Shown here: piece by piece, positions 1 through 64,000 of the stretch
Numbering within the stretch: position 1 is the first letter of the stretch
Layout of the letters: each line of letters begins with the position of its first letter
Assembly (NCBI RefSeq): GCF_905475395.1
Contig: NC_058338.1
Coordinates: 68,335,435 to 68,399,434, forward strand
DNA: 64,000 nucleotides
DNA from: Chrysoperla carnea
Taxonomy: Eukaryota; Arthropoda; Insecta; Neuroptera; Chrysopidae
Direction: 5' to 3'
Position numbers and translations under genes: made by a program
The notes under the pieces: generated by a model
The model's database searches: none
What the model was told of the DNA's origin: nothing
The model's input: only the letters and a program-made list of their open reading frames with translations

Positions 1-1512
1 GTATCCTCGTCGTCTCTTGGAGTTTTCGGGAAATTTGTTTTATAATCAGTTCATACTCGTTACCCGAGTGTTTTTGAGGCCGCTGAACACAAATATCGCA
101 ACAGAATCGGGTATCTGGTATCTGGTACTCGACAACCGCATTCAAATCCGACTTAATGTTCAAATTTTTCGAACTTTGATAGTTTCAAGTAGATTTTCAT
201 GGAAGATTTTCAAGGAAACTCATTAGATAAATTACGATTAGAAGTAATTTTAAAAATTTTTAATTAAAAGTAACTAACTATAATCTTAAAAATGTATTAT
301 AAGGAATGTTAAAAAATAATCACAAAATTAATTTACTGCGTACCACCAGATATGTTTATTGTTTTAATTATTACCCACAATAACCATGTGACATATTATG
401 TTTCGTACCATTATGGACATTATCAGTGTTTTGGATTGACAATGTTTGATAACGTCCATAATGGTGCGAAACATATGTTACATGATTATTGTGTGTAAGA
501 AGTCGAAGAAACAAAACACTAAAAAGGGTCAAAGTTTTTTTAATTTGAACAGTAAGTCGAATTTGAATGCGGTTTTCAGCATTCGATTCGTTAAAGCATC
601 CGAAAATTTTGTGACCTAAATTGATTTATGAGAAATTAAAAATTTGCAATTTGCATAAATAATATGCATTTTGGACCTGGGTTGTCAGAGCGACTTTAAA
701 TAAACACAATAAAAAAAATAAAAAAATGCAATTTATAATTGCATTTTAAATTGACAAAATATAAATAATACTAAATTCACAATTCGGTTAATGATGATGA
801 AAATGATTCCAAACTTGTTGCTCGGAACACGAATATATCATGCCAGAATTGGTCTTCGAAGTACCTGGTGCCCAAGGCAAGCGGTCCCCAATGATCAAAT
901 AGTGTTCGGGAAATTTGTTATATAATCAATCCGAACTCGTTACCCGGGGGTTTTCGGAGTCGTTTTCGGGGTACTCCGAGCACAAAGTACCTCGGGGATC
1001 AATTCTGTCACAATATTCGTGCTCAGGGACTCCAAAAAAACCTCGGGTAACAAGTTTGGGCTGATTATATAACGAATTTCCCAAAAATCTAGGAGACGAC
1101 GGGGATACTGCTAACCATGGGCACCAGATACTTTGTAGACCAATTTTGCGTAATTCGTGTTCAGCGACCCCAAAAAACACCGAAGAACAAGTTTGGAATC
1201 ATTTTCATCAGTATTAACCGAATTGTGAATTTAGTATATTTACGGTCAATTTAAATTGCAAATATAAAATGCATATTATTTATTTATGCAAATTGCATAT
1301 TTTTAATTTCTTTTAAATCAATTTAGGTCACAAAATTTCCTGACACTGTAACGAATCGAATGCCGAAAATCGCATTAAAATTCGACTTACTGTTCAACTT
1401 TTTCGAACTGCATTGCATCGTTTCTGCGACTAAATAATCAAAACAAGAAACATCTGGTGGTATGCAGCAAAGTAATTTTGTTATTTTTTAACATTCTTTT
1501 ATTACAAATATG
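1..1512. repeat. Large imperfect palindrome (foldback element cluster) in intron 1 of transporter gene 1
   Basis: Bases about 290-880 reappear as reverse complement at about 1185-1512. Shared landmarks are the tract CCACCAGAT near 347 and 1450, ATTCGATTCGTTA near 583 and its complement near 1350, and CACAATTCGGTTAAT near 778 and its complement near 1220. The loop (880-1185) is itself palindromic and holds the module TTCGGGAAATTTGTTATATA at 905 and its inverse near 1065. A third, partial copy of that module opens the window (1-135). Such foldback structure is typical of non-autonomous DNA elements. No transposase is visible. The whole block sits in intron 1 of the partial transporter gene whose first exon is at 1861-2042. 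Confidence 0.7.
371..498. repeat. Small hairpin element nested in the left palindrome arm
   Basis: The ends TTACCCACAATAACCATGT and its near-exact inverse (ending TTATTGTGTGTAA) frame about 128 bp. An internal stem pairs GTTTCGTACCATTATGGAC with GTCCATAATGGTGCGAAAC. The matching right arm of the larger palindrome (around 1420-1460) lacks this block, so it looks like a later insertion of a MITE-like element. Confidence 0.6.
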
Positions 1513-1860
1513 TTCCACAAAGTAGAGCTCCAGACATAGTTAAAAATGTATAATTAAAATTATTACCTATACATTTAATGTAATAAAAATTTTTTTTTAA
1601 ATTGCGGAAAATCCATCAAATTTCCTTGAAAATGTCTTTTATAAATTTATATATTATTTTTTAATTTTCTTCTATCACTTAGGTAGATACTATTTAAAGA
1701 TTAATGACTAACGCCGAAGAAGGCAATTTTTGCTTATTCATTAGTTTAAAGTAAGTTATTTTATCCCACAACACCTTATTCTAATGGTCGAGTTTTTATC
1801 TTACCGATAAAAAAGTATTTGGGTTTTATGTCCCACCCTGTATAATATTTAACAACATAC

Positions 1861-2042
1861 CTGACAACAAGTGAAATTGTTACTGGCCATACAGTCATAT
1901 CTTTACTTCCAATTAAATAATCTTTAACATTTTTAGATACTTTAATAAATCCAAAATATATACCAATTACTAAACATATAAGTAACATTATAAGAAACAC
2001 TGCATAATCTGCCCAAGTAAACTCATTTTTGGGAATGTCCAT
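1861..2042 (-). CDS. Exon 1 of an SLC5 Na+-coupled transporter (gene 1, partial, continues off left edge)
   Basis: This is a 182-nt first exon from ATG at 2042 to the donor CAG|GTATGT at 1861. It encodes about 60 residues with the family start MDIPKNEFTWADY, transmembrane helix 1 with IYFGF, and the loop KVSKNVKDYLIGSKDM. It has the same length and phase as exon 1 of the four complete copies downstream. It differs from gene 3 exon 1 at five residues by hand count, and the flanking intron and 5' leader also resemble gene 3, so these two copies are recently duplicated. No exon 2 (pattern SGISFLG-PAE) lies in 1-1860, which is filled by palindromic repeats. Either intron 1 exceeds 1.86 kb or this is a solo exon. 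The start is supported by the conserved MDIPKN in genes 2, 3 and 4. Confidence 0.8.
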
Positions 2043-4040
2043 TTTTTTTACAACAATTTAAAAACATTTAAACAAAAATGTACCACAATTAGAAAGATTA
2101 TAATGAAAGTGATATATTTTCTATTTACCTACAACATATTCAGCCGGTGAATTTAATAAATTTTTCAAATTCAACTTTTAGCTTAATATTCTTATTTTAC
2201 AAAAAAATGGTAATGTCAAGCTATTGTAATTGGTATCGCCGTTCATCATAGCGTACGCGAATATAGTTCCCAGTGGGTTTCTCCGCAACTATAAAAGTTA
2301 CAAGTTTTTCGGTAGGTACGTTTGAACAGTGGATTCTTGATTTTAATTTTATACCAACCTATCTGGAATCCGGATATATATTCTTTCAAGGTATTTAAAA
2401 TGAGAATGGAAAACTTTTGTGGAATCATTTGCATTTTTTTCATCTATAATTACATTTGCGTTTATTTTTATACAAAGTGTTTATTAATTTTGAAGCAAAC
2501 CTCGTTATCAAACTGCGTAATAACGTGCCCAAGGACAATTTCAGTCTGTAATCCCACTTTTTTGACAAACATAGATTTAAAAAAAATGTAACTTCAATTT
2601 ACAAAAAAATCCAAAAGTGATCAGACTGTAACAAAAATTTCACATCCTGAAGTACCTACTGTCCAAATTTCACTCAAATCTTATATTTTCCAAAAAAAAA
2701 AAAAAAACGAGTGTAAAAATTGTTTTCCAACCTTTTTGATGTCTCCGTAGATTCTTTCCGAAACTATAGAAGCTTGAAGATTACAAATGAAGATGTAGTT
2801 TTGTGTTAGCGATTTATTCTAATTACTTACAAACCGTATTTGAGAATATTAAGAGAATGAAAACGGGACTGAAAAGAAAAATTTTATGTGGGAAGTAAAG
2901 TAAAAAATAAAATGTACGACACTTTTTCACCTGAAGATTTATTCGTTAAGTTAAATATTTACAGAAATTTACTTACGTTCAATGTTTTAAAATATAAATT
3001 TTGCAATTTTTCGGTAAGTAAGAGTAAAATAGAAATATCAACCATTAACCAAATTTTAGGAAATTATATTTTTTCATTTAATCCACTGTTAACTGTCTCG
3101 ATAAGTTTAATATTAACGTAAATTTTTACGATTTTAGAGTTCTACTTCTATATTCAAAATATTAATATGGATGTAAAGCCAAGATACAGGAAACCAATCC
3201 ATGTAAAAAAACGGAAATTTTCCAAAGAATTTGAATGCCCTATTTTTTTATAAACTGACATTTTGGGATCGCATAGAAAATGGCAACAAAAGTAAATTAA
3301 AAACGGTTTTTTAATTTTTTTTTAAATAGGCATTGTATTAAAAAAGTTTTGTAAATATTTATTTCGGGTCGATCTAGTCCAGTCCGACGCAAAAAATTGT
3401 TAAATGAGTAATTTATTGAAAAACAAAACCATTAAAAATGGTATTGTTTTTAATCGATTGTATTTCTTTGAAACAAATATATTTTAAACGAAACTTGCTG
3501 AAAATTTGGCCCTTGATAAGTCTAAGAATAGCATTTTTGCAAATATGTATATTGAGGAAATATTAGAAATAAATAAGTTTTTGTAAAAATTGATTTTTTC
3601 GTTTTTGTAAAAAGCGTTTTATTTTTTAAATTCCAAGAATCCGCCCGTTTTTATTTACGTTATTCTGTGCTTACAATTTTCTTCAATACTTGCCGTAAAA
3701 TGTGCGCTTATTACGGTCTTCGTTTATTATATATTGGTCGGAAAATTTATTGTAAAACATTGTGTAAGTATTTCCTCTTACTTATGCATAGAATATTAAA
3801 AAAAAAAACCCGTTCTGAAAACAGAATTTGATTTACATACAGGAAAAATTAGAAATTAAATTTAAAATCAAGTTTCCTGATGAAAATAATTTATTCGTTT
3901 ATGCTATAAAAATAATAATTTAATTTCGTTTTTATGTTTAATAAAAAAAAATTTTCAAATATGAATTGTGTTTTTCTGATTTATAGTTAAAAAATTAATT
4001 TGATTTATAATGATTTTTTCGATTGTTCTTCGATTGCTTT
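2043..4040. other. Intergenic DNA between transporter genes 1 and 2
   Basis: About 2 kb of AT-rich sequence with many A and T runs. I see no exon of the transporter pattern and no long frame on either strand. The first few tens of bases (2043-2110) resemble the 5' leader of gene 3. The right end (3850-4040) is the 3' flank of gene 2 and contains TTTATT at 3890-3895, a possible minus-strand AATAAA signal, though such hexamers are expected by chance here. Confidence 0.5.
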
Positions 4041-7000
4041 TTAGTTTGGACGACTTTCTTGTTCCTTTCTACTTAGATCTTTTTTCTTGTTTAACAAATT
4101 CACAGCTTCTTCCATGCATGTATTTGAATCGAATTTCTGAAAGTTACAAAATTTAATTACTTTCTGCAAGACCTTACAACTTTCTTTAAAGAAACATTGA
4201 TGCCAATAAACTGATCTTTGGCAAGACAGATTCTGGAACTCGAAGCCCAGTAAAAGTTACGAAAAATCCGAGCTTAAAGAATTTTCATAAAATGTACGTT
4301 TTTCAAATGTTACAATTTCATCTAAAGAGAGCACAAGTTCTTTTTTATGCAAGCTACTTGGAGTCCATGGAACCGAAAGAAGGAAGAATTGATAAAGGCA
4401 TTTTTTTACCCTTGCTTTAGAGTATCCTTAATATTATTGGATCGGACTGCCTTGAAATTAGGATCAATAAATCAACAATTCGAAGCTAACTACAAATTTG
4501 CAACCTTCTATTTTTTATAAATTTGGAAAAGCTCTGGAACCTAAAATTGTGTATAGCCATCAGGCAGAACTTTCCTGTTTCATTTTCTAGTTCTACGTGG
4601 CTTAAACACAAAACCCAGACTTATGGAAAATGAAATTGTTCTTAGATATTGCCTATTAATATCTAGTACCTCTTTATACTGTCGTTTATTTTCTGATGGA
4701 ATATTTTGAATAGTTTTTGGTCTCAAAAATGGTGCTAAATGTAAAGGATTCACATCTTCAATTTTATTAAAGCCAGTGAAGTAACTTATTATTAAACCAA
4801 AGATAATTGTAAATATGCCTCCAATTGCAAGGTACAGCATAAACGATATTCGATACAAGAAGAATACATTGCTGCAAAAAGAGAATTGTTATTATTTTGA
4901 TTTTGAAATGTTAAAAAATTTTTTACGTATCATCGTAGCCATCCCTTGTTGGCGGGATGCTCAAAGGCTCTGTAATATTAAATGTACACCCATCTGTGAA
5001 AACTGGTTTTATTGGATAACGGACATATCCCGAGGCTACCATTGATTGTGCGCCAAAACAAATCCAACTCATAAAGAATAGACCACTAAGACTCGCGTAA
5101 AATGCTCCCTAAAATAGAACAATTAATGGCGAATAGTAATTTTATACTCTTAAAAGGTCAAACTTAAGCTTAAGAAATATATCGTAAAAGTTCATTAATG
5201 AGTTCTTTCTTCTAAGGTAAATCAGACTCAAAAAATTGAAATTGTTTCTTGAAAAAATTGATCGTAAAACAAAGAGAGGCATCTCATAGGCTCTTTGGAT
5301 TGAATCTTGAATTGAAGGTCAGTTAACGGTCAACTTGTTTTCGTTACTGGTAAGAGAGAAGATCACTTTGAGTTTGAGAGATTTTACTTAGCTAACATTT
5401 TATTCGAAATATGAATAGATTCGGCAGAAATAGAATGTAAAAAGCGATTTATACATGAAAATGCCTTCTAAATTTGAAACTCTGTTTCGTCATGAGATAA
5501 GTTTTCGGAGTGCTCTTTTGAATGTCCCGGTGCGGTTTTTCTAAAACTTCCCTAAAAACCGAAATAAAAAGGCAAAATTTTGACAGATTTCCAAGATTAT
5601 TACTTCAAGTAAAGAAAGATCGTAATTTTATAAGGAAAATTTTTCTAATTTTAAGTGGTCTTCCATCTCTCATCTGCGAAGAGTGACCTCCATCTGTTCT
5701 TGAAAGTCAAGGTACAATGCCAGTTGCCTACGAGATGCCCCCGTTGATACATACCTACAAGCGATGTTTGAAACATTTTTCTGTATCTGATTAACCTTGG
5801 AAGCATTAAAAAGGTGGTTAAAGACTTTTGAGACATATTGTATAAATATATAGTAATATTTCCTACCTTTGCATTTGCCCATGGGAATAGAATTCCCAAA
5901 GTAAACACACCAAGCAAGGGCCCCGTAGAAATTGATCCAACAGTAACGTTTAACTACAAGCATATTAGTAAAAAATAAAAGGATAAAAATTTTTCTTCTG
6001 AAATATGCATACTTGAAATACTCCTCCTAACTTTTCTACCATAGATGCAAGTCCAATTGAAATAAATCCGATGACAAAAACGACAGTTTTTGCAATAATT
6101 TCTTCCTGTTTTGGGGTTAATTGCTTAAAAATAGGCTTAAAACAATCTTCCAATAAAACAGCTGCCAAAGAATTCAAGGCACTTGATAAAGTACTCAAAG
6201 AAGCACTGAAAACACCAGATAAAAATAATCCTGATGCACCAGGGTAATCTTTTAATGTGTCAAGAACTAGTAATGGTAAAAGTTGATCTTTTGTAGACAC
6301 AATCTGAAAATAAATTCTTTTAATGTAATATTTTTTTAATCTTAAAATGAACAGTATTTTTTACCTTTGTTGAAACAGGGTCGCAATTAAAATATGTTGC
6401 ATAAGCAACAAGTCCTCCATAAGCACATAATACCATAAAGATCGACTTTAGTATTGAAAATATCCAATATGTCCTATAAACAGGAAAACAAGAAAAGTTA
6501 CGGCTAGATACAAAGGCGAATACCAAACATTAATGAAAAGAGGCAAATACCAAACAGTATTGTATAACATTATGCGATGTTATTTATCTGTCTCTACACA
6601 TGCCTACATATACGTTGCTGTTTGGGGTTCGCTGCCATGTGCAGCCGCAGTATTAGGGTGTAAGATGATAAAAATGCCATGATATAAGAGTGAATAATAA
6701 TACCTTCGTAGTGACCTTTTTCATTGATTAGCATATTTAAAAAATATCTAAAAAATTAAGGATTGCTTGAATATTCTTCTAAAGAAAGGGCCAGGATTGA
6801 AATAGTACAATAAAAAAATAAATCATAGGTGCATACGTTTGAGCCTTTTTTAGGGTGGGTAAAGCAATATATCTTTGCATCCTCAACTGTTTAATAATTC
6901 CATCATTGATGAAAATAAATGTACCTCCAAGCACTGTAGCAGGAAATGTTAATCGTTTGGTTAAACTTAATTCCATGCTGAAAAAATTTAATGAGTATAG

Positions 7001-9844
7001 GTATCTCAATTATATTACAATTTTTACAAAAACTTTTTACAGATTTGCATCAAGAATTCATCTAAGCTCTTATTTACTGCAATTTTGTAGCGTCCCTTTC
7101 AATATATGGGTGCTAGAAATATTTTATTGGATTTTAATTGCTGTTTTTAGTTACCAAGTGAAGAAGTTACTATAAGTTTACGTCTTGACTATAACGTGAC
7201 TAATAAACAACTGGAAATCTACTGTCACTATTAATATAATCGGCAAAATTAACTCTTACTCCGGATATTCTAGCCTCTCAGTGGCTACATTACGTTCAAT
7301 TACCGTTCCCAATCCGCCAACATCCCATGTCGCTTTAATTAATACCAATAATAATGAACATATCATTAAAAATCCTTGGAGGAAATCGGTCCATACTACA
7401 GCCCGAATTCCACCCTAAAATAGATATTTTTCACAAATAGTTAGATCAATATTAAGAATAAGTAAGAAAAATCATTTTAATAATTACCACGCAAGTGTAA
7501 AAAATACAAACTGCGCAGACAATTGGGATTAAGATATTTGTATTTATTTCAGTTACTAAAACAAAAAGTATAACAATTTTTTGTATAACCATTTTAGACA
7601 CTTCGAAAGAATATAGGATGTCATATCTGATATTATAATATATTCTTATAAGTCTTATAAACTTATAAAAAAATCTTTTTTTGGAACTTGATGCCATAAA
7701 AATCCAGAAATTTAATTTTGCTGTATCATCATCCTATTTTTAACCTTCGAACTAAAAAAAGGGGTGTTATAAGTTTGACCGCCATATGTGTGTGTGTCTA
7801 TCTGTCTGTGGCATCGTAGCGCCTAAGCGGATGAACCGATTTTGATTTTTTTGGTTTCGTTTGAAAAGTAATTTAATAGAGAGTGTTCTTAGCTTAGGTT
7901 TCAAGTGCGAGTTTAGTTCCGTACTCGCAGAAACTAAAAAATTGGCGATGATCTTCGAAATTGGTTTAGTTTGGAAAAGTCTTTAAGGAAAACGATAATT
8001 TAATGAAATCAAAATTAGTATGAAATCTTCATAATATTATCCATTGAATAGAGGCATACCTACCATTCAAAAAGGGCATCATAGAAGTAAAAGATACCCA
8101 TTTGAATCGCTAAAGTATTTGCTTAACTCATTTTAGACAAAAGTAAATTCTAAGGTATAATTCTTAAACGAAAGAAATAATTAAAATATAACACTTAGAT
8201 AGGTACTTTGTTGTAGTTGAAGTGGAACAACTTACCATGATTTAGAGCCATTGCTGGTGCATATATTACAATTGGTAGCCTTAATACCTGAAAAAATTAA
8301 CGACACATATTAAGAGGCTATCAACGCATAGAAAAGGACCGTAAATCAGATTCAATTTTGTTAACATACCTGAGTGATAATGAATAAAAATGATCCAAGT
8401 CGTCGCAAAGATTTATCAAATCGTTGTTCTAAATACTGGAAATTAACAGAAATCTAATCTATTATGCACTGTGTTCATTTCAAAAGAATTGACTCTTAAT
8501 AACTGTAACACGTCGATTTAGATATCGAGGGTAAGTTCAAAAATGGTAACTAGAGAAATTTAGGTTTTACTCGTTCACTCCCAACCACCCCAACTTTGAA
8601 ATTTTAAATGGGATCTCTGCCTTGTAATACCTCATTTGAAAGGGCATACAATTTTATCTTCAACTTCGATAAAAAAAAATGAAATCGATTGATTGGTTCT
8701 TAAGATAGATGACTACCCAGAAAATGGAATTCATACCTTCCATCTTCAGTGTAGTTTATCTAAAAAACCATTTAATCGATTGCATTTTTTTGTCATGGCT
8801 GAAGAGAGAATTGTATGCCCTTTCAAATGAGGTATTACAAGGCAGGAGTGCCATTTATAATTTCAAAGTTGGGGTGGGTGGGGATGGGGGAATGAAACCT
8901 AAAATTTTTTAGGTATCATTTTTGAGCTTCCCCATTCATATCTATATCGACGTATTTTGATTCAAAACAATAAGCACACCAGGTCAAGAGTTATTAAGGA
9001 TGGATAACTTTCATCTTCTGTGTAGTCTATCTTGAGAACCAATCGATAGATTTCATTTTTTTTTTTCAATTTCTCCCTCGATACCTAAATTGACGTGTTT
9101 TCATCCAAAACATTATTCACATCATGTCAGGAGGTATTGAGGGTGGATACTTTTGAAATGAACACACTGTATAGAAGTGTACTCAACGTATATCATTTAA
9201 TACGAGAAAATGTAAATTAAACATCAAACGTCTTAAGTTAAACAAGTTTTGGGTAAAATAAAGCTCTTTGATATCACGAACCTCATAAGATGAAGTTAAT
9301 CGTAAATCCATAAAAACTGGTAAGTATATATAATTACCAATAAATCCCACCCATATGTCGTTTAATACTATGTAAAAAAATTGTATACCAAATGTATAAA
9401 CTTCAGCAGGGCCTCCCAAAAATGTTATGGCAGAGAGGTAGCTAAAAAGAAATTAAATATATTAATAAATATAATAAACTTAAAGAACAAATGAATTATA
9501 TAGAAGCCTTCTACTTTTATTTATTAGAACAGCCCGAAAAAAAGCCCGAAAAACTGCCGTAGTAACGAGATTTCGTTGCAGTTGAGTTAATAATAGACGA
9601 ATTCCAGCTAAAACTATCATAACAATTTTAATTCAAAATTTCAAAAGCAATTTTCGACTTACCCCATAACAAGTGAAATTGCCACTGGCCATATTGTCAT
9701 GTCTTCACCTCCAATTAAATAATCTTTAACATTTTTTGATACTTTAAAGAAGCCAAAATATACCCCAATTAAAAAACATATTAAGACCATTGAAAGAAAT
9801 ACTACATAATCTGGCCAAGTAAATACATTTTTTGGGATATCCAT
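4041..9844 (-). CDS. SLC5-family Na+-coupled transporter, SMCT/SMVT-like (gene 2, complete, 13 exons, 596 aa)
   Basis: Exons in transcription order: 9663-9844, 9282-9441, 8370-8435, 8236-8287, 7488-7555, 7260-7414, 6837-6977, 6365-6473, 6013-6303, 5867-5953, 4927-5108, 4670-4871, 4041-4136. All introns are GT-AG and the joined 1791 nt stay open to TAA. Recognisable SLC5 segments are FLGGPAEVYTFG (residues about 70), GGIRAVVWTDFLQ (about 177), ATYFNCDP (about 300), DQLLPLL then FSASLSTLSSALNSLAAVLLED (TM8, about 317-364), GPLLGVFTLGILFPWANAK (about 419-437) and the glycosylation site NIT (about 481). Length matches vertebrate SMCT (about 610). The family uses the Na+ gradient to import short-chain monocarboxylates, vitamins or related solutes; the substrate here is unknown. 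In the TM8 stretch expected to hold the Na2 ligands it reads ST where the paralogues read SS. An in-frame upstream ATG at 9856 would add MLNK, but MDIPKN is the conserved start. Confidence 0.92.
7738..7990 (+). repeat. Dispersed repeat family B copy in gene 2 intron 4
   Basis: The unit starts near GGGGTGTTATAAGTTTGACC, passes through a TGTG/CTGT microsatellite and the core GGCATCGTAGCGCCTAAGCG, then ATGAACCGATTTTGATTTTT, GAGTGTTCTTAGCT and GCGATGATCTTC. The same string order recurs near 34093, 38640 (inverted), 39005, 39660 and 56010 (inverted). From memory, very similar sequence is common in Lepidoptera and Hemiptera genomes. No coding content. Confidence 0.7.
8466..9172. mobile_element. Foldback (palindromic) DNA element in gene 2 intron 2
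   Basis: The terminal inverted repeat is TACAGTGTGTTCATTTCAAA (right end, read inward), with a slightly decayed left end at 8466. Most of the interior is also inverted: ACACGTCGATTTAGATATCG near 8509 faces its complement near 9080, and TAATACCTCATTTGAAAGGG near 8626 faces its complement near 8825. The element fills most of intron 2 and would extrude as a long hairpin. No transposase. Confidence 0.7.
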
Positions 9845-11187
9845 TTTATTTAACAATTCAAATTGTGCATTACTTTTAAACTGAGTGTTAATTTGTTCAC
9901 ACGAGTTCGCTTTACCAAAGATCTTACTTTTTCGAGGTTGTGAATTGATCTGTTTGTCTACAAATAGTATTTAAGATTAGTTTCATTAGTATTAGAATAG
10001 ATTAGTTTCATCATTAGAATTATTATCCGAGGTATATTAAATTACTAAATAATCAATTTTTTTTATGACCTGCATGTATAGAATACATCGCGTGATGTGT
10101 TAAACTATCTTCGGACGTTAAAATTAGTATTCAACTCATCGAATATTTTCGAACATTTTAAGATATTTATTTGCATTAACTATCAAAAATATTTGGTCAA
10201 GTAACCGTTGATGAAGAAGATTCTAATCCAATTAACAGCAAAAAAATATTTGTTTTGTCTCTATAAATCCCCTGTCCTATCCTTTGCCATTGATTGGTAC
10301 CGTCACCAAAATCTTGTTTCTCCATTTTTTTTTTAGTCTCCTTAATTCACCGTAGTGCCTTTTCACAAATATTGATCCTTTTCATTTCAAAGTCCCTACA
10401 ATAACCAATGACGATCTAAATTCTATAAATTCAAGTTGTGGGCCTGTTATCTGAACCGCAGGTTCGGCACTCCAAACATGGATTATGGATAATTTCGACT
10501 GCGTTCTCTTTCAAATTTTAATAAACATCCTTTAAAAATGCGATTTCTAAATAAAATGTAGCTCTTATTTATAAGCTTTGGAGAATTTCTGTACACAAAA
10601 ACTACGTCGACTCGAAGTTATATTTTAGTGTGAAAAAGGGGTAAATATAAAGAAACAGGCATTGAGCAAATTTGTACATTAAGTCAAATTTTCAAGTGAG
10701 AATAGTGAATCCAAAAATTATAGGAATTGTCTCAAAAAATTATACTTCTTCTAAAGCAGTTTCTTATCGTTTTGTATATGATTTACCTATTTGAAAACAA
10801 AGTGGTCAAAACTGAAAAGATGCATTATTTATTTATAGAGGTAAAAATAATAAAGGTATTATTTCGTGACAAAAAATAAATAAAATTCAAGTTTTATTTA
10901 TTATATAGACGAATTGTCGTAGAACGAGTAAATGGTAGATAAAAAATTGTCACGTTTGGCTTGGTATTACACAAGGCTGGAACGTGTTAATTTTTTATAA
11001 ACAATTGTTATTTCCAACTTGTAATTTGTTGCATAAATAAAAATCCATCAAAAAAAAGACCAAATTTACGTAATAAAAGGAAGTTTAAGGAAATCACTTT
11101 TTCATTTAAAAAAAAATTAAATAAAAAAAATTTTTAAAGATTCAATTTTATTGAAATATAAAATAAAAAATACAAAATTATGAAAAA

Positions 11188-11430
11188 CAAGTGAAAATAA
11201 ACAATTGACTGAACTAATTGCTGAAATACCTTGTATGAAAAATGTTGAATATGAGTGCTTGTATTATTTTTAATAAATTAGATAAATTGAAAAGACTAAC
11301 AAATATATAATACTTATGTACTTTTCGAAAATTTTAAAACTTTTCGAAGAATTTAAAAAAAAAACTAAATTTTGTTTTCGTTTTTCGAAAAAATTTTTCA
11401 TGAGGCTCACTAGTTGAAACTACCTGCAAA
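11188..11430 (+). repeat. Remnant of interspersed repeat family A (short subfamily)
   Basis: It starts with the family A head (ACAAGTG..CAATTGACTGA..TTG) and continues with GAGTGCTTG, ATAAATTAGA and CTAGTTGAAACTACCT. The same order is seen at 35944-36175, so these two form a subfamily distinct from the longer copies near 22.0, 23.5, 53.7 and 54.6 kb. Confidence 0.55.
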
Positions 11431-11872
11431 TTTTCAATGATGAAAGCATGTATTTGGTTTATATGTATGTACCGTGCAATAAACCAAAACTTTTCTACAA
11501 TACTTAAGGTTTATAATCACCTTAATAGATAGAGTGATTAAAGAGAAATGTTCATGCATAAAATAGTAGGGAAACTTTGATAATTTTATAGGTTAAACGA
11601 AATTGTGAACAAAACGAGGATAGTGACGGCATATAAAGTGAAGGTTGGTTTATTGCACGTTATATACAAAAACCAAATATATGCTTTGTAGTCAAGTTAT
11701 GAGCAATTTTTGGCTTTACAATACCACGCAACTACAAAAATATATAATATATTGTGTGCAAGTGATGCTTATAAATTTGATAATATAGATATTGCTCTTC
11801 AATCATCAATACTCCAACTATTCAAATGCCTTCACTTTATATTATATTAATCTTTGTATTAAAAATTGCAGT

Positions 11873-11912
11873 TGCTTGCCAAGCAAAACGGGTAGTTCAC
11901 AGCTAGTTTTCT
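11873..11912 (+). repeat. Helitron-like 3' terminus (remnant)
   Basis: The string GCAAAACGGGTAGTTCACAG followed by CTAGT closely matches the end of the unit at 25842-26214 (GCAAAGCGGGTAGTTCCCAG then CTAG). A short stem (GCGGG/CCC-GC) just before CTAG is the hallmark of Helitron 3' ends. No matching body was recognised here. Confidence 0.4.
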
Positions 11913-12115
11913 TTGATTTTAACACCTCACCATATTTTCAGAACATTGGAAATTGCATTGCATTAAAAATCTCCAAATAGAAAGAGATAGAGGACATTTT
12001 TTAAATTAAAAAATCAGTCTGTATAAACAGTCTGTAAATGGAAAATTTGGTATAAGATATTTTGACTACATATATAGTTTACCAGAAATCAACACAAATC
12101 TATTTTTTCTTTCGT

Positions 12116-15100
12116 TCATGTGTTGTACTTTTCTTTTTCTTTACAACTTGAATTATTTCTTTTGTTCAATAAATCAACTACTTCTTCCATACAGATATTT
12201 GAATCGGCTTTCTGAAAGTTATAAAATATAAATTATACAAAACGTTTTTTTTTTCGAAAAATTAACTCTTTAATTGAGATTAATTAACCTCAACGAAGAA
12301 TTTTCTTGAGTAAATGAAATAACGAGTAGAATGATAAAGATTATTATACTATCTAATACCTCAACGTATGGCCGTTTATTATCAAATGCCTTCGTATCAA
12401 CAATTTTTGGTCTCAAGAACGGTGCTAAATGTAAAGGATTCACATCCTCAATTTTATTGAAACCAGTAAAGTAACTTATTATTAAACCAATGACTATTGT
12501 AAATATTGTACCCATTGTCGTGTACAATACGAATGTTATTCGATACATAAAGAATACATTCCTGCAAAAATTTAAAAAAAATTATGATTTTGTCTTTGAA
12601 ATATTAAACTAAGTAATGTTTACGTCTCATCGTAGTCGTCCAGTGTTGGAGGTGGGCCTAAAGGCTCTGTAATATTAAATGTACAACCATCAGTGAAAAC
12701 AGGTTTCTCCGGGTAATGTATATTTGATGATGCTATCATGGATTGACCACCAATCCATCCCATAAAGAATAGTCCACTCAAACCTGCATAAAATGCTCCC
12801 TAGAATGTCATTACATGTAATTAAGCTATCTGGTAAAGAGAGTGGCTGGGTGAAAAGACAGATAACGAATCCAACAACATACAACAGAAATGGTCAACTT
12901 GCGTTTAGATAAATTCTATTTTTTATCTTAAAACTGCCTAAAGATCGACTTTGATCGTAGGCGTAGTCCATGTGGGAAAGAACTTTATAAACCTAGAGGT
13001 AAACCATAAATATGGTAGAGACTTATCTGGATAATTGCCAATTGACTAATAACATCTTCTTAATCCAAGAGTCTAATAAATATATGAGGGAATATATGAA
13101 CTTACCTTAGAATTTGCGCATGGAAATAGAATACCCAAAGTAAACATACCGAGCAAAGGGCCAAATGAAATGGATTCTAAAGTTACGTATAACTAGAAAA
13201 AAAAAATGAAAATTCAAAATAATAAACCAGACTTTAAAATAATTTTGTAATACTTGTAATATTTGTCCCATTTTTGCTACTATTACAGCTAATCCAACTA
13301 TAACAACTCCTGTAACCAAAACCACTGATTTGACAATAATTTGTTCTTGTTTTTGACTCAATTGTGTAAAAACAGGCTTAACGCAATCTTCCAAAATCAC
13401 CGCAGCTAATGAATTTAAACCACCCGATAAAGAACTCAGAGATGCACTGAAAACACCAGCTAAAAATAATCCAGCTGCGCCAGGGAAATCTTTTAAAGTA
13501 TCAACAACTAGTAATGGTAAAAGTTGATCTTTTGCAGATACAACCTGCAAATAAATTCTAATTACTTTTTTATATTTTCCAAATATTAGACATTTTTGTT
13601 ATTACATTCGTTGAAACCGGATCGCAATTGAAATAAGTTGCATATATAACAAGGCCTGCGCAAGCACATAATCCCATAAAGAGTGTTCTAATTACAAAAA
13701 ACAACCATGTTACCCTAAAAATAAATCAACTTGTAGTTAAAGTTCCACATAAAGGTCCTTACATAATGCTTTTGTAATAATGTAAGTCTTCACATACATG
13801 GAACATACTTTTTAGCGTCTTTTAGGGTGGGCAATGACATGTATCTTTGCATCATAACTTGAGTAATCATTCCATCACTGATGATATTAAAAGTTCCTCC
13901 AATTAATATTGTAGGAAATGTTAGTCGTTTGGTTAAACTTAATTCCATGCTGAAGAAAAACAACGATAAAATTTTATTTATATTGCAAAAAGTACTTCTA
14001 GCAAAAAATCGTTATATATATGTGCAATCACGTATATGAAAACGGAATATATGGTAAACATAATGTATGAGGCTGGATTGTTCTGTTTTTCACATATTTA
14101 TATTAGCATCACTTGGAGCTAACAATGTAATAAAATCTTAGAAGTCAATTTAAATCTACTTCTAATTGTCTTTTTAACTCGAGAAACTCTCTTTAGTATT
14201 TCTATAATATTATCTAGAAGTATAAATATTAATCTCGACGACGAGATGGGGCTGTGGCTATGGCACCCGCTTCTCATGAGCAAGTAGGTAATAAAAGATC
14301 TTTTTTATTCTATTTTGTAGCCGATCTTTAACTTACCGAGTGTAAAAAATAAGAAAATAAGTTATAGTAGAAGAAAACTTAAAAAACATGCTTTATTATA
14401 CTAAAAAGTGGATAGTAATTTTAATTGTATTATTAAGGTCGTGGAGTGCACCTCACGCTTTGAATTGTACATAAAAATTAAAACTATTAGTACCTGTTTT
14501 TTGAGGCACAAAGGCACAAATTTTATCAATAATATAAGAACAATTTAAAATGTCTCTACACAAATAGCAAATTGAATGTCCCGACAATTTACTTTATTTC
14601 GTCGCCAATAGATGTCAAGAAGAGTCATATTAAACGATGTTTTCTAAAAATAAAACCTAGCTAGATCGATTTTTCGCCCCAATTCTCTTTGTAATGTAAA
14701 AGCATGCTCTTTTAGTTAAATTATAATTTATTCATATAACGAACTTTGTTTCCTAAAAACCGAACAACCGCATAAGTTATGCTTGACAAATATTTCTTCG
14801 ATGTTTTCCATATAACGATTTTCTTTGGTACTGTCTTTATATATTTCTTTGGCACTGTCTTGATAAGTAAAATTTAATTAATAAATTAATAAGTAATTAC
14901 TCTGGGTATTCCAATCTTCCGCTAGCCATATTACGCTCGACAACTGTTCCCACTCCACCAACTTCCCATGTCGCTTTGATTAACACCAATAACATTGAGC
15001 ATACCATTAAAAATGCTAGAAGGAAATCGGTCCATATAATAGCACGAATTCCACCCTAAAATTAAATATTTTAAAATTAGCTTTTTTCCTTGGATTACAG

Positions 15101-18100
15101 AAAACCTTTTTAATAATTACCATGGAAGTGTAGAAAATACAAACTGCGCAAATAATTGGTGTTATGGTATGCGTATTTATTCCAGTTACTGTAAAACAGT
15201 GGCCTTTAATTATTAGGGGTTTCAGGATACATAAAATTTCATATTAAAGTTTGGCAGTATTCTTTAATAGTTTTGAACTTCACGTCGCATTCGGCGTCGG
15301 TATAAAAGAGATAAAATAAGCCCTTGGCAAATCTGCTGGTACAAATACTCAAACTGTCTTTTCCTTTATCTTTGCTACACTTAGTTTATGCCGTTCAATA
15401 GGGAGTAATTTGTCTGTAGTTCAAAATACAAGACTACAGTTCAGTAGCTAAATTAGATATTAACCCGTAAATGCTTCATGGGATACCTCTGAGTACCTCA
15501 GATCAATTTAATTTTTGTGATATTTGCAAAATATTTCACAAATAGATTTGAACGATTGCATAAATAACTATTGTACTGTATACGGATAATTTTTAGTGTC
15601 ATTTTATATTTTGAAAGTTAATTTGTATTTCAAGCTGTTGAAATTTACTTTATTTTAAAAAGTAACTATTTTACTTGTAAGATACAAATACATGTAATAA
15701 ATGAACATTTGCAAGAGGGATTAATAAGAATGGCTAAATCTGAGGGTCAATCCATAATTTCGAAAAATTTGTTTTATTAAAACAGATATCCGGTGAGCCT
15801 AAATGGGCGAGAGGTCTAAGCGCTAGTCTTCCGATCGTTTGTCTACTTAGACTTAGGTTGCGGGTTCGAATCGAGGCAGCGGCAGTGTGAACAATATACA
15901 ATTAATGGGGGCGGTAGAATTGATCACATTGTCGTCGCTTGGATAAGAACGTAGTAACCGACTCCACCCACATCAAAAATGTAATTGTAAAATATGTTTG
16001 TAAATGAATAAATAAAGATTAACAAATAATGGTGTGGGTGGCCTCTGTTATAGGCGTATATGTCAGAGAAACGGAGGTTAAACCCCATTATTATTATTAT
16101 TAAAACAGATATCCAGATTACAAAATGTATGGTACTCAGCAGGTATCTCAATGAAGCATTGATGGGTAGGTGAGGCACTTTAAGTCCAGACACTATTTAC
16201 GAATAAAGTATTTGATTCGGTCAAAATAAATATGATTGAAGGTACAATAATTCGCACTCAGCTTCATGAATGAAATCTAAAGGTCCTCATCGAGCCGAGA
16301 CGTTGAAAAAATTTTACGCGCGGTCAAAAGTTAAAAAATCGGGTTTTTCGTGATTTTCAGCAAAACGGTAAGTTTTATCATAAAACTAGCTCAGAAAAAA
16401 ATTGTAGATCAGATAATTATATATAATAATGTCTCAATACTTTTTTTTCCTAAGAGCCACCGTTTCTGAGATATTAAGATTAAAAAAGTAGGAAGAGTTG
16501 TAATCGTTAAATATGTATAAGTTACGTATATACATCATTAAAGCTGTAATACAAGTAACAATATTTTTCTCTCGGTTAGTGTAACTTACATATATGTATA
16601 AGCGGGTGCATAGTCATGGAAAATAAATGGAAAATTTAATTTGAGTAAAGTTTGTAAAACTTGCCTTGATTAAGAGCCAATGCTGGAACATGTATTACAC
16701 AAGGAAGCCATAATATCTATAAAAATAATACTCCAACAATAAATACATTCAATTATCTAAATAATTATTGAATCGAGTTCTCTTATTTAAATGTACATAC
16801 CATATAAATAATGAATAAAATAGATCCAAGTCGTCGTAAAGACTTATCAAACCGTAGTTCTAAATACTAAAAAAAAAAAAAAAAGACTTCATGAAAATAA
16901 ATTTGATCTAAATGGTATTATTGGTGCACTTAGTGCCGGATCTACTCAAGAGAATCTGAGAGCTCCGAAGTTTAAAAAAACTAAGGGCTTGTTTGAATGA
17001 TAATTAGGGACCGCCAATATCAATTAAAGTGAAGGCAGCCATCTTTAAATAAATTTTCGGAATGAAATTTTAAAACGAGTATCGAATTAACTCATTTAAA
17101 TAATATTTAGAAGCTTCCACAACTTTATTGCCCAGGCTCTTTACAGTTTTTAACCCGTTCCTGGGCATAATTGATCTCTTTGTATACTTGCGGTTAATAA
17201 AAATACATCAGATATATTTGTTTGCACTAAGCATATTAAAAAATGTGTATTTTTCAACCATCAAAATATCTGATTTATAAAGAAGTGTCGCCTTTTTTTG
17301 TCGGCAAGTATACATAATAAAAATAGATTATTTAATAAATTAATTATTGTGATAAGTTCCTTAATACAACAAACCTCATAATTGGAAGTTAATCGCAAAT
17401 CCATAAAAACTGGTAAATATATATAATTACCAATGATTCCCAACCATACATCATTCAATATTAAATAAAAATATTGTATACCAAACACATAAATTTCAGC
17501 GGGTAATCCCAAAAATGATATACCAGAAACTATGCTAAAACAGGTGAAAGCAAACAATTGAGTTAATTGTTAAAATACCCTGTTTAGAAAAATGTATATT
17601 AAATTTTTTTTTTATTACTCAATAATCTTATAAATTATATTTATATTGTTTTTTTTATTCAATTATCTTATAAATTATATTTGTTCTAAGAAGTTTTACT
17701 TCAGACGTGTGATCTAAATCACACTCGTTTTTTTTCTTTGGAGTTTTTTTAATGTGTGATGTTTATGAACTAATGCGCGATCACTTACGTCTTGAGAGAA
17801 GAAATGCAGAGCTGTATCAACGTAATTAAGGTCAACGTAACATGGCCAAGAAAAATTTGGACATAATGGTTTATATGTACCATTCAGACCTTCAAATTTT
17901 ATCTGAAAAGTATTAATTTTACCTGATATGCTCTTCCACACATAACCCTATATGACTGCATATTTATAAAAATTTGCAACTTTTATTTAAAAATACTGTA
18001 CTTTTGTCCAAAATAACTTGCGTTAATTTTGGATCATCCTTTACAAATACAAAATAGCCATACAGCAAATAGTACAAATAGGTTTACACATTTTCAAGGC

Positions 18101-18581
18101 AATTCAAGAAACATAACATTGCAATTTAAAAATTTATAATTACAAGTTAACTTGTATAGTTTAAAATTGTATAATCATACACTTATTGAAAGTAATTACA
18201 AATTTTTTAAATTGCGATAAATGTATCGAGTTTCCTTGAAAATATTTTTGCATTTTCTGCTATCTCTTAGTATTTAAAGATAGATAAACATTGTCAAAAT
18301 AAAAAATGTCAATTCCAAAGTTTAAAGTAAGCTCCTTTAGGGCCGAATTCCGATAAAAAAACATTAATGCCAAATCCTGAATAATATTTAACAACATACC
18401 TGACAACAAGTGAAATTGTTACTGGCCATACAGTCATATCTTTACTTCCAATTAAATAATCTTTAACATTTTTAGATACTTTAAAGAATCCAAAATATAC
18501 ACCAATTAACAAACATATTAGTAACATTATAAGAAACACTGCATAATCTACCCACGAAAACTCATTTTTGGGAATGTCCAT
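12116..18581 (-). CDS. SLC5-family Na+-coupled transporter, SMCT/SMVT-like (gene 3, complete, 13 exons, 594 aa)
   Basis: Exons: 18400-18581, 17375-17534, 16801-16866, 16665-16716, 15121-15188, 14901-15055, 13809-13949, 13606-13714, 13254-13544, 13106-13192, 12624-12799, 12360-12561, 12116-12211. The joined frame is open from MDIPKNEFSW to TGA. Family segments present are FLGLPAEIYVFG, GGIRAIIWTDFL, ATYFNCDP, DQLLPLL, FSASLSSLSGGLNSL, GPLLGMFTLGILFPCANSK and the NIT glycosylation site. Oddities: intron 4 uses a GC donor (CAAG|GCAAGT); exon 11 is 176 nt rather than 182, losing two codons so that WICFGAQ of the paralogues reads WIGGQ; TM8 reads SGG where the others read SSG or SSA; the PWANAK motif reads PCANSK. 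All events are in frame, so the gene looks functional but may differ in substrate or kinetics. Intron 4 carries a full-length SINE. Exons 2-12 are most like gene 2, but exon 1 is most like genes 1 and 5. Confidence 0.9.
15776..16114 (+). mobile_element. tRNA-derived SINE (family S1) with 16-bp target-site duplication
   Basis: Identical flanks ATTAAAACAGATATCC at 15776-15791 and 16099-16114 bracket a 307-bp body (15792-16098). The 5' part resembles a class II (Leu/Ser-like) tRNA: an A box-like GGCGAGAGGTCTAAGCG and a B box GGTTCGAATCG. The middle and tail are not tRNA-derived and end in GGGGTTTAA read on the other strand, followed by an ATT microsatellite. The perfect duplication shows recent LINE-mediated insertion into gene 3 intron 4, opposite to the gene. 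A second, 5'-truncated copy lies at 41051-41322. Confidence 0.88.
16663..16665 (-). other. Non-canonical GC splice donor of gene 3 intron 4
   Basis: On the minus strand the exon 4 end reads AATCAAG|GCAAGTTTT. The equivalent donors in genes 2, 4 and 5 read CATG|GTAAGTT. Position, phase and flanking AAG/AAGT match the GC-AG intron consensus, in which a strong surrounding match to U1 snRNA offsets the T-to-C change. No nearby GT keeps the frame and the conserved exon length. Confidence 0.8.
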
Positions 18582-19150
18582 TTTTCCTACAACAATTCAA
18601 ACATAAAAATAAACCACAACTTTTATATTATTAAGTGATGTTTTCTGTTTTAAAGATATCAAGTTTTGAATGAATTTATGAAAAATTTCTTGAAAATTCA
18701 ACTTTTCGCTTAATCTTCTTATTTTTATAAAAAAATGAAAATGCCAAGCTATTGTAATCGAATCAAGAAAGACAAATAATATCCTCAATATATGATATAA
18801 CTTTATTTATATAACTATAAAAAAACTCGTTAATTTCGAAGTAATTTAAAAATATCGAAGTGTTAATACCTATTAGGTAATCTAATTGTTATCAAGTATT
18901 ATTTAGTTAATTTTGTAATAATATCAAAACAAATTTTAAAATAAACAAAGTGTTTATTGAATAATCAAACAATAAGTGAAAGTGGAAAAAAGTATTAATT
19001 TATACCTGTGTTTCTGAGACACAGGTGTGTTTGTGTTGTATTTTAAGTGATACATTTGTCTTTGAAACTTAACGTAGTCTTTCCTGATGCTCGACTTGAG
19101 ACAAAAATGAGAAGAACAAACAATTATTCTACTAAGCAAACACAATTTGA
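18582..19150. other. 5' flank of gene 3
   Basis: AT-rich sequence upstream of the gene 3 start. The first 30 bases resemble the leader of gene 5 (ACAACAATTCAAA). I see no convincing promoter motif and no gene. Confidence 0.4.
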
Positions 19151-21710
19151 AATAAATACGCAAAACAAATTTCAAGCTTTAAGCGACAACTCGACTTTGA
19201 AGACGAGAACGATATAGTAAGAAAGTACCTACAAAACAGCCAAAATAATAATAGTGATGGTGGAACTGCCAATCCTTCTCGGGCACTAGCAAATTGTGTA
19301 AAAATTTCACCAATCGTAGTTTATTCCTATTTCCAAAACCATTCTAAAACCCTTAAACAAATAAAATCTTGTTTAAAAAATGAAATCGACATTAAATTCA
19401 AAGAACTCTTATATGTCCAAAAACCGTCGAAGGTCATAAAACAATATGTGGACTGCTCAAATCTAATGATATAGAATTTCATTCGTTCACTTCTCATACT
19501 GATAAGGTACTTTGAATAGTATTGAAGAATGTATTACCTAATGTCTCGACTGACGAAATCAAGGAAGATCTGGAATGCTAGAACATTAAAGTAAGCCAAG
19601 TTAAACAAATGTTTAAATACAACGAAGACCGGTCAAACAAAATATTATTTCCATTACTTATTGTATCCTTCGAAAAGAACTCAGCTTAAGTGAAGTATTA
19701 AAAATCAGAAAAGTATGCGAGTACTTAATTTCATGGGAAAAGTATAGGAATGGATCTGAAATCACACAATGCTTCAGATGTCAATCATAAAGACATACTG
19801 CCCTAAATTGTAACATGAAACCTAAATGTGTTTTATGCTCCGTGTCTCATAAATTTGAATTAAATCTGAAGAGTGCAAAGTAGTGAATGTGACACAGCAT
19901 AAGTGTTGTTATTGTGGTGGAAATCATCGTTCTAGTGACAGACAATGTGCCGAGTATCATAAACGCCTGGAGTCCAAAAGAGCTCAATCCTTTAGACTTA
20001 ATTTATCACTTAATTTTAATATTAACCTTAATAATTTTCCTAATTTATCACCTCACAGTTTTTATAAACAAGGCTCTCAACCCCCACTTTGGTTTCAAAG
20101 CAGAAATAACAGTAAAAATAATAATAGTGCCTCCTCTAAAAGTGAAAATGCCTCATTTTTATCTGAACTAAAAAATATTTTCAATATGTTCAACATATCA
20201 AAAATAATGTACACTATGAACACAAAGTGACCCGGTATCCAAACTAATTTAACTGTGATAACAAATTCTCTCAATAATAAGAAAAATAAACTCTTTAGTG
20301 TATTTATATCTGATAAAATAGATATTGTTTGCTAATGTGAATGAAAGCAATCAATTCTCTGTTCTTGGCTACATGTCTTATAGGGAAGGTCGAATTCAGC
20401 ATGGTGGAAAAGTTGCCATTCTAATAAAAAGCAACATAAAACATAATCCAGTTATAATAAATCACGTACTAGATTTAGAAGCCGTAGCAGTAAATATATT
20501 AAAAAACAATCTAAACTTATTATTATATCTTTCTATAATAGAAAGGAACCCCATAGACGCAGACCTGACCTCTTTGAAAGAGGTGCTATCGGTTATAAAA
20601 AACTTGAAAAACAAAAAATCTCCTGGCATCGACAATATACACCTAATAGTCCTAAAAAACTTGTCACGAAAAGCAATAGTTCATTTAACACCTCTTATTA
20701 ATCTGATGTTACAATTTGGATACTTTTCTAATATCTGGAAAATGGCTAAAGTAATACCAATTAAAAAGCCTGGTAAACCAGCTATCGATGTCAGCAGCCT
20801 AATGAAAGTCTTGGAAAAATTTTTTTAAAAAATAACTGCAAAACAACTAGTCAGTTTTTTGGAAAAATTTGGCTTTCGTAGAGATCATTTAACGGTAATG
20901 CAACTTGCAAGAATAACTGATTTAATTACGGGTGGTTTCAACTTAAATAAGTACACAGAAATGATCTTGTTAGATATAGAACATACTACATAATTCATTT
21001 GCTGAACTCATATCTGAAAAATCGCTAGTTAAGAGTATATATCGGTAAATCATTTTCAACAAATGGATCTATTGGGGCATGTGGAACCCAGGGAAGCATT
21101 TTAGGACCACTTCTGTTTAACCTTTTTATAAACAATATACCTAAAACTGCCAAAGTAAATCTACCTTTGTATGCGGACGACATGGCACTATATACTCAAT
21201 CTTCGCGTATTGACACCATTGCAACAGATTGAACACCACAGCCAAGAAAATTATCCAATACCTTCAACTCAAGAGAATCAAAATAAACGCCAACAAGACC
21301 GAAGCCATTATTTTTACCAAAAGAAGACAAATATTGGTTCGAAGTGCGTAAGGTACCTAGGAATATATCTAGACTCAAAACTGTCACTAAACACATCAAT
21401 GAAGTCAAAATCTCTAAGATTTATTAAAACTCTATTCCCAATATTCAGCTCTAAATCCATTTTAAGTGAAAAAAATAAAATTTTAATTTATAACACAATT
21501 ATACGACCAATTTTGGCTTCTATTCGAAGTTCTACGTGCAAAACTATTCAAAAAATACAATCAATCCAAAACAGAGCATTTAAAGTCGTGGGAAATTACC
21601 CAAGATTTTATAGTACAAAAATAAAACATACAGAGCTAGACCATCCATTTTTAAAAGAGACAATCTATGTTTTGACGAAAAAAAACTTCGAAAAATTTTC
21701 ATGAAAACGT
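19150..21710 (+). pseudogene. Decayed Jockey-clade non-LTR retrotransposon (LINE)
   Basis: ORF1 remnants: an N-terminal NKFQALSD-like start near 19165, then a nucleic-acid-binding block with LPNVSTDEIKEDLE near 19530, broken by a stop. CCHC zinc-knuckle pieces follow near 19770-19960, including CYCGGNHRSSDRQC. ORF2 remnants: a short endonuclease tail near 20340, reverse-transcriptase motifs KSPGIDNI near 20620 and GTQGSILGPLLFNLFINNIP near 21080, and the catalytic LYADDMALYT at 21171-21200. The C-terminal YLGIYLD and IQNRAFK lie near 21360-21580. Frameshifts and stops interrupt both frames and most of the endonuclease is missing, so the copy is dead. The element normally makes an RNA-binding protein and an endonuclease/RT for target-primed reverse transcription. 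Confidence 0.85.
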
Positions 21711-22003
21711 AGAGATCGCAAACATCGCGAAAACACAAAAAATGACTTAATTTAAAAATTTTAAAAATATAGGAGAACTAAACATCTAATACTATAACAA
21801 AAATTCAATTTCTCAAATATCATCGATAGTATCTGATAGAATAAAATATATAAACAAAAATATATAAATTCCCAAATGGTTTATCTCAGATTTGTTGCAC
21901 ATTTACATAAGAAATAGGGTTTTTTTAATCACATACTCTCTTCTCTGAAATTATGCTTATGAATCCGTTCTAAAAAAAATAATTGTTAAACTTTAAACAA
22001 AAA

Positions 22004-22558
22004 ACAAGTGAAAACAAACAATTGACTGAGTTAATTGTTGAAATACCATGTATAGACAGTGTTGATGACGCAATCGTTTGTTTTTTGACGTCACGTAATA
22101 AAGAAAGATATCCACTCTTAAATAGCTAGCCACACATAACTAATATTCCCATATTAATACATACTATAAAATTTGCACCTAATTATCGCCCTCGTGGGTC
22201 AACAGTGATGATTACAAAAAAATGTTTCAAACAAAAGTTGTTAATTTTTTTATAAGGAACATTTCTTACATTTAAAATTTTGTTCTATCTCTAACGGTTT
22301 ACAAGATGGGTTCCACGGACCCAAGACCCAAATGACCTATGTGGCTCGTTTTTAAGTTATCGTGTTGACAGACAGACGAGCAGACAACCGGCAATGGACT
22401 AATTAGGTGATTCTATGAACATCTATACCAAAATTTGTTTCGTAGCATCAATATTTTTAAGCGTTACAAACTTGGGACTAAACTTAATATACTATGTATA
22501 TTTCATATATACATGGTATAATAATATACTATGTATATTTCATATATACATGGTATAA
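22004..22558 (+). repeat. Interspersed repeat family A, forward copy
   Basis: It begins ACAAGTGAAAACAAACAATT, then a short palindrome CAATTGACTGAGTTAATTG, then ATACCATGTATA. The interior has GGTTTACAAGATGGGT and the purine/CAGA run GACAGACAGACGAGCAGAC. It ends ACTTGGGACTAAACTTAATA and TATACATGGTATA, the inverse of the sub-terminal ATACCATGTATA. The last about 35 bp are duplicated in tandem (22490-22558). Related copies are at 23455-24063 (inverted), 53745-54234 and 54622-55140. Confidence 0.75.
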
Positions 22559-22820
22559 CAAAAACTTGGAATATACCAAAATTATTAATAAAAGATGGTA
22601 TTAGAATTAAGGAACAACTACGAACACATTTTGATACTCATATATAATGTACAAAAATTGGCAATAAATTCTTTTTGTCTTTTCTCCTTAAAAAAAAACT
22701 TTAATTTTAAAATTTCTCCATCACTATTCAAAATTACTTTCAAAACAACTCAAAATGAGAATGGAAAGCTTTTGTGGAATCAGTTTTAATTTTTTAATTC
22801 ATAATTACATGTGGTATATA

Positions 22821-23442
22821 CAGTGTGTCACATTTAAGATGAAGACACTCATATTTTCGTTCTTTATAAGAATTTCGATTTGAAATTGTCTAGTCATACA
22901 TGCTGATGGGACACATTCTTTAAGATACTTAACCGAAATCTGAACTTTAAAACTCAGTCAACTAACAAATTGACAAATAGGGCCGATTATTAATATTTTG
23001 CCTAGCGTCAGAGATGGTTAAAGATATCGAAAAAAAAATACCCGTATTAAAAATTCGTCCACACTCATAATTTGTCCAGTTTTTACATTCCATAGCATAC
23101 TAGTTTTAAAACTAAAAAATAAACTAGTGTGCTGTGGAATGTAGAAACTGGACAAATTGATAATTTAATAGTGTTATGTATTCATATATTTCAATAAATT
23201 TTAAATGCGAATTTTTTAATGAAAATCGGTATGTGGATATAAAAAAAGATTCTAGGCAACTTTTTCTAATAGTTTTTTTTCGGAAGAATCGGCCTTATTG
23301 GTCAATTTGTAGAATTTGTTGTAGGTTGGCTTTCAAGTTCAGATTTCGGTTAAGTATCTTAAAAAATGTATTCCATCACCCTGTATGACTGTGATAAATA
23401 ACGAAAATATGAGAGTGTATTCATCTTAAATGTGACACACTG
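22821..23442. mobile_element. Near-complete palindromic DNA element with TA flanks
   Basis: The ends are CAGTGTGTCACATTTAAGAT and its inverse, each flanked by TA, giving 622 bp. Inverted pairing continues inward: TTAAGATACTTAACCGAAAT near 22922 faces its complement near 23345, AAATTGAC/GGGCCGATT near 22973 faces its complement near 23300, and the centre (23075-23160) is a strong hairpin with TTGTCCAGTTTTTACATTCC on the left. No coding capacity. The TA flanks suggest a Tc1/mariner-type mobiliser, by inference. Confidence 0.75.
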
Positions 23443-23454
23443 TATATATAATTT

Positions 23455-24063
23455 TTATACCATGCATATATGTAATATGCAAGGTATACTAAGTTTAGTA
23501 CCAAGTTTTTATACCATGCATATATGTATTATGCAAGGTGTACTTAGTTTAGTCCCAAGTTTGTAACACTTAAAAATATTGATACTACGCACAAAATTTT
23601 GGTATAGGTGTTCATAGAATCACCTAATTAGTCCATTTCTGGTTGCCCGTCAGTCCGTCCGCCCGTCTGTCAACTCGATAACTCAAAAACGAAAAAATGA
23701 TATCAAGCTGAAATTTGTACAGCGTACTCAGGACTTAAAAAGTGAGGTCGAATCCGTAAATGAGAAATATAGATCAATTAGGTCTTGCGTCTGTAGGACC
23801 CATCTTGTAAACCGTTACAGCTAGAACAGAAGTTTAAATTGAAAAAATATTCCTTATAAAAAAATAACCAACTTTTGTTTGAAACATTTTTTCGTTAACA
23901 TCACTTTTTACCCGTGAAAGCGCAAATTTTGTAGTATGTATCATATGGGAATATCAGCTATATATGTGTGACATGTATGTATGTGTAATGTGACAGAGTA
24001 ATCAACACTGTCTATACATGGTATTTCAACAATTAACTCAGTCAATTGTTTGTTTTCACTTGT
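23455..24063 (-). repeat. Interspersed repeat family A, inverted copy
   Basis: This is the reverse complement of the unit at 22004-22558. Its outer end (24063 inward) is the ACAAGTGAAAACAAACAATT head. Its inner end carries a tandem duplication of about 58 bp (23455-23570, TATACCATGCATATATG twice). With the forward copy and the element between them it makes a palindrome of about 2 kb. Confidence 0.75.
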
Positions 24064-24471
24064 TTTTATTAAATTGTATGCCTTTGTATGTCTATCTAAT
24101 TTGTGCTCTTATTTATAAATATTAATAAAAATATTACCCTTATTTATATGTTTTATTTATTTTTATTTTTTTATTATTAATTTTAATTATTATTGCAACA
24201 CGAGGCACACCTCGTGTAGCAGTATAATAAAAACGCATCCAAGGTCAATTTTAGTTCAGTATTCCCATTAAAAGTCGTCGTAATCTGTATTTAATTTTGT
24301 AGGACATGGATTTCTACTTGAAATGTAACTTTATTTTAATAAAAAATTAGCTGTAAAACATGTTTGTAATATTGGTACCATCCTGATGTACAATACAAAT
24401 TTGACGCAAATATTACCTTAAAGAAAACGCGAAAATATAGTTTTCCAAAGTTTTTGAGGTGTTCGGAGCTT

Positions 24472-24790
24472 TTTAACCGACTTCAAATTGAAGAAAGGAG
24501 GAGGTTCTCAATTCGACTGTATTTTTATTAATTTTTTTATGTTTGTTACCTCATAACTTTCGAGTGGGTGAACCGTTTTAGATGATTCTTCTTTTATTGA
24601 GAAAATCATATAAATGAGAAAATCATATAAGTCTTAAATTTGCATTAAGTATGTGCGCGACAAACGGACGAATAACTTAATATCACGCCTACCGATTTTG
24701 ATGATTCTTTTTTAAGTGACAAATAAGTTAGTGTACTTCAGATTCACTAAAACTCACAAAATAAAAAAGCCGGCTTAAAAAAAACCAATT
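24472..24790 (+). repeat. Dispersed repeat family C copy
   Basis: It contains ACCGACTTCAAATTGAAGAA, GGAGGAGGTTCTCAATTCG, TTACCTCATAACTTTCGAGT, CCGATTTTGATGATTCTTTT and GTGTACTTCAGATTCA in that order. The inverted counterpart is at 57850-58095. Sequence of this type is, from memory, very common in lepidopteran and hemipteran genomes. No gene. Confidence 0.65.
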
Positions 24791-24837
24791 AATATGCACT
24801 AAAAAATATAAAAATATCGATAATATAATACAGTTAC

Positions 24838-24948
24838 AATTATTGGAATTTTTGGAGTCGGTGTCAGCCGAGTTACTGTAGCAAACTGTTCAGTCACAAT
24901 TGTTTCCTTGGCCAACACCGACTCCAAAAATAACAATAATTTTAACTT
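24838..24948. repeat. Short inverted-repeat hairpin (about 110 bp)
   Basis: The arms TTTTTGGAGTCGGTGT (24853) and ACACCGACTCCAAAAA (about 24917) are exact complements around a loop of roughly 50 bp. Flanking AATTATTG and CAATAATT extend the pairing. It resembles a minimal MITE. Confidence 0.65.
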
Positions 24949-25841
24949 CACTTTTTAGTACACAATAAAAGTTTTTCTATTTCTCTAAACTAGAGAAACT
25001 TGAAGGTTACAAATGAAGATAGTACTTTATTATAATTTCATAGCAAATCTTTTCGATAATACCTATTAAGAGGATGAAAACGAGACTGGAAAGAAATTTG
25101 TATATAAGGAATAAATATACAGAGATATATTAACGTTCAATGCTTGAAAATAAAAAATTTGAAATATTTTGGTCAATAAGAGTAAAATAAAAATATTAAC
25201 CACAAGCCAAATAGTAGGACATTTTTACTTTATTTAATCCACTGTTAACTATCTCAATAAGTTTAGTATTTACGTAAATATTTACGATTTTAGAAATATA
25301 TTCAAAATATTGATAGAGGAATAATAAACGAATGTTGTTGTAAATTTTAATGAAGAAAATTTGCTGAGCTTATGCAACCTATTCTTTTGTAAGTTTTCTT
25401 TTATTGCTCTTTCAATGCGGTATTGGTACACTTTAGCTCGTGTGATTTATATACCAGTTTTTTTTTTTTTTTGCTAAACTTGTATATTTTCAATATATTT
25501 GTTCATGACCTTGTTTGTTTACTTCCTTTGTTTTAGTGGAGTATTTATACAGGAAAAGAGTAATTGTCGGCGAATTTTTTTAACTAAAGTGCTCCTTCTT
25601 CGAGGAAAATGCAAGTACATCCTTTAAAAGACAATGCCGGAATACCAAAGAGTCGGATTGTTAGAATATTTTAAGCGAAAGAATCAGCAAATTAATTTCT
25701 TAGTGACATGTCACTCTGTTTCTGCAGAGCTACAATTTTCATAATTACTACATAAAATCCGTTAAAGGTTGATAACTGGTTTTGACAGTAATTAAAGTAT
25801 TTTTATAAAATAAAATTAAAAAATAAATGTATATATATATA

Positions 25842-26214
25842 TCTATAAATATATAGGAGACTTTCTATAGATATAGATAGTCACTCATCACGATATCTCT
25901 GGAACTATAAGACCTAGAGACTTGAAATTTGGCAGGAATATTCCTTTTGCCAAGTAGAGGTCAGCTAAGAACGGATTTTACGAAATTCCACCCACAAGGG
26001 GGGTTGCGGGGGTGTTCATGAATAAAAAATTCATATTTTTCAATTATGGCTTTTAATAGTTCAAAACTTGCTCAGAATGTTTTAAATTACATTTAGAAAT
26101 TTTTTTAACCTTCGGAGGGTAGAAAGGTGTAGGGTAGTAAGGTAACGCAAGGAAATGTGGAGGGAGGGGTGCAAGTGGGGATGTTGCCCAGCAAAGCGGG
26201 TAGTTCCCAGCTAG
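25842..26214 (+). mobile_element. Helitron-like non-autonomous element
   Basis: It starts with TC in a TA-rich context (TCTATAAATATATAG) and ends GCAAAGCGGGTAGTTCCCAG-CTAG followed by T, with a small GC-rich stem just before CTAG. Helitrons begin TC, end CTRR after a hairpin and insert between A and T without duplication, all compatible here. No Rep/helicase coding. A remnant of the same 3' end is at 11873. Confidence 0.5.
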
Positions 26215-26801
26215 TATATATATATAATAAAAAAAACTGTATTTGCATTAAAGCTTACTGTGGTAGATACCTTCTGTGTACTAAGTATTATTAAACAGTG
26301 CTTTTAACAAATTTATTATACATATATTTCTTGTGGGTAGAAGTTAGTTCCCGTACTCCTCCTAAACGGATGGACCGATTTTGATGATACTTTTTGTGTG
26401 TTCAAGTGAATGGTGGTTTAGATTCACCACTCAGTCCACTACAACTGTTTTTGAGGGTCCCGTAACAAAAAATTAAATTTCATTATATTACAACTATTAA
26501 ACCATACATTATATTACAACTTACTATGTACTATGTATTTTTAATAGTATTGAAGTATTATTTATTATTATTCGGGTATTGTGAAGAGGTATTTATTAGG
26601 GCTGTATACGAGCGCAGCGAGCTCCATTGTCAAGCCAAAGGCCGAAGGTCATGCCGTGGCCTGTCCAAAGAGATAGGAGTAAAAATTGGGCTTAGCTGGA
26701 TGAGTTAATCGGGATGAGTTTAGTGGGCAGGCAAAGCATTGAATAGGTATTAATGAATTGGAGCTACGTTCCCACAGGATAACGTCTGTTGGGTCCGCTA
26801 G
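26215..26801 (+). mobile_element. Second Helitron-like unit, adjacent
   Basis: It ends AACGTCTGTTGGGTCCG-CTAG followed by TATATA, again a CTAG|T junction. Inside are GGATGGACCGATTTTGATGA and a CG-richer block, 26600-26700, unlike its AT-rich neighbours. The left boundary is uncertain. The open frame at 26526-26708 has no recognisable motif and is probably not a gene. Confidence 0.4.
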
Positions 26802-27000
26802 TATATATCTAAATAAAAAAAATAAAAATGCATTACATATTATAAAATAAAATTTTTATAAAATAATTCGAATATTTATCTAATTTTTCTTTAACAACTT
26901 TTTGTTTTGGATCGCTTAATTATATTATTTAATTTATATGTAGTTAAATCAATTTGATTTATAAATTTTTTTTTTCACTTGATATTAGATAATTGTCTTG

Positions 27001-30000
27001 TTATGTACAATTTTCTTTTTCAATGAAACTTGATTCTTTTCTCCTATTTAATAAATCAACAGCCTCCGCCATGCATACATTCGTTCCAAATTTCTGAAAT
27101 TCATAAAAAAATTAGTAGCTAAGTTTTTTTATATTATGTGTTAGTGCCAATAATTATTACGAATTGCAATAAAATATAAGAATTATTTTGTCAAAAACAC
27201 GTAAGAAACATTTAGATTTAATAATTTAAAGAAATAGTATGCTAAACTAAGTGACAACCGAGCCAATATTGACTCACCTAGATAGAGAATGTTGAACATT
27301 GGGCAAAGCTTGAAATTAAGACTGGCTTATTCACATCGAATAACTACATCAAGGTTTCAGATATTGACTCAAGCTTGGTTTTCAGTCTTCACTTAAGTTT
27401 TAAACTTGGTTCATTAAACTGGTCACGGTTTAGATAAGTGGCGTAAAATCATGGCGTGATTTTTGCACAAGAGCTGGTAAGGCAAGGCTTAGCAAACTAA
27501 TACTAGTCGAATCTCGATTTCATTTACCAGCTTGGCTTTTTTTTGGAAATTTTATATACCCCACGAAAATGATGATTTTAGTGAAATAAGGGCAATTGGC
27601 CATTTGTTGCACGAAAGTGCTAAAGAAACAGAAAGGTGATTTATATTATATAATACCTCATTATATTGCTGCTTAGTTTCAGATGGTCTCTTATCAGAAG
27701 TTTTTGGTCTCAAAAATGGTGCTAATAGTAAGGGATCCACGTCTTCAATTTTATTAAAGCCAGTTAAGTAACTTATTATAAAACCCACAGCTACCGTATA
27801 TATTGTACCAATTGCTGTGTACAATACAAACGTTAATCGATACAAGTAGAATACATTCCTGTGAAAAATATAAAAGTTATAATTTTTATTTTTAAAATTG
27901 GGGGCCAATAATAGTTTACGTTTCATCGTCGTCATCCATTCTTGGTGAAGTTGTGGTTAAAGGTTCCGTAATATTAAATGTACAACCATCTGTGTAAATA
28001 GGCTTCTCTGGGTAACGCATATTACCCGATGCCAACATTGATTGAGCACCAAAACAAATCCAACCCATAAAAATCAGACCACTTGAACCTGCATACAAGG
28101 CCCCCTAAAACATAATATTTCATTATTAAGGCAGTACGAGTCCCAAGGAAAATTTAAACTTGTGGTTGAATTTAAACTTGTGGTTTGGTATAACTTCATT
28201 AATGTAGACGAAAAATAAAAATAAAATTTTTCGATATCTGACTCGGTTTTCAAAATATCGAAAACTAAATAATTAAACAAAATTTTTCAATTTTCGATAT
28301 TTGGAAAATTACTTCAGATATCGAAACATTTTATTCTTATGTTTCGTCTTATATTGCCAAGTTATAACATAATTATCACAACGGGCTCATACATTCTTAA
28401 TTAGTCGGACACAACGGGTTTATTTGTTTTCAATAAGTTATTAAGGTTTTAACTTTATTTTAATTATTATTTTTTTTAATTTCCACCGACTAGTTTTGGA
28501 GCAATCTATTAGCACATATTATCCATCTACCGTTTTCCCATAAGACCAATGTTAAATATGCCTACTTTTGAAGTCATTTATTTATTTAAATAGTCGGGCA
28601 ACCCCCCCCCCCCCTTTTTTTTTTCAGAAATGGTTTAAACTTAGTCCAACTTCATATAAAAAAATCAAACCTCTTATTCAAAATTGCCTTGGCACTCGTA
28701 CATCCTTAATCGATAAATTAAACCATAAAGGTACTCCTTCTGAGACAACGAACATTCGGGAAAGCTCTTGATTGTTCGATGTTCTTTTAGTTGTTATTTT
28801 GGCCTTGAAAACTGTTTTGACGTTATCTATCAACGCAATATTATACTGCTGGAGTTTCCTGACTTTTAAGCATTAGTGTAACGAACAGGAGTGAAACAAA
28901 TTATTTATGGCAATTTTAGTAATTCATTTTAAAAACTTCTGCTTTTATTTTACTAGTGTGGTATAAGTAATTAGGTAAGATAGTTTTCGAGATTGAAGTT
29001 TTTTATATTCAAAATTGGTGTTTTATCGCTTCGCTATAATTATTTATTGAAACTACTTACCTTTGCATTTACCCATGGAAAAAGGACGCCTAGAATAAAT
29101 ACACCAAGTAAGGGACCAGATGAAATTGAAGACAAAGCTGCGTATAACTAAAAAAAAACTTTTTCAGTTACTGAAACAAACAACTTCCTTATGTAAAAAA
29201 AATGTACGTACTTGTAATATTTGTCCTAATTTTTCAACGATGGCAGCTAATCCAACTGTAAGAACTCCCGAAACAAAAACCACTGTTTTTACAATGATTT
29301 GTTCTTGTTTTGGTGTTAAATTCGTAAAAATGGGCTTAAAACAATCTTCTAATAACACAGCTGCCAACGAATTTAAACCACTTGATAAAGAACTAAGTGA
29401 TGCACTAAAAACACCAGCTAAAAATAATCCAGATGTTCCGGGGTAATTTTTTAAAGTGTCAATAACTAACAGTGGTAAAAGTTGATCCTTTGCAGATACA
29501 ATCTAAAACTCGACATTTCAAAAGTAATTATTGTTTTTAGAAGTTATTACCCCATTGACATTAGAGTACATAGACTGAGCTATATCTTTCCGTACAAAAG
29601 GAGGTGTGCCAATATCTGAGAATAGTCAAAAGAATATAGGGACATTTATTAAAAAAAATGTACATTGAATATAGGGACATTTATCAAAAAAACATACATT
29701 GAATGTCAAATTTTCATTTCACAAAATATTTTACTTACAAAATCGTGATTTCACTGAACTTTTTCGTTTTTTACTTAAAAAAATATTTATCACGTATCAC
29801 TTTACATTTTTTCTTACGAATCTACAATGGCAAGTATGACAACAACACTTTCTTTTGACATTTCTACTACTCCGCTATGATGGATTTGACTTAAGCAATT
29901 ACCTCAGATGTTGGCATGCTTAAAATCGTTTGACGCTCAGTCTATGTAACTTAATGCTCTAAGGATTACCCTTTTTATGCTAACCTTTGTTGAAACGGGA

Positions 30001-33000
30001 TCACAATTGAAATATGTTGCAAAAATAACTAAGCCTGAATAACAGCATAATCCAATAAATGTTGTTTTACATATCAAAAATAACCATACTGCCCTAAAAA
30101 AGTATCGGAAAAGAAAAACCGTTAGGTTATAACCTCATAACTGCCTACAGTCAAAATCGATTATGTCCACATCGCATCATAGTGTTAATAGGAGCTTAAT
30201 TGGTGGCTTTTCACTAAAATCATGGTTGGGACACAACTTAATATTTTTCTGAAGAAATTTTTTGTTCTTAGATTCGTGGATATTATTTTTTGAAAGTATT
30301 CATACTTTTGATCCCAGATCAAAATATGGTAAACAAATTCTGAGAATTTGAAACTGTTCTACTGTAATAACATTCATTAGGATTCAAAATATGTAATTAC
30401 GGCTACTCACATTTTCGCGTCTTTTAGGGTAGGTAAAGAAACATATCTTTGCAACATTACTTGACTCATAATTCCATCATTCAGGAAAGTTAATGTTCCT
30501 CCAAATACCATTGCAGGAAACGTTAATCGTTTAGTTAAACTTAATTCCATACTGAAAATAAGTTATAAAAATTTACACATTTTTTTATAATCCAGTAAAT
30601 ATGTATGAAAATATGGGGTTGCTGTGCAAAAGGTCGGGTAGTTTTGATTTTTGGATATGTTGTTAGTGTTGAGCCCATGACTTAAAATCCAAGTTTTCCA
30701 CCTCGGGGTGCCAAGGCGCGCCGCAGGGCGCGCCACTTTTTAATGAAATATAAAAAACTTTAACCATTCCTAAGTGAAATCTCGCGAACGGTTTATTTTA
30801 CAGAAAATATTATTTTAATAAATGAAAGGGTAATAAATTTGTGACAGTTTAAGCCGAACACCAGGTTTGTAGCGTAAATAATGGCTGAATTATAGATCTT
30901 CAAAATAAATTAACTAAGATAATTGGGATCAATGATATAGGTTGGTAAACCTGCATTATTAATTGATCAGCTGAGTGTTAGTAGTTTAGTAAAAACAAAT
31001 TAATTCTATTGTCATGTTATTGTCAGATTTGTTGTTTAAAATGATCTGAATGTTCGTGCATGAATGGGGCTCTTGAATGGGGCTGGGTATTTACCAGATT
31101 TGGGCTCTCTCCCCTCAAAATGGACAGAGATGCAGCTCCTGAATCCCTTCTTAAAATGATATCTTGCAATTGTAAGAAAGCGTGCAAGAACTCATGTGGT
31201 TGCCGTAAAGCTGGTCTTCTCTATGCACCTGTTCTCTAGGAGAATCTTGCGAAAACGTTTCGGAAAAAAATCCGTTTGAGGGGAGCTTTGAAGACGAAGA
31301 CGATATGCTGGCGTCAATAAATAACTCTAAACATGAAGATATAGGAGAGTTAAATTTTCCACTGGATGAAGAGAACAAGGAGCATCAGGAAGAGCTTGAG
31401 CATTTCCATCCTGGCCCATCAAAAATGCGAAAACTTTAAATAGATACTGTTATCGTTATTTGTAACAAATACTTCCAAAGTGTACTGTATTGTTTTAACT
31501 AAATAGGACATTCATTGATAAAAAAATGTTAATATATAACTCCTACAAACACACTTTTCATTCTTTCTTTCATAATTTTATTAATACTTTCTTTTATTCT
31601 TTTATAGCAAATAAACTAACATACACAATTAATTTATACGGCGTTTGATTTAAACAATTATATTGTGGAAATATTTTTAAAAAATCACGATTTTCACAAA
31701 TCTTTGAAAAATTGGTTTATTTTGAAGGTTTGTATTTCAGCCATTATTTACGCTACAAACCTGGTGTTGGGCTTAAACTGTCACAAATTTATTACCCTTT
31801 AATTTATTAAAATAATATTTTCTGTAAAATAAACCGTTCGCGAGATTTCACTTAGGAATGGTCAAATTTTCGATATTTCATTAAAAAGTGCCGCGCTCCG
31901 CGGCGCGCCTTGGCACCCCGAGGTGGAAAACTTGGATTTTAAGTCATGGGCCTAACACTAACAACATAGGAAAAAATCAAAACTACCCGACCTTTTGCAT
32001 ACCACAATGTATTATTTTACTGAACTATTATTTTATATTAAAATAACTAAATGCGTGGCCGATTTAAAATATATCTGACGAAGATTGGACGAATGTTTGG
32101 TAGAAATTCATTTTTAAGTGAAATACGGGACCTTCCTTATTAAAAATATTTAAACAGTTACTATAATTGTTATACGATACAAAAAAAGTATATTCTTACT
32201 CTGGATATTCTAATCTACCACTGGCTCCATTACGCTCGATTATCGTACCCAATCCTCCAACTTCCCAAGTCGCTTTTGCTACAACTAAAATTACTGAACT
32301 CACCATTAAAAATGCTTGTAGAAAATCGGTCCATACTACAGCACGTATTCCCCCCTAAAAATTGTAGATACATTAAAATTTTTTAAAATTTTATTATGAA
32401 TTATAAATATAAATTATTAGAATAATTACCACACAAGTGTAGAAAATACACACCGCGCAGACAACTGGAGTTATGATATGTGTATTTATACCAGTTACTA
32501 AAACCAAAAAAATCTTTGTGAGTAATATAAAATAGATTATATTACTTTTGGTTTTTTAGACAGGTGTTTATAGCATCTTCAACCGCCCTTAAAGTGCCAC
32601 TTACACTTTCTTGTGCCGCGAATAAACCTTGCAATAACTATTTCTTCTTCTTTTTATGCGTAGAAAATTATTTTCGCTTTTGTTTGAAGCCGAAAGTTTT
32701 TTCTTTCTAGTTTATAGTCATGTTTACATTGGCCGCCCTATTGGCTTGGCCTTGGTTATCGCAAATATACTTATACTTATAATACATATTTATTAAATAA
32801 TACAAAAATATCGATACAAATAATACATTTATTGCTGACTTTACATATTTTTAACTTATAATAGTTAAGTTTTTTTATTATATAAATTTTTTAAATTATA
32901 TAATTTAGTTTAATTTTTTGCTTCGGGATTATTGTGCCTTCGGGACTATTATAAGCGAGTGAATCGTTTATATCGTAATAATCCATAACATTAATACTTT

Positions 33001-35458
33001 CCATTGACAACAATGCTAATAATCTCGTTTGTGACATAGTTCTACGAAGAAATGCAAGAAAATATTCGCAACGCGAGGTTTATGTACGGACAAATGTCTT
33101 AGGCGACCTTTTTGTTAATTATTTCACGTATTCTTGAGTTTGCAGAAATCCTCGAAAAATGTAACTGCTCATTTCCGAAATTTGTGACATCAGCAGGAAA
33201 ATCACTTATGATATTGGCTTTGCCATATCGATAAAAAAAGAAAATTGCGCCGCTTCCAAAATTTTCCTGCATTAGACAATAGTCTAATTAGCCCTTACGT
33301 AAATACACCTCTGTTCTTTACAATATACCTTTGGCCATTTTCATCAAATACATCATAAAATAATCATCCAAACTTAATTGTGATTTTTTCTATAAAATTT
33401 TAACTTACCATGATTGAGAGCCAATGCAGGTACATAGATTACTATGGGAAGCCATATTATCTGAAAGATAACCAAATAATAATATTATTGATTACCGGAA
33501 CCTGCCACTTGTGATCGGCATGCCTAATAAACAGAAATATTTATACTATATCTCCTAGTCTTTGCTGAAAATGCTAAATTGGTTCATGTCCTAAAAAAAT
33601 ACTATGTTCTAAGCCGTAAAAGACAGAAGAAATATTTCACAGCAAAAACTGTCTTTTTACAAATTTAAAAAGTTTTGAAACTTTTGATAAATCTAATAGA
33701 TTTGATAAACGCAATTTTATGTCAATGAACTCTGATAAACTCTTCTTATATGTAAATTTGATCGCTATTTTGATACTTACCAGACTGACAACGAATAAAA
33801 CTGATCCAAGCCGTCGCAATGATTTATCAAATCTTCTTTCTAAATACTAAAAAAAAGGATATTTAATAGAAAATTATACGTTATTGTACAAGAAATTGGC
33901 TAACATTCAGAGATGATCAAAATCTAGGCTTTAGACTGTTGGAGCTTTGGCAGTCCAATGTCAGTAGATCCCATATAAAAGTAAAAAGATGTGATTAATT
34001 TATTTTTAAAAGATGCGACATTCCTATGTTATGACTAAGCTACTTTTTAAGTTAAGTAACCAGGAAAATTGAGTGTCTTTTTGTGTATTTTTAATCCCCC
34101 GAACCAAAAAAGGGATGTTATAAGTTTGACCGCTATGTGTTTCTGTCTGTCTGTGCTATGTTTCGAGTGCGAGTTTAGGGCTCCATACCCGGAACAACTA
34201 CAAACAGGCGATGATTCTCAAAATCGGCCCAGTTTGGACAGGCTCTGATAAATAAGGTAATTTATTGGAGAGTGTTCTCAGATACGATTCCGGTGCGAGC
34301 TTAGTACCCGAAAAATTTCTCGGGGTGTTTTTAAATTTTGTCAATTTTACTTGTCCGAATAAAAGAAATCACTTACAATCACTCACCTCATACGTTGAAG
34401 TTAATCGCAACTCCATAAAAACTGGTATAAATATATAATTGCTAATCAATCCGATAAATATACCACTTGTTTGTATATATAAATATTGTATTCCAAATGT
34501 ATACATTTCAGTAGGGTAGCCCAAAAATGCAATGCCAGAAATATTGCTACGAAATAAATTTTGAAATTTATAATTTCCTTATATCAAACCATATAGTATA
34601 CCCTGAAGCTAATAATTGACAGGCAAAAATTCGTCTTAGATAAAAATATAAGGAATTGCAAGTTTAAGCAAGACCTTTGCTTTGAGACTGAAATCGACAA
34701 CTGTGTAAAGTAAAATAAACGGGATGTATTTACACCGAAATGCGCTTACAAATCAAGGCAAAAACTTGTTTTTTCGAAACGTTATAGTTTTGGAACGAAG
34801 AGGTTAGCTGTGGACATATTTTTTTATCAAGAGGATGCAAATGTCGTAATACAAGTAAAAACGTACTTTTTCTCGAGTGATTACTAACCCAAATAAAAAA
34901 TGTTTTAAGTTTATCACAACGAAGCCACACGAAGTCTCTTTCTGCTACTGTTTATAATTCTTGTAAAAAAGAGTCTTGAATTGTGGTCTGGTAGTTTTGC
35001 AATATCTGGTTAAGATGTTTTCTCATATTTATTTGAGAATCATGTATGCATTTGAGGATAATTTTACTGTAAACTTTAAGTTAGATAACGATATTAACAA
35101 CTTTTGTTCCACATTTTTTGAAAAAACTTTTGGAAAATTGAGGATAGTAGTGCGTAATGTAGAAAAAAAATAGTTTAATTCAAAAGTTATTTCTATTTTG
35201 ATAAATAGATTTATAATAAAAAATAGATTTACTATCCAGACTGGCAAAATTGATGAGTTTTATATTTTTAACGTACCTGACAACAAGTGAAATTGCTACC
35301 GGCCATAAAGTCATATCATTGTCTCCAATTAAATAATCTTGTACATTTTTCGATACTCTAATAAATCCAAAATATACACCGATAAATATACATATCAATA
35401 ACATTATAAGAAACACCAAATAATCTGGCCAAGCGAATACATTTTTTGGAATATCCAT
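27001..35458 (-). CDS. SLC5-family Na+-coupled transporter, SMCT/SMVT-like (gene 4, complete, 13 exons, 596 aa)
   Basis: Exons: 35277-35458, 34387-34546, 33781-33846, 33409-33460, 32430-32497, 32200-32354, 30411-30551, 29985-30093, 29212-29502, 29061-29147, 27920-28104, 27657-27858, 27001-27093. All introns are GT-AG and the frame is open to TAA. Segments seen are MDIPKNVFAWPDY, FLGYPTEMYTFG, YLERRFDKSLRRLGS, GGIRAVVWTDFLQ, ATYFNCDPVSTK, DQLLPLL, FSASLSSLSSGLNSLAAVLLED, GPLLGVFILGVLFPWVNAK, FGAQSM and the glycosylation site NIT. Exon 11 has one extra codon and exon 13 one fewer than gene 2, so total length is equal. From exon 2 onward it pairs with gene 5 (PTEMY, RRFDK, LTPKQEQ, KFGTN), while exon 1 shares NVF-WPDY and WPVAIS with gene 2. 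The exon 2 loop TSGIFIGLISNYIFIPVFME is the most divergent of the set. Intron 6 holds a long-TIR element; introns 2 and 4 hold repeats. Confidence 0.92.
28602..28624 (+). repeat. C13/T10 homopolymer junction in gene 4 intron 10
   Basis: A run of 13 C (28602-28614) is followed directly by 10 T, in an otherwise AT-rich intron. On the transcribed strand this is A10-G13. It may be prone to length variation or sequencing error. Confidence 0.8.
29632..29700 (+). repeat. Two-copy 35-bp tandem duplication in gene 4 intron 8
   Basis: GAATATAGGGACATTTAT-(A/C)-A(n)-TACATT occurs at 29632-29666 and again at 29667-29700. It lies between exons 8 and 9 and makes this intron (482 bp) much longer than its 58-61 bp counterparts in the other copies. 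Confidence 0.8.
30625..31999. mobile_element. Long-TIR DNA transposon relic (about 1.37 kb) in gene 4 intron 6
   Basis: The two ends are inverted copies of about 285 bp (30625-30910 and 31716-31999). Both start TGCAAAAGGTCGGGTAGTTT, contain AAGTTTTCCACCTCGGGGTG and CTCGCGAACGGTTTATTTTA, and end near GGCTGAA. The arms diverge little, so the insertion is not ancient. The GC-rich stretch GCGCGCC inside the arms stands out from the AT-rich host. No clear target-site duplication is seen. The interior (30911-31715) keeps only the tail of a coding sequence, described separately. Confidence 0.82.
31130..31440 (+). pseudogene. Frameshifted C-terminal fragment with cysteine-rich CXC-like motif, inside the TIR element
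   Basis: Read on the plus strand, 31132-31220 gives PESLLKMISCNCKKACK, then NSCGCRKAGL, a Cys pattern like the Tesmin/TSO1 CXC (zinc-binding) domain. About one base is missing near 31222; in the shifted frame the rest of the pattern (CTCSLGESCEN) and an acidic tail (FEDEDDM, FPLDEENKE) continue to TAA at 31436-31438. Only the end of the parent protein survives. The likely parent is an element-encoded protein, perhaps a transposase; I recall similar cysteine-rich C-termini in unnamed insect proteins but cannot name the superfamily. Confidence 0.55.
32930..33320 (-). pseudogene. Possible hAT-type transposase C-terminal remnant in gene 4 intron 4
   Basis: Minus-strand reading gives MSQTRLLALLSMESINVMDY around 33040-32980, like the end of the hAT dimerisation domain (pattern TRL-ALA-LSIE). 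Upstream fragments (SDFPADVTNFGNEQLHFSRI) are in a neighbouring frame with breaks. Short, broken and without visible TIRs, so identification is tentative. Confidence 0.3.
34093..34340 (+). repeat. Dispersed repeat family B copy in gene 4 intron 2
   Basis: It contains GGGATGTTATAAGTTTGACC and CTGTCTGTCTGTG, then skips the CGTAGCGCC core and resumes at TTTCGAGTGCGAGTTTAGGG and GGCGATGATTCTCAAAATCG. An internally deleted copy compared with 7738-7990. Confidence 0.6.
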
Positions 35459-35943
35459 TATTGTTGGATACAAAGTATTTCCTTGTACACAAACAGGATA
35501 ATATTAATAGATGGACGCGCCAAATAATATAAAAATTGGAGTACGCTAGTGAATTGAAATAATAATAAATGATATAAATTAAGATTTATTTTCAACATCA
35601 GAATAATAAAATAAAATCAGTTTAAAATATTATCTTTATTGTAATGGATAACAAAAGCAGAATTCATCCTTAAATAAATAATCAATTATAAATCATAAAT
35701 TTAATGCGTGTGTTTGAGCCTATTGTTATTATGTTCAATAAAAAAGTCATGAGAATGGAAACTATGTTCTGCAAATAATACGATAGACTGTTGTACCTTG
35801 AATCACATTTAACATTTTATGATTTTTCAATTATGCTTTCAAATATAGTAATGGAAATAGTTTGTGCTTATAGCATCATAATTCCTATCATAATATATAT
35901 TTTTAGAATTTCAATATTAACAAATCGCATAGGTCGATTTTAA

Positions 35944-36175
35944 CAGAAACAATTGAAAACAAACAATTAACAGAGTTAACTGTTGAAATAGCCTGTACAG
36001 AAAGTCTTGAATGTCAGTGCTTGCGTTATTTTTTATAAATTAGAACAGTTTAAAAAGCGGCCGTCATTTATTTGGTTTTCGAAAGTATTTGTCAGAATTT
36101 TTTAATCGGATTTCACAAGACTACTAGAATATTTTACAAGATTACTAGTTGAAGCTACCTATAACAATTTAAAGT
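35944..36175 (+). repeat. Remnant of interspersed repeat family A (short subfamily)
   Basis: The head AACAATTGAAAACAAACAAT is followed by TGTTGAAATAGCCTGTACAG, CAGTGCTTGCGTTATTTTTT, ATAAATTAGA and CTAGTTGAAGCTACCT, collinear with 11188-11430. Confidence 0.55.
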
Positions 36176-36583
36176 ACCTATTTTCTTGAACCAAGAAAAT
36201 ATTTACTTATTAAAACGATATTTTCTTGTAACTAGTACTTTTTTTACTATTTTTCATAGTCAGCAATATCTTTCAAGAATCTTCAGGGTAATCTGAAATT
36301 CATTGCCTTCAAGGTACAACAGTTTACCGTATTATAAGATAAATTAAATTTAGAACTATTTTTCCTATTTTAAGAATAAATTTTATCAATATTCTTGAAC
36401 GACGTCACAGGTGTTCTATTAACAAAGGAAAATATTCCAGGTAATTGAAACTTAGCTGATCATTTTTTATTTGCCATTTTAATGTTCTTTTTTTCTCTTA
36501 AGCCCTACTGTTCACGATTAAAATACTGTAAACAAGTCTTAAACTAGTTTTAAACCGGTTACATGTGGTTGGTTATCTTTATA

Positions 36584-37447
36584 CAGGGCGTTCTGTTATT
36601 AACTGCAGATCGTTATCCTGCAGAATAAGCTCATAAAGACGAAGGAAAAAGTTATTTTCCACTTTTGGATATGAGGCCTACTTTGCGAGATAATTAACAA
36701 AATAAATTAATATATCTTTAGCGAATCACAGTTCAATAACATTTTGAATGAAACCAATAAGACACTACTTAAAGAGAGGATGTGTTTTATCATAGTGGAA
36801 GGCGTCTCTAAATGCAAAATTATTACAAAAAAAACTCTATTTGGCTACTTTTGTTATAATAAAAACTAACCCATTAAAACCTACACTACGTTTCTTGGTA
36901 AATTAAGTGTTGTACGCAACTAATTGTGCGCATATCACATACGTTAGGCATATATTTGGCAAGACGGACAATTGTCCGTTTTGATAAATATATGCTGAGA
37001 TACACATACACCGAGACAAACCAAAGTATGTATGTTGTGTGTTGAAGTTGTAAAGTGATACAATGTTTAAGATTTTGTGTTCTGTATAACACAATTAATT
37101 CCCCCCTGCCCCGTACCTATATTAATGTATAATTTGATACCTCCCACATCTAACTGGCTATTGGTGATTTATATTTTTGTTTTCTTTATGAATAATAACA
37201 ACAAAATATTTTTTTTAGTATTCACTACCCAATTAAATCAATTATTGTTTTATGATAGTCTCCTCTAAGTGACACCTACTAATTTAATGAATTTGATAGG
37301 TTTGTGAATTCATAAATCTTTCTATTTTCGCATTGGCACATCTCCCGAATCTGGCCTCAGATCGAAATTTGGTAAAGAGCTTTTTTGTTCGTCTTTATGA
37401 GCTTATTCTGTAGGCCAACGATCTGCAGTTAATAACGGAACGCCCTG
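36584..37447. mobile_element. TIR DNA element with TA flanks (about 864 bp)
   Basis: The ends CAGGGCGTTCTGTTATTAAC (left) and its near-exact inverse (right) pair for about 60 bp, through CTGCAGATCGTT and AATAAGCTCATAAAGACGAA. TA dinucleotides flank both ends (36582-36583, 37448-37449). The interior includes an exact 16-bp palindrome ACGGACAATTGTCCGT at 36964-36979 set inside a longer imperfect stem. No transposase frame. Confidence 0.75.
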
Positions 37448-38230
37448 TATATAAATATCTCATGTCACGATGTCACATTTATGTTTCTGTACCTTCTCTT
37501 GCGAACGTAATTTAAATCCGATTTGAATAAAATTTGGTTTCAAGAAGGGCTTTGATATTTGAAAAGTCAAGTTCGTTAATGAGAAAATCGACTGATAAAC
37601 CCGAGGTGGATAGGGGGTGTTGCGCAAAGAATAAAATTTTGAATTTTTTCGAAATAAAAAATGTTTTTGTATTTTTTGATCAGTTTTCAGCAATAAGGCA
37701 CTCTTGTGATTTATTCTCTAGGCGCTTAGTTTTAGAAATAAAAATTCTTGGAAACCTAAATATGTAATATTCGATTTTAAGAAGAATGTGTTGTTTTTCA
37801 ATCTTCGAGGGAATTTGCTTAGCTAACGCTGTTCCTGCCCTACCAAGTTTTTTTCACTTCTAGAAAATATTATCTACTTTTTAGTTCAGCTAGTTGCAAA
37901 AGCGAATTTCATTGACATTGGGAAAAATAGAACTCTAAGAGTTCAGAGGGAAATTTTTTTTTAATTAAATAGTAACCATTGAAATTATCGGAGTAGACAA
38001 GAAATGTTTTTTGAAGGGATTCTAACAAATGACGCGGTTGACGTTTAGCTTTTAGTGTCGATTTATTTTAGGGCTAGAGACTGGAAATTTGAAATAATTA
38101 TGTGTCTTTGAAATTTAAATTTTTTTGTAAAAAAATTTTTATTTAAATCGTTTATGTACACAATATATTAATGAATTTGTAGTTAAATCAATTTGATTTA
38201 TAATTAAATTAATGTTTTAAGTCTTTCGTT

Positions 38231-41200
38231 TTATGGTAAATAATTATTTTTTTCTGCACAGCCTGAATCTTTCCTTTTGTTTAATAAATCAACAGCCTCT
38301 GTCATGCAAATATTCGTACCAAATTTCTGAAATAACAATATATTTAAAATGAGCTTTAGGCTTATTAAAAATCTTGAGAGATGAATTAAATAAATAAAAG
38401 TTGGGAATGCAATTTAATTTTGCAATATATCCATGTCTACTTTACACTGTGGGTTAATTGCGCTTCCACCATATTTATAAAGCTCCATCAAAATTTTCCC
38501 TAATTTATTTAAAAATTATGGATCCAATGTTTGCAAAATGATGGAATGTGAGACAGTATTTTGTTGAGTCAAAATAATAATTTCTCCGTGGAAATAAATA
38601 ATTTCTTGATGGTTTCGGAACGATATTGGAGGAAATTGTTTACTTGTTGTAAGTATCGAGGGCATTCGCAGTACAAGTGAAATTTACAAAATTTAAAAAA
38701 CCTCCGATAAAATTTTTCGAGTACGGAATTTTAAACACGCACTTGCCCTTCAAAAGAAACCAAAAAAAATGAAAATCGGTTTATCCGTTTAGGAGCTATG
38801 ATGCCACAGACAGACACACACACACAACAACACACGCATAGCGGTCAATCTTAAACATCCCTTTTTTTAGTTTGGGGGTTAAAACCCACTCTGGCCAAGT
38901 AAATTATATACTCAAATTAATACTTTATTTATTTAATTGCGTAAATAAGTTCTTGTTTCAAGAAAATGAAATGTGAGAAAAATTTTTGAAGAGTCAAATA
39001 CTTATTTTTAACCCCCGTACTAAAAAAAGAGGTGCTATAAGTTTGACCGCTATGTGTGTGTGTCTGTTGTCTATCTGTGGCATCGTAGCGCCTAAACGGA
39101 TGAACCGATTTTAAATGTTTTGTGGTTTCATTTGAAAGGTAAATTAACGGGGAGTGTTCTTAGCTATGTTTCAAGTGTGAGCTTAGGTTTCCGTGTCCGA
39201 AAAAACAAAAAAATTGGCGATGATCTTCAAAATCGATTCAGTTTGGAAAGGCATGACATAATTTAAATATATAAAAAAATTACTATAGAAATGAATGGTC
39301 AAATAAACATGGCTCAATTCATTTCGAAAAGTGAAATGGTCAAATAATTTGGTAATTCAAAACAATAATTCAAAAGAACAAACTCAACTCTAATTTCTCA
39401 ATCCCAAAAATGATAGCTCTCTAAATATCCTTTTCATCATCTGATGAAATTGGCCATCACTTTCATGTTGATTTAAGAAGGAGTGTTATGTGTTTATCTG
39501 TGCGTCTATGTGTTTTGCTCAGTGGCATCGTAGCCCCTAAACGGTCGAACCGACTTGATTGAGAACATTTTATGGCTAAATTTCCAAAAATCGGTTTACA
39601 ATAAATAAATCGCATTTGTCGGGGTTTTTTTAAATTTTGTAAATTTCATTGGTTTTTTTTTTTTAACTCCCGAATTAGAAAAGGGGATGTGTGTGTATCT
39701 TTCTGTGTGTGTGTCGGTCTGTCTGTGGCATCGTAGTGTCTAAACGGACATTTTGATTTTGATTTTTTTGGCTTTGTTTGAAAGGTAATTTAATGGAGAG
39801 TGTTCTTAACTGTTTCAAATGCGAGTTTTGAAGTCCGTAGTCGAAATTTTGTCGGAGGTTTTTTAAATTTTATAAATTTCACTTGTTTACTGTGTAGACA
39901 CTATTGACATTTTGAAACTTTTTAAGGGATATGTCCAAAGGGTTTGGCAATGCAAATGAAAAACACTTTCGAAGAAGGCGCTTACCTCAATGTATTGCTG
40001 TTTATCATTATTATTTTCTAATGGTTTAAAATTTTTTGGTCTCAAGAATGGTGCTAAATGTAAAGGATCCACATCTTCAATTTTATTAAATCCAGTAATA
40101 TAACTTATTATTAATCCAAGAATAACTGTAAATATTGTACCAATTGCTGTGTACAATACAAATGTTATTCGATACATAAAGAAAACATTCCTGCAAAAAA
40201 TGAGTAAATTATATTTTATTTTGAATTCAAAAAAGTAACGAATATCTTACGTTTCATCGTAGTTATCCATTGGTGGAGGTGTGGCTAAAGGTTCTGTAAT
40301 ATTAAATGTACAACCATCTGTGTAAACAGGTTTCTCTGGATAGAGCATCAGTCCCTGTGCTAACATTGTTTGGGCACCAAAACAAATCCATCCCATAAAG
40401 AACAGTCCGCTAAAACCCGCATAGAAAGCTCCCTAAAATAGAATATTTCATATTAAATAGGGGATCGTACTAAATTTTTTTTATCACTTCAGATGAAGAA
40501 TTCTGACTTTAAGAATAGAAAAGTTGGTTGCTAAAAATCTTTACTAGTATGCAAGATATGAAGGTTTAAAATTCCTAATTAAACAAAGATACCCTCTAGT
40601 GACGTCATACGTGGGTATCGCCATAGAGATTACATATAAAACTTTGTTATGCTAAAAGGAGATGGACAACCTTTGAATTATACTTAAGGCCTATTGAGAT
40701 TGAGATTTCTTTTGCACTCACCCAGTTATTTTTCTATAAATTTATTTTATTTTGGTTTGATTGACAAATAAACTTAGTAGTTGAAAACTTCAAACCAACC
40801 CATTGGTTCACAGCGAGGAAGAAACTAATTGATTTTGTTAATTGTTATAAAAAGAAAATGATAAACTTTTGTGAAATTATTTACAGGTTTAACTTAGCCA
40901 GCAACTTCTAAGTTTCATGTGATTAAAGTCATGTCCATAGAGAACTTGCATAAATTTTTATTTGTCGCAAATTCATATATAAAGGAATGAATAATTCATC
41001 TAATGTATATTTAAGTAACTTTTTTAAAATCAATTATTCGATTTTTTTTATTAATAATAATAATAATAATGGGGTTTAACCTCCGTTTCTCTGACATATA
41101 CGCCTATAACAGAGGCCACCCACATCATTATTTGTTAATCTTTATTTATTTAATTACAAGCATATTTACAATTACATTTTGATGTGGATGGAGTCGGTTA

Positions 41201-44200
41201 CTTCGTTCTTATCCAAGCGACGACAATGTGATCAATTCTACACTCCCATTAATTATAAATTATTCACACTGCCGCTGCCTGGATTCGAACCCACAACCTA
41301 AGTCTAAATGGACAAACAGTCAAATTTGATTAATTATTAATAAAAAAGAATTATATTTTGTAATAAAAAAAAAAACGGTAGTGGCGTATTTACAATCGTT
41401 GAGGCAGCGAGCCAATCGGAATTACGCTAAATACACATTTTTCAATTTGTTTCTATGGAAAATTACGTTATAATATGTTGAAAGCAAGTTTAGAAACAAA
41501 CCATTTATATTCTGCATGTTATTTTATCATTTATCCGGGTGGTGGCGTTGCTTAAAACGATGTGTTGGCGTCACTGGCGTTTAAATTTATAGTTTAGAAA
41601 AATCCTTTTCTAATTTTTTTTAAAACAATTTTTTTAGGAATTTTTGAAATTAAAAAAAAAAATTAAAAAATATGCAAGTTCTCTATTGAAGATAATAAAC
41701 ATATAATGCTCTCACACAACAGTTAAAGTTTTATAGAAATGCTAATCTTTGTAAATAAACAATAAGCGATACATTCCACAATCCTAGACAGACACTTGAA
41801 TTTTATCTAAATTCGATGGATTAGATTTATAATAGGGTCGTTCACAAAATCAAATTATTAAAAACACAATGAGTCACAACATTGATTTAATAAATGAGAA
41901 ATTAAATTAAGTAGAAAATGATAGTCTAGTAAAACTATCTCATCATGAAGAACGAAATTCTGAGTTTTTTCTTTCCAAACTCCAAAAATTTTTATTAATT
42001 AAAGAGCTTAAATTCTCTATAAAAATGTGTTCAAACCAAAAGTTTCGTATTTTGTACGGGATCTGAGTATATCGTGATTGAATAGTTGCACATGCTTTAA
42101 GATGTTAAAGACTGCCATCTCAAAAAAAGGCGTGTCATTTTATATAAAACTGCAGAAGCAAAAATCGCACGAGAATGAAATATAAACTAAACAGTGGAAC
42201 GTTTGCGAAATAGGAGTCTTTCCATTACACTTCCCGAAAAACGTAAAGTGGAGAATAATATCTCGCACCATCCTTAAAAATTGTAAGGGCCACTTCTTTA
42301 AATTCAATTGTTGATCTTTTTGACTTTTAAAAATTTATTTTTGGCAACTTTACTCACCTTTGCATTTGCCCATGGGAATAGGATACCCAACGTAAACACA
42401 CCAAGCAAAGGACCTGATGAAATCGATCCAAGCGCAGCGGATAACTAAAAACAAATTCAGAATCAAAAACAATTTTTTATTTTTATGTATTAATTTATTA
42501 TTAATTTTTTATGAAAATTTACGAACCTGTAATATTTGTCCTAATTTTGCTACAACCGCAGCTAATCCAACTGTAAGAACACCTGTAACTACAACCACTA
42601 TTTTTACAATAGTTTGTTCCTGTTTTGGAGTCAATTTTGTGAAAACAGGCTTAAAACAATCCTCTAATAACACAGCTGCCAATGAATTTAAACCACTCGA
42701 TAAAGAACTAAGTGAAGCACTAAAGACACCAGCCAAAAATAATCCAGATGCGCCAGGAAATTCTTTTAAAGTATCAACAACTAATAATGGTAAAAGTTGA
42801 TCCTTTTCAGATACAATCTAAAAATAAATTTATAAGTAATTTTTAAAAATATAGACGTTTATTTCTGAGACTTACATGGGTTGAAACAGGATCGCAATCG
42901 AAATACGTAGCGAAAATAAGCAGGCCTGAATAAGCACAAAGTCCCATAAAGATTGTTTTACATATCAAAAATAACCACACTACTCTGAAAGGAAAATAAA
43001 AAAGATTTTTAAAAAGTGTTTAGAAGTTGGTTTTGAAAATTGTTTTGATTCTTTAACATAGTATAATTTTCAAATTATGATTTAGGTTAAAATGGAAAAT
43101 AAAATCCTTAATTATATCGTTTACTTACGTTTTAGCTTCTTCTAAAGAAGGTAAAGAAACATATCTTTGCATCATCACTTGATTAATAATTCCATGATTT
43201 ATTACACTAAATGTACCACCAAACATCATAGCAGGGAATGTTAACCGTTTGGTTAAACTTAATTCCATGCTGAAAGAAATATTACAGAAAACACTATAAA
43301 TCTATATATATTCCAGGGAGCAGCTACCATTGTCGCAGTTACTATTTGTATGATTTATTGAAACAACTACCTTCGATACTCTCCAGTATTGAAAGTAATT
43401 GGGCACGGGTGACCCTAGATTTTGGTCCGAGGAGAGGCCAGTAATTTTTGTCTAAAGGGGTTGTGTCTGTGAAACTGTAAAGCTAAAGCCCTATTTACAA
43501 TCACTCCATACGCTTGTCAGAATGTGATCCTGACTAAGGTGTAATTAATAAAATTTGAATCAATTATTCGCATGATAGAAATAAACGAGTATAATTCTTA
43601 CTCTGGATATTCCAATCTTCCGGAGGCTACATTACGTTCGATTACCGTTCCCAATCCGCCAGCTTCCCATGTCGCTTTTACTAGCACCAAAAGAACTGAG
43701 CTAACCATTAAAAATGCTTGTAGAAAATCAGTCCAAATTACAGCACGAATTCCACCCTAAAGTGTAAATATTTCTCATAAAATACCATTATTATTTTGTC
43801 ATTAAAATAAATTTCATAATTACCACGCAAGTGTAGAAAATACAAACTGCACAGACAATTGGTGTTATGACATGCGTATTTATTCCAGTTACTAAAACAA
43901 AAAATATTTAACTGGTATTGATAAATTATAAAGGCCGGAGATAGTAGATATGATCACAATGCTGTAGCTGGTACGAATTTGTCTTTTTTGTTTCCGGATT
44001 TAAGGCTCTCAGGAAAAGAGGTTTTACCATTTGTTATAAAAATCGAAAAATTTTGTGGACCAAAAAATTCGCTTATCAAGCAAAATTGATACTTCTGAAT
44101 TTAAAGACTTGTGTCTTCTGAAATAGTCATCGCACGAAAATTTGTATCGTAACATTCGAAATCTTCTTTTAATCTCTTGTAAATTGTTCCGAACAAAAAT

Positions 44201-45881
44201 TTTATCACTCTCCCATTTTTAAAACATGCCAATTTTTTAGCAATAGATTCTAAAACTAGTAAAAGTTTTCAAATGAGCTATTTTGGTGCCAAATTCGATA
44301 ATTTTTCGCAGAACTGTTTAAATACTTTACTACATACTTTTGATGAGTACCTATAGTTGAAATTAATAAAAAATGTGGATGTTTGATCTTGACAACATAC
44401 AACTTACCATGGTTCAGAGCTAATGCTGGTACATATATTACAATTGGAAGCCATAAAATCTAAAATATAATAAGAAATATTACTTTTGGTTGTTTTTCTG
44501 AATATTTGGTTAAGGATTCTAATAACTCATTCCTAACTGCATTAACAATGGTACATTTAATGGTTAGGGGGACTAGATTTCTTAGATATAAACGCTTTAT
44601 AAAAGTCAGTGTTTTTATTCTATCGATTGGCCATGCGATATGCTATATGCATTCTCTCACAAGGCAATTTTGTTCAAAAGTGGTTTAAATTTTCAAACAT
44701 TTTCATCCATTAAGTTTTATTTAGAACACTGTTATGTGTTTTGGATGAATAATTAATTAAATTGATACATACCACACTAACAATAAATAAAATTGATCCC
44801 AGTCGCCTCAAGGATTTGTCAAAACGCCGTTCTAAATACTGAAACAAAGAGTGGGCAAAAGTATTAATGCATATCCTACATGATCGTTCGAAGTTAATGA
44901 AATGATATCAATAAATTTTGCTTACCTCATAAGTCGAAGTTAATCGCAAATCCATAAAAACAGGTAAATATATATAATTACCAATAAATCCCATACATAC
45001 GCCATCGAATAATATATACAAATATTGTATACCAAATATGTACATTTCTGTAGGGAAACCCAAAAATGATATTCCAGAAATATAACTAAAAAAAGTATGA
45101 TAATAATAACTATTATTTTTAATAATCATAAATCGATTTATGTCCGCAAATTTTTGTAAATAAACTAAATTTTACATGTTAAAGTACTTTTTGCAGTTTT
45201 TCTATATGAAGGTAGATTTCGATTAATTTAAGGTAATCTAATGATTATTATAACTAGGTAGAAGTTCTAATAAAAATAGGGCCTTCGAAACCGTCTCCCA
45301 AGTGATGAGAATGTCCTAAGCATTCCCCGAAATGTCTTATGTTTACATAAGTAGTAAGTGCTCAGTTTTTAATGTTATAGACACTTGATTACCTGTACGT
45401 TTATAACATGTAACTTGCCCGTCTCGTCAAGTGCCAAGTGATGGAATTGTTTCACGGGGACTGTCTAACCAGCCAGGTATCATCATTAAGCCCTTAGATA
45501 ATCGAAATATCCGCACATGGGCAGGATAGACTTGTGCCGTCTTTTTCTTCTAGCCTTCGTAAATCTACTTTGGCGTAGGCCATAGTCCGGCCTCGGATAC
45601 GAAACCATGTATGTATATTGAGTGAAAATTGAAAATATATACAAATTGTAGGTACACTACAAAAATAATTCGATAATTACACTCTATTTCTCAACATACC
45701 TGACAACAAGTGAAATTGTTACCGGCCATACAGTCATATTTTTACTTCCTATTAAATAATCTTTAACATTTTTCGATACTTTAATAAATCCAAAATATAC
45801 ACCAATTAACAAACATATTAGTAACATTATAAGAAACACTGCATAATCTACCCAAGTAAACTCATTTTTAATAATATTCAT
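38231..45881 (-). CDS. SLC5-family Na+-coupled transporter, SMCT/SMVT-like (gene 5, complete, 13 exons, 597 aa)
   Basis: Exons: 45700-45881, 44926-45085, 44773-44838, 44408-44459, 43824-43891, 43602-43756, 43129-43269, 42876-42984, 42527-42817, 42358-42444, 40251-40432, 39986-40190, 38231-38326. All introns are GT-AG and the frame is open to TAA. Segments are SGISFLGFPTEMY, YLERRFDKSLRRLGS, GGIRAVIWTDFLQ, ATYFDCDP, DQLLPLL, FSASLSSLSSGLNSLAAVLLED, GPLLGVFTLGILFPWANAK, WICFGAQTM and the glycosylation site NIT. The start MNIIKNEF differs from MDIPKN in the paralogues. An in-frame ATG at 46004 would add a 41-residue hydrophobic leader, which I did not use because no paralogue has it. Exon 12 has one extra codon. 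Intron 10 (1.9 kb) carries a SINE and repeat D; intron 12 (1.7 kb) is packed with repeat B. Confidence 0.91.
38640..39885. repeat. Cluster of dispersed repeat family B copies in gene 5 intron 12
   Basis: At least three units are recognisable: inverted 38640-38885, forward 39005-39255 and forward 39655-39885, plus a shorter piece near 39480-39640. Each has the GGCATCGTAG core, the AAACGG box (or its complement) and GAGTGTTCTTA or GGCGATGATCTTC where complete. They explain why this intron is about three to eleven times longer than its counterparts. Confidence 0.7.
41051..41322 (-). mobile_element. tRNA-derived SINE S1, 5'-truncated copy in gene 5 intron 10
   Basis: On the minus strand it begins at GTTTGTCCATTTAGACTTAG, keeps the B box GGTTCGAATCC and the same body as 15792-16098, and ends in an ATT-type microsatellite (41051-41070). 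About the first 45 bases, including the A box, are missing, as expected from incomplete reverse transcription. No clear target-site duplication. It lies in the same orientation as the gene. Confidence 0.82.
41366..41630 (+). repeat. Interspersed repeat family D, copy 1 (gene 5 intron 10)
   Basis: It starts after a run of A with GTAGTGGCGTATTTACAATC, continues GAGCCAATCGGAATTACGCT and GAAACAAACCATTTAT, and ends CGATGTGTTGGCGTCACTGG. A reverse copy is at 51455-51690. Family undetermined. Confidence 0.65.
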
Positions 45882-48800
45882 TTTGCAACAATTCAAAATG
45901 TATAACACTTCCAATAAAACGGGGCTCAAATTAAAAAATAAAAGTGAACTTAAAAATATGGTCCTTTCTATCAGAGACTTTGTGAATTGGAGTTCTGTTT
46001 TCACACAACTAAAATAATTATTAATTAAAGATTTATTTTCATCACAATAATAAATTAATATTTATCTTTTCTGTAATGGATAACAACCAGAATATTATTT
46101 ATCCTTAAATAAACATTAAATCATAAATTTAATTTGTGTTTGCGCGGCGCCTATTGTTTAAAAAAAATCAAAATAATGGGAGCTGTATATTCTGCAAATA
46201 TGTAAGACAGGTCAAATTTATTAGGTATTTTTATTTTAAGGATACATTGTGACAAATGCTATATGTATAATAATTAAATATGTCGTCTTAGATGGTGGTC
46301 TATAAATAAGGAAATTTTCCATTTAATTGTATACCTTATCAGGAGCGGATACAGGTTATATAGTCTAAAAGTCTAAAATAAATATCCATTATTGAATTTT
46401 TTAGTGTTTTAATGGTTAATAATTTTCCAATATCGGAAGATCGTAAAAAATCCCAATTTTTTGTAATCTGTGATATATTTTGCAAAAATTAATACATATC
46501 CAAGACTGAATTATAGAACCCAATAAAGAGTACTGCAAAAAAGAAAGGTAACTAGGCATTAGAATTGCTGGAAATAATTTTGGTTTCATTATTCAAGTGT
46601 TGCAATATTGGCATGCAAATTTCTTTTAATTTGTTCAAATATTTAATATTTCTCAAAAGGGATCTTTTTACTAACCTTGGAAGAATAGGTGGATAAAATG
46701 ATTCCATGGCATTTTTTACCAAACGGTTCAGATAAAATATTAATTGTTCTTTACATTGCAACACATTAAAGACCCTTCACAAGATCGTTTTACTTATTAT
46801 AATTTTACACGCAAAATAGAGATCATTTTAATGTATATAAAGGAGATCATTTTGCCCGTAACGACATATTTCAATATCGTCATAAAAACTAACCTTAAAA
46901 TTTAACATACTTAATTTATCAAAACGTGTTATAATATTATAAAAAGTCAACAAAAGCCAGAAGTTTTTGCTACGAAATACAAAATAGCTTAACATTGCCA
47001 TTAGTCTTTGTTGAACGATTAATTTAATCACGTGGAAGCCGTCTATCGATAAATGTACTAGCTGGCTTTAGTGGTTCACTTATTTTACCCTGGGGGATCG
47101 TTAAATAGCATTTTCCCTTACGAACGTCTAAAACAAGACGTCGTCGTAAGTGAACATTACCTAATTTCATAGAGTAATTAATTAGAAAACTGGATTCGCT
47201 ATTGACTACTACTCGATCGTAGAACATCTTCATATGAGAGTCACAAACTCACAATATATTTATTATACGATGATACGAGTAACTTTCAATAGCAAATCCA
47301 CTTTAATTAGAGTCAAAATATTAATGACTATATTTCGGACTGCGGTACAATATTTCAATGATTAGATAGGTAGGGTTCACTCGCAACTCTCCAACCCTTA
47401 GAAACTGAAATATTTGCATAGAGCAAAGAATAATGTCATTGACCTCTGCACTAAATGCCTTGATAAAATTAAGTTAGTGAATTGCCCCTATTGATACTCT
47501 CAAGACCAAAAAGAAGTGATAGGGAGGCTCCTAACAATAGCAACAATTTTCTCCCACTCTGATGTTAGGAGAATTGGCATTATATCTTAAAAAAATGCCA
47601 GACCTGATCGTGATACTCGACTACTTCTTGGGGAAGGAAGTATAGATATGTTGTTAATAATTTGCAGTAGATTATAGCTAAGAAAACTGTAATGTAGACG
47701 TTGAAACTGTAACATAATCCAGATTGGTTTATCTTAAAGATTTTGAATAATACTGTAATAATGTAAATATCGTTTCTTAAAAGAAAGTGGTGTTGAAGAG
47801 ATGAATAATAGTTAGCATTACCATTAATAGTTAATTATCATTGATGCGCACATCCGGATAAAGATCCCCAAATTAAAACCCACTATTTATAACTCTGTAA
47901 AATCAACTATAATAAAAGACAAATTTTATGAATAAAATATTATTTATTTATAAATATTTGTTTATATCATTAAATCAAGTAAATAAGTAAAGCTGACGTA
48001 AATTTTTGTTTTTTATTGCACTAAAAATTTTTTCCAAAAAGTTCAAGTTTTTCTTCATTGTATTCGTTAGATATATTCTATTGTATATAAGTTTCTACTG
48101 ACTAATTTAAACTGAAACGTCATGTGACGTCACTATTTTGATGATTGTGTAACAATGAGGAAATCATACCTCGAATTACCGTTTTCACTAAATATACAAA
48201 TTTGCTAAAACAACAAAGGCTTCTTTTTGATGAAATTGAACAATTTAATTGAATTGATTTTGATGAAAATTTATTGAGCTTTTAGATCCAAAAGTATCCA
48301 AAATTAACAAAAACTTTAAAAAAGTAACAAATATATAGTATAATAATTCCATAAAAAATAATCTAAGAATTAATTTATAAAAAGAATTAAGTTAATGCAC
48401 CGGTAATTACCGGTCATATTTATTTATTATTTATATATTTATACAAGTCTAAATGATAATTATTTTTGTTTGAACTTATCATATTACAATTTAGGAACAA
48501 ATTTATTTATTTAGGTTTTACGCATTTTTTTAATAACTTATATCTTAACATTAAGTTAATCGCAAAGCGGGAATTTTGACATAGCATTATTAAATTATTT
48601 TTGTTTTAAAATGATATGATCATTGATGGCTGGATTAGAGCATTGATTCCGTAATCTTTCAAATTGTTGGAACATTTGAAAGTTCATTACTGATAGCTTG
48701 TAATTTTCGAAATATGTAGTTTAGGTTTATAGGCTTCTCCATGGTTTCTCAACTTCAATACAAAATAATGGATTATATAACTTCTTGAAACAGTGGGAGG

Positions 48801-51002
48801 TGTAATTTGAGATAAAAAATGAAAAAGTATTTTTATGTGGATTCCGCTCTATATTTTTATAAAAATAATTGATTATATTAATGATTATATTTATAATATT
48901 TATTATAATAATGAAAAATTAATGATAATTGATAATAGTTCCAAAATGATTGATAATAGTTCATTGATCACTCATAATTTAGAATCATTGAAAATTATAA
49001 AATTATTGTTATTCACAGATGCGTAGTTATAGGGGTGTCTGATTGACATATTGCCCAATTTTAACAAAAAAATGTAAGTAGATATCTTTAAAATAAGAAT
49101 AGTTTTGGGATAACCACCCTTACAATTTTCACAAGTTTCTATTCGAATTTTAAAGAACTATCGCTTTTGCTAGCCTTACAATGCTTTACTATTTAAATAA
49201 TAATTTAAAAAAAAAGTGATGGAGCAGTTAAATCTAGTTACGTTCATGGCCAGTGATATCGTTGTTTGTGAGTTGTGACAATTTCTTGATACAAAATGTC
49301 ATTTATTTAACTCATTTTGCATGGCATATTTTGATTGGAATATCATATACAGTGGCGGATCCAGGATTCAACTTTGGTGGGGGCTATGGTACGTCAATAA
49401 AATTTTTGCAAACCGGAAAAAGTTTATTTATTGATATAATATCAATCTCAATATACATTTTTCTCTATAACATAATTAAAGAATAATTGACGCTTGTATC
49501 GCATGTTGTTGAAGCTCACATGGATGTACACATAATAATGGGTTTTATCCAATGTTTTGTAAACAAAATCTCCCGAATAAATAAATATTATTATTATTAT
49601 TTAACAATCCATGTCTGCCCAGTTCAATTTTGCAAGACAGAGGAGGTTTTTCTGGGCAAAATATGTTTACTATTTCTTCAGTTGTGATTCCTATCTCTTT
49701 GTGAACATTGTTCAGTTTTAACCCGTTGAGTCTGGGCTCGGACATATTAACACACAGATACCATTTCAATTTTTACTTGACAATATGACAATTGTGAATT
49801 GAATATGTTTTTTGTATCAAATTATATGAGACAATGTATCCAGGATACGAACTGGATACAGAATTAAAAAATTATTCCATTTTTGTATTCCATCTGACAG
49901 CGCTGATGAATTCGTATGCTCAGCTAGTATCGAGAAAAGCTATCGATATCGAGTGTTTCGATAGTATAATCAAAACAAATAAAAATATTTTTCAGTTTTC
50001 GTAAACATTAATAGTTTTATGCAAATATTCTAATTTTCGTGTGTATTCAGCAAATTTTCGTCGTGTGTTTCAGCTAGATTGATACTGTATAGGTAAATGT
50101 GGCTACTTTTAAAAACGCCCCCAAACGGACGTGCTTTGCTGAAATACCCTGTATACCAACTTGACTTCTGATGGTAATTTTATAAAAAGTGGGCTATAAT
50201 GAAATTAATAATAACGCATTATTTTACAATTATTTTGTTTAATTATCCAAATTAAGTTTAACATTTTCCTTTAATTGACATTTTTATTTAAAATACTATT
50301 AACATAATAAATTATATAATTTACATAAAATAGGCCAAGCTACATGCGGCATCTAGCCTAAATATTTAATAGAAAGCTATAAATGGTGGAAATAGCAGAA
50401 ATTGGTAGGAAAGTTTGTACCAATGTTCTTTCTTTTTAACTTACGCCCTCCAACGGAGAAATTTTTAAAAGAATTTTAGTGTTTTACAAATTAAAGTATA
50501 TAAAATTCTGCGTCGAATGTCCTTGTTGCTTTCTTATACATGTAAATGAAAATATTAAAACCATTTACAGCTTTCTGAGAATTAATTAGGCTATATCTCC
50601 TATACCGATGTTTGTTTTCTGGGCTATTATTTATTAGTTTTAATTTACATCGGGACATAGTGGAACAATCATATTTAATATTTCTTATTCCTAGAAAATG
50701 TCGAAACAAATTATTAAGTCTGGCTAACTTTATTAACTTTCTGGTTCTGAAATTTTCTTGTTATAAGATACAAATATTACAGTTGTTCCACCGTTCCCCT
50801 TGTTCCTTCACTTTGTACACTTTGCACGCCATTTAGTAATTGCCATCTTTTCCTATCTACGAGTAAATTTTTAATTTATAAAACAATTTGGGAAAATATT
50901 TGGACGAATGGATTGAGGAACAATAATTTACGGATTATAGGGAAAAATAAATAGAGGAAACTGAAGACTACCTCCCGTCATCGAGTAGCAAAGTATACCT
51001 TA
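45882..51002. other. Intergenic DNA between gene 5 and the FMO gene
   Basis: About 5.1 kb, AT-rich, on the 5' side of gene 5 and the 3' side of the monooxygenase. It holds minus-strand open frames of uncertain nature (46552-47233) and a transposon-like motif AGTGGCGGATCCAGGATTC at 49352. An ATT microsatellite near 49588 follows a sequence resembling a retroelement 3' tail. Nothing else is supportable as a gene. Confidence 0.45.
46552..47233 (-). pseudogene. Unrecognised coding-like remnant
   Basis: Three short minus-strand frames follow one another: 47024-47233 (contains LRRRLVLDVRKGKCYLTIPQ), 46828-47031 and 46552-46764 (contains ESFYPPILPRLVKRSLLRNI). The composition is more protein-like (charged, Pro/Arg) than typical random AT-rich frames, and they are broken relative to each other, which could mean a decayed gene. 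I recognise no family. Could equally be chance. Confidence 0.2.
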
Positions 51003-54000
51003 TCAATAAAATTCAATTTTACTTCGGACAACTGTAAAGTTTTCATCATTAATTACATTATACAAATCGCCACGATAGTGTGCTAAATCTGATTCGGCCC
51101 TATTTTTTCGATCTTCGTACATTTTAATGTCTACAGGTCGTATATTTTTAATTCGTGCAATTTTTGATAAACTAGTGTAATATGTTTCTTGTAAATCACC
51201 TAATTGATGAAACTGATATACTTTTCTACCAATTTTTCTTAGTAATTCCTCATATTTTTGCTTGTCCATATACATTTGATGTTTTGTTGGAAATTTTGAT
51301 GGATTTTTTAAATATTCAATATAAAAACGTGCCTGTAAATAATAATTAACATTTATCCATATTAATATTTCTAGTTAAAGTGGCTTAATAATCAAATGGT
51401 TAATATTCTCGGATTAAAAAAATTTACTAAAAATTATTAAGAAAAAATTTTAAAAAAAAAAGTTTTTCGTTATAATTTTTCAATTGAAAATGGTTTTTCG
51501 AAACTATAAATTCAAACGCCAGTAACGTCAACACATCGTTTTTAACGATAAATGGTTTGTTTCTTAACTTGCTTTCAAGATATTATAACGTATTTTCCAT
51601 AGAAACCTGCTGAAAAATGTGAATTTAGCGTGATTCCGATTGGCTCACTGCCTTATCGGATGTAAATACGTCACTACTGTTTTTTTTTTTTTTTTTTTTT
51701 AATTTAAAAACATAATAATTAATAAAAAAAAAATTGAATTATTTTTTTTTAAATTACTTAATTTTTTATTACTTAAAAAAAAATAAATGAATTATTCTTT
51801 CATTTATAAATGAATTTGCGACAAAAAAAAAGGCCTCTATTATGTAAGTAATAACTGGGAAGGTTTAAATGAAAAATGTTTTATTAAAAGAAATAACTAA
51901 AAAGAAAATCTTTTTGGGATTCGGCAGACATTGTGGTATAAGAATCTGAGACTCCCAAAATGCAGTCAAGTAGCTTTTCTATTTTAAAGGTAAATATGGC
52001 ACGAAATTTAAGCTTAAAGGTTTACGATTAAAGGTATTTCTTGTAAATTGTAAGGGTTTTGTTTTAACAACTAATTTAACAATATTTTTTGTGTGGAATT
52101 TTACGAATTATCTATTATTGGTGTACCCAGCTTTTGGTTCACAGATTTGCTGTAAATTGGGAACAATAATAAACTTGTACGCAAAGAGGGCTTCAAAAAG
52201 TACCAGGCTTTATTAAAATTGGAGATCGCTGTATAATTGGGAAATATCTAAAGGATAGGCAAGTGGTCTTTAAAATTACAACATTACCTGTATATCCAAC
52301 AAATTGAATATGGATGTGATAAACGGTAAACCGATAATAGCCATAGTTGGATGTTCGATATTTATAATCTGTTTGTATAGAGGCTCAACATACTGATTTT
52401 CATATGTTAAGCCTGATTCTGGAGTTAAAAATGGAAATGAGAGTTTATAACCTTAACAAAAATAAAACAAAATATTAGTTAAAATAATTCGAGGATGCAA
52501 TCTTTATTATTATATTTTTATATACGCTTTTGATTATTTGGATAATAATTACCTGTGCAATATAATATTGAGTCAACTTCTTCTGTAGTTCCATCCTTAA
52601 AATGAATATTTGATTTATCTACATGATCTACATCCGGTTTTAATTTGACATTATTTGGATAAAATTTACTGATATTGTAAGACAAATGGTTGCTGAAAAA
52701 TACCTAAAATACGTAATATTTGCAATAAATATGATTTATCTTTTTTAAGTCAAAATTTACCTTATGGACGACTTTGCTTAGATGATATGTTATGTCCAAA
52801 CCTGATGGTCCTGCACCAATAACTAATACTCGTTGATTTGTAAACATCCTTGTATTTCGAAAATCATGGCTGTGTAGTTTTATTCCATTAAAAGTTTCAA
52901 TTCCCTTTATATGTGGATATTTTGGTACAATACGTCGACCATTCGCAATTATAACAGCATCAAACTGATATTTTGTTTCTTCTTTTGAAAGAAGATTTAA
53001 AGAAGTTAGCTCCCATCGATTATTTGCGATGGGCTTAACTTTTTTTACGTGATTATAAAACTAAAAAAATATTTCAAATTGTTTTATTTGGGAATTATGT
53101 AATTTGAAAAGCAAAATTTCTGATTTTTTAAATAAAATCATGTCGCCCTATTAGCTCAGTTGGTTAAGGCGTAACCAATTAACTCCGGGGTATGCTTAGG
53201 GTAGCGGGTTCGATTACCGCCGTCGCAACAAAAATTAATTTAATTAATGGTTGTGATGGGCTGGTGTAGTGCATGGTATATGCATGAAGGAGGTACACTC
53301 AGCCTCTGAAATTGATAGAGCTGATAAATGAAATTATCAGCGGAAAGGTGGTAAAACACATATAATGGTATCACAATGAGCTCTATAGTCCAAGTGTGTC
53401 CTTCGTGGACAGCCAATATAACCTAACCTAACCTAAATAAAATCATTTATGAAATTCATTATTCGCTTTTTCTCAAACTTTCTAAGTCCTTATATTTTTA
53501 TTCATGAGCGTATTACACATCTACCTAACATAATTTCTTATATTTTTTTAAGATGCATATGAAAAAATTGACACGTTACTGCTTTATAAAAACTAATTGA
53601 GTATTTGAAGACGAATAACGAAAGGTCCGTAGTTCGAGCCACGGTTATAGGATAAATAATATATTTAATTATTTATGGCATGCATATCACTGTGATATCA
53701 TTGCAAAACTCAAAATTTCTTCCTTTGTTAATAAAAATATTAAAACAAGTGAAAACAAACAATTGACTCAGTTACTTGTTGAAATATCATGTATAGACAG
53801 TGACACGTAAATAGAAAAAGATATCCACATTTAAATAGCCACACACACATAACTGATATTCCCATATTAATACATACTATAAAATTTGCACCTAATTAGC
53901 GCCCTAGTGGGTAAACAGTGATGTTTACAAAAAAATGTTTTATATTGATCTATATTGCTCATTTACGAACTCGACCTCACTTTTTACGTCTTAGGTACGC

Positions 54001-55482
54001 TATAAAAATTTCACTTTGATATCGTTTTTCGTTTTTGAGTTATCGTTTTAACAGACAGGCGGGCAGACGGACAGGCGGACAGACATACAGACAACCGGAA
54101 ATGGACTTATTAGGTGATTCTATGCCAATACCAAACTACCTATTCCAAAATTTTGAAAAACATCAATATTTTTAATCGTTACAAACTTGGGACTAAACTT
54201 AATATACCTTGATATATTTCATATACATTGTATAAAAGTGGTACTTACTTTTATATGTTTTCGCAAATCGAAGTGATCAGTGAATTCTTGAATATATCTT
54301 AAAACGTCTTCATGGTTAAGATACGATGTATAATTATACGATGTTATATTATTAGGATATTCTGGACTACTCATTATTTGTACAGGTAAGTTTGATCTGC
54401 AAATTATAAAAACTTTTTTATTTCGGTCAGTATTTAGCTTACCTATTAAATTGATATAATTTCAAATTAATGCTATTCTCCGGTCTTCTCGACCGAAAAG
54501 GGTTATTTGTAACATCAAGTCAATTAAAATAAATTCCTGACAAATCACAGGGTATAATATGGCATTTGAAAATGAAATTTTGTTTTCAGAAAATCATATC
54601 TTCATTAAAAATAATTATTATACAAGTGAAAACAAACAATTGACTGAGTTAATTGTTGAAATACCATGTATAAACAGTGTTGATGACGCAATCGTTTGTT
54701 TTTTGACGTCAATTTGCACCTAATTAGCGCCCTTGTGGGTAAACAGTGATGTTAACAAAAAAATGTTTTGCACAAAAGTTGTTAATTTTTTTATAAGGAA
54801 CATTTTTTATATTTAAACTTTTGTTCTATCTCCAACGGTTTACAAGATGTGTCCTCCGGAGTAAAGATCCAATTGACCTATATTGCTCATTTACGAACTC
54901 GACCTCACTTTTTACGTCCGGAGTACGCTAAAAAATTTCATCTTTATGTGTCTTTTCGTTTTTGAGTTATCGTGTTGACAGACAGACGGACAGACAACCG
55001 GAAATGGACTAATTAGGTGATTCTATGCCAATACCAAACTACCTATACCAAAATTTTTTTCGTAGCATCAATATTTTTAAGCGGTACAAACTTGGGACTA
55101 AACTTAATAAACTATGAATATTTCATATACACATGGTATAAAAATGACTATATAGCCCACGAACCCACGATTCCTGAAGTTGTCGATGCGCAATGATAAA
55201 TTGAAAAGATGTGCCTGTTACGTAATTAATACACGGGATTTTTAAATTAAGATTAGAAACATTTTATTTATTTTAATATGAATATGAGCAATACCTTAAT
55301 CCTTCATATAAACTTGTGTGTATGGGCAATCCAAATTCATCGGTACCCACTTTATCCGTGTACACCCATAATCCACCAACATCTTTCGCTTGTTCAAAAA
55401 CTGTACATTGTATATTATTTTTAATAGCATGGTGTAAAGATAATATACCTGCGATTCCCGCACCAATTATTGCAATATGCAT
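51003..55482 (-). CDS. Flavin-containing monooxygenase (complete, 6 exons, 426 aa)
   Basis: Exons: 55295-55482, 54249-54396, 52761-53060, 52553-52703, 52288-52451, 51003-51332. All introns are GT-AG and the joined 1281 nt are open to TGA. FMOs use FAD, NADPH and O2 to oxygenate soft nucleophiles (N, S); insect relatives include pyrrolizidine-alkaloid N-oxygenases. Visible motifs are the FAD-binding GAGIAG (residues 7-12), VGGLWVY (about 36-42), the FMO signature F-x-G-x(3)-H-x(3)-F as FNGIKLHSHDF (169-179), the NADPH-binding GAGPSG (194-199) and CTGY (261-264), the family's ATGY-type motif. The length fits insect FMOs (about 420-430) and lacks the C-terminal membrane anchor of vertebrate enzymes. 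The start at the first ATG gives the usual short lead before GxGxxG. Introns 1 and 2 carry repeat A copies, intron 2 also a SINE, and intron 5 repeat D; coding sequence is uninterrupted. Confidence 0.93.
51455..51690 (-). repeat. Interspersed repeat family D, copy 2 (FMO intron 5)
   Basis: This is the reverse complement of the unit at 41366-41630: AGTAGTGACGTATTTACATC, GAGCCAATCGGAATCACGCT, GAAACAAACCATTTAT and ACGATGTGTTGACGTTACTG. A run of about 20 T at 51679-51700 adjoins it. Confidence 0.65.
53129..53446 (+). mobile_element. tRNA-derived SINE (family S2) with 13-bp target-site duplication and (CCTAA)n tail
   Basis: The duplicated flank TAAATAAAATCAT (53129-53141 and 53434-53446) brackets a 292-bp body. 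The 5' part has a tRNA-like A box (TTAGCTCAGTTGG) and B box (GGTTCGATTAC) but no matching acceptor stem, so it is not a tRNA gene. The unrelated body ends in TATAACCTAACCTAACCTAA, three CCTAA units, which equal the complement of the insect telomere repeat. It lies in FMO intron 2, opposite to the gene. Confidence 0.88.
53745..54234 (+). repeat. Interspersed repeat family A copy in FMO intron 2
   Basis: Head ACAAGTGAAAACAAACAATT, tail ACTTGGGACTAAACTTAATA with TATACATTGTATA. It is internally shortened relative to 22004-22558 but keeps the GACAGACAGGCGGGCAGAC-type run. Confidence 0.75.
54622..55140 (+). repeat. Interspersed repeat family A copy in FMO intron 1
   Basis: Full head (ACAAGTGAAAACAAACAATT, ATACCATGTATA) and tail (ACTTGGGACTAAACTTAATA, ACACATGGTATA). 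Same orientation as the copy in intron 2, about 0.9 kb away, so the two flank FMO exon 2 as direct repeats. Confidence 0.75.
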
Positions 55483-56009
55483 TGTTTCTTATTCGCTTAT
55501 TAAAATAGTATTACAACTATTAAATAATTAAACTGCCAAACTTTAAACATACTAATGATAATTACATAGTAATATATAATACAGGGTGATTGTTAAAATT
55601 CAAATAAACATTCTTTCATTATAATAAAATTATTATAAAATTTGTTTATGTCTCTTAAGTGTGTGATCTTTATAAAGGCGAAAATAATCTCGAATGTTGA
55701 GTCAATCATTTCGAAAAAGATTCGGTACTAATTTTTATATTTTTATAGCAAAGTTCGGAAACAAGAGACAAGTTCAGCTCATTTAACGGCTAGATGAGTA
55801 ATTTTATGATATAATACCTGGTTCTTCTGAAACATGCTCTTCGTTGTAGATGAGCAATATCTTCGAATCTTCAAATAAATTTAATTTATTTTTGGTTCAA
55901 AACTAAGTATTAATAATTTCCGGTTCTACCTATGACGAATTAACGAGTAGTTTTATAAAAGTCATTTATGCAGCTATTTTTTCAAGATAATTACCCAGAC
56001 ACAGGAAAT

Positions 56010-56340
56010 TTACAACATTTAAAAACTCTCGACTAATTTTTCGGGTGCGGAACCATAAACTCGCGCTTGAAACATATCCAAGAACACTCTCCATTAAATT
56101 ACATTTTTCGTTAAAGTATCCTTATCCAAACTGAACCGATTTTGAAGATGATTGCCTATTTTTTAGTTGTTTCGGGTAAGGAAATCTAAATTCAAGCTTG
56201 AAACATTTCTGAGAACACTCATTAAATTACCTTTCAAACGTAAAAAAAGAAAATCAACAAAGGAATCCGGCTCTACGATTCTATAGACAGATACACGTGT
56301 CGTAGTCAAACTTATAACACCCCATTTTTTATTTAATCTG
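56010..56340 (-). repeat. Dispersed repeat family B copy (inverted)
   Basis: Two partial units in reverse orientation: complements of GCGCGAGTTTATGGTTCCG and GAGTGTTCTTGG near 56050-56095, and of GTTATAAGTTTGACTACGAC and GAGTGTTCTCA near 56200-56320. Diverged and rearranged. Confidence 0.55.
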
Positions 56341-57261
56341 GATTGTAAACTCACGAACTCGCAATAAAACTTTGGGGAAAGAGATAAATTCGGTAAAGAG
56401 GTCATAGTCATTATCATACTAACCATATGGATGTAACACTTCCTTCGTGACCCACTGTATACATATTTTGGATGAATTCTTATCTGCATATTTTATTATG
56501 GTATTTGAATTTAAACAGATTTGAAGGGTAAAAAATTGATAACATTGATAAACTCTCAGTATTCCATCGGAAGCATATAATTATTTAAACTACAACTAAT
56601 TAATTTTTATCATTTACATATTTGTAAGACATGATCCGAACCAAAGTTTTTCTGAATCAAAGAATAATAGAGATAATTTTTTAGCATTTATAATAATTTT
56701 AATTAATCGAAGTTGGTGGAAAGTTTGTTTGTTCTTTTTTTTTTTTTTTTTTTTTTTTTTGTAGAGGTTCAAAGTATATGAGAGGAATTTGCACTTTTAA
56801 ATTAAAAATAATGACAAGTTTTTGTTAAATTTAAGTTGAAGATCTCCTCAGATTGTTGTACCTACTGTTCTGAATTATAAATAATCGATTTTCTTCTGAA
56901 TTTGGGTATACAAATAGTAAAACTTATTTATTACAAAAATGAAACCTTTGTTACAGATAATACATAATTGAAAATTTCTAATTTTAATATAGAAATAATA
57001 TAGGCTGTTTTAAAATAAATATAGTTTAAAACACTAAAAAACACGCTTGTTGCTTGTTCTAAGTATATATGTATAGTATGGTTATCGGTAGTATAATAAA
57101 TGTATACAACTGATGATGTCCTATGCATGGGTATGATATTAGAGAGTTACATACATACATATATACGGGGGAAGCTAATATAAGCGTGTTATAAAAACAG
57201 GGTTGAGATACATTTGAGTTCATACTACAATTTTAAAACGGACTTGATATTTTAAAATGTA

Positions 57262-57356
57262 AATCAAAATTTAATGTTAAAAGAAACGTTCGCTCTTTAA
57301 TAATGAATCTATCTGACAGATATCGAGCACTCAGGATTTTTAACATTAAATTTTAT
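57262..57356. repeat. Short hairpin with 15-bp arms
   Basis: AAATTTAATGTTAAAA (about 57268) pairs with TTTTAACATTAAATTT (about 57339) around a loop of some 55 bases. Could be a tiny MITE or chance in this AT-rich setting, though the exact pairing argues for structure. Confidence 0.5.
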
Positions 57357-57849
57357 ACGACATTAAAATCATTTATTCGAAAACGTGGTATAAATGAAAA
57401 TTATTTTTTATTTAATTAAATTTTTAATTTAAGACTAAGCAGTGCATTTAAAACCAAATGTACTGAATATGATGGGAAAGAAAACCAATTTAGTTTACAA
57501 CTATTGCATCATATATTTTTATTTTTTATACCTATCCAAATATTTTCCAGCCCCCTATCTACAGCGGGTTAATTAAAGTGTGAAAAACTATTTTACTACG
57601 ATGATATACTTATCTAGTAGAGAAAATTCGGAGTCCGAAGATTAGGGAAGAAAAATGAAAAAAATTTTGGAGGGTGCAACTTGATGTTTTTATGACCATT
57701 TTTTTAATAATCAATAATTTTATTTATTTTCAGTTTGTTTCGCTTCCTACCGAACCTTTAGTTTACTTTAATAAAATAAAGGAAAATTTAATTTTATTAA
57801 TTTATTTTGGAAAAGTTATTCTTTTGAAGTCTTTCTATTTTGTAATTCT

Positions 57850-58095
57850 TTTTATTTTGTGATTTTTAATGAATCTGAAGTACACTAACTAATTTTTCAC
57901 TAAAAAAAGAATCATCGAAATCGGTTGCCATGATATTGAGTTATTCGTCCTCTTGTCGTGCATACTTAATGAAAATTTAAGACTTTTATGGTTTTCTCAT
58001 GGATGCCGTTGTCAGAACTGGACCAAAATACAATGGGACCACACGGGAAGCATCACTTTCAAAGTTCTGAGGTAACACATAAAAAAAATACTATT
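57850..58095 (-). repeat. Dispersed repeat family C copy (inverted)
   Basis: The reverse complement contains GTGTACTTCAGATTCA, CGATGATTCTTTTTTTAG, GACGAATAACTCAATATC and CATTAAGTATG, collinear with 24590-24790. It then continues into CATGAGAAAACC and TCCCGTGTGGTCCC, a part absent from the first copy. The open frame inside it is repeat-derived. Confidence 0.65.
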
Positions 58096-60695
58096 TCTTA
58101 CGATCTTTTTCTGACTATCAAATCATATTGGGAAAATGAGGTAGGAATAGGAATTTGTGAAATAAATAAAATGAATTGAATAACAAATCACATAAATTTT
58201 TTTATTAATAAAAATATGGGAATGATTATTTAAAACTAAAAACAAACGAACAAACAAACATAAAACATCATTTACAAAATAATATTAATTGCCATAAATG
58301 TCACATACTACTAAAGTGCTAAATTTATTAATAATTATTAATATAAAATGATAAAAATGAGATTTTTTTAAAATTTATATAATTAAAACTTTGAGATCGT
58401 TGAAAATTATTTTCTTATAATTGCTCAATATAATAATAATATGATTTTAATGCCCATGCTTTATTTTACCCTATTTATTTTAAAAAAATCAGTGCTTTGA
58501 TTGAAAAAAAAAACGAACAAATTAATGCTTAGTATTCTTCTTTTAAGGCACACAATTTGTTTCAGGTGTTTTACTCAATAAGTATCGCAATTTATACAAT
58601 AAACGCAGATTTAACAACTTTCATAGAATTCAGCTTCATTCAAACGTTAAGCGACGTAAAACGCTGATGTTGGTTGGCGTAAGCCAACAAAAGTCACACA
58701 ATTTCAGTGTATTTCGTTGTAATGGAGCTGAGCCCTTAATTTTTTTGATCGTAACATATGTAGGCGAAGGCTAAATATGGAATAAAACAGATCGCTTAGA
58801 TGAATAAATCTTCAAAACTGTACAAAACCGTAACCTCTCGAGGAAAATTTTAGAACAGTATGAAAACCCACTTTCGCCTTTCCATAAAATTATATTTTCT
58901 CACCTCCGTGCAGAAAGTGTCAATTTTCGTCCCGCTGTGCAAAACGAAATTGCTGCTTTCTGCCTCCGTCAGGGAAAAAAATAGTATACACAAAACGTAG
59001 GCCAAAAACATACGCACTTCAAATTCACTAAAAAGACTGAAAAATACAATGCTTTTTTCTTCTTTCTGATTTATATTAATAAGAATTTAATATATTATCT
59101 GGCTGGCAATTTGATCTATAATCATGGCAGTCAGTATGTTTGTCCATGAAGGTGGATTTTAACAATTGTCTACAAGTATTTGAAATCAAAATGACAAGCT
59201 AATAAGCTATGCTTTAATTGGCAAGAAAGGATAAAATTAATTCATTTTTTCAAAGAAATTTATTTACAGATATATCTAATTGAAGAATTTATTAAAAAGC
59301 CAGTATGATATTTTATTCCATATAGAAACTGCACCAAGATATTACTTCATTCATATCCCAATACTTTTGGAAAACACCCATTTGATTTATATTTGGTGGT
59401 TGCGAAAAACGTTAAATGAAAGAAAATTAATTCAAACTTTATTGCTTGTTAATAAAATTTGTCCAGGTTTTGTACTCTTAATAGGCTTTCTAGTAAAAAT
59501 TTAGTAAATCAATGAGAAACGTGGTTACTGCCAAAAAAACATTTTTGTACATAGAGGATGCTTAATCTGGTACAGTTGGATATCGTAAGTTTTCGGAAAC
59601 ACTCATTGATGTCACCGACAAGCATGCCCATATGTAACTGACAAAACCCAAATACGCTCAATGTATTGGTTAAACATGCCCTGGGTTGTAAGAATAAAAT
59701 TTGAATTGAATAAATATTTTAAAAAAAGAAGTTATGAGTAAAAGTGATTAACAAACATTGACTTATAAAATTGTACTAAAATTTGAAAAAGCACCTCATT
59801 TCAATGGATATTAATTTTCGCCTTCCACTTAGAAAAACGATAACTTTACTCATACAAGAAAAGTAACTCTCTTTTATGTTTAATTAAACTCTTAAGAATC
59901 AATTTGAAATGAACTCATTCAGCCAAGTATTGAGACTTTTAATGTGGAAGACGAAATTGAATCCCCTGAATTTTTTTATCCAATGAAATTAAAACAACTT
60001 ACTGTTGTTAATATGGGTTGCATTTACTTGATAAAAGCGCCTGAAAGCAATTTCAGGCATTTTGTTTTCTTTCAAATTTCCAAAATATTTTTATGAACAA
60101 AATAATTCCTTTTTACTTTCGAAAAAAATATATGAGCAATTTTTACTGACTTAATATTATTTTTGAAAGAAAATCTGTAAAAAAAATTTTTTTTTGAGCA
60201 CTGTCAATCATGATACTAATAGACAAAGTATTTCTTCCGAGTGTTACAAAGCACCTCGAAGATGTTAATTTGACGTTAGATATTTAGGAATATATTTTTT
60301 GGCTAGACGTACAATTCATTAACGAAATTTTTTGGACTTAATTATTAAAACTAGTAAAAGACAATTTTGGTGAATTATAATTATCAATGAGCGAATTGGC
60401 ATAAAGAATGATCGGATAAGGGTTAGACATTTTTTAGGATTTACATGAGGTATCAAAAAAGTCAATATTTTTTTCTTAAATTTAAACCTTGGGTCGTGGC
60501 ATTATGATTTTAAAATAATTTCATGTATATAAACGCCTCTTAGAGGTAAAAAAAGCGCTGGTTTCAATTTCAAATATACACTCCATATCATTTCATTCAA
60601 TCAATGAAGCTCTTCTTACAACTTCGCGAATAAGAAAAATTGGCGCTTTGGAGTTAAGGAATATAGTTAATAATGTATTCATCCACAAAAACGAC

Positions 60696-60744
60696 AGGTA
60701 ACATATTTTTTACAAAAGATAGGTAACATATTTTTTACAAAAGA
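60696..60744 (+). repeat. Two-copy 25-bp tandem duplication
   Basis: AGGTAACATATTTTTTACAA followed by AAGA(T) occurs twice in a row with no mismatch apart from the last base. Confidence 0.85.
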
Positions 60745-62422
60745 ATAGCATTGTTGTTGCCGTAAATAGGCGTTCATTTATATGAAACCAATTTTAATTA
60801 AAAATGCTTTGATTGCAATGTCTAAAATTAAGAATCAAATAAAATGATATCTCATACCGGTTTGATTTTATTTCAAATTCTAAATGTGTAAATCCAAATT
60901 GATCACCCTATACTTTGTATATTTGTATCATGGTATTAACTATTATGATATTCATTTTTTTTAGTGCAAGAATATTGATAACACATTTTGGAAGGTCACT
61001 TTTTTTTGTCAAAATTTTTCTTAATGTTTTTGTATATTTTAAAAAATCTACAACTATTACATACAATAAGGTGCTTTTATATATCTCACTATATAATATT
61101 TTATAAATTTTGGTCCACAAAAAATGATAGGCACTTTGAAAGCTAGAAAATACACACACGTGTTACTTATTTTTATAATCCCACAATCTTACAAATAAGT
61201 GATTGATTGATTTATGTACAAATATTAACAAATATAATTATTCTTTAATTCAAGTATTTTAGGACAAAATTTCATATATTTTGGGTCAGTCTATATACAA
61301 AAATTTTACTCTTTTTTTTATATAATAATTGAGATATAACTAAAAAGAAAATAATTATTATAAAAGACCCAGTCAAATATAAAATTGAGTTTTTAATGAA
61401 ATTTGTGTTATACCATGATATAAGTACTATAGGTATGACAGTGTTTATTATTATATCGTTTTTAACGAGGCTACACCGCAATTACACACTGACATACCAA
61501 CATTACTTTTAGATATAAGATTGCTTATAGATATAGATGTATGTAAAAGATATTAAAACAAGTTTGATTTGAAAAAGAACAATTAACAATAGCAAATGTA
61601 TAATAAAAAATACTGTCACAATTTTAAAAATAACGACTAGAGACACTAATAATTAGTGCCGTCTCTGCACTATGAAAAATGACGGACTTGGTTTCAATAA
61701 TAAATCCCTGCAGACCTGAATAGATTACCTATTTAAAAGGAATTGTATTACGTTTATAGCGGCATTGTTATCGAGAAGGAATATTATTTCTTAATCAAAG
61801 TGTTGTGATTGATATACTCAATTTTGACAATCAAAGAGGCTGCCAAAACTAACGAATAATCAGGCCCTTCTCAAGGCCACAAAATCGAAAAATAATTACA
61901 TCAAAAGTATTAATGAAAGTTGCAGAGAACCACTGAGCATTAAGCCAAAGGAACATTAAACCAGATGATTTAAAAAACTAAGAGTGGTCGAAGATAGCGG
62001 AGGGGTGTAAGGCCATTCATAAAATTATCTGAACGTTGCCCAAAAGCAAGCAAATTCAGTGAAATAATCACCGAGGAAGGCCTTTTGTCCAGCTAAGTGT
62101 TGAAAATTCAAACAGTCGTTTAAACGATAAGGAACTGGGTACGGAATTGCAAATTGAGCTTCGAGCCAAAGAGAACCAGAAAGGTTACTGTGAAAATGTT
62201 TGAGAATAGCTTTAAATATTCTGTTGTTTTCATATTTTTTGACCTTTTGTGATAATAATATTGAACTTTCTTAACACTTGATTTTAAAAATTATCCATTC
62301 CCATTTATAATGCTTAACCCGATGTCATTGTCTCAGGGCATCTAATACCCAACGATTTTTAAAACCCCAAAACCTTAAAAACAAAAAACGTGCATTAGTT
62401 GCAATTTTTGACATGTTTGAGC

Positions 62423-62815
62423 ATATTAGTAGTTATTCTATTTAGTTTTGCTGTGACTACGGTGGAGTTTGCACGCCTGTTAAAAGCGCGCGAGTAAGTT
62501 ATACCGGGCTACAATGTCCACGTAACATTTATATATTCAAAGTGTTCATAGTTTTTTATTGTTTATTGATGAACGCATACCAAATTTCACTGTTTTAGGA
62601 ACGTATTAGCTGTTCTATTTAGTGTCGCTGTGGCTGAGTTTGGTTTTCTTGGAGCACTTCTCACGTCTATGAAGAGCGTGCGGTATAAGTTGAACCTGGC
62701 CACAATGGCCACATGTAACATTTACATTTACAGTTTAGTTTTTCAATTTTTGATGATAATATGCTTATGTATAATAAATAAATCTTCAATTTTCATAAAT
62801 AAAGTACATAACTAG
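62423..62815 (+). repeat. Diverged two-unit tandem duplication (about 180 bp each)
   Basis: Unit 1 (from about 62431) reads TTCTATTTAGTTTTGCTGTG, CGCGCGAGTAAGTTATACCG, ACAATGTCCACGTAACATTT. Unit 2 (from about 62612) reads TTCTATTTAGTGTCGCTGTG, GCGTGCGGTATAAGTTGAAC, ACAATGGCCACATGTAACAT. Collinear landmarks at constant spacing show an old duplication. No repeat family recognised. Confidence 0.6.
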
Positions 62816-64000
62816 CTATTTCCTTAATATAGAAAATCCAGCCATAACGGATATATTATTATTCGAAATGATGGCCACAATGACGCCTGGTTACTATTGA
62901 TAAAACTCCGCCTTTTTCCATGTTCCGGCTACCCAAGTTTCAATGCTCGTATATTCAGTTTAAGGTTCCTAGAAATGAATTTCTTACTTGTTTTAATATC
63001 TTACGCGTTGTTTCTAACGAAATTAAAAAAGTATAACAATGCACGTAAATTTAAAGACAGATAATTTCTTAATTAATAATGAATGAATAATGAATGAATA
63101 TTAGTTTTATTTACATAAATAATTATCATTTTTATTAACTTTCCATTCATCGTGGATGAAAAATTATTGAAATAGTTTTATAATTAATATTTACCTAAGC
63201 AAATTATTTTAGGAAAAGTGTTCAATAAATCGACCTGAATTCATTTTCTTCAAATAGCCCCCACTATAATATTCTAAAATTGATTACGGGGGGTACTCAA
63301 AGAATTGAAATGAATTCATATCAAGAAATTCAACAAAATAAAATTTAATAATAAAATATTTTTTCAACAAAATAAACAACAAATTTTAACGTCAAATATA
63401 AAAACGAAAACTACGAAAAAACATTTTCTTTAACACGAATCTATTTAAACTTTAAAAACATGAAATGAATTATTGTGGAATGTTGACCAATGTGGTCGAA
63501 TGGGAATGTTATATAATTGAATAAATTACTATACAGGAAATTATAGCATGTGTATAATCATTCATTTAGGGGCTCGCGGTTTTTATGAGTAAACTATTCT
63601 TTCCCCTTTTTATGTATAGGATATATTGTTTCAAAATTCGCACTATCTTTAGTTTGTGTTCTCCATAGAGACATTATAGTTTTTTAATGTTTGAAAAAAC
63701 TCCAGAAAGGTAATTTTCAAAGCTGAAAATGAATGCAAATTAACTAAATAAAATCTTGAGTTAGATTCTAAAGCCTCAATTTTTAATTGTTAAAAATTTA
63801 TAATACTTGTAGCGACATTTTTCAAATATATTACTCCCCGAATACAAAAAAATAAACTATTCCTTATTACAACACTTTTAAGAGGCTTCAGAATCAAACA
63901 ATCTGGAATTACTCTTCAGAACTTTATAAAATATATTCAAAGACGGTTTTTAAGATTTTGAAAAGTTCAAATATTTAATTAATTTTCAACTTAGAAAATA

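Follow-up and report, generated by a model that had tools for sequence, protein, structure and literature searches.

An array of intact SLC5-type symporter genes under purifying selection in Chrysoperla carnea

The window analyzed here, a stretch of 64,000 nucleotides from Chrysoperla carnea, carries several similar transporter genes on one strand, which raises the question of what these genes are, how they multiplied and what has kept them. Spliced protein-to-genome alignment identified six genes arranged head to tail on the minus strand: Z, A, B, C, D and E. The first-pass annotation had described four complete 13-exon genes and exon 1 of a fifth on this strand, and its end points agree exactly with ours. 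Gene E (38231..45881; 597 aa) is encoded by exons 45881-45700, 45085-44926, 44838-44773, 44459-44408, 43891-43824, 43756-43602, 43269-43129, 42984-42876, 42817-42527, 42444-42358, 40432-40251, 40190-39986 and 38326-38231. Gene D (27001..35458; 596 aa) comprises exons 35458-35277, 34546-34387, 33846-33781, 33460-33409, 32497-32430, 32354-32200, 30551-30411, 30093-29985, 29502-29212, 29147-29061, 28104-27920, 27858-27657 and 27093-27001. Gene C (12116..18581; 594 aa) comprises exons 18581-18400, 17534-17375, 16866-16801, 16716-16665 (followed by a GC donor), 15188-15121, 15055-14901, 13949-13809, 13714-13606, 13544-13254, 13192-13106, 12799-12624, 12561-12360 and 12211-12116. Gene B (4041..9844; 596 aa) comprises exons 9844-9663, 9441-9282, 8435-8370, 8287-8236, 7555-7488, 7414-7260, 6977-6837, 6473-6365, 6303-6013, 5953-5867, 5108-4927, 4871-4670 and 4136-4041. 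Gene A (locus L013) has its exon 1 in the window (1861..2042) and its remaining 12 exons to the left of it, down to -6219 in window coordinates. Extending the sequence leftward, as had been proposed for finding the rest of this gene, showed that A is complete (589 aa) and that gene Z comes next beyond the window's edge. The earlier count of at least five genes was therefore conservative: the array holds six, and nine intact genes were found in the genome when P, Q and S, located elsewhere, are included.

The alignment method permitted stops and frameshifts at a penalty. None was required in any of the six array genes, each of which is closed by its own stop codon, in keeping with the absence of premature stops and frameshifts noted earlier for B, C, D, E and exon 1 of A. 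Since the method also imposed GT or GC donors and AG acceptors, canonical intron ends are not independent evidence for the gene models; independent support comes from the same intron placement in all nine copies and, largely, in the outgroup gene V. The six array genes score 2064-2350 against a query from another copy (gene E also reaches 2867 when the query is assembled from its own sequence), and the two flanks, aligned on the minus strand only from -49999 to -29000 and from 46500 to 84000, score 96 and 104. Chance is ruled out as the source of the array-gene scores. No further copy was found in these flanks by minus-strand spliced alignment, and a six-frame search of the genome listed no further match there. 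Outside the genes, the spacer between C and D (18700..27000) contains broken retroelement-like frames on the plus strand (about 19151-21701) and an inverted-repeat element (22181-23928); four spacer frames were scanned against Pfam and gave no match at E<=0.01.

All six array proteins matched PF00474 (SSF) at E<=0.001 as well as TIGR00813, with bit scores, available for gene E only, of 137.6 (cut-off 22.8) and 282.3 (cut-off 184), respectively. When a profile of the array was compared with solved structures, the highest scores were obtained for SMCT1 (398 bits), NIS (SLC5A5; 345 bits for PDB 7uuy and 343 for 9zfl) and SMVT (338 bits), followed by the bacterial symporter 5nv9 (183 bits), SGLT1 (97 bits) and SLC5A7 (28 bits). 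SMCT1 (SLC5A8; PDB 7sl9) aligns over nearly its full length and is 34-37% identical to the nine copies, and SMVT (SLC5A6; PDB 26va) presents the same overall architecture with 33-34% identity. These sequence matches place the array proteins among the SSF/SLC5 symporters, in the NIS/SMCT/SMVT branch, with SLC5A5/6/8 as nearer relatives than SGLT or the choline transporters.

The exon layout of the array is highly regular. Exons 1-10 are equal in length in all six genes (182, 160, 66, 52, 68, 155, 141, 109, 291 and 87), exon 11 measures 176-185 in B, C, D and E (a difference of at most three codons), exon 12 measures 202 or 205 in the same four genes, and exon 13 is 93 or 96 in them but ranges from 63 to 96 once A and Z are included. 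The earlier statement that exon lengths agree within one or two codons thus holds for the genes of the window in general, but not for exon 11 of C relative to D. The near-frozen structure had also been put forward as a special signal, a view that gene V does not favor. This gene is 44-50% identical to the copies and, up to and including exon 11, has its introns at the same places, apart from a single exon that corresponds to their exons 2 and 3. The exon structure is therefore largely ancestral.

We further analyzed the relationships among the nine copies. P and Q lie on the array's own contig, 22 Mb away, and S lies on contig C3, where an orphan exon 1 is also present (4074556-4074737) with no traceable downstream gene within the 5 kb fetched. 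All nine copies contain introns, which indicates that they spread by DNA duplication and not as retrocopies. The copies form three groups (A/C/S, B/Z and D/E/P/Q), with 67-77% protein identity between groups. Within the first group, S adjoins A in both trees (support 86 and 92), whereas dS is lowest between A and C (0.18; A-S, 0.26; C-S, 0.31); the trees and the dS values therefore differ on whether S left the array before or after the A-C split. Of five gene pairs compared at the DNA level, four align mostly in exons. The exception is A/C. These two genes have 210 bases of DNA in common at their 3' ends (79% identity) and five matching stretches of 28-216 bases upstream (71-89%). Shared flanking DNA on both sides is what duplication of a genomic block predicts, and a block of A/C plus flanks was duplicated. 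The order Z A B C, with Z/B and A/C as sisters, would also fit the duplication of a two-gene block, (Z,A) giving (B,C), but the Z/B part of this scenario is unsupported: no matching spacer DNA was found next to Z and B, and their dS is 0.52 compared with 0.18 for A-C. Gene conversion was suggested by exon 1, which is 92-95% identical among A, C and E, whereas A/E and C/E are 69-90% identical in the remaining exons. When 173 silent columns were examined with a Sawyer-type run test, p < 0.05 was obtained in only two of 36 pairs (A-Q, 0.04; A-S, 0.032), neither of them a suspected pair, and correction removes both low values, leaving the idea weak. We also searched the 300 bases upstream of the nine start codons for candidate promoter words. 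The word AATTCAC occurs 97-138 bases before the ATG in six of nine copies (A, B, D, E, Q and S), and gene C has AATTCA at 95 bases, a candidate shared promoter word.

Selection on the copies was estimated from their coding sequences. Pairwise dN/dS computed between the nine copies is 0.16-0.31 in all 36 pairs, the one-ratio model M0 gives an omega of 0.186, and model M1a places about 79% of sites at an omega of 0.11. These values, together with the mostly exonic alignment of four of the five gene pairs, bear out purifying selection, one of the two modes proposed by the first-pass annotation. The locus is a tandem array of intact head-to-tail paralogues under purifying selection.

We then compared residues of the ion and substrate pocket, using NIS to number functional positions. 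Ser is found at the positions of NIS S69 and S353, and Ser or Thr at T354, in all nine copies (Ser348 and Ser/Thr349 in copy numbering); SMCT1 likewise has Ser/Thr at the latter two. We take S353 and T354 to be the hydroxyl residues of the Na2 site, which are thus present in the copies and are predicted to bind the ion. Elsewhere the pocket differs. Position 139 (NIS Y144) is Trp in eight of nine copies and Arg in B, unlike the Tyr of SMCT1, and position 410 (NIS S416) is highly variable among the copies, with Arg in Z, so that sodium coordination of the NIS type is not fully conserved. S69, Tyr144 and Ser416 are described as sodium-coordinating in NIS (PMC12892324), and S353 and T354 are listed among the ion-pocket residues of a model (PMC7034854). 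The glutamines of the NIS iodide site are missing from all nine copies, position 67 (Q72) being Ser, Thr or Ala and position 89 (Q94) Asp or Gly. The Trp/Tyr of SMCT1 at NIS positions 255/259 is lost in the copies, B and D having Phe at 255. Z and B present Lys at the position of NIS Asn262 and Arg at that of Gln265. It is conceivable, although quite improbable, that in the Z/B clade one sodium site of the NIS/SMCT type was rebuilt with a fixed positive charge, possibly with one sodium per cycle and a more negative substrate than that of its neighbors.

Taken as a whole, the locus probably represents the tandem expansion of an SLC5/SSF sodium:solute symporter gene whose intact copies, kept by purifying selection, are predicted to be sodium-driven carriers that have partitioned substrate range or expression. 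A single ancestor with an exon layout much like that of gene V would have been duplicated repeatedly. Each copy would encode a membrane carrier of the LeuT fold, driven by the sodium gradient by way of the conserved sodium-site residues; its predicted cargo is a small organic anion or a comparable nutrient, as for NIS, SMCT1 and SMVT. Some residues around the pocket for ion and substrate differ between copies, and the sites or times of expression probably differ as well; substrate range or expression, and not dosage alone, may thus be divided among them.

A possible, more tentative explanation is that all copies carry the same substrate and that more protein, or tissue-specific expression, is what makes them useful. 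Strong purifying selection is consistent with this, and the pocket is not significantly enriched in change: 41 NIS pocket positions present a mean omega of 0.243 relative to 0.218 for the rest (P = 0.20; P = 0.11 for a core-only pocket set), so that substrate divergence is weakly supported. A parallel comes from Drosophila, whose SLC5A genes rumpel, bumpel and kumpel are described as partly redundant (PMC8790523). However, protein identity of just 67-77% between the three groups argues against a role in dosage or expression alone, as do charge differences at positions aligned with the NIS pocket (Lys257 and Arg260 in Z and B, Thr257 in A, C and S, and Asp257 in P).

The diversifying selection that had been proposed alongside purifying selection finds no consistent support here, and an adaptive, diversifying expansion in response to diet, host plant or the sequestration of plant compounds appears unlikely. 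Our own implementation of the site models used one fixed topology, with branch lengths in fixed proportion to those of M0. The comparison of M8a with M8 was borderline (one-sided p = 0.03) and pointed to one site, 410, with a posterior of 0.90, but M1a against M2a gave a likelihood-ratio test statistic of 0, M7 against M8 gave p = 0.16, and the pocket set was not enriched. An SMCT2-like (SLC5A12) transcript is mentioned among possible homologues of the proteins that sequester salicin in the leaf beetle Chrysomela populi (PMC8576976). However, the dietary-sugar families that an arthropod survey of SLC genes describes as varying significantly among taxonomic groups are SLC2 and SLC60, and not SLC5 (PMC7487162).

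True orthology of the copies to SMCT or SMVT, with transport of monocarboxylates or vitamins by descent, is very unlikely. The label "SMCT/SMVT-like" was apt insofar as SMCT1 is the closest solved relative. In a tree of only 17 sequences, with no SLC5A12 and no named arthropod, the vertebrate proteins NIS, SMCT1 and SMVT nevertheless formed one clade (support 99.6/100; bootstrap 100) apart from the array genes, which grouped neither with SMCT to the exclusion of NIS and SMVT nor with SMVT. The genome also contains a better candidate, W2 (C2:78.90 Mb), a partly modelled gene. Its fragment, which aligns with query residues 1-226, has 50% identity with SMCT1 and 46% with SMVT, compared with only 36-42% for the nine copies. 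The label therefore denotes resemblance and not orthology. For comparison, a single putative SMVT orthologue is described in Anopheles stephensi (PMC11764013).

Haplotypic duplication, mis-assembly or drifting pseudogenes are extremely improbable: the orphan exon on C3 suggests that partial copies may arise, but dS between copies (0.18-0.75) appears to exceed haplotype level, dN/dS lies well under 1, none of the nine frames is interrupted and the 134 kb examined contain no N.

Multiple paralogues are a feature shared with the SLC5A genes of Drosophila, which number 14 or 15 in all according to PMC8790523, a comparison by description with the nine found here in one subfamily. Our literature search found no SLC5, SMCT or multivitamin-transporter expansion in insects or beetles beyond work mainly on the vertebrate NIS family; the search covered few subscription journals, so a report may exist.

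The array looks like an ordinary tandem gene-family expansion of a known kind, kept by normal selection. Together with the three copies elsewhere, it reveals a nine-gene SLC5 subfamily that is both multi-copy and constrained in one genome, beside another gene that better matches SMCT and SMVT. If the reading of Z and B were true, one array would contain members that differ in ion coupling. With a common scaffold and few pocket differences, these copies constitute a natural set for studying changes of substrate and of ion coupling within the SLC5 fold.

Using our own code for spliced alignment of proteins to genomic DNA, in which frameshifts and stops were permitted at a penalty, we examined the minus strand of the window, which occupies 68,335,435-68,399,434 of contig C2, together with 50 kb to its left and 20 kb to its right. 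The first-pass annotation had correctly recognized a multi-gene array: four complete genes of 13 exons with open frames lie inside the window (E, 45881-38231; D, 35458-27001; C, 18581-12116; B, 9844-4041), together with exon 1 of gene A (2042-1861). The leftward extension recovered the remainder of gene A as well as a sixth gene, Z (window coordinates -9160 to -20858). The six array proteins are 585-597 amino acids long, with reading frames that stay open up to a terminal stop codon in every case. Exons 1-10 are identical in length across the six genes. In the four window genes, exon 11 measures 176-185 bases, exon 12 either 202 or 205 and exon 13 either 93 or 96; exon 13 is shorter in A (81 bases) and Z (63 bases).

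Several other elements are found around these genes. Exons of a flavin-containing monooxygenase gene (Pfam FMO-like; E-values of 1.8e-14 and 3.2e-05) lie to the right of the array on the minus strand (window 52707-54461). On the plus strand of the spacer between C and D (window 19151-21701), broken frames resemble by eye a non-LTR retroelement, with zinc-knuckle and reverse-transcriptase pieces; no Pfam match at E ≤ 0.01 was obtained for the four frames scanned. An inverted-repeat element at window 22181-23928 has one arm pair of 171 nt (81% complementary) and another of 154 nt (84%). In window coordinates, related pieces lie near -10 kb, at 53.6-55.2 kb and at 82.3-83.0 kb, with more in the Z-A spacer at about -8.5 to -8.2 kb.

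The search was extended to the whole genome (559 Mb) with protein E as the query. It works per exon and scores the best candidates only (73 of 156), and the resulting numbers of copies and of SLC5 genes are therefore lower bounds. Three further copies were detected: P and Q on the contig that holds the window (C2, 90.80-90.82 Mb) and S on another contig (C3, 3.42 Mb). Each was modelled as a complete gene of 13 exons with the same introns as the array, and this retention of introns indicates that they spread as DNA. Two introns among the nine copies use GC donors: one is intron 4 of gene C (GCAAGT, window 16663-16664), and the other follows exon 8 of gene Q (C2, ~90.816 Mb). The word AATTCAC, possibly a core promoter element, is found 97-138 bases ahead of the start codon in six of the nine copies. 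An orphan exon 1 (C3:4,074,556-4,074,737) lies 0.66 Mb from S and differs from exon 1 of S at one of 60 residues; no convincing downstream exons were found within the 5 kb examined beyond it. Trees group A, C and S in one clade and B and Z in another (100% bootstrap each) and leave the branching order of D, E, P and Q without resolution. Trees and pairwise dS conflict on whether S or C is the nearest copy to A, and A and C have spacer DNA in common on both sides.

The best PF00474 match in the genome among the candidates scored (94.7 bits) is an almost intronless SSF frame with one internal TAA at C1:139145617-139149708, close to the end of a chromosome-scale contig. It adjoins two frames that by eye resemble IS66-type transposase genes. 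This locus is bacterial, endosymbiont-like DNA, either inserted or a contamination. A 30-mer of TTAGG, the common arthropod telomere repeat, has 323 matches in the genome and a 30-mer of TCAGG has none, as would suit an arthropod; interstitial TTAGG arrays lie at many places on C1 (e.g., C1:68107279-68107418).

Each of the six array proteins has matches to both Pfam SSF and TIGR00813. Against solved structures, the array profile scored 398 bits with SMCT1, 345 and 343 with NIS, 338 with SMVT, 183 with a bacterial symporter and about 97 with SGLT1. A tree of 17 sequences separates a clade of NIS, SMCT1 and SMVT (bootstrap 100) from a clade of the nine copies (98); its deeper joins with the more distant relatives V, W and U1/U2 have weak bootstrap support (53, 32 and 33). 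The fragment W2 (C2, 78.90 Mb) is, over the query residues 1-226 to which it aligns, 50% identical to SMCT1, 46% to SMVT and 36-42% to the nine copies. The earlier label of "SMCT/SMVT-like" thus holds for the shared branch and for the nearest solved structure, but the separate clade and the closer similarity of W2 to SMCT1 and SMVT argue that the array is not the local SMCT or SMVT. By these sequence comparisons, it is a separate subfamily within the NIS/SMCT/SMVT branch.

The near-frozen exon structure is real for the ten exons of identical length, but it is not special to the array. The nearest other gene among the candidates scored, V (C4, 28.38 Mb), is only 44-50% identical, and its exons after the first measure 226 (= 160 + 66), 52, 68, 155, 141, 109, 291, 87 and 185 bases, with the intron phases of the array; its model starts at codon 6 of E, and exon 12 (145 bases) and the last exon are different or uncertain. 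The layout is also shared in part by W, U1 and U2 (~40% identity). The exon structure was largely inherited.

Purifying or diversifying selection had been proposed, and our results favor the former. The dN/dS ratio ranges from 0.16 to 0.31 over the full set of 36 pairwise comparisons among the nine copies (dS of 0.18-0.75), and a one-ratio codon model yielded an omega of 0.186 (581 gap-free codons). Under M1a, ~79% of codons evolve at an omega of 0.11 and the others at 1. The tests did not demonstrate diversifying selection: M2a brought no improvement over M1a, M8 did not significantly improve on M7 (twice the gain = 3.7; P = 0.16) and the borderline difference between M8 and M8a (P = 0.03) rests on 0.6% of sites, mainly residue 410. 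These models were run with our own code on one topology with some weak nodes, and the branch lengths were kept proportional to those of M0; borderline P values therefore deserve little weight. In DNA comparisons of five gene pairs, introns have mostly diverged past alignment, A/C being the exception, which means that exon conservation reflects constraint rather than youth.

In NIS, Q72, S416, F417, S69 and Y144 are named as coordinating sodium and Q72 and Q94 as belonging to the iodide site (PMC12892324), and the ion pocket of a model includes S353 and T354 (PMC7034854). We transferred these positions by alignment at ~30-37% identity. The positions of S69 and S353 are Ser in all nine copies and that of T354 is Ser except for Thr in B. 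Position Y144 is Trp in eight copies and Arg in B; at Q265, Z and B carry Arg and the remaining copies Met. At position S416, Ser occurs in A, E and Q, Asn in B and S, Tyr in C, D and P, and Arg in Z; N262 is Lys (Z, B), Thr (A, C, S), Ser (D), Asn (E, Q) or Asp (P). In this alignment the copies lack both pocket aromatics of NIS (W255 and Y259), save for Phe at 255 in B and D. A partly kept sodium frame with a partly varied pocket would suit carriers that differ in substrate, but the listed pocket positions, taken together, show no significant excess of variability over other positions among the nine copies. A division of substrates among the copies is therefore proposed as likely.

The first-pass annotation had linked the expansion to diet- or host-related uptake. 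A survey of SLC genes in 174 arthropods names SLC5 as one of five dietary-sugar families and finds that two of the other families, SLC2 and SLC60, vary significantly (PMC7487162). A blister-beetle paper describes an SLC5A12-like transcript as a possible homologue of the salicin-sequestration proteins of the leaf beetle Chrysomela populi (PMC8576976), which makes a sequestration role for the array carriers conceivable. Among insects, Drosophila is known to have multiple SLC5A paralogues that are partly redundant (PMC8790523).
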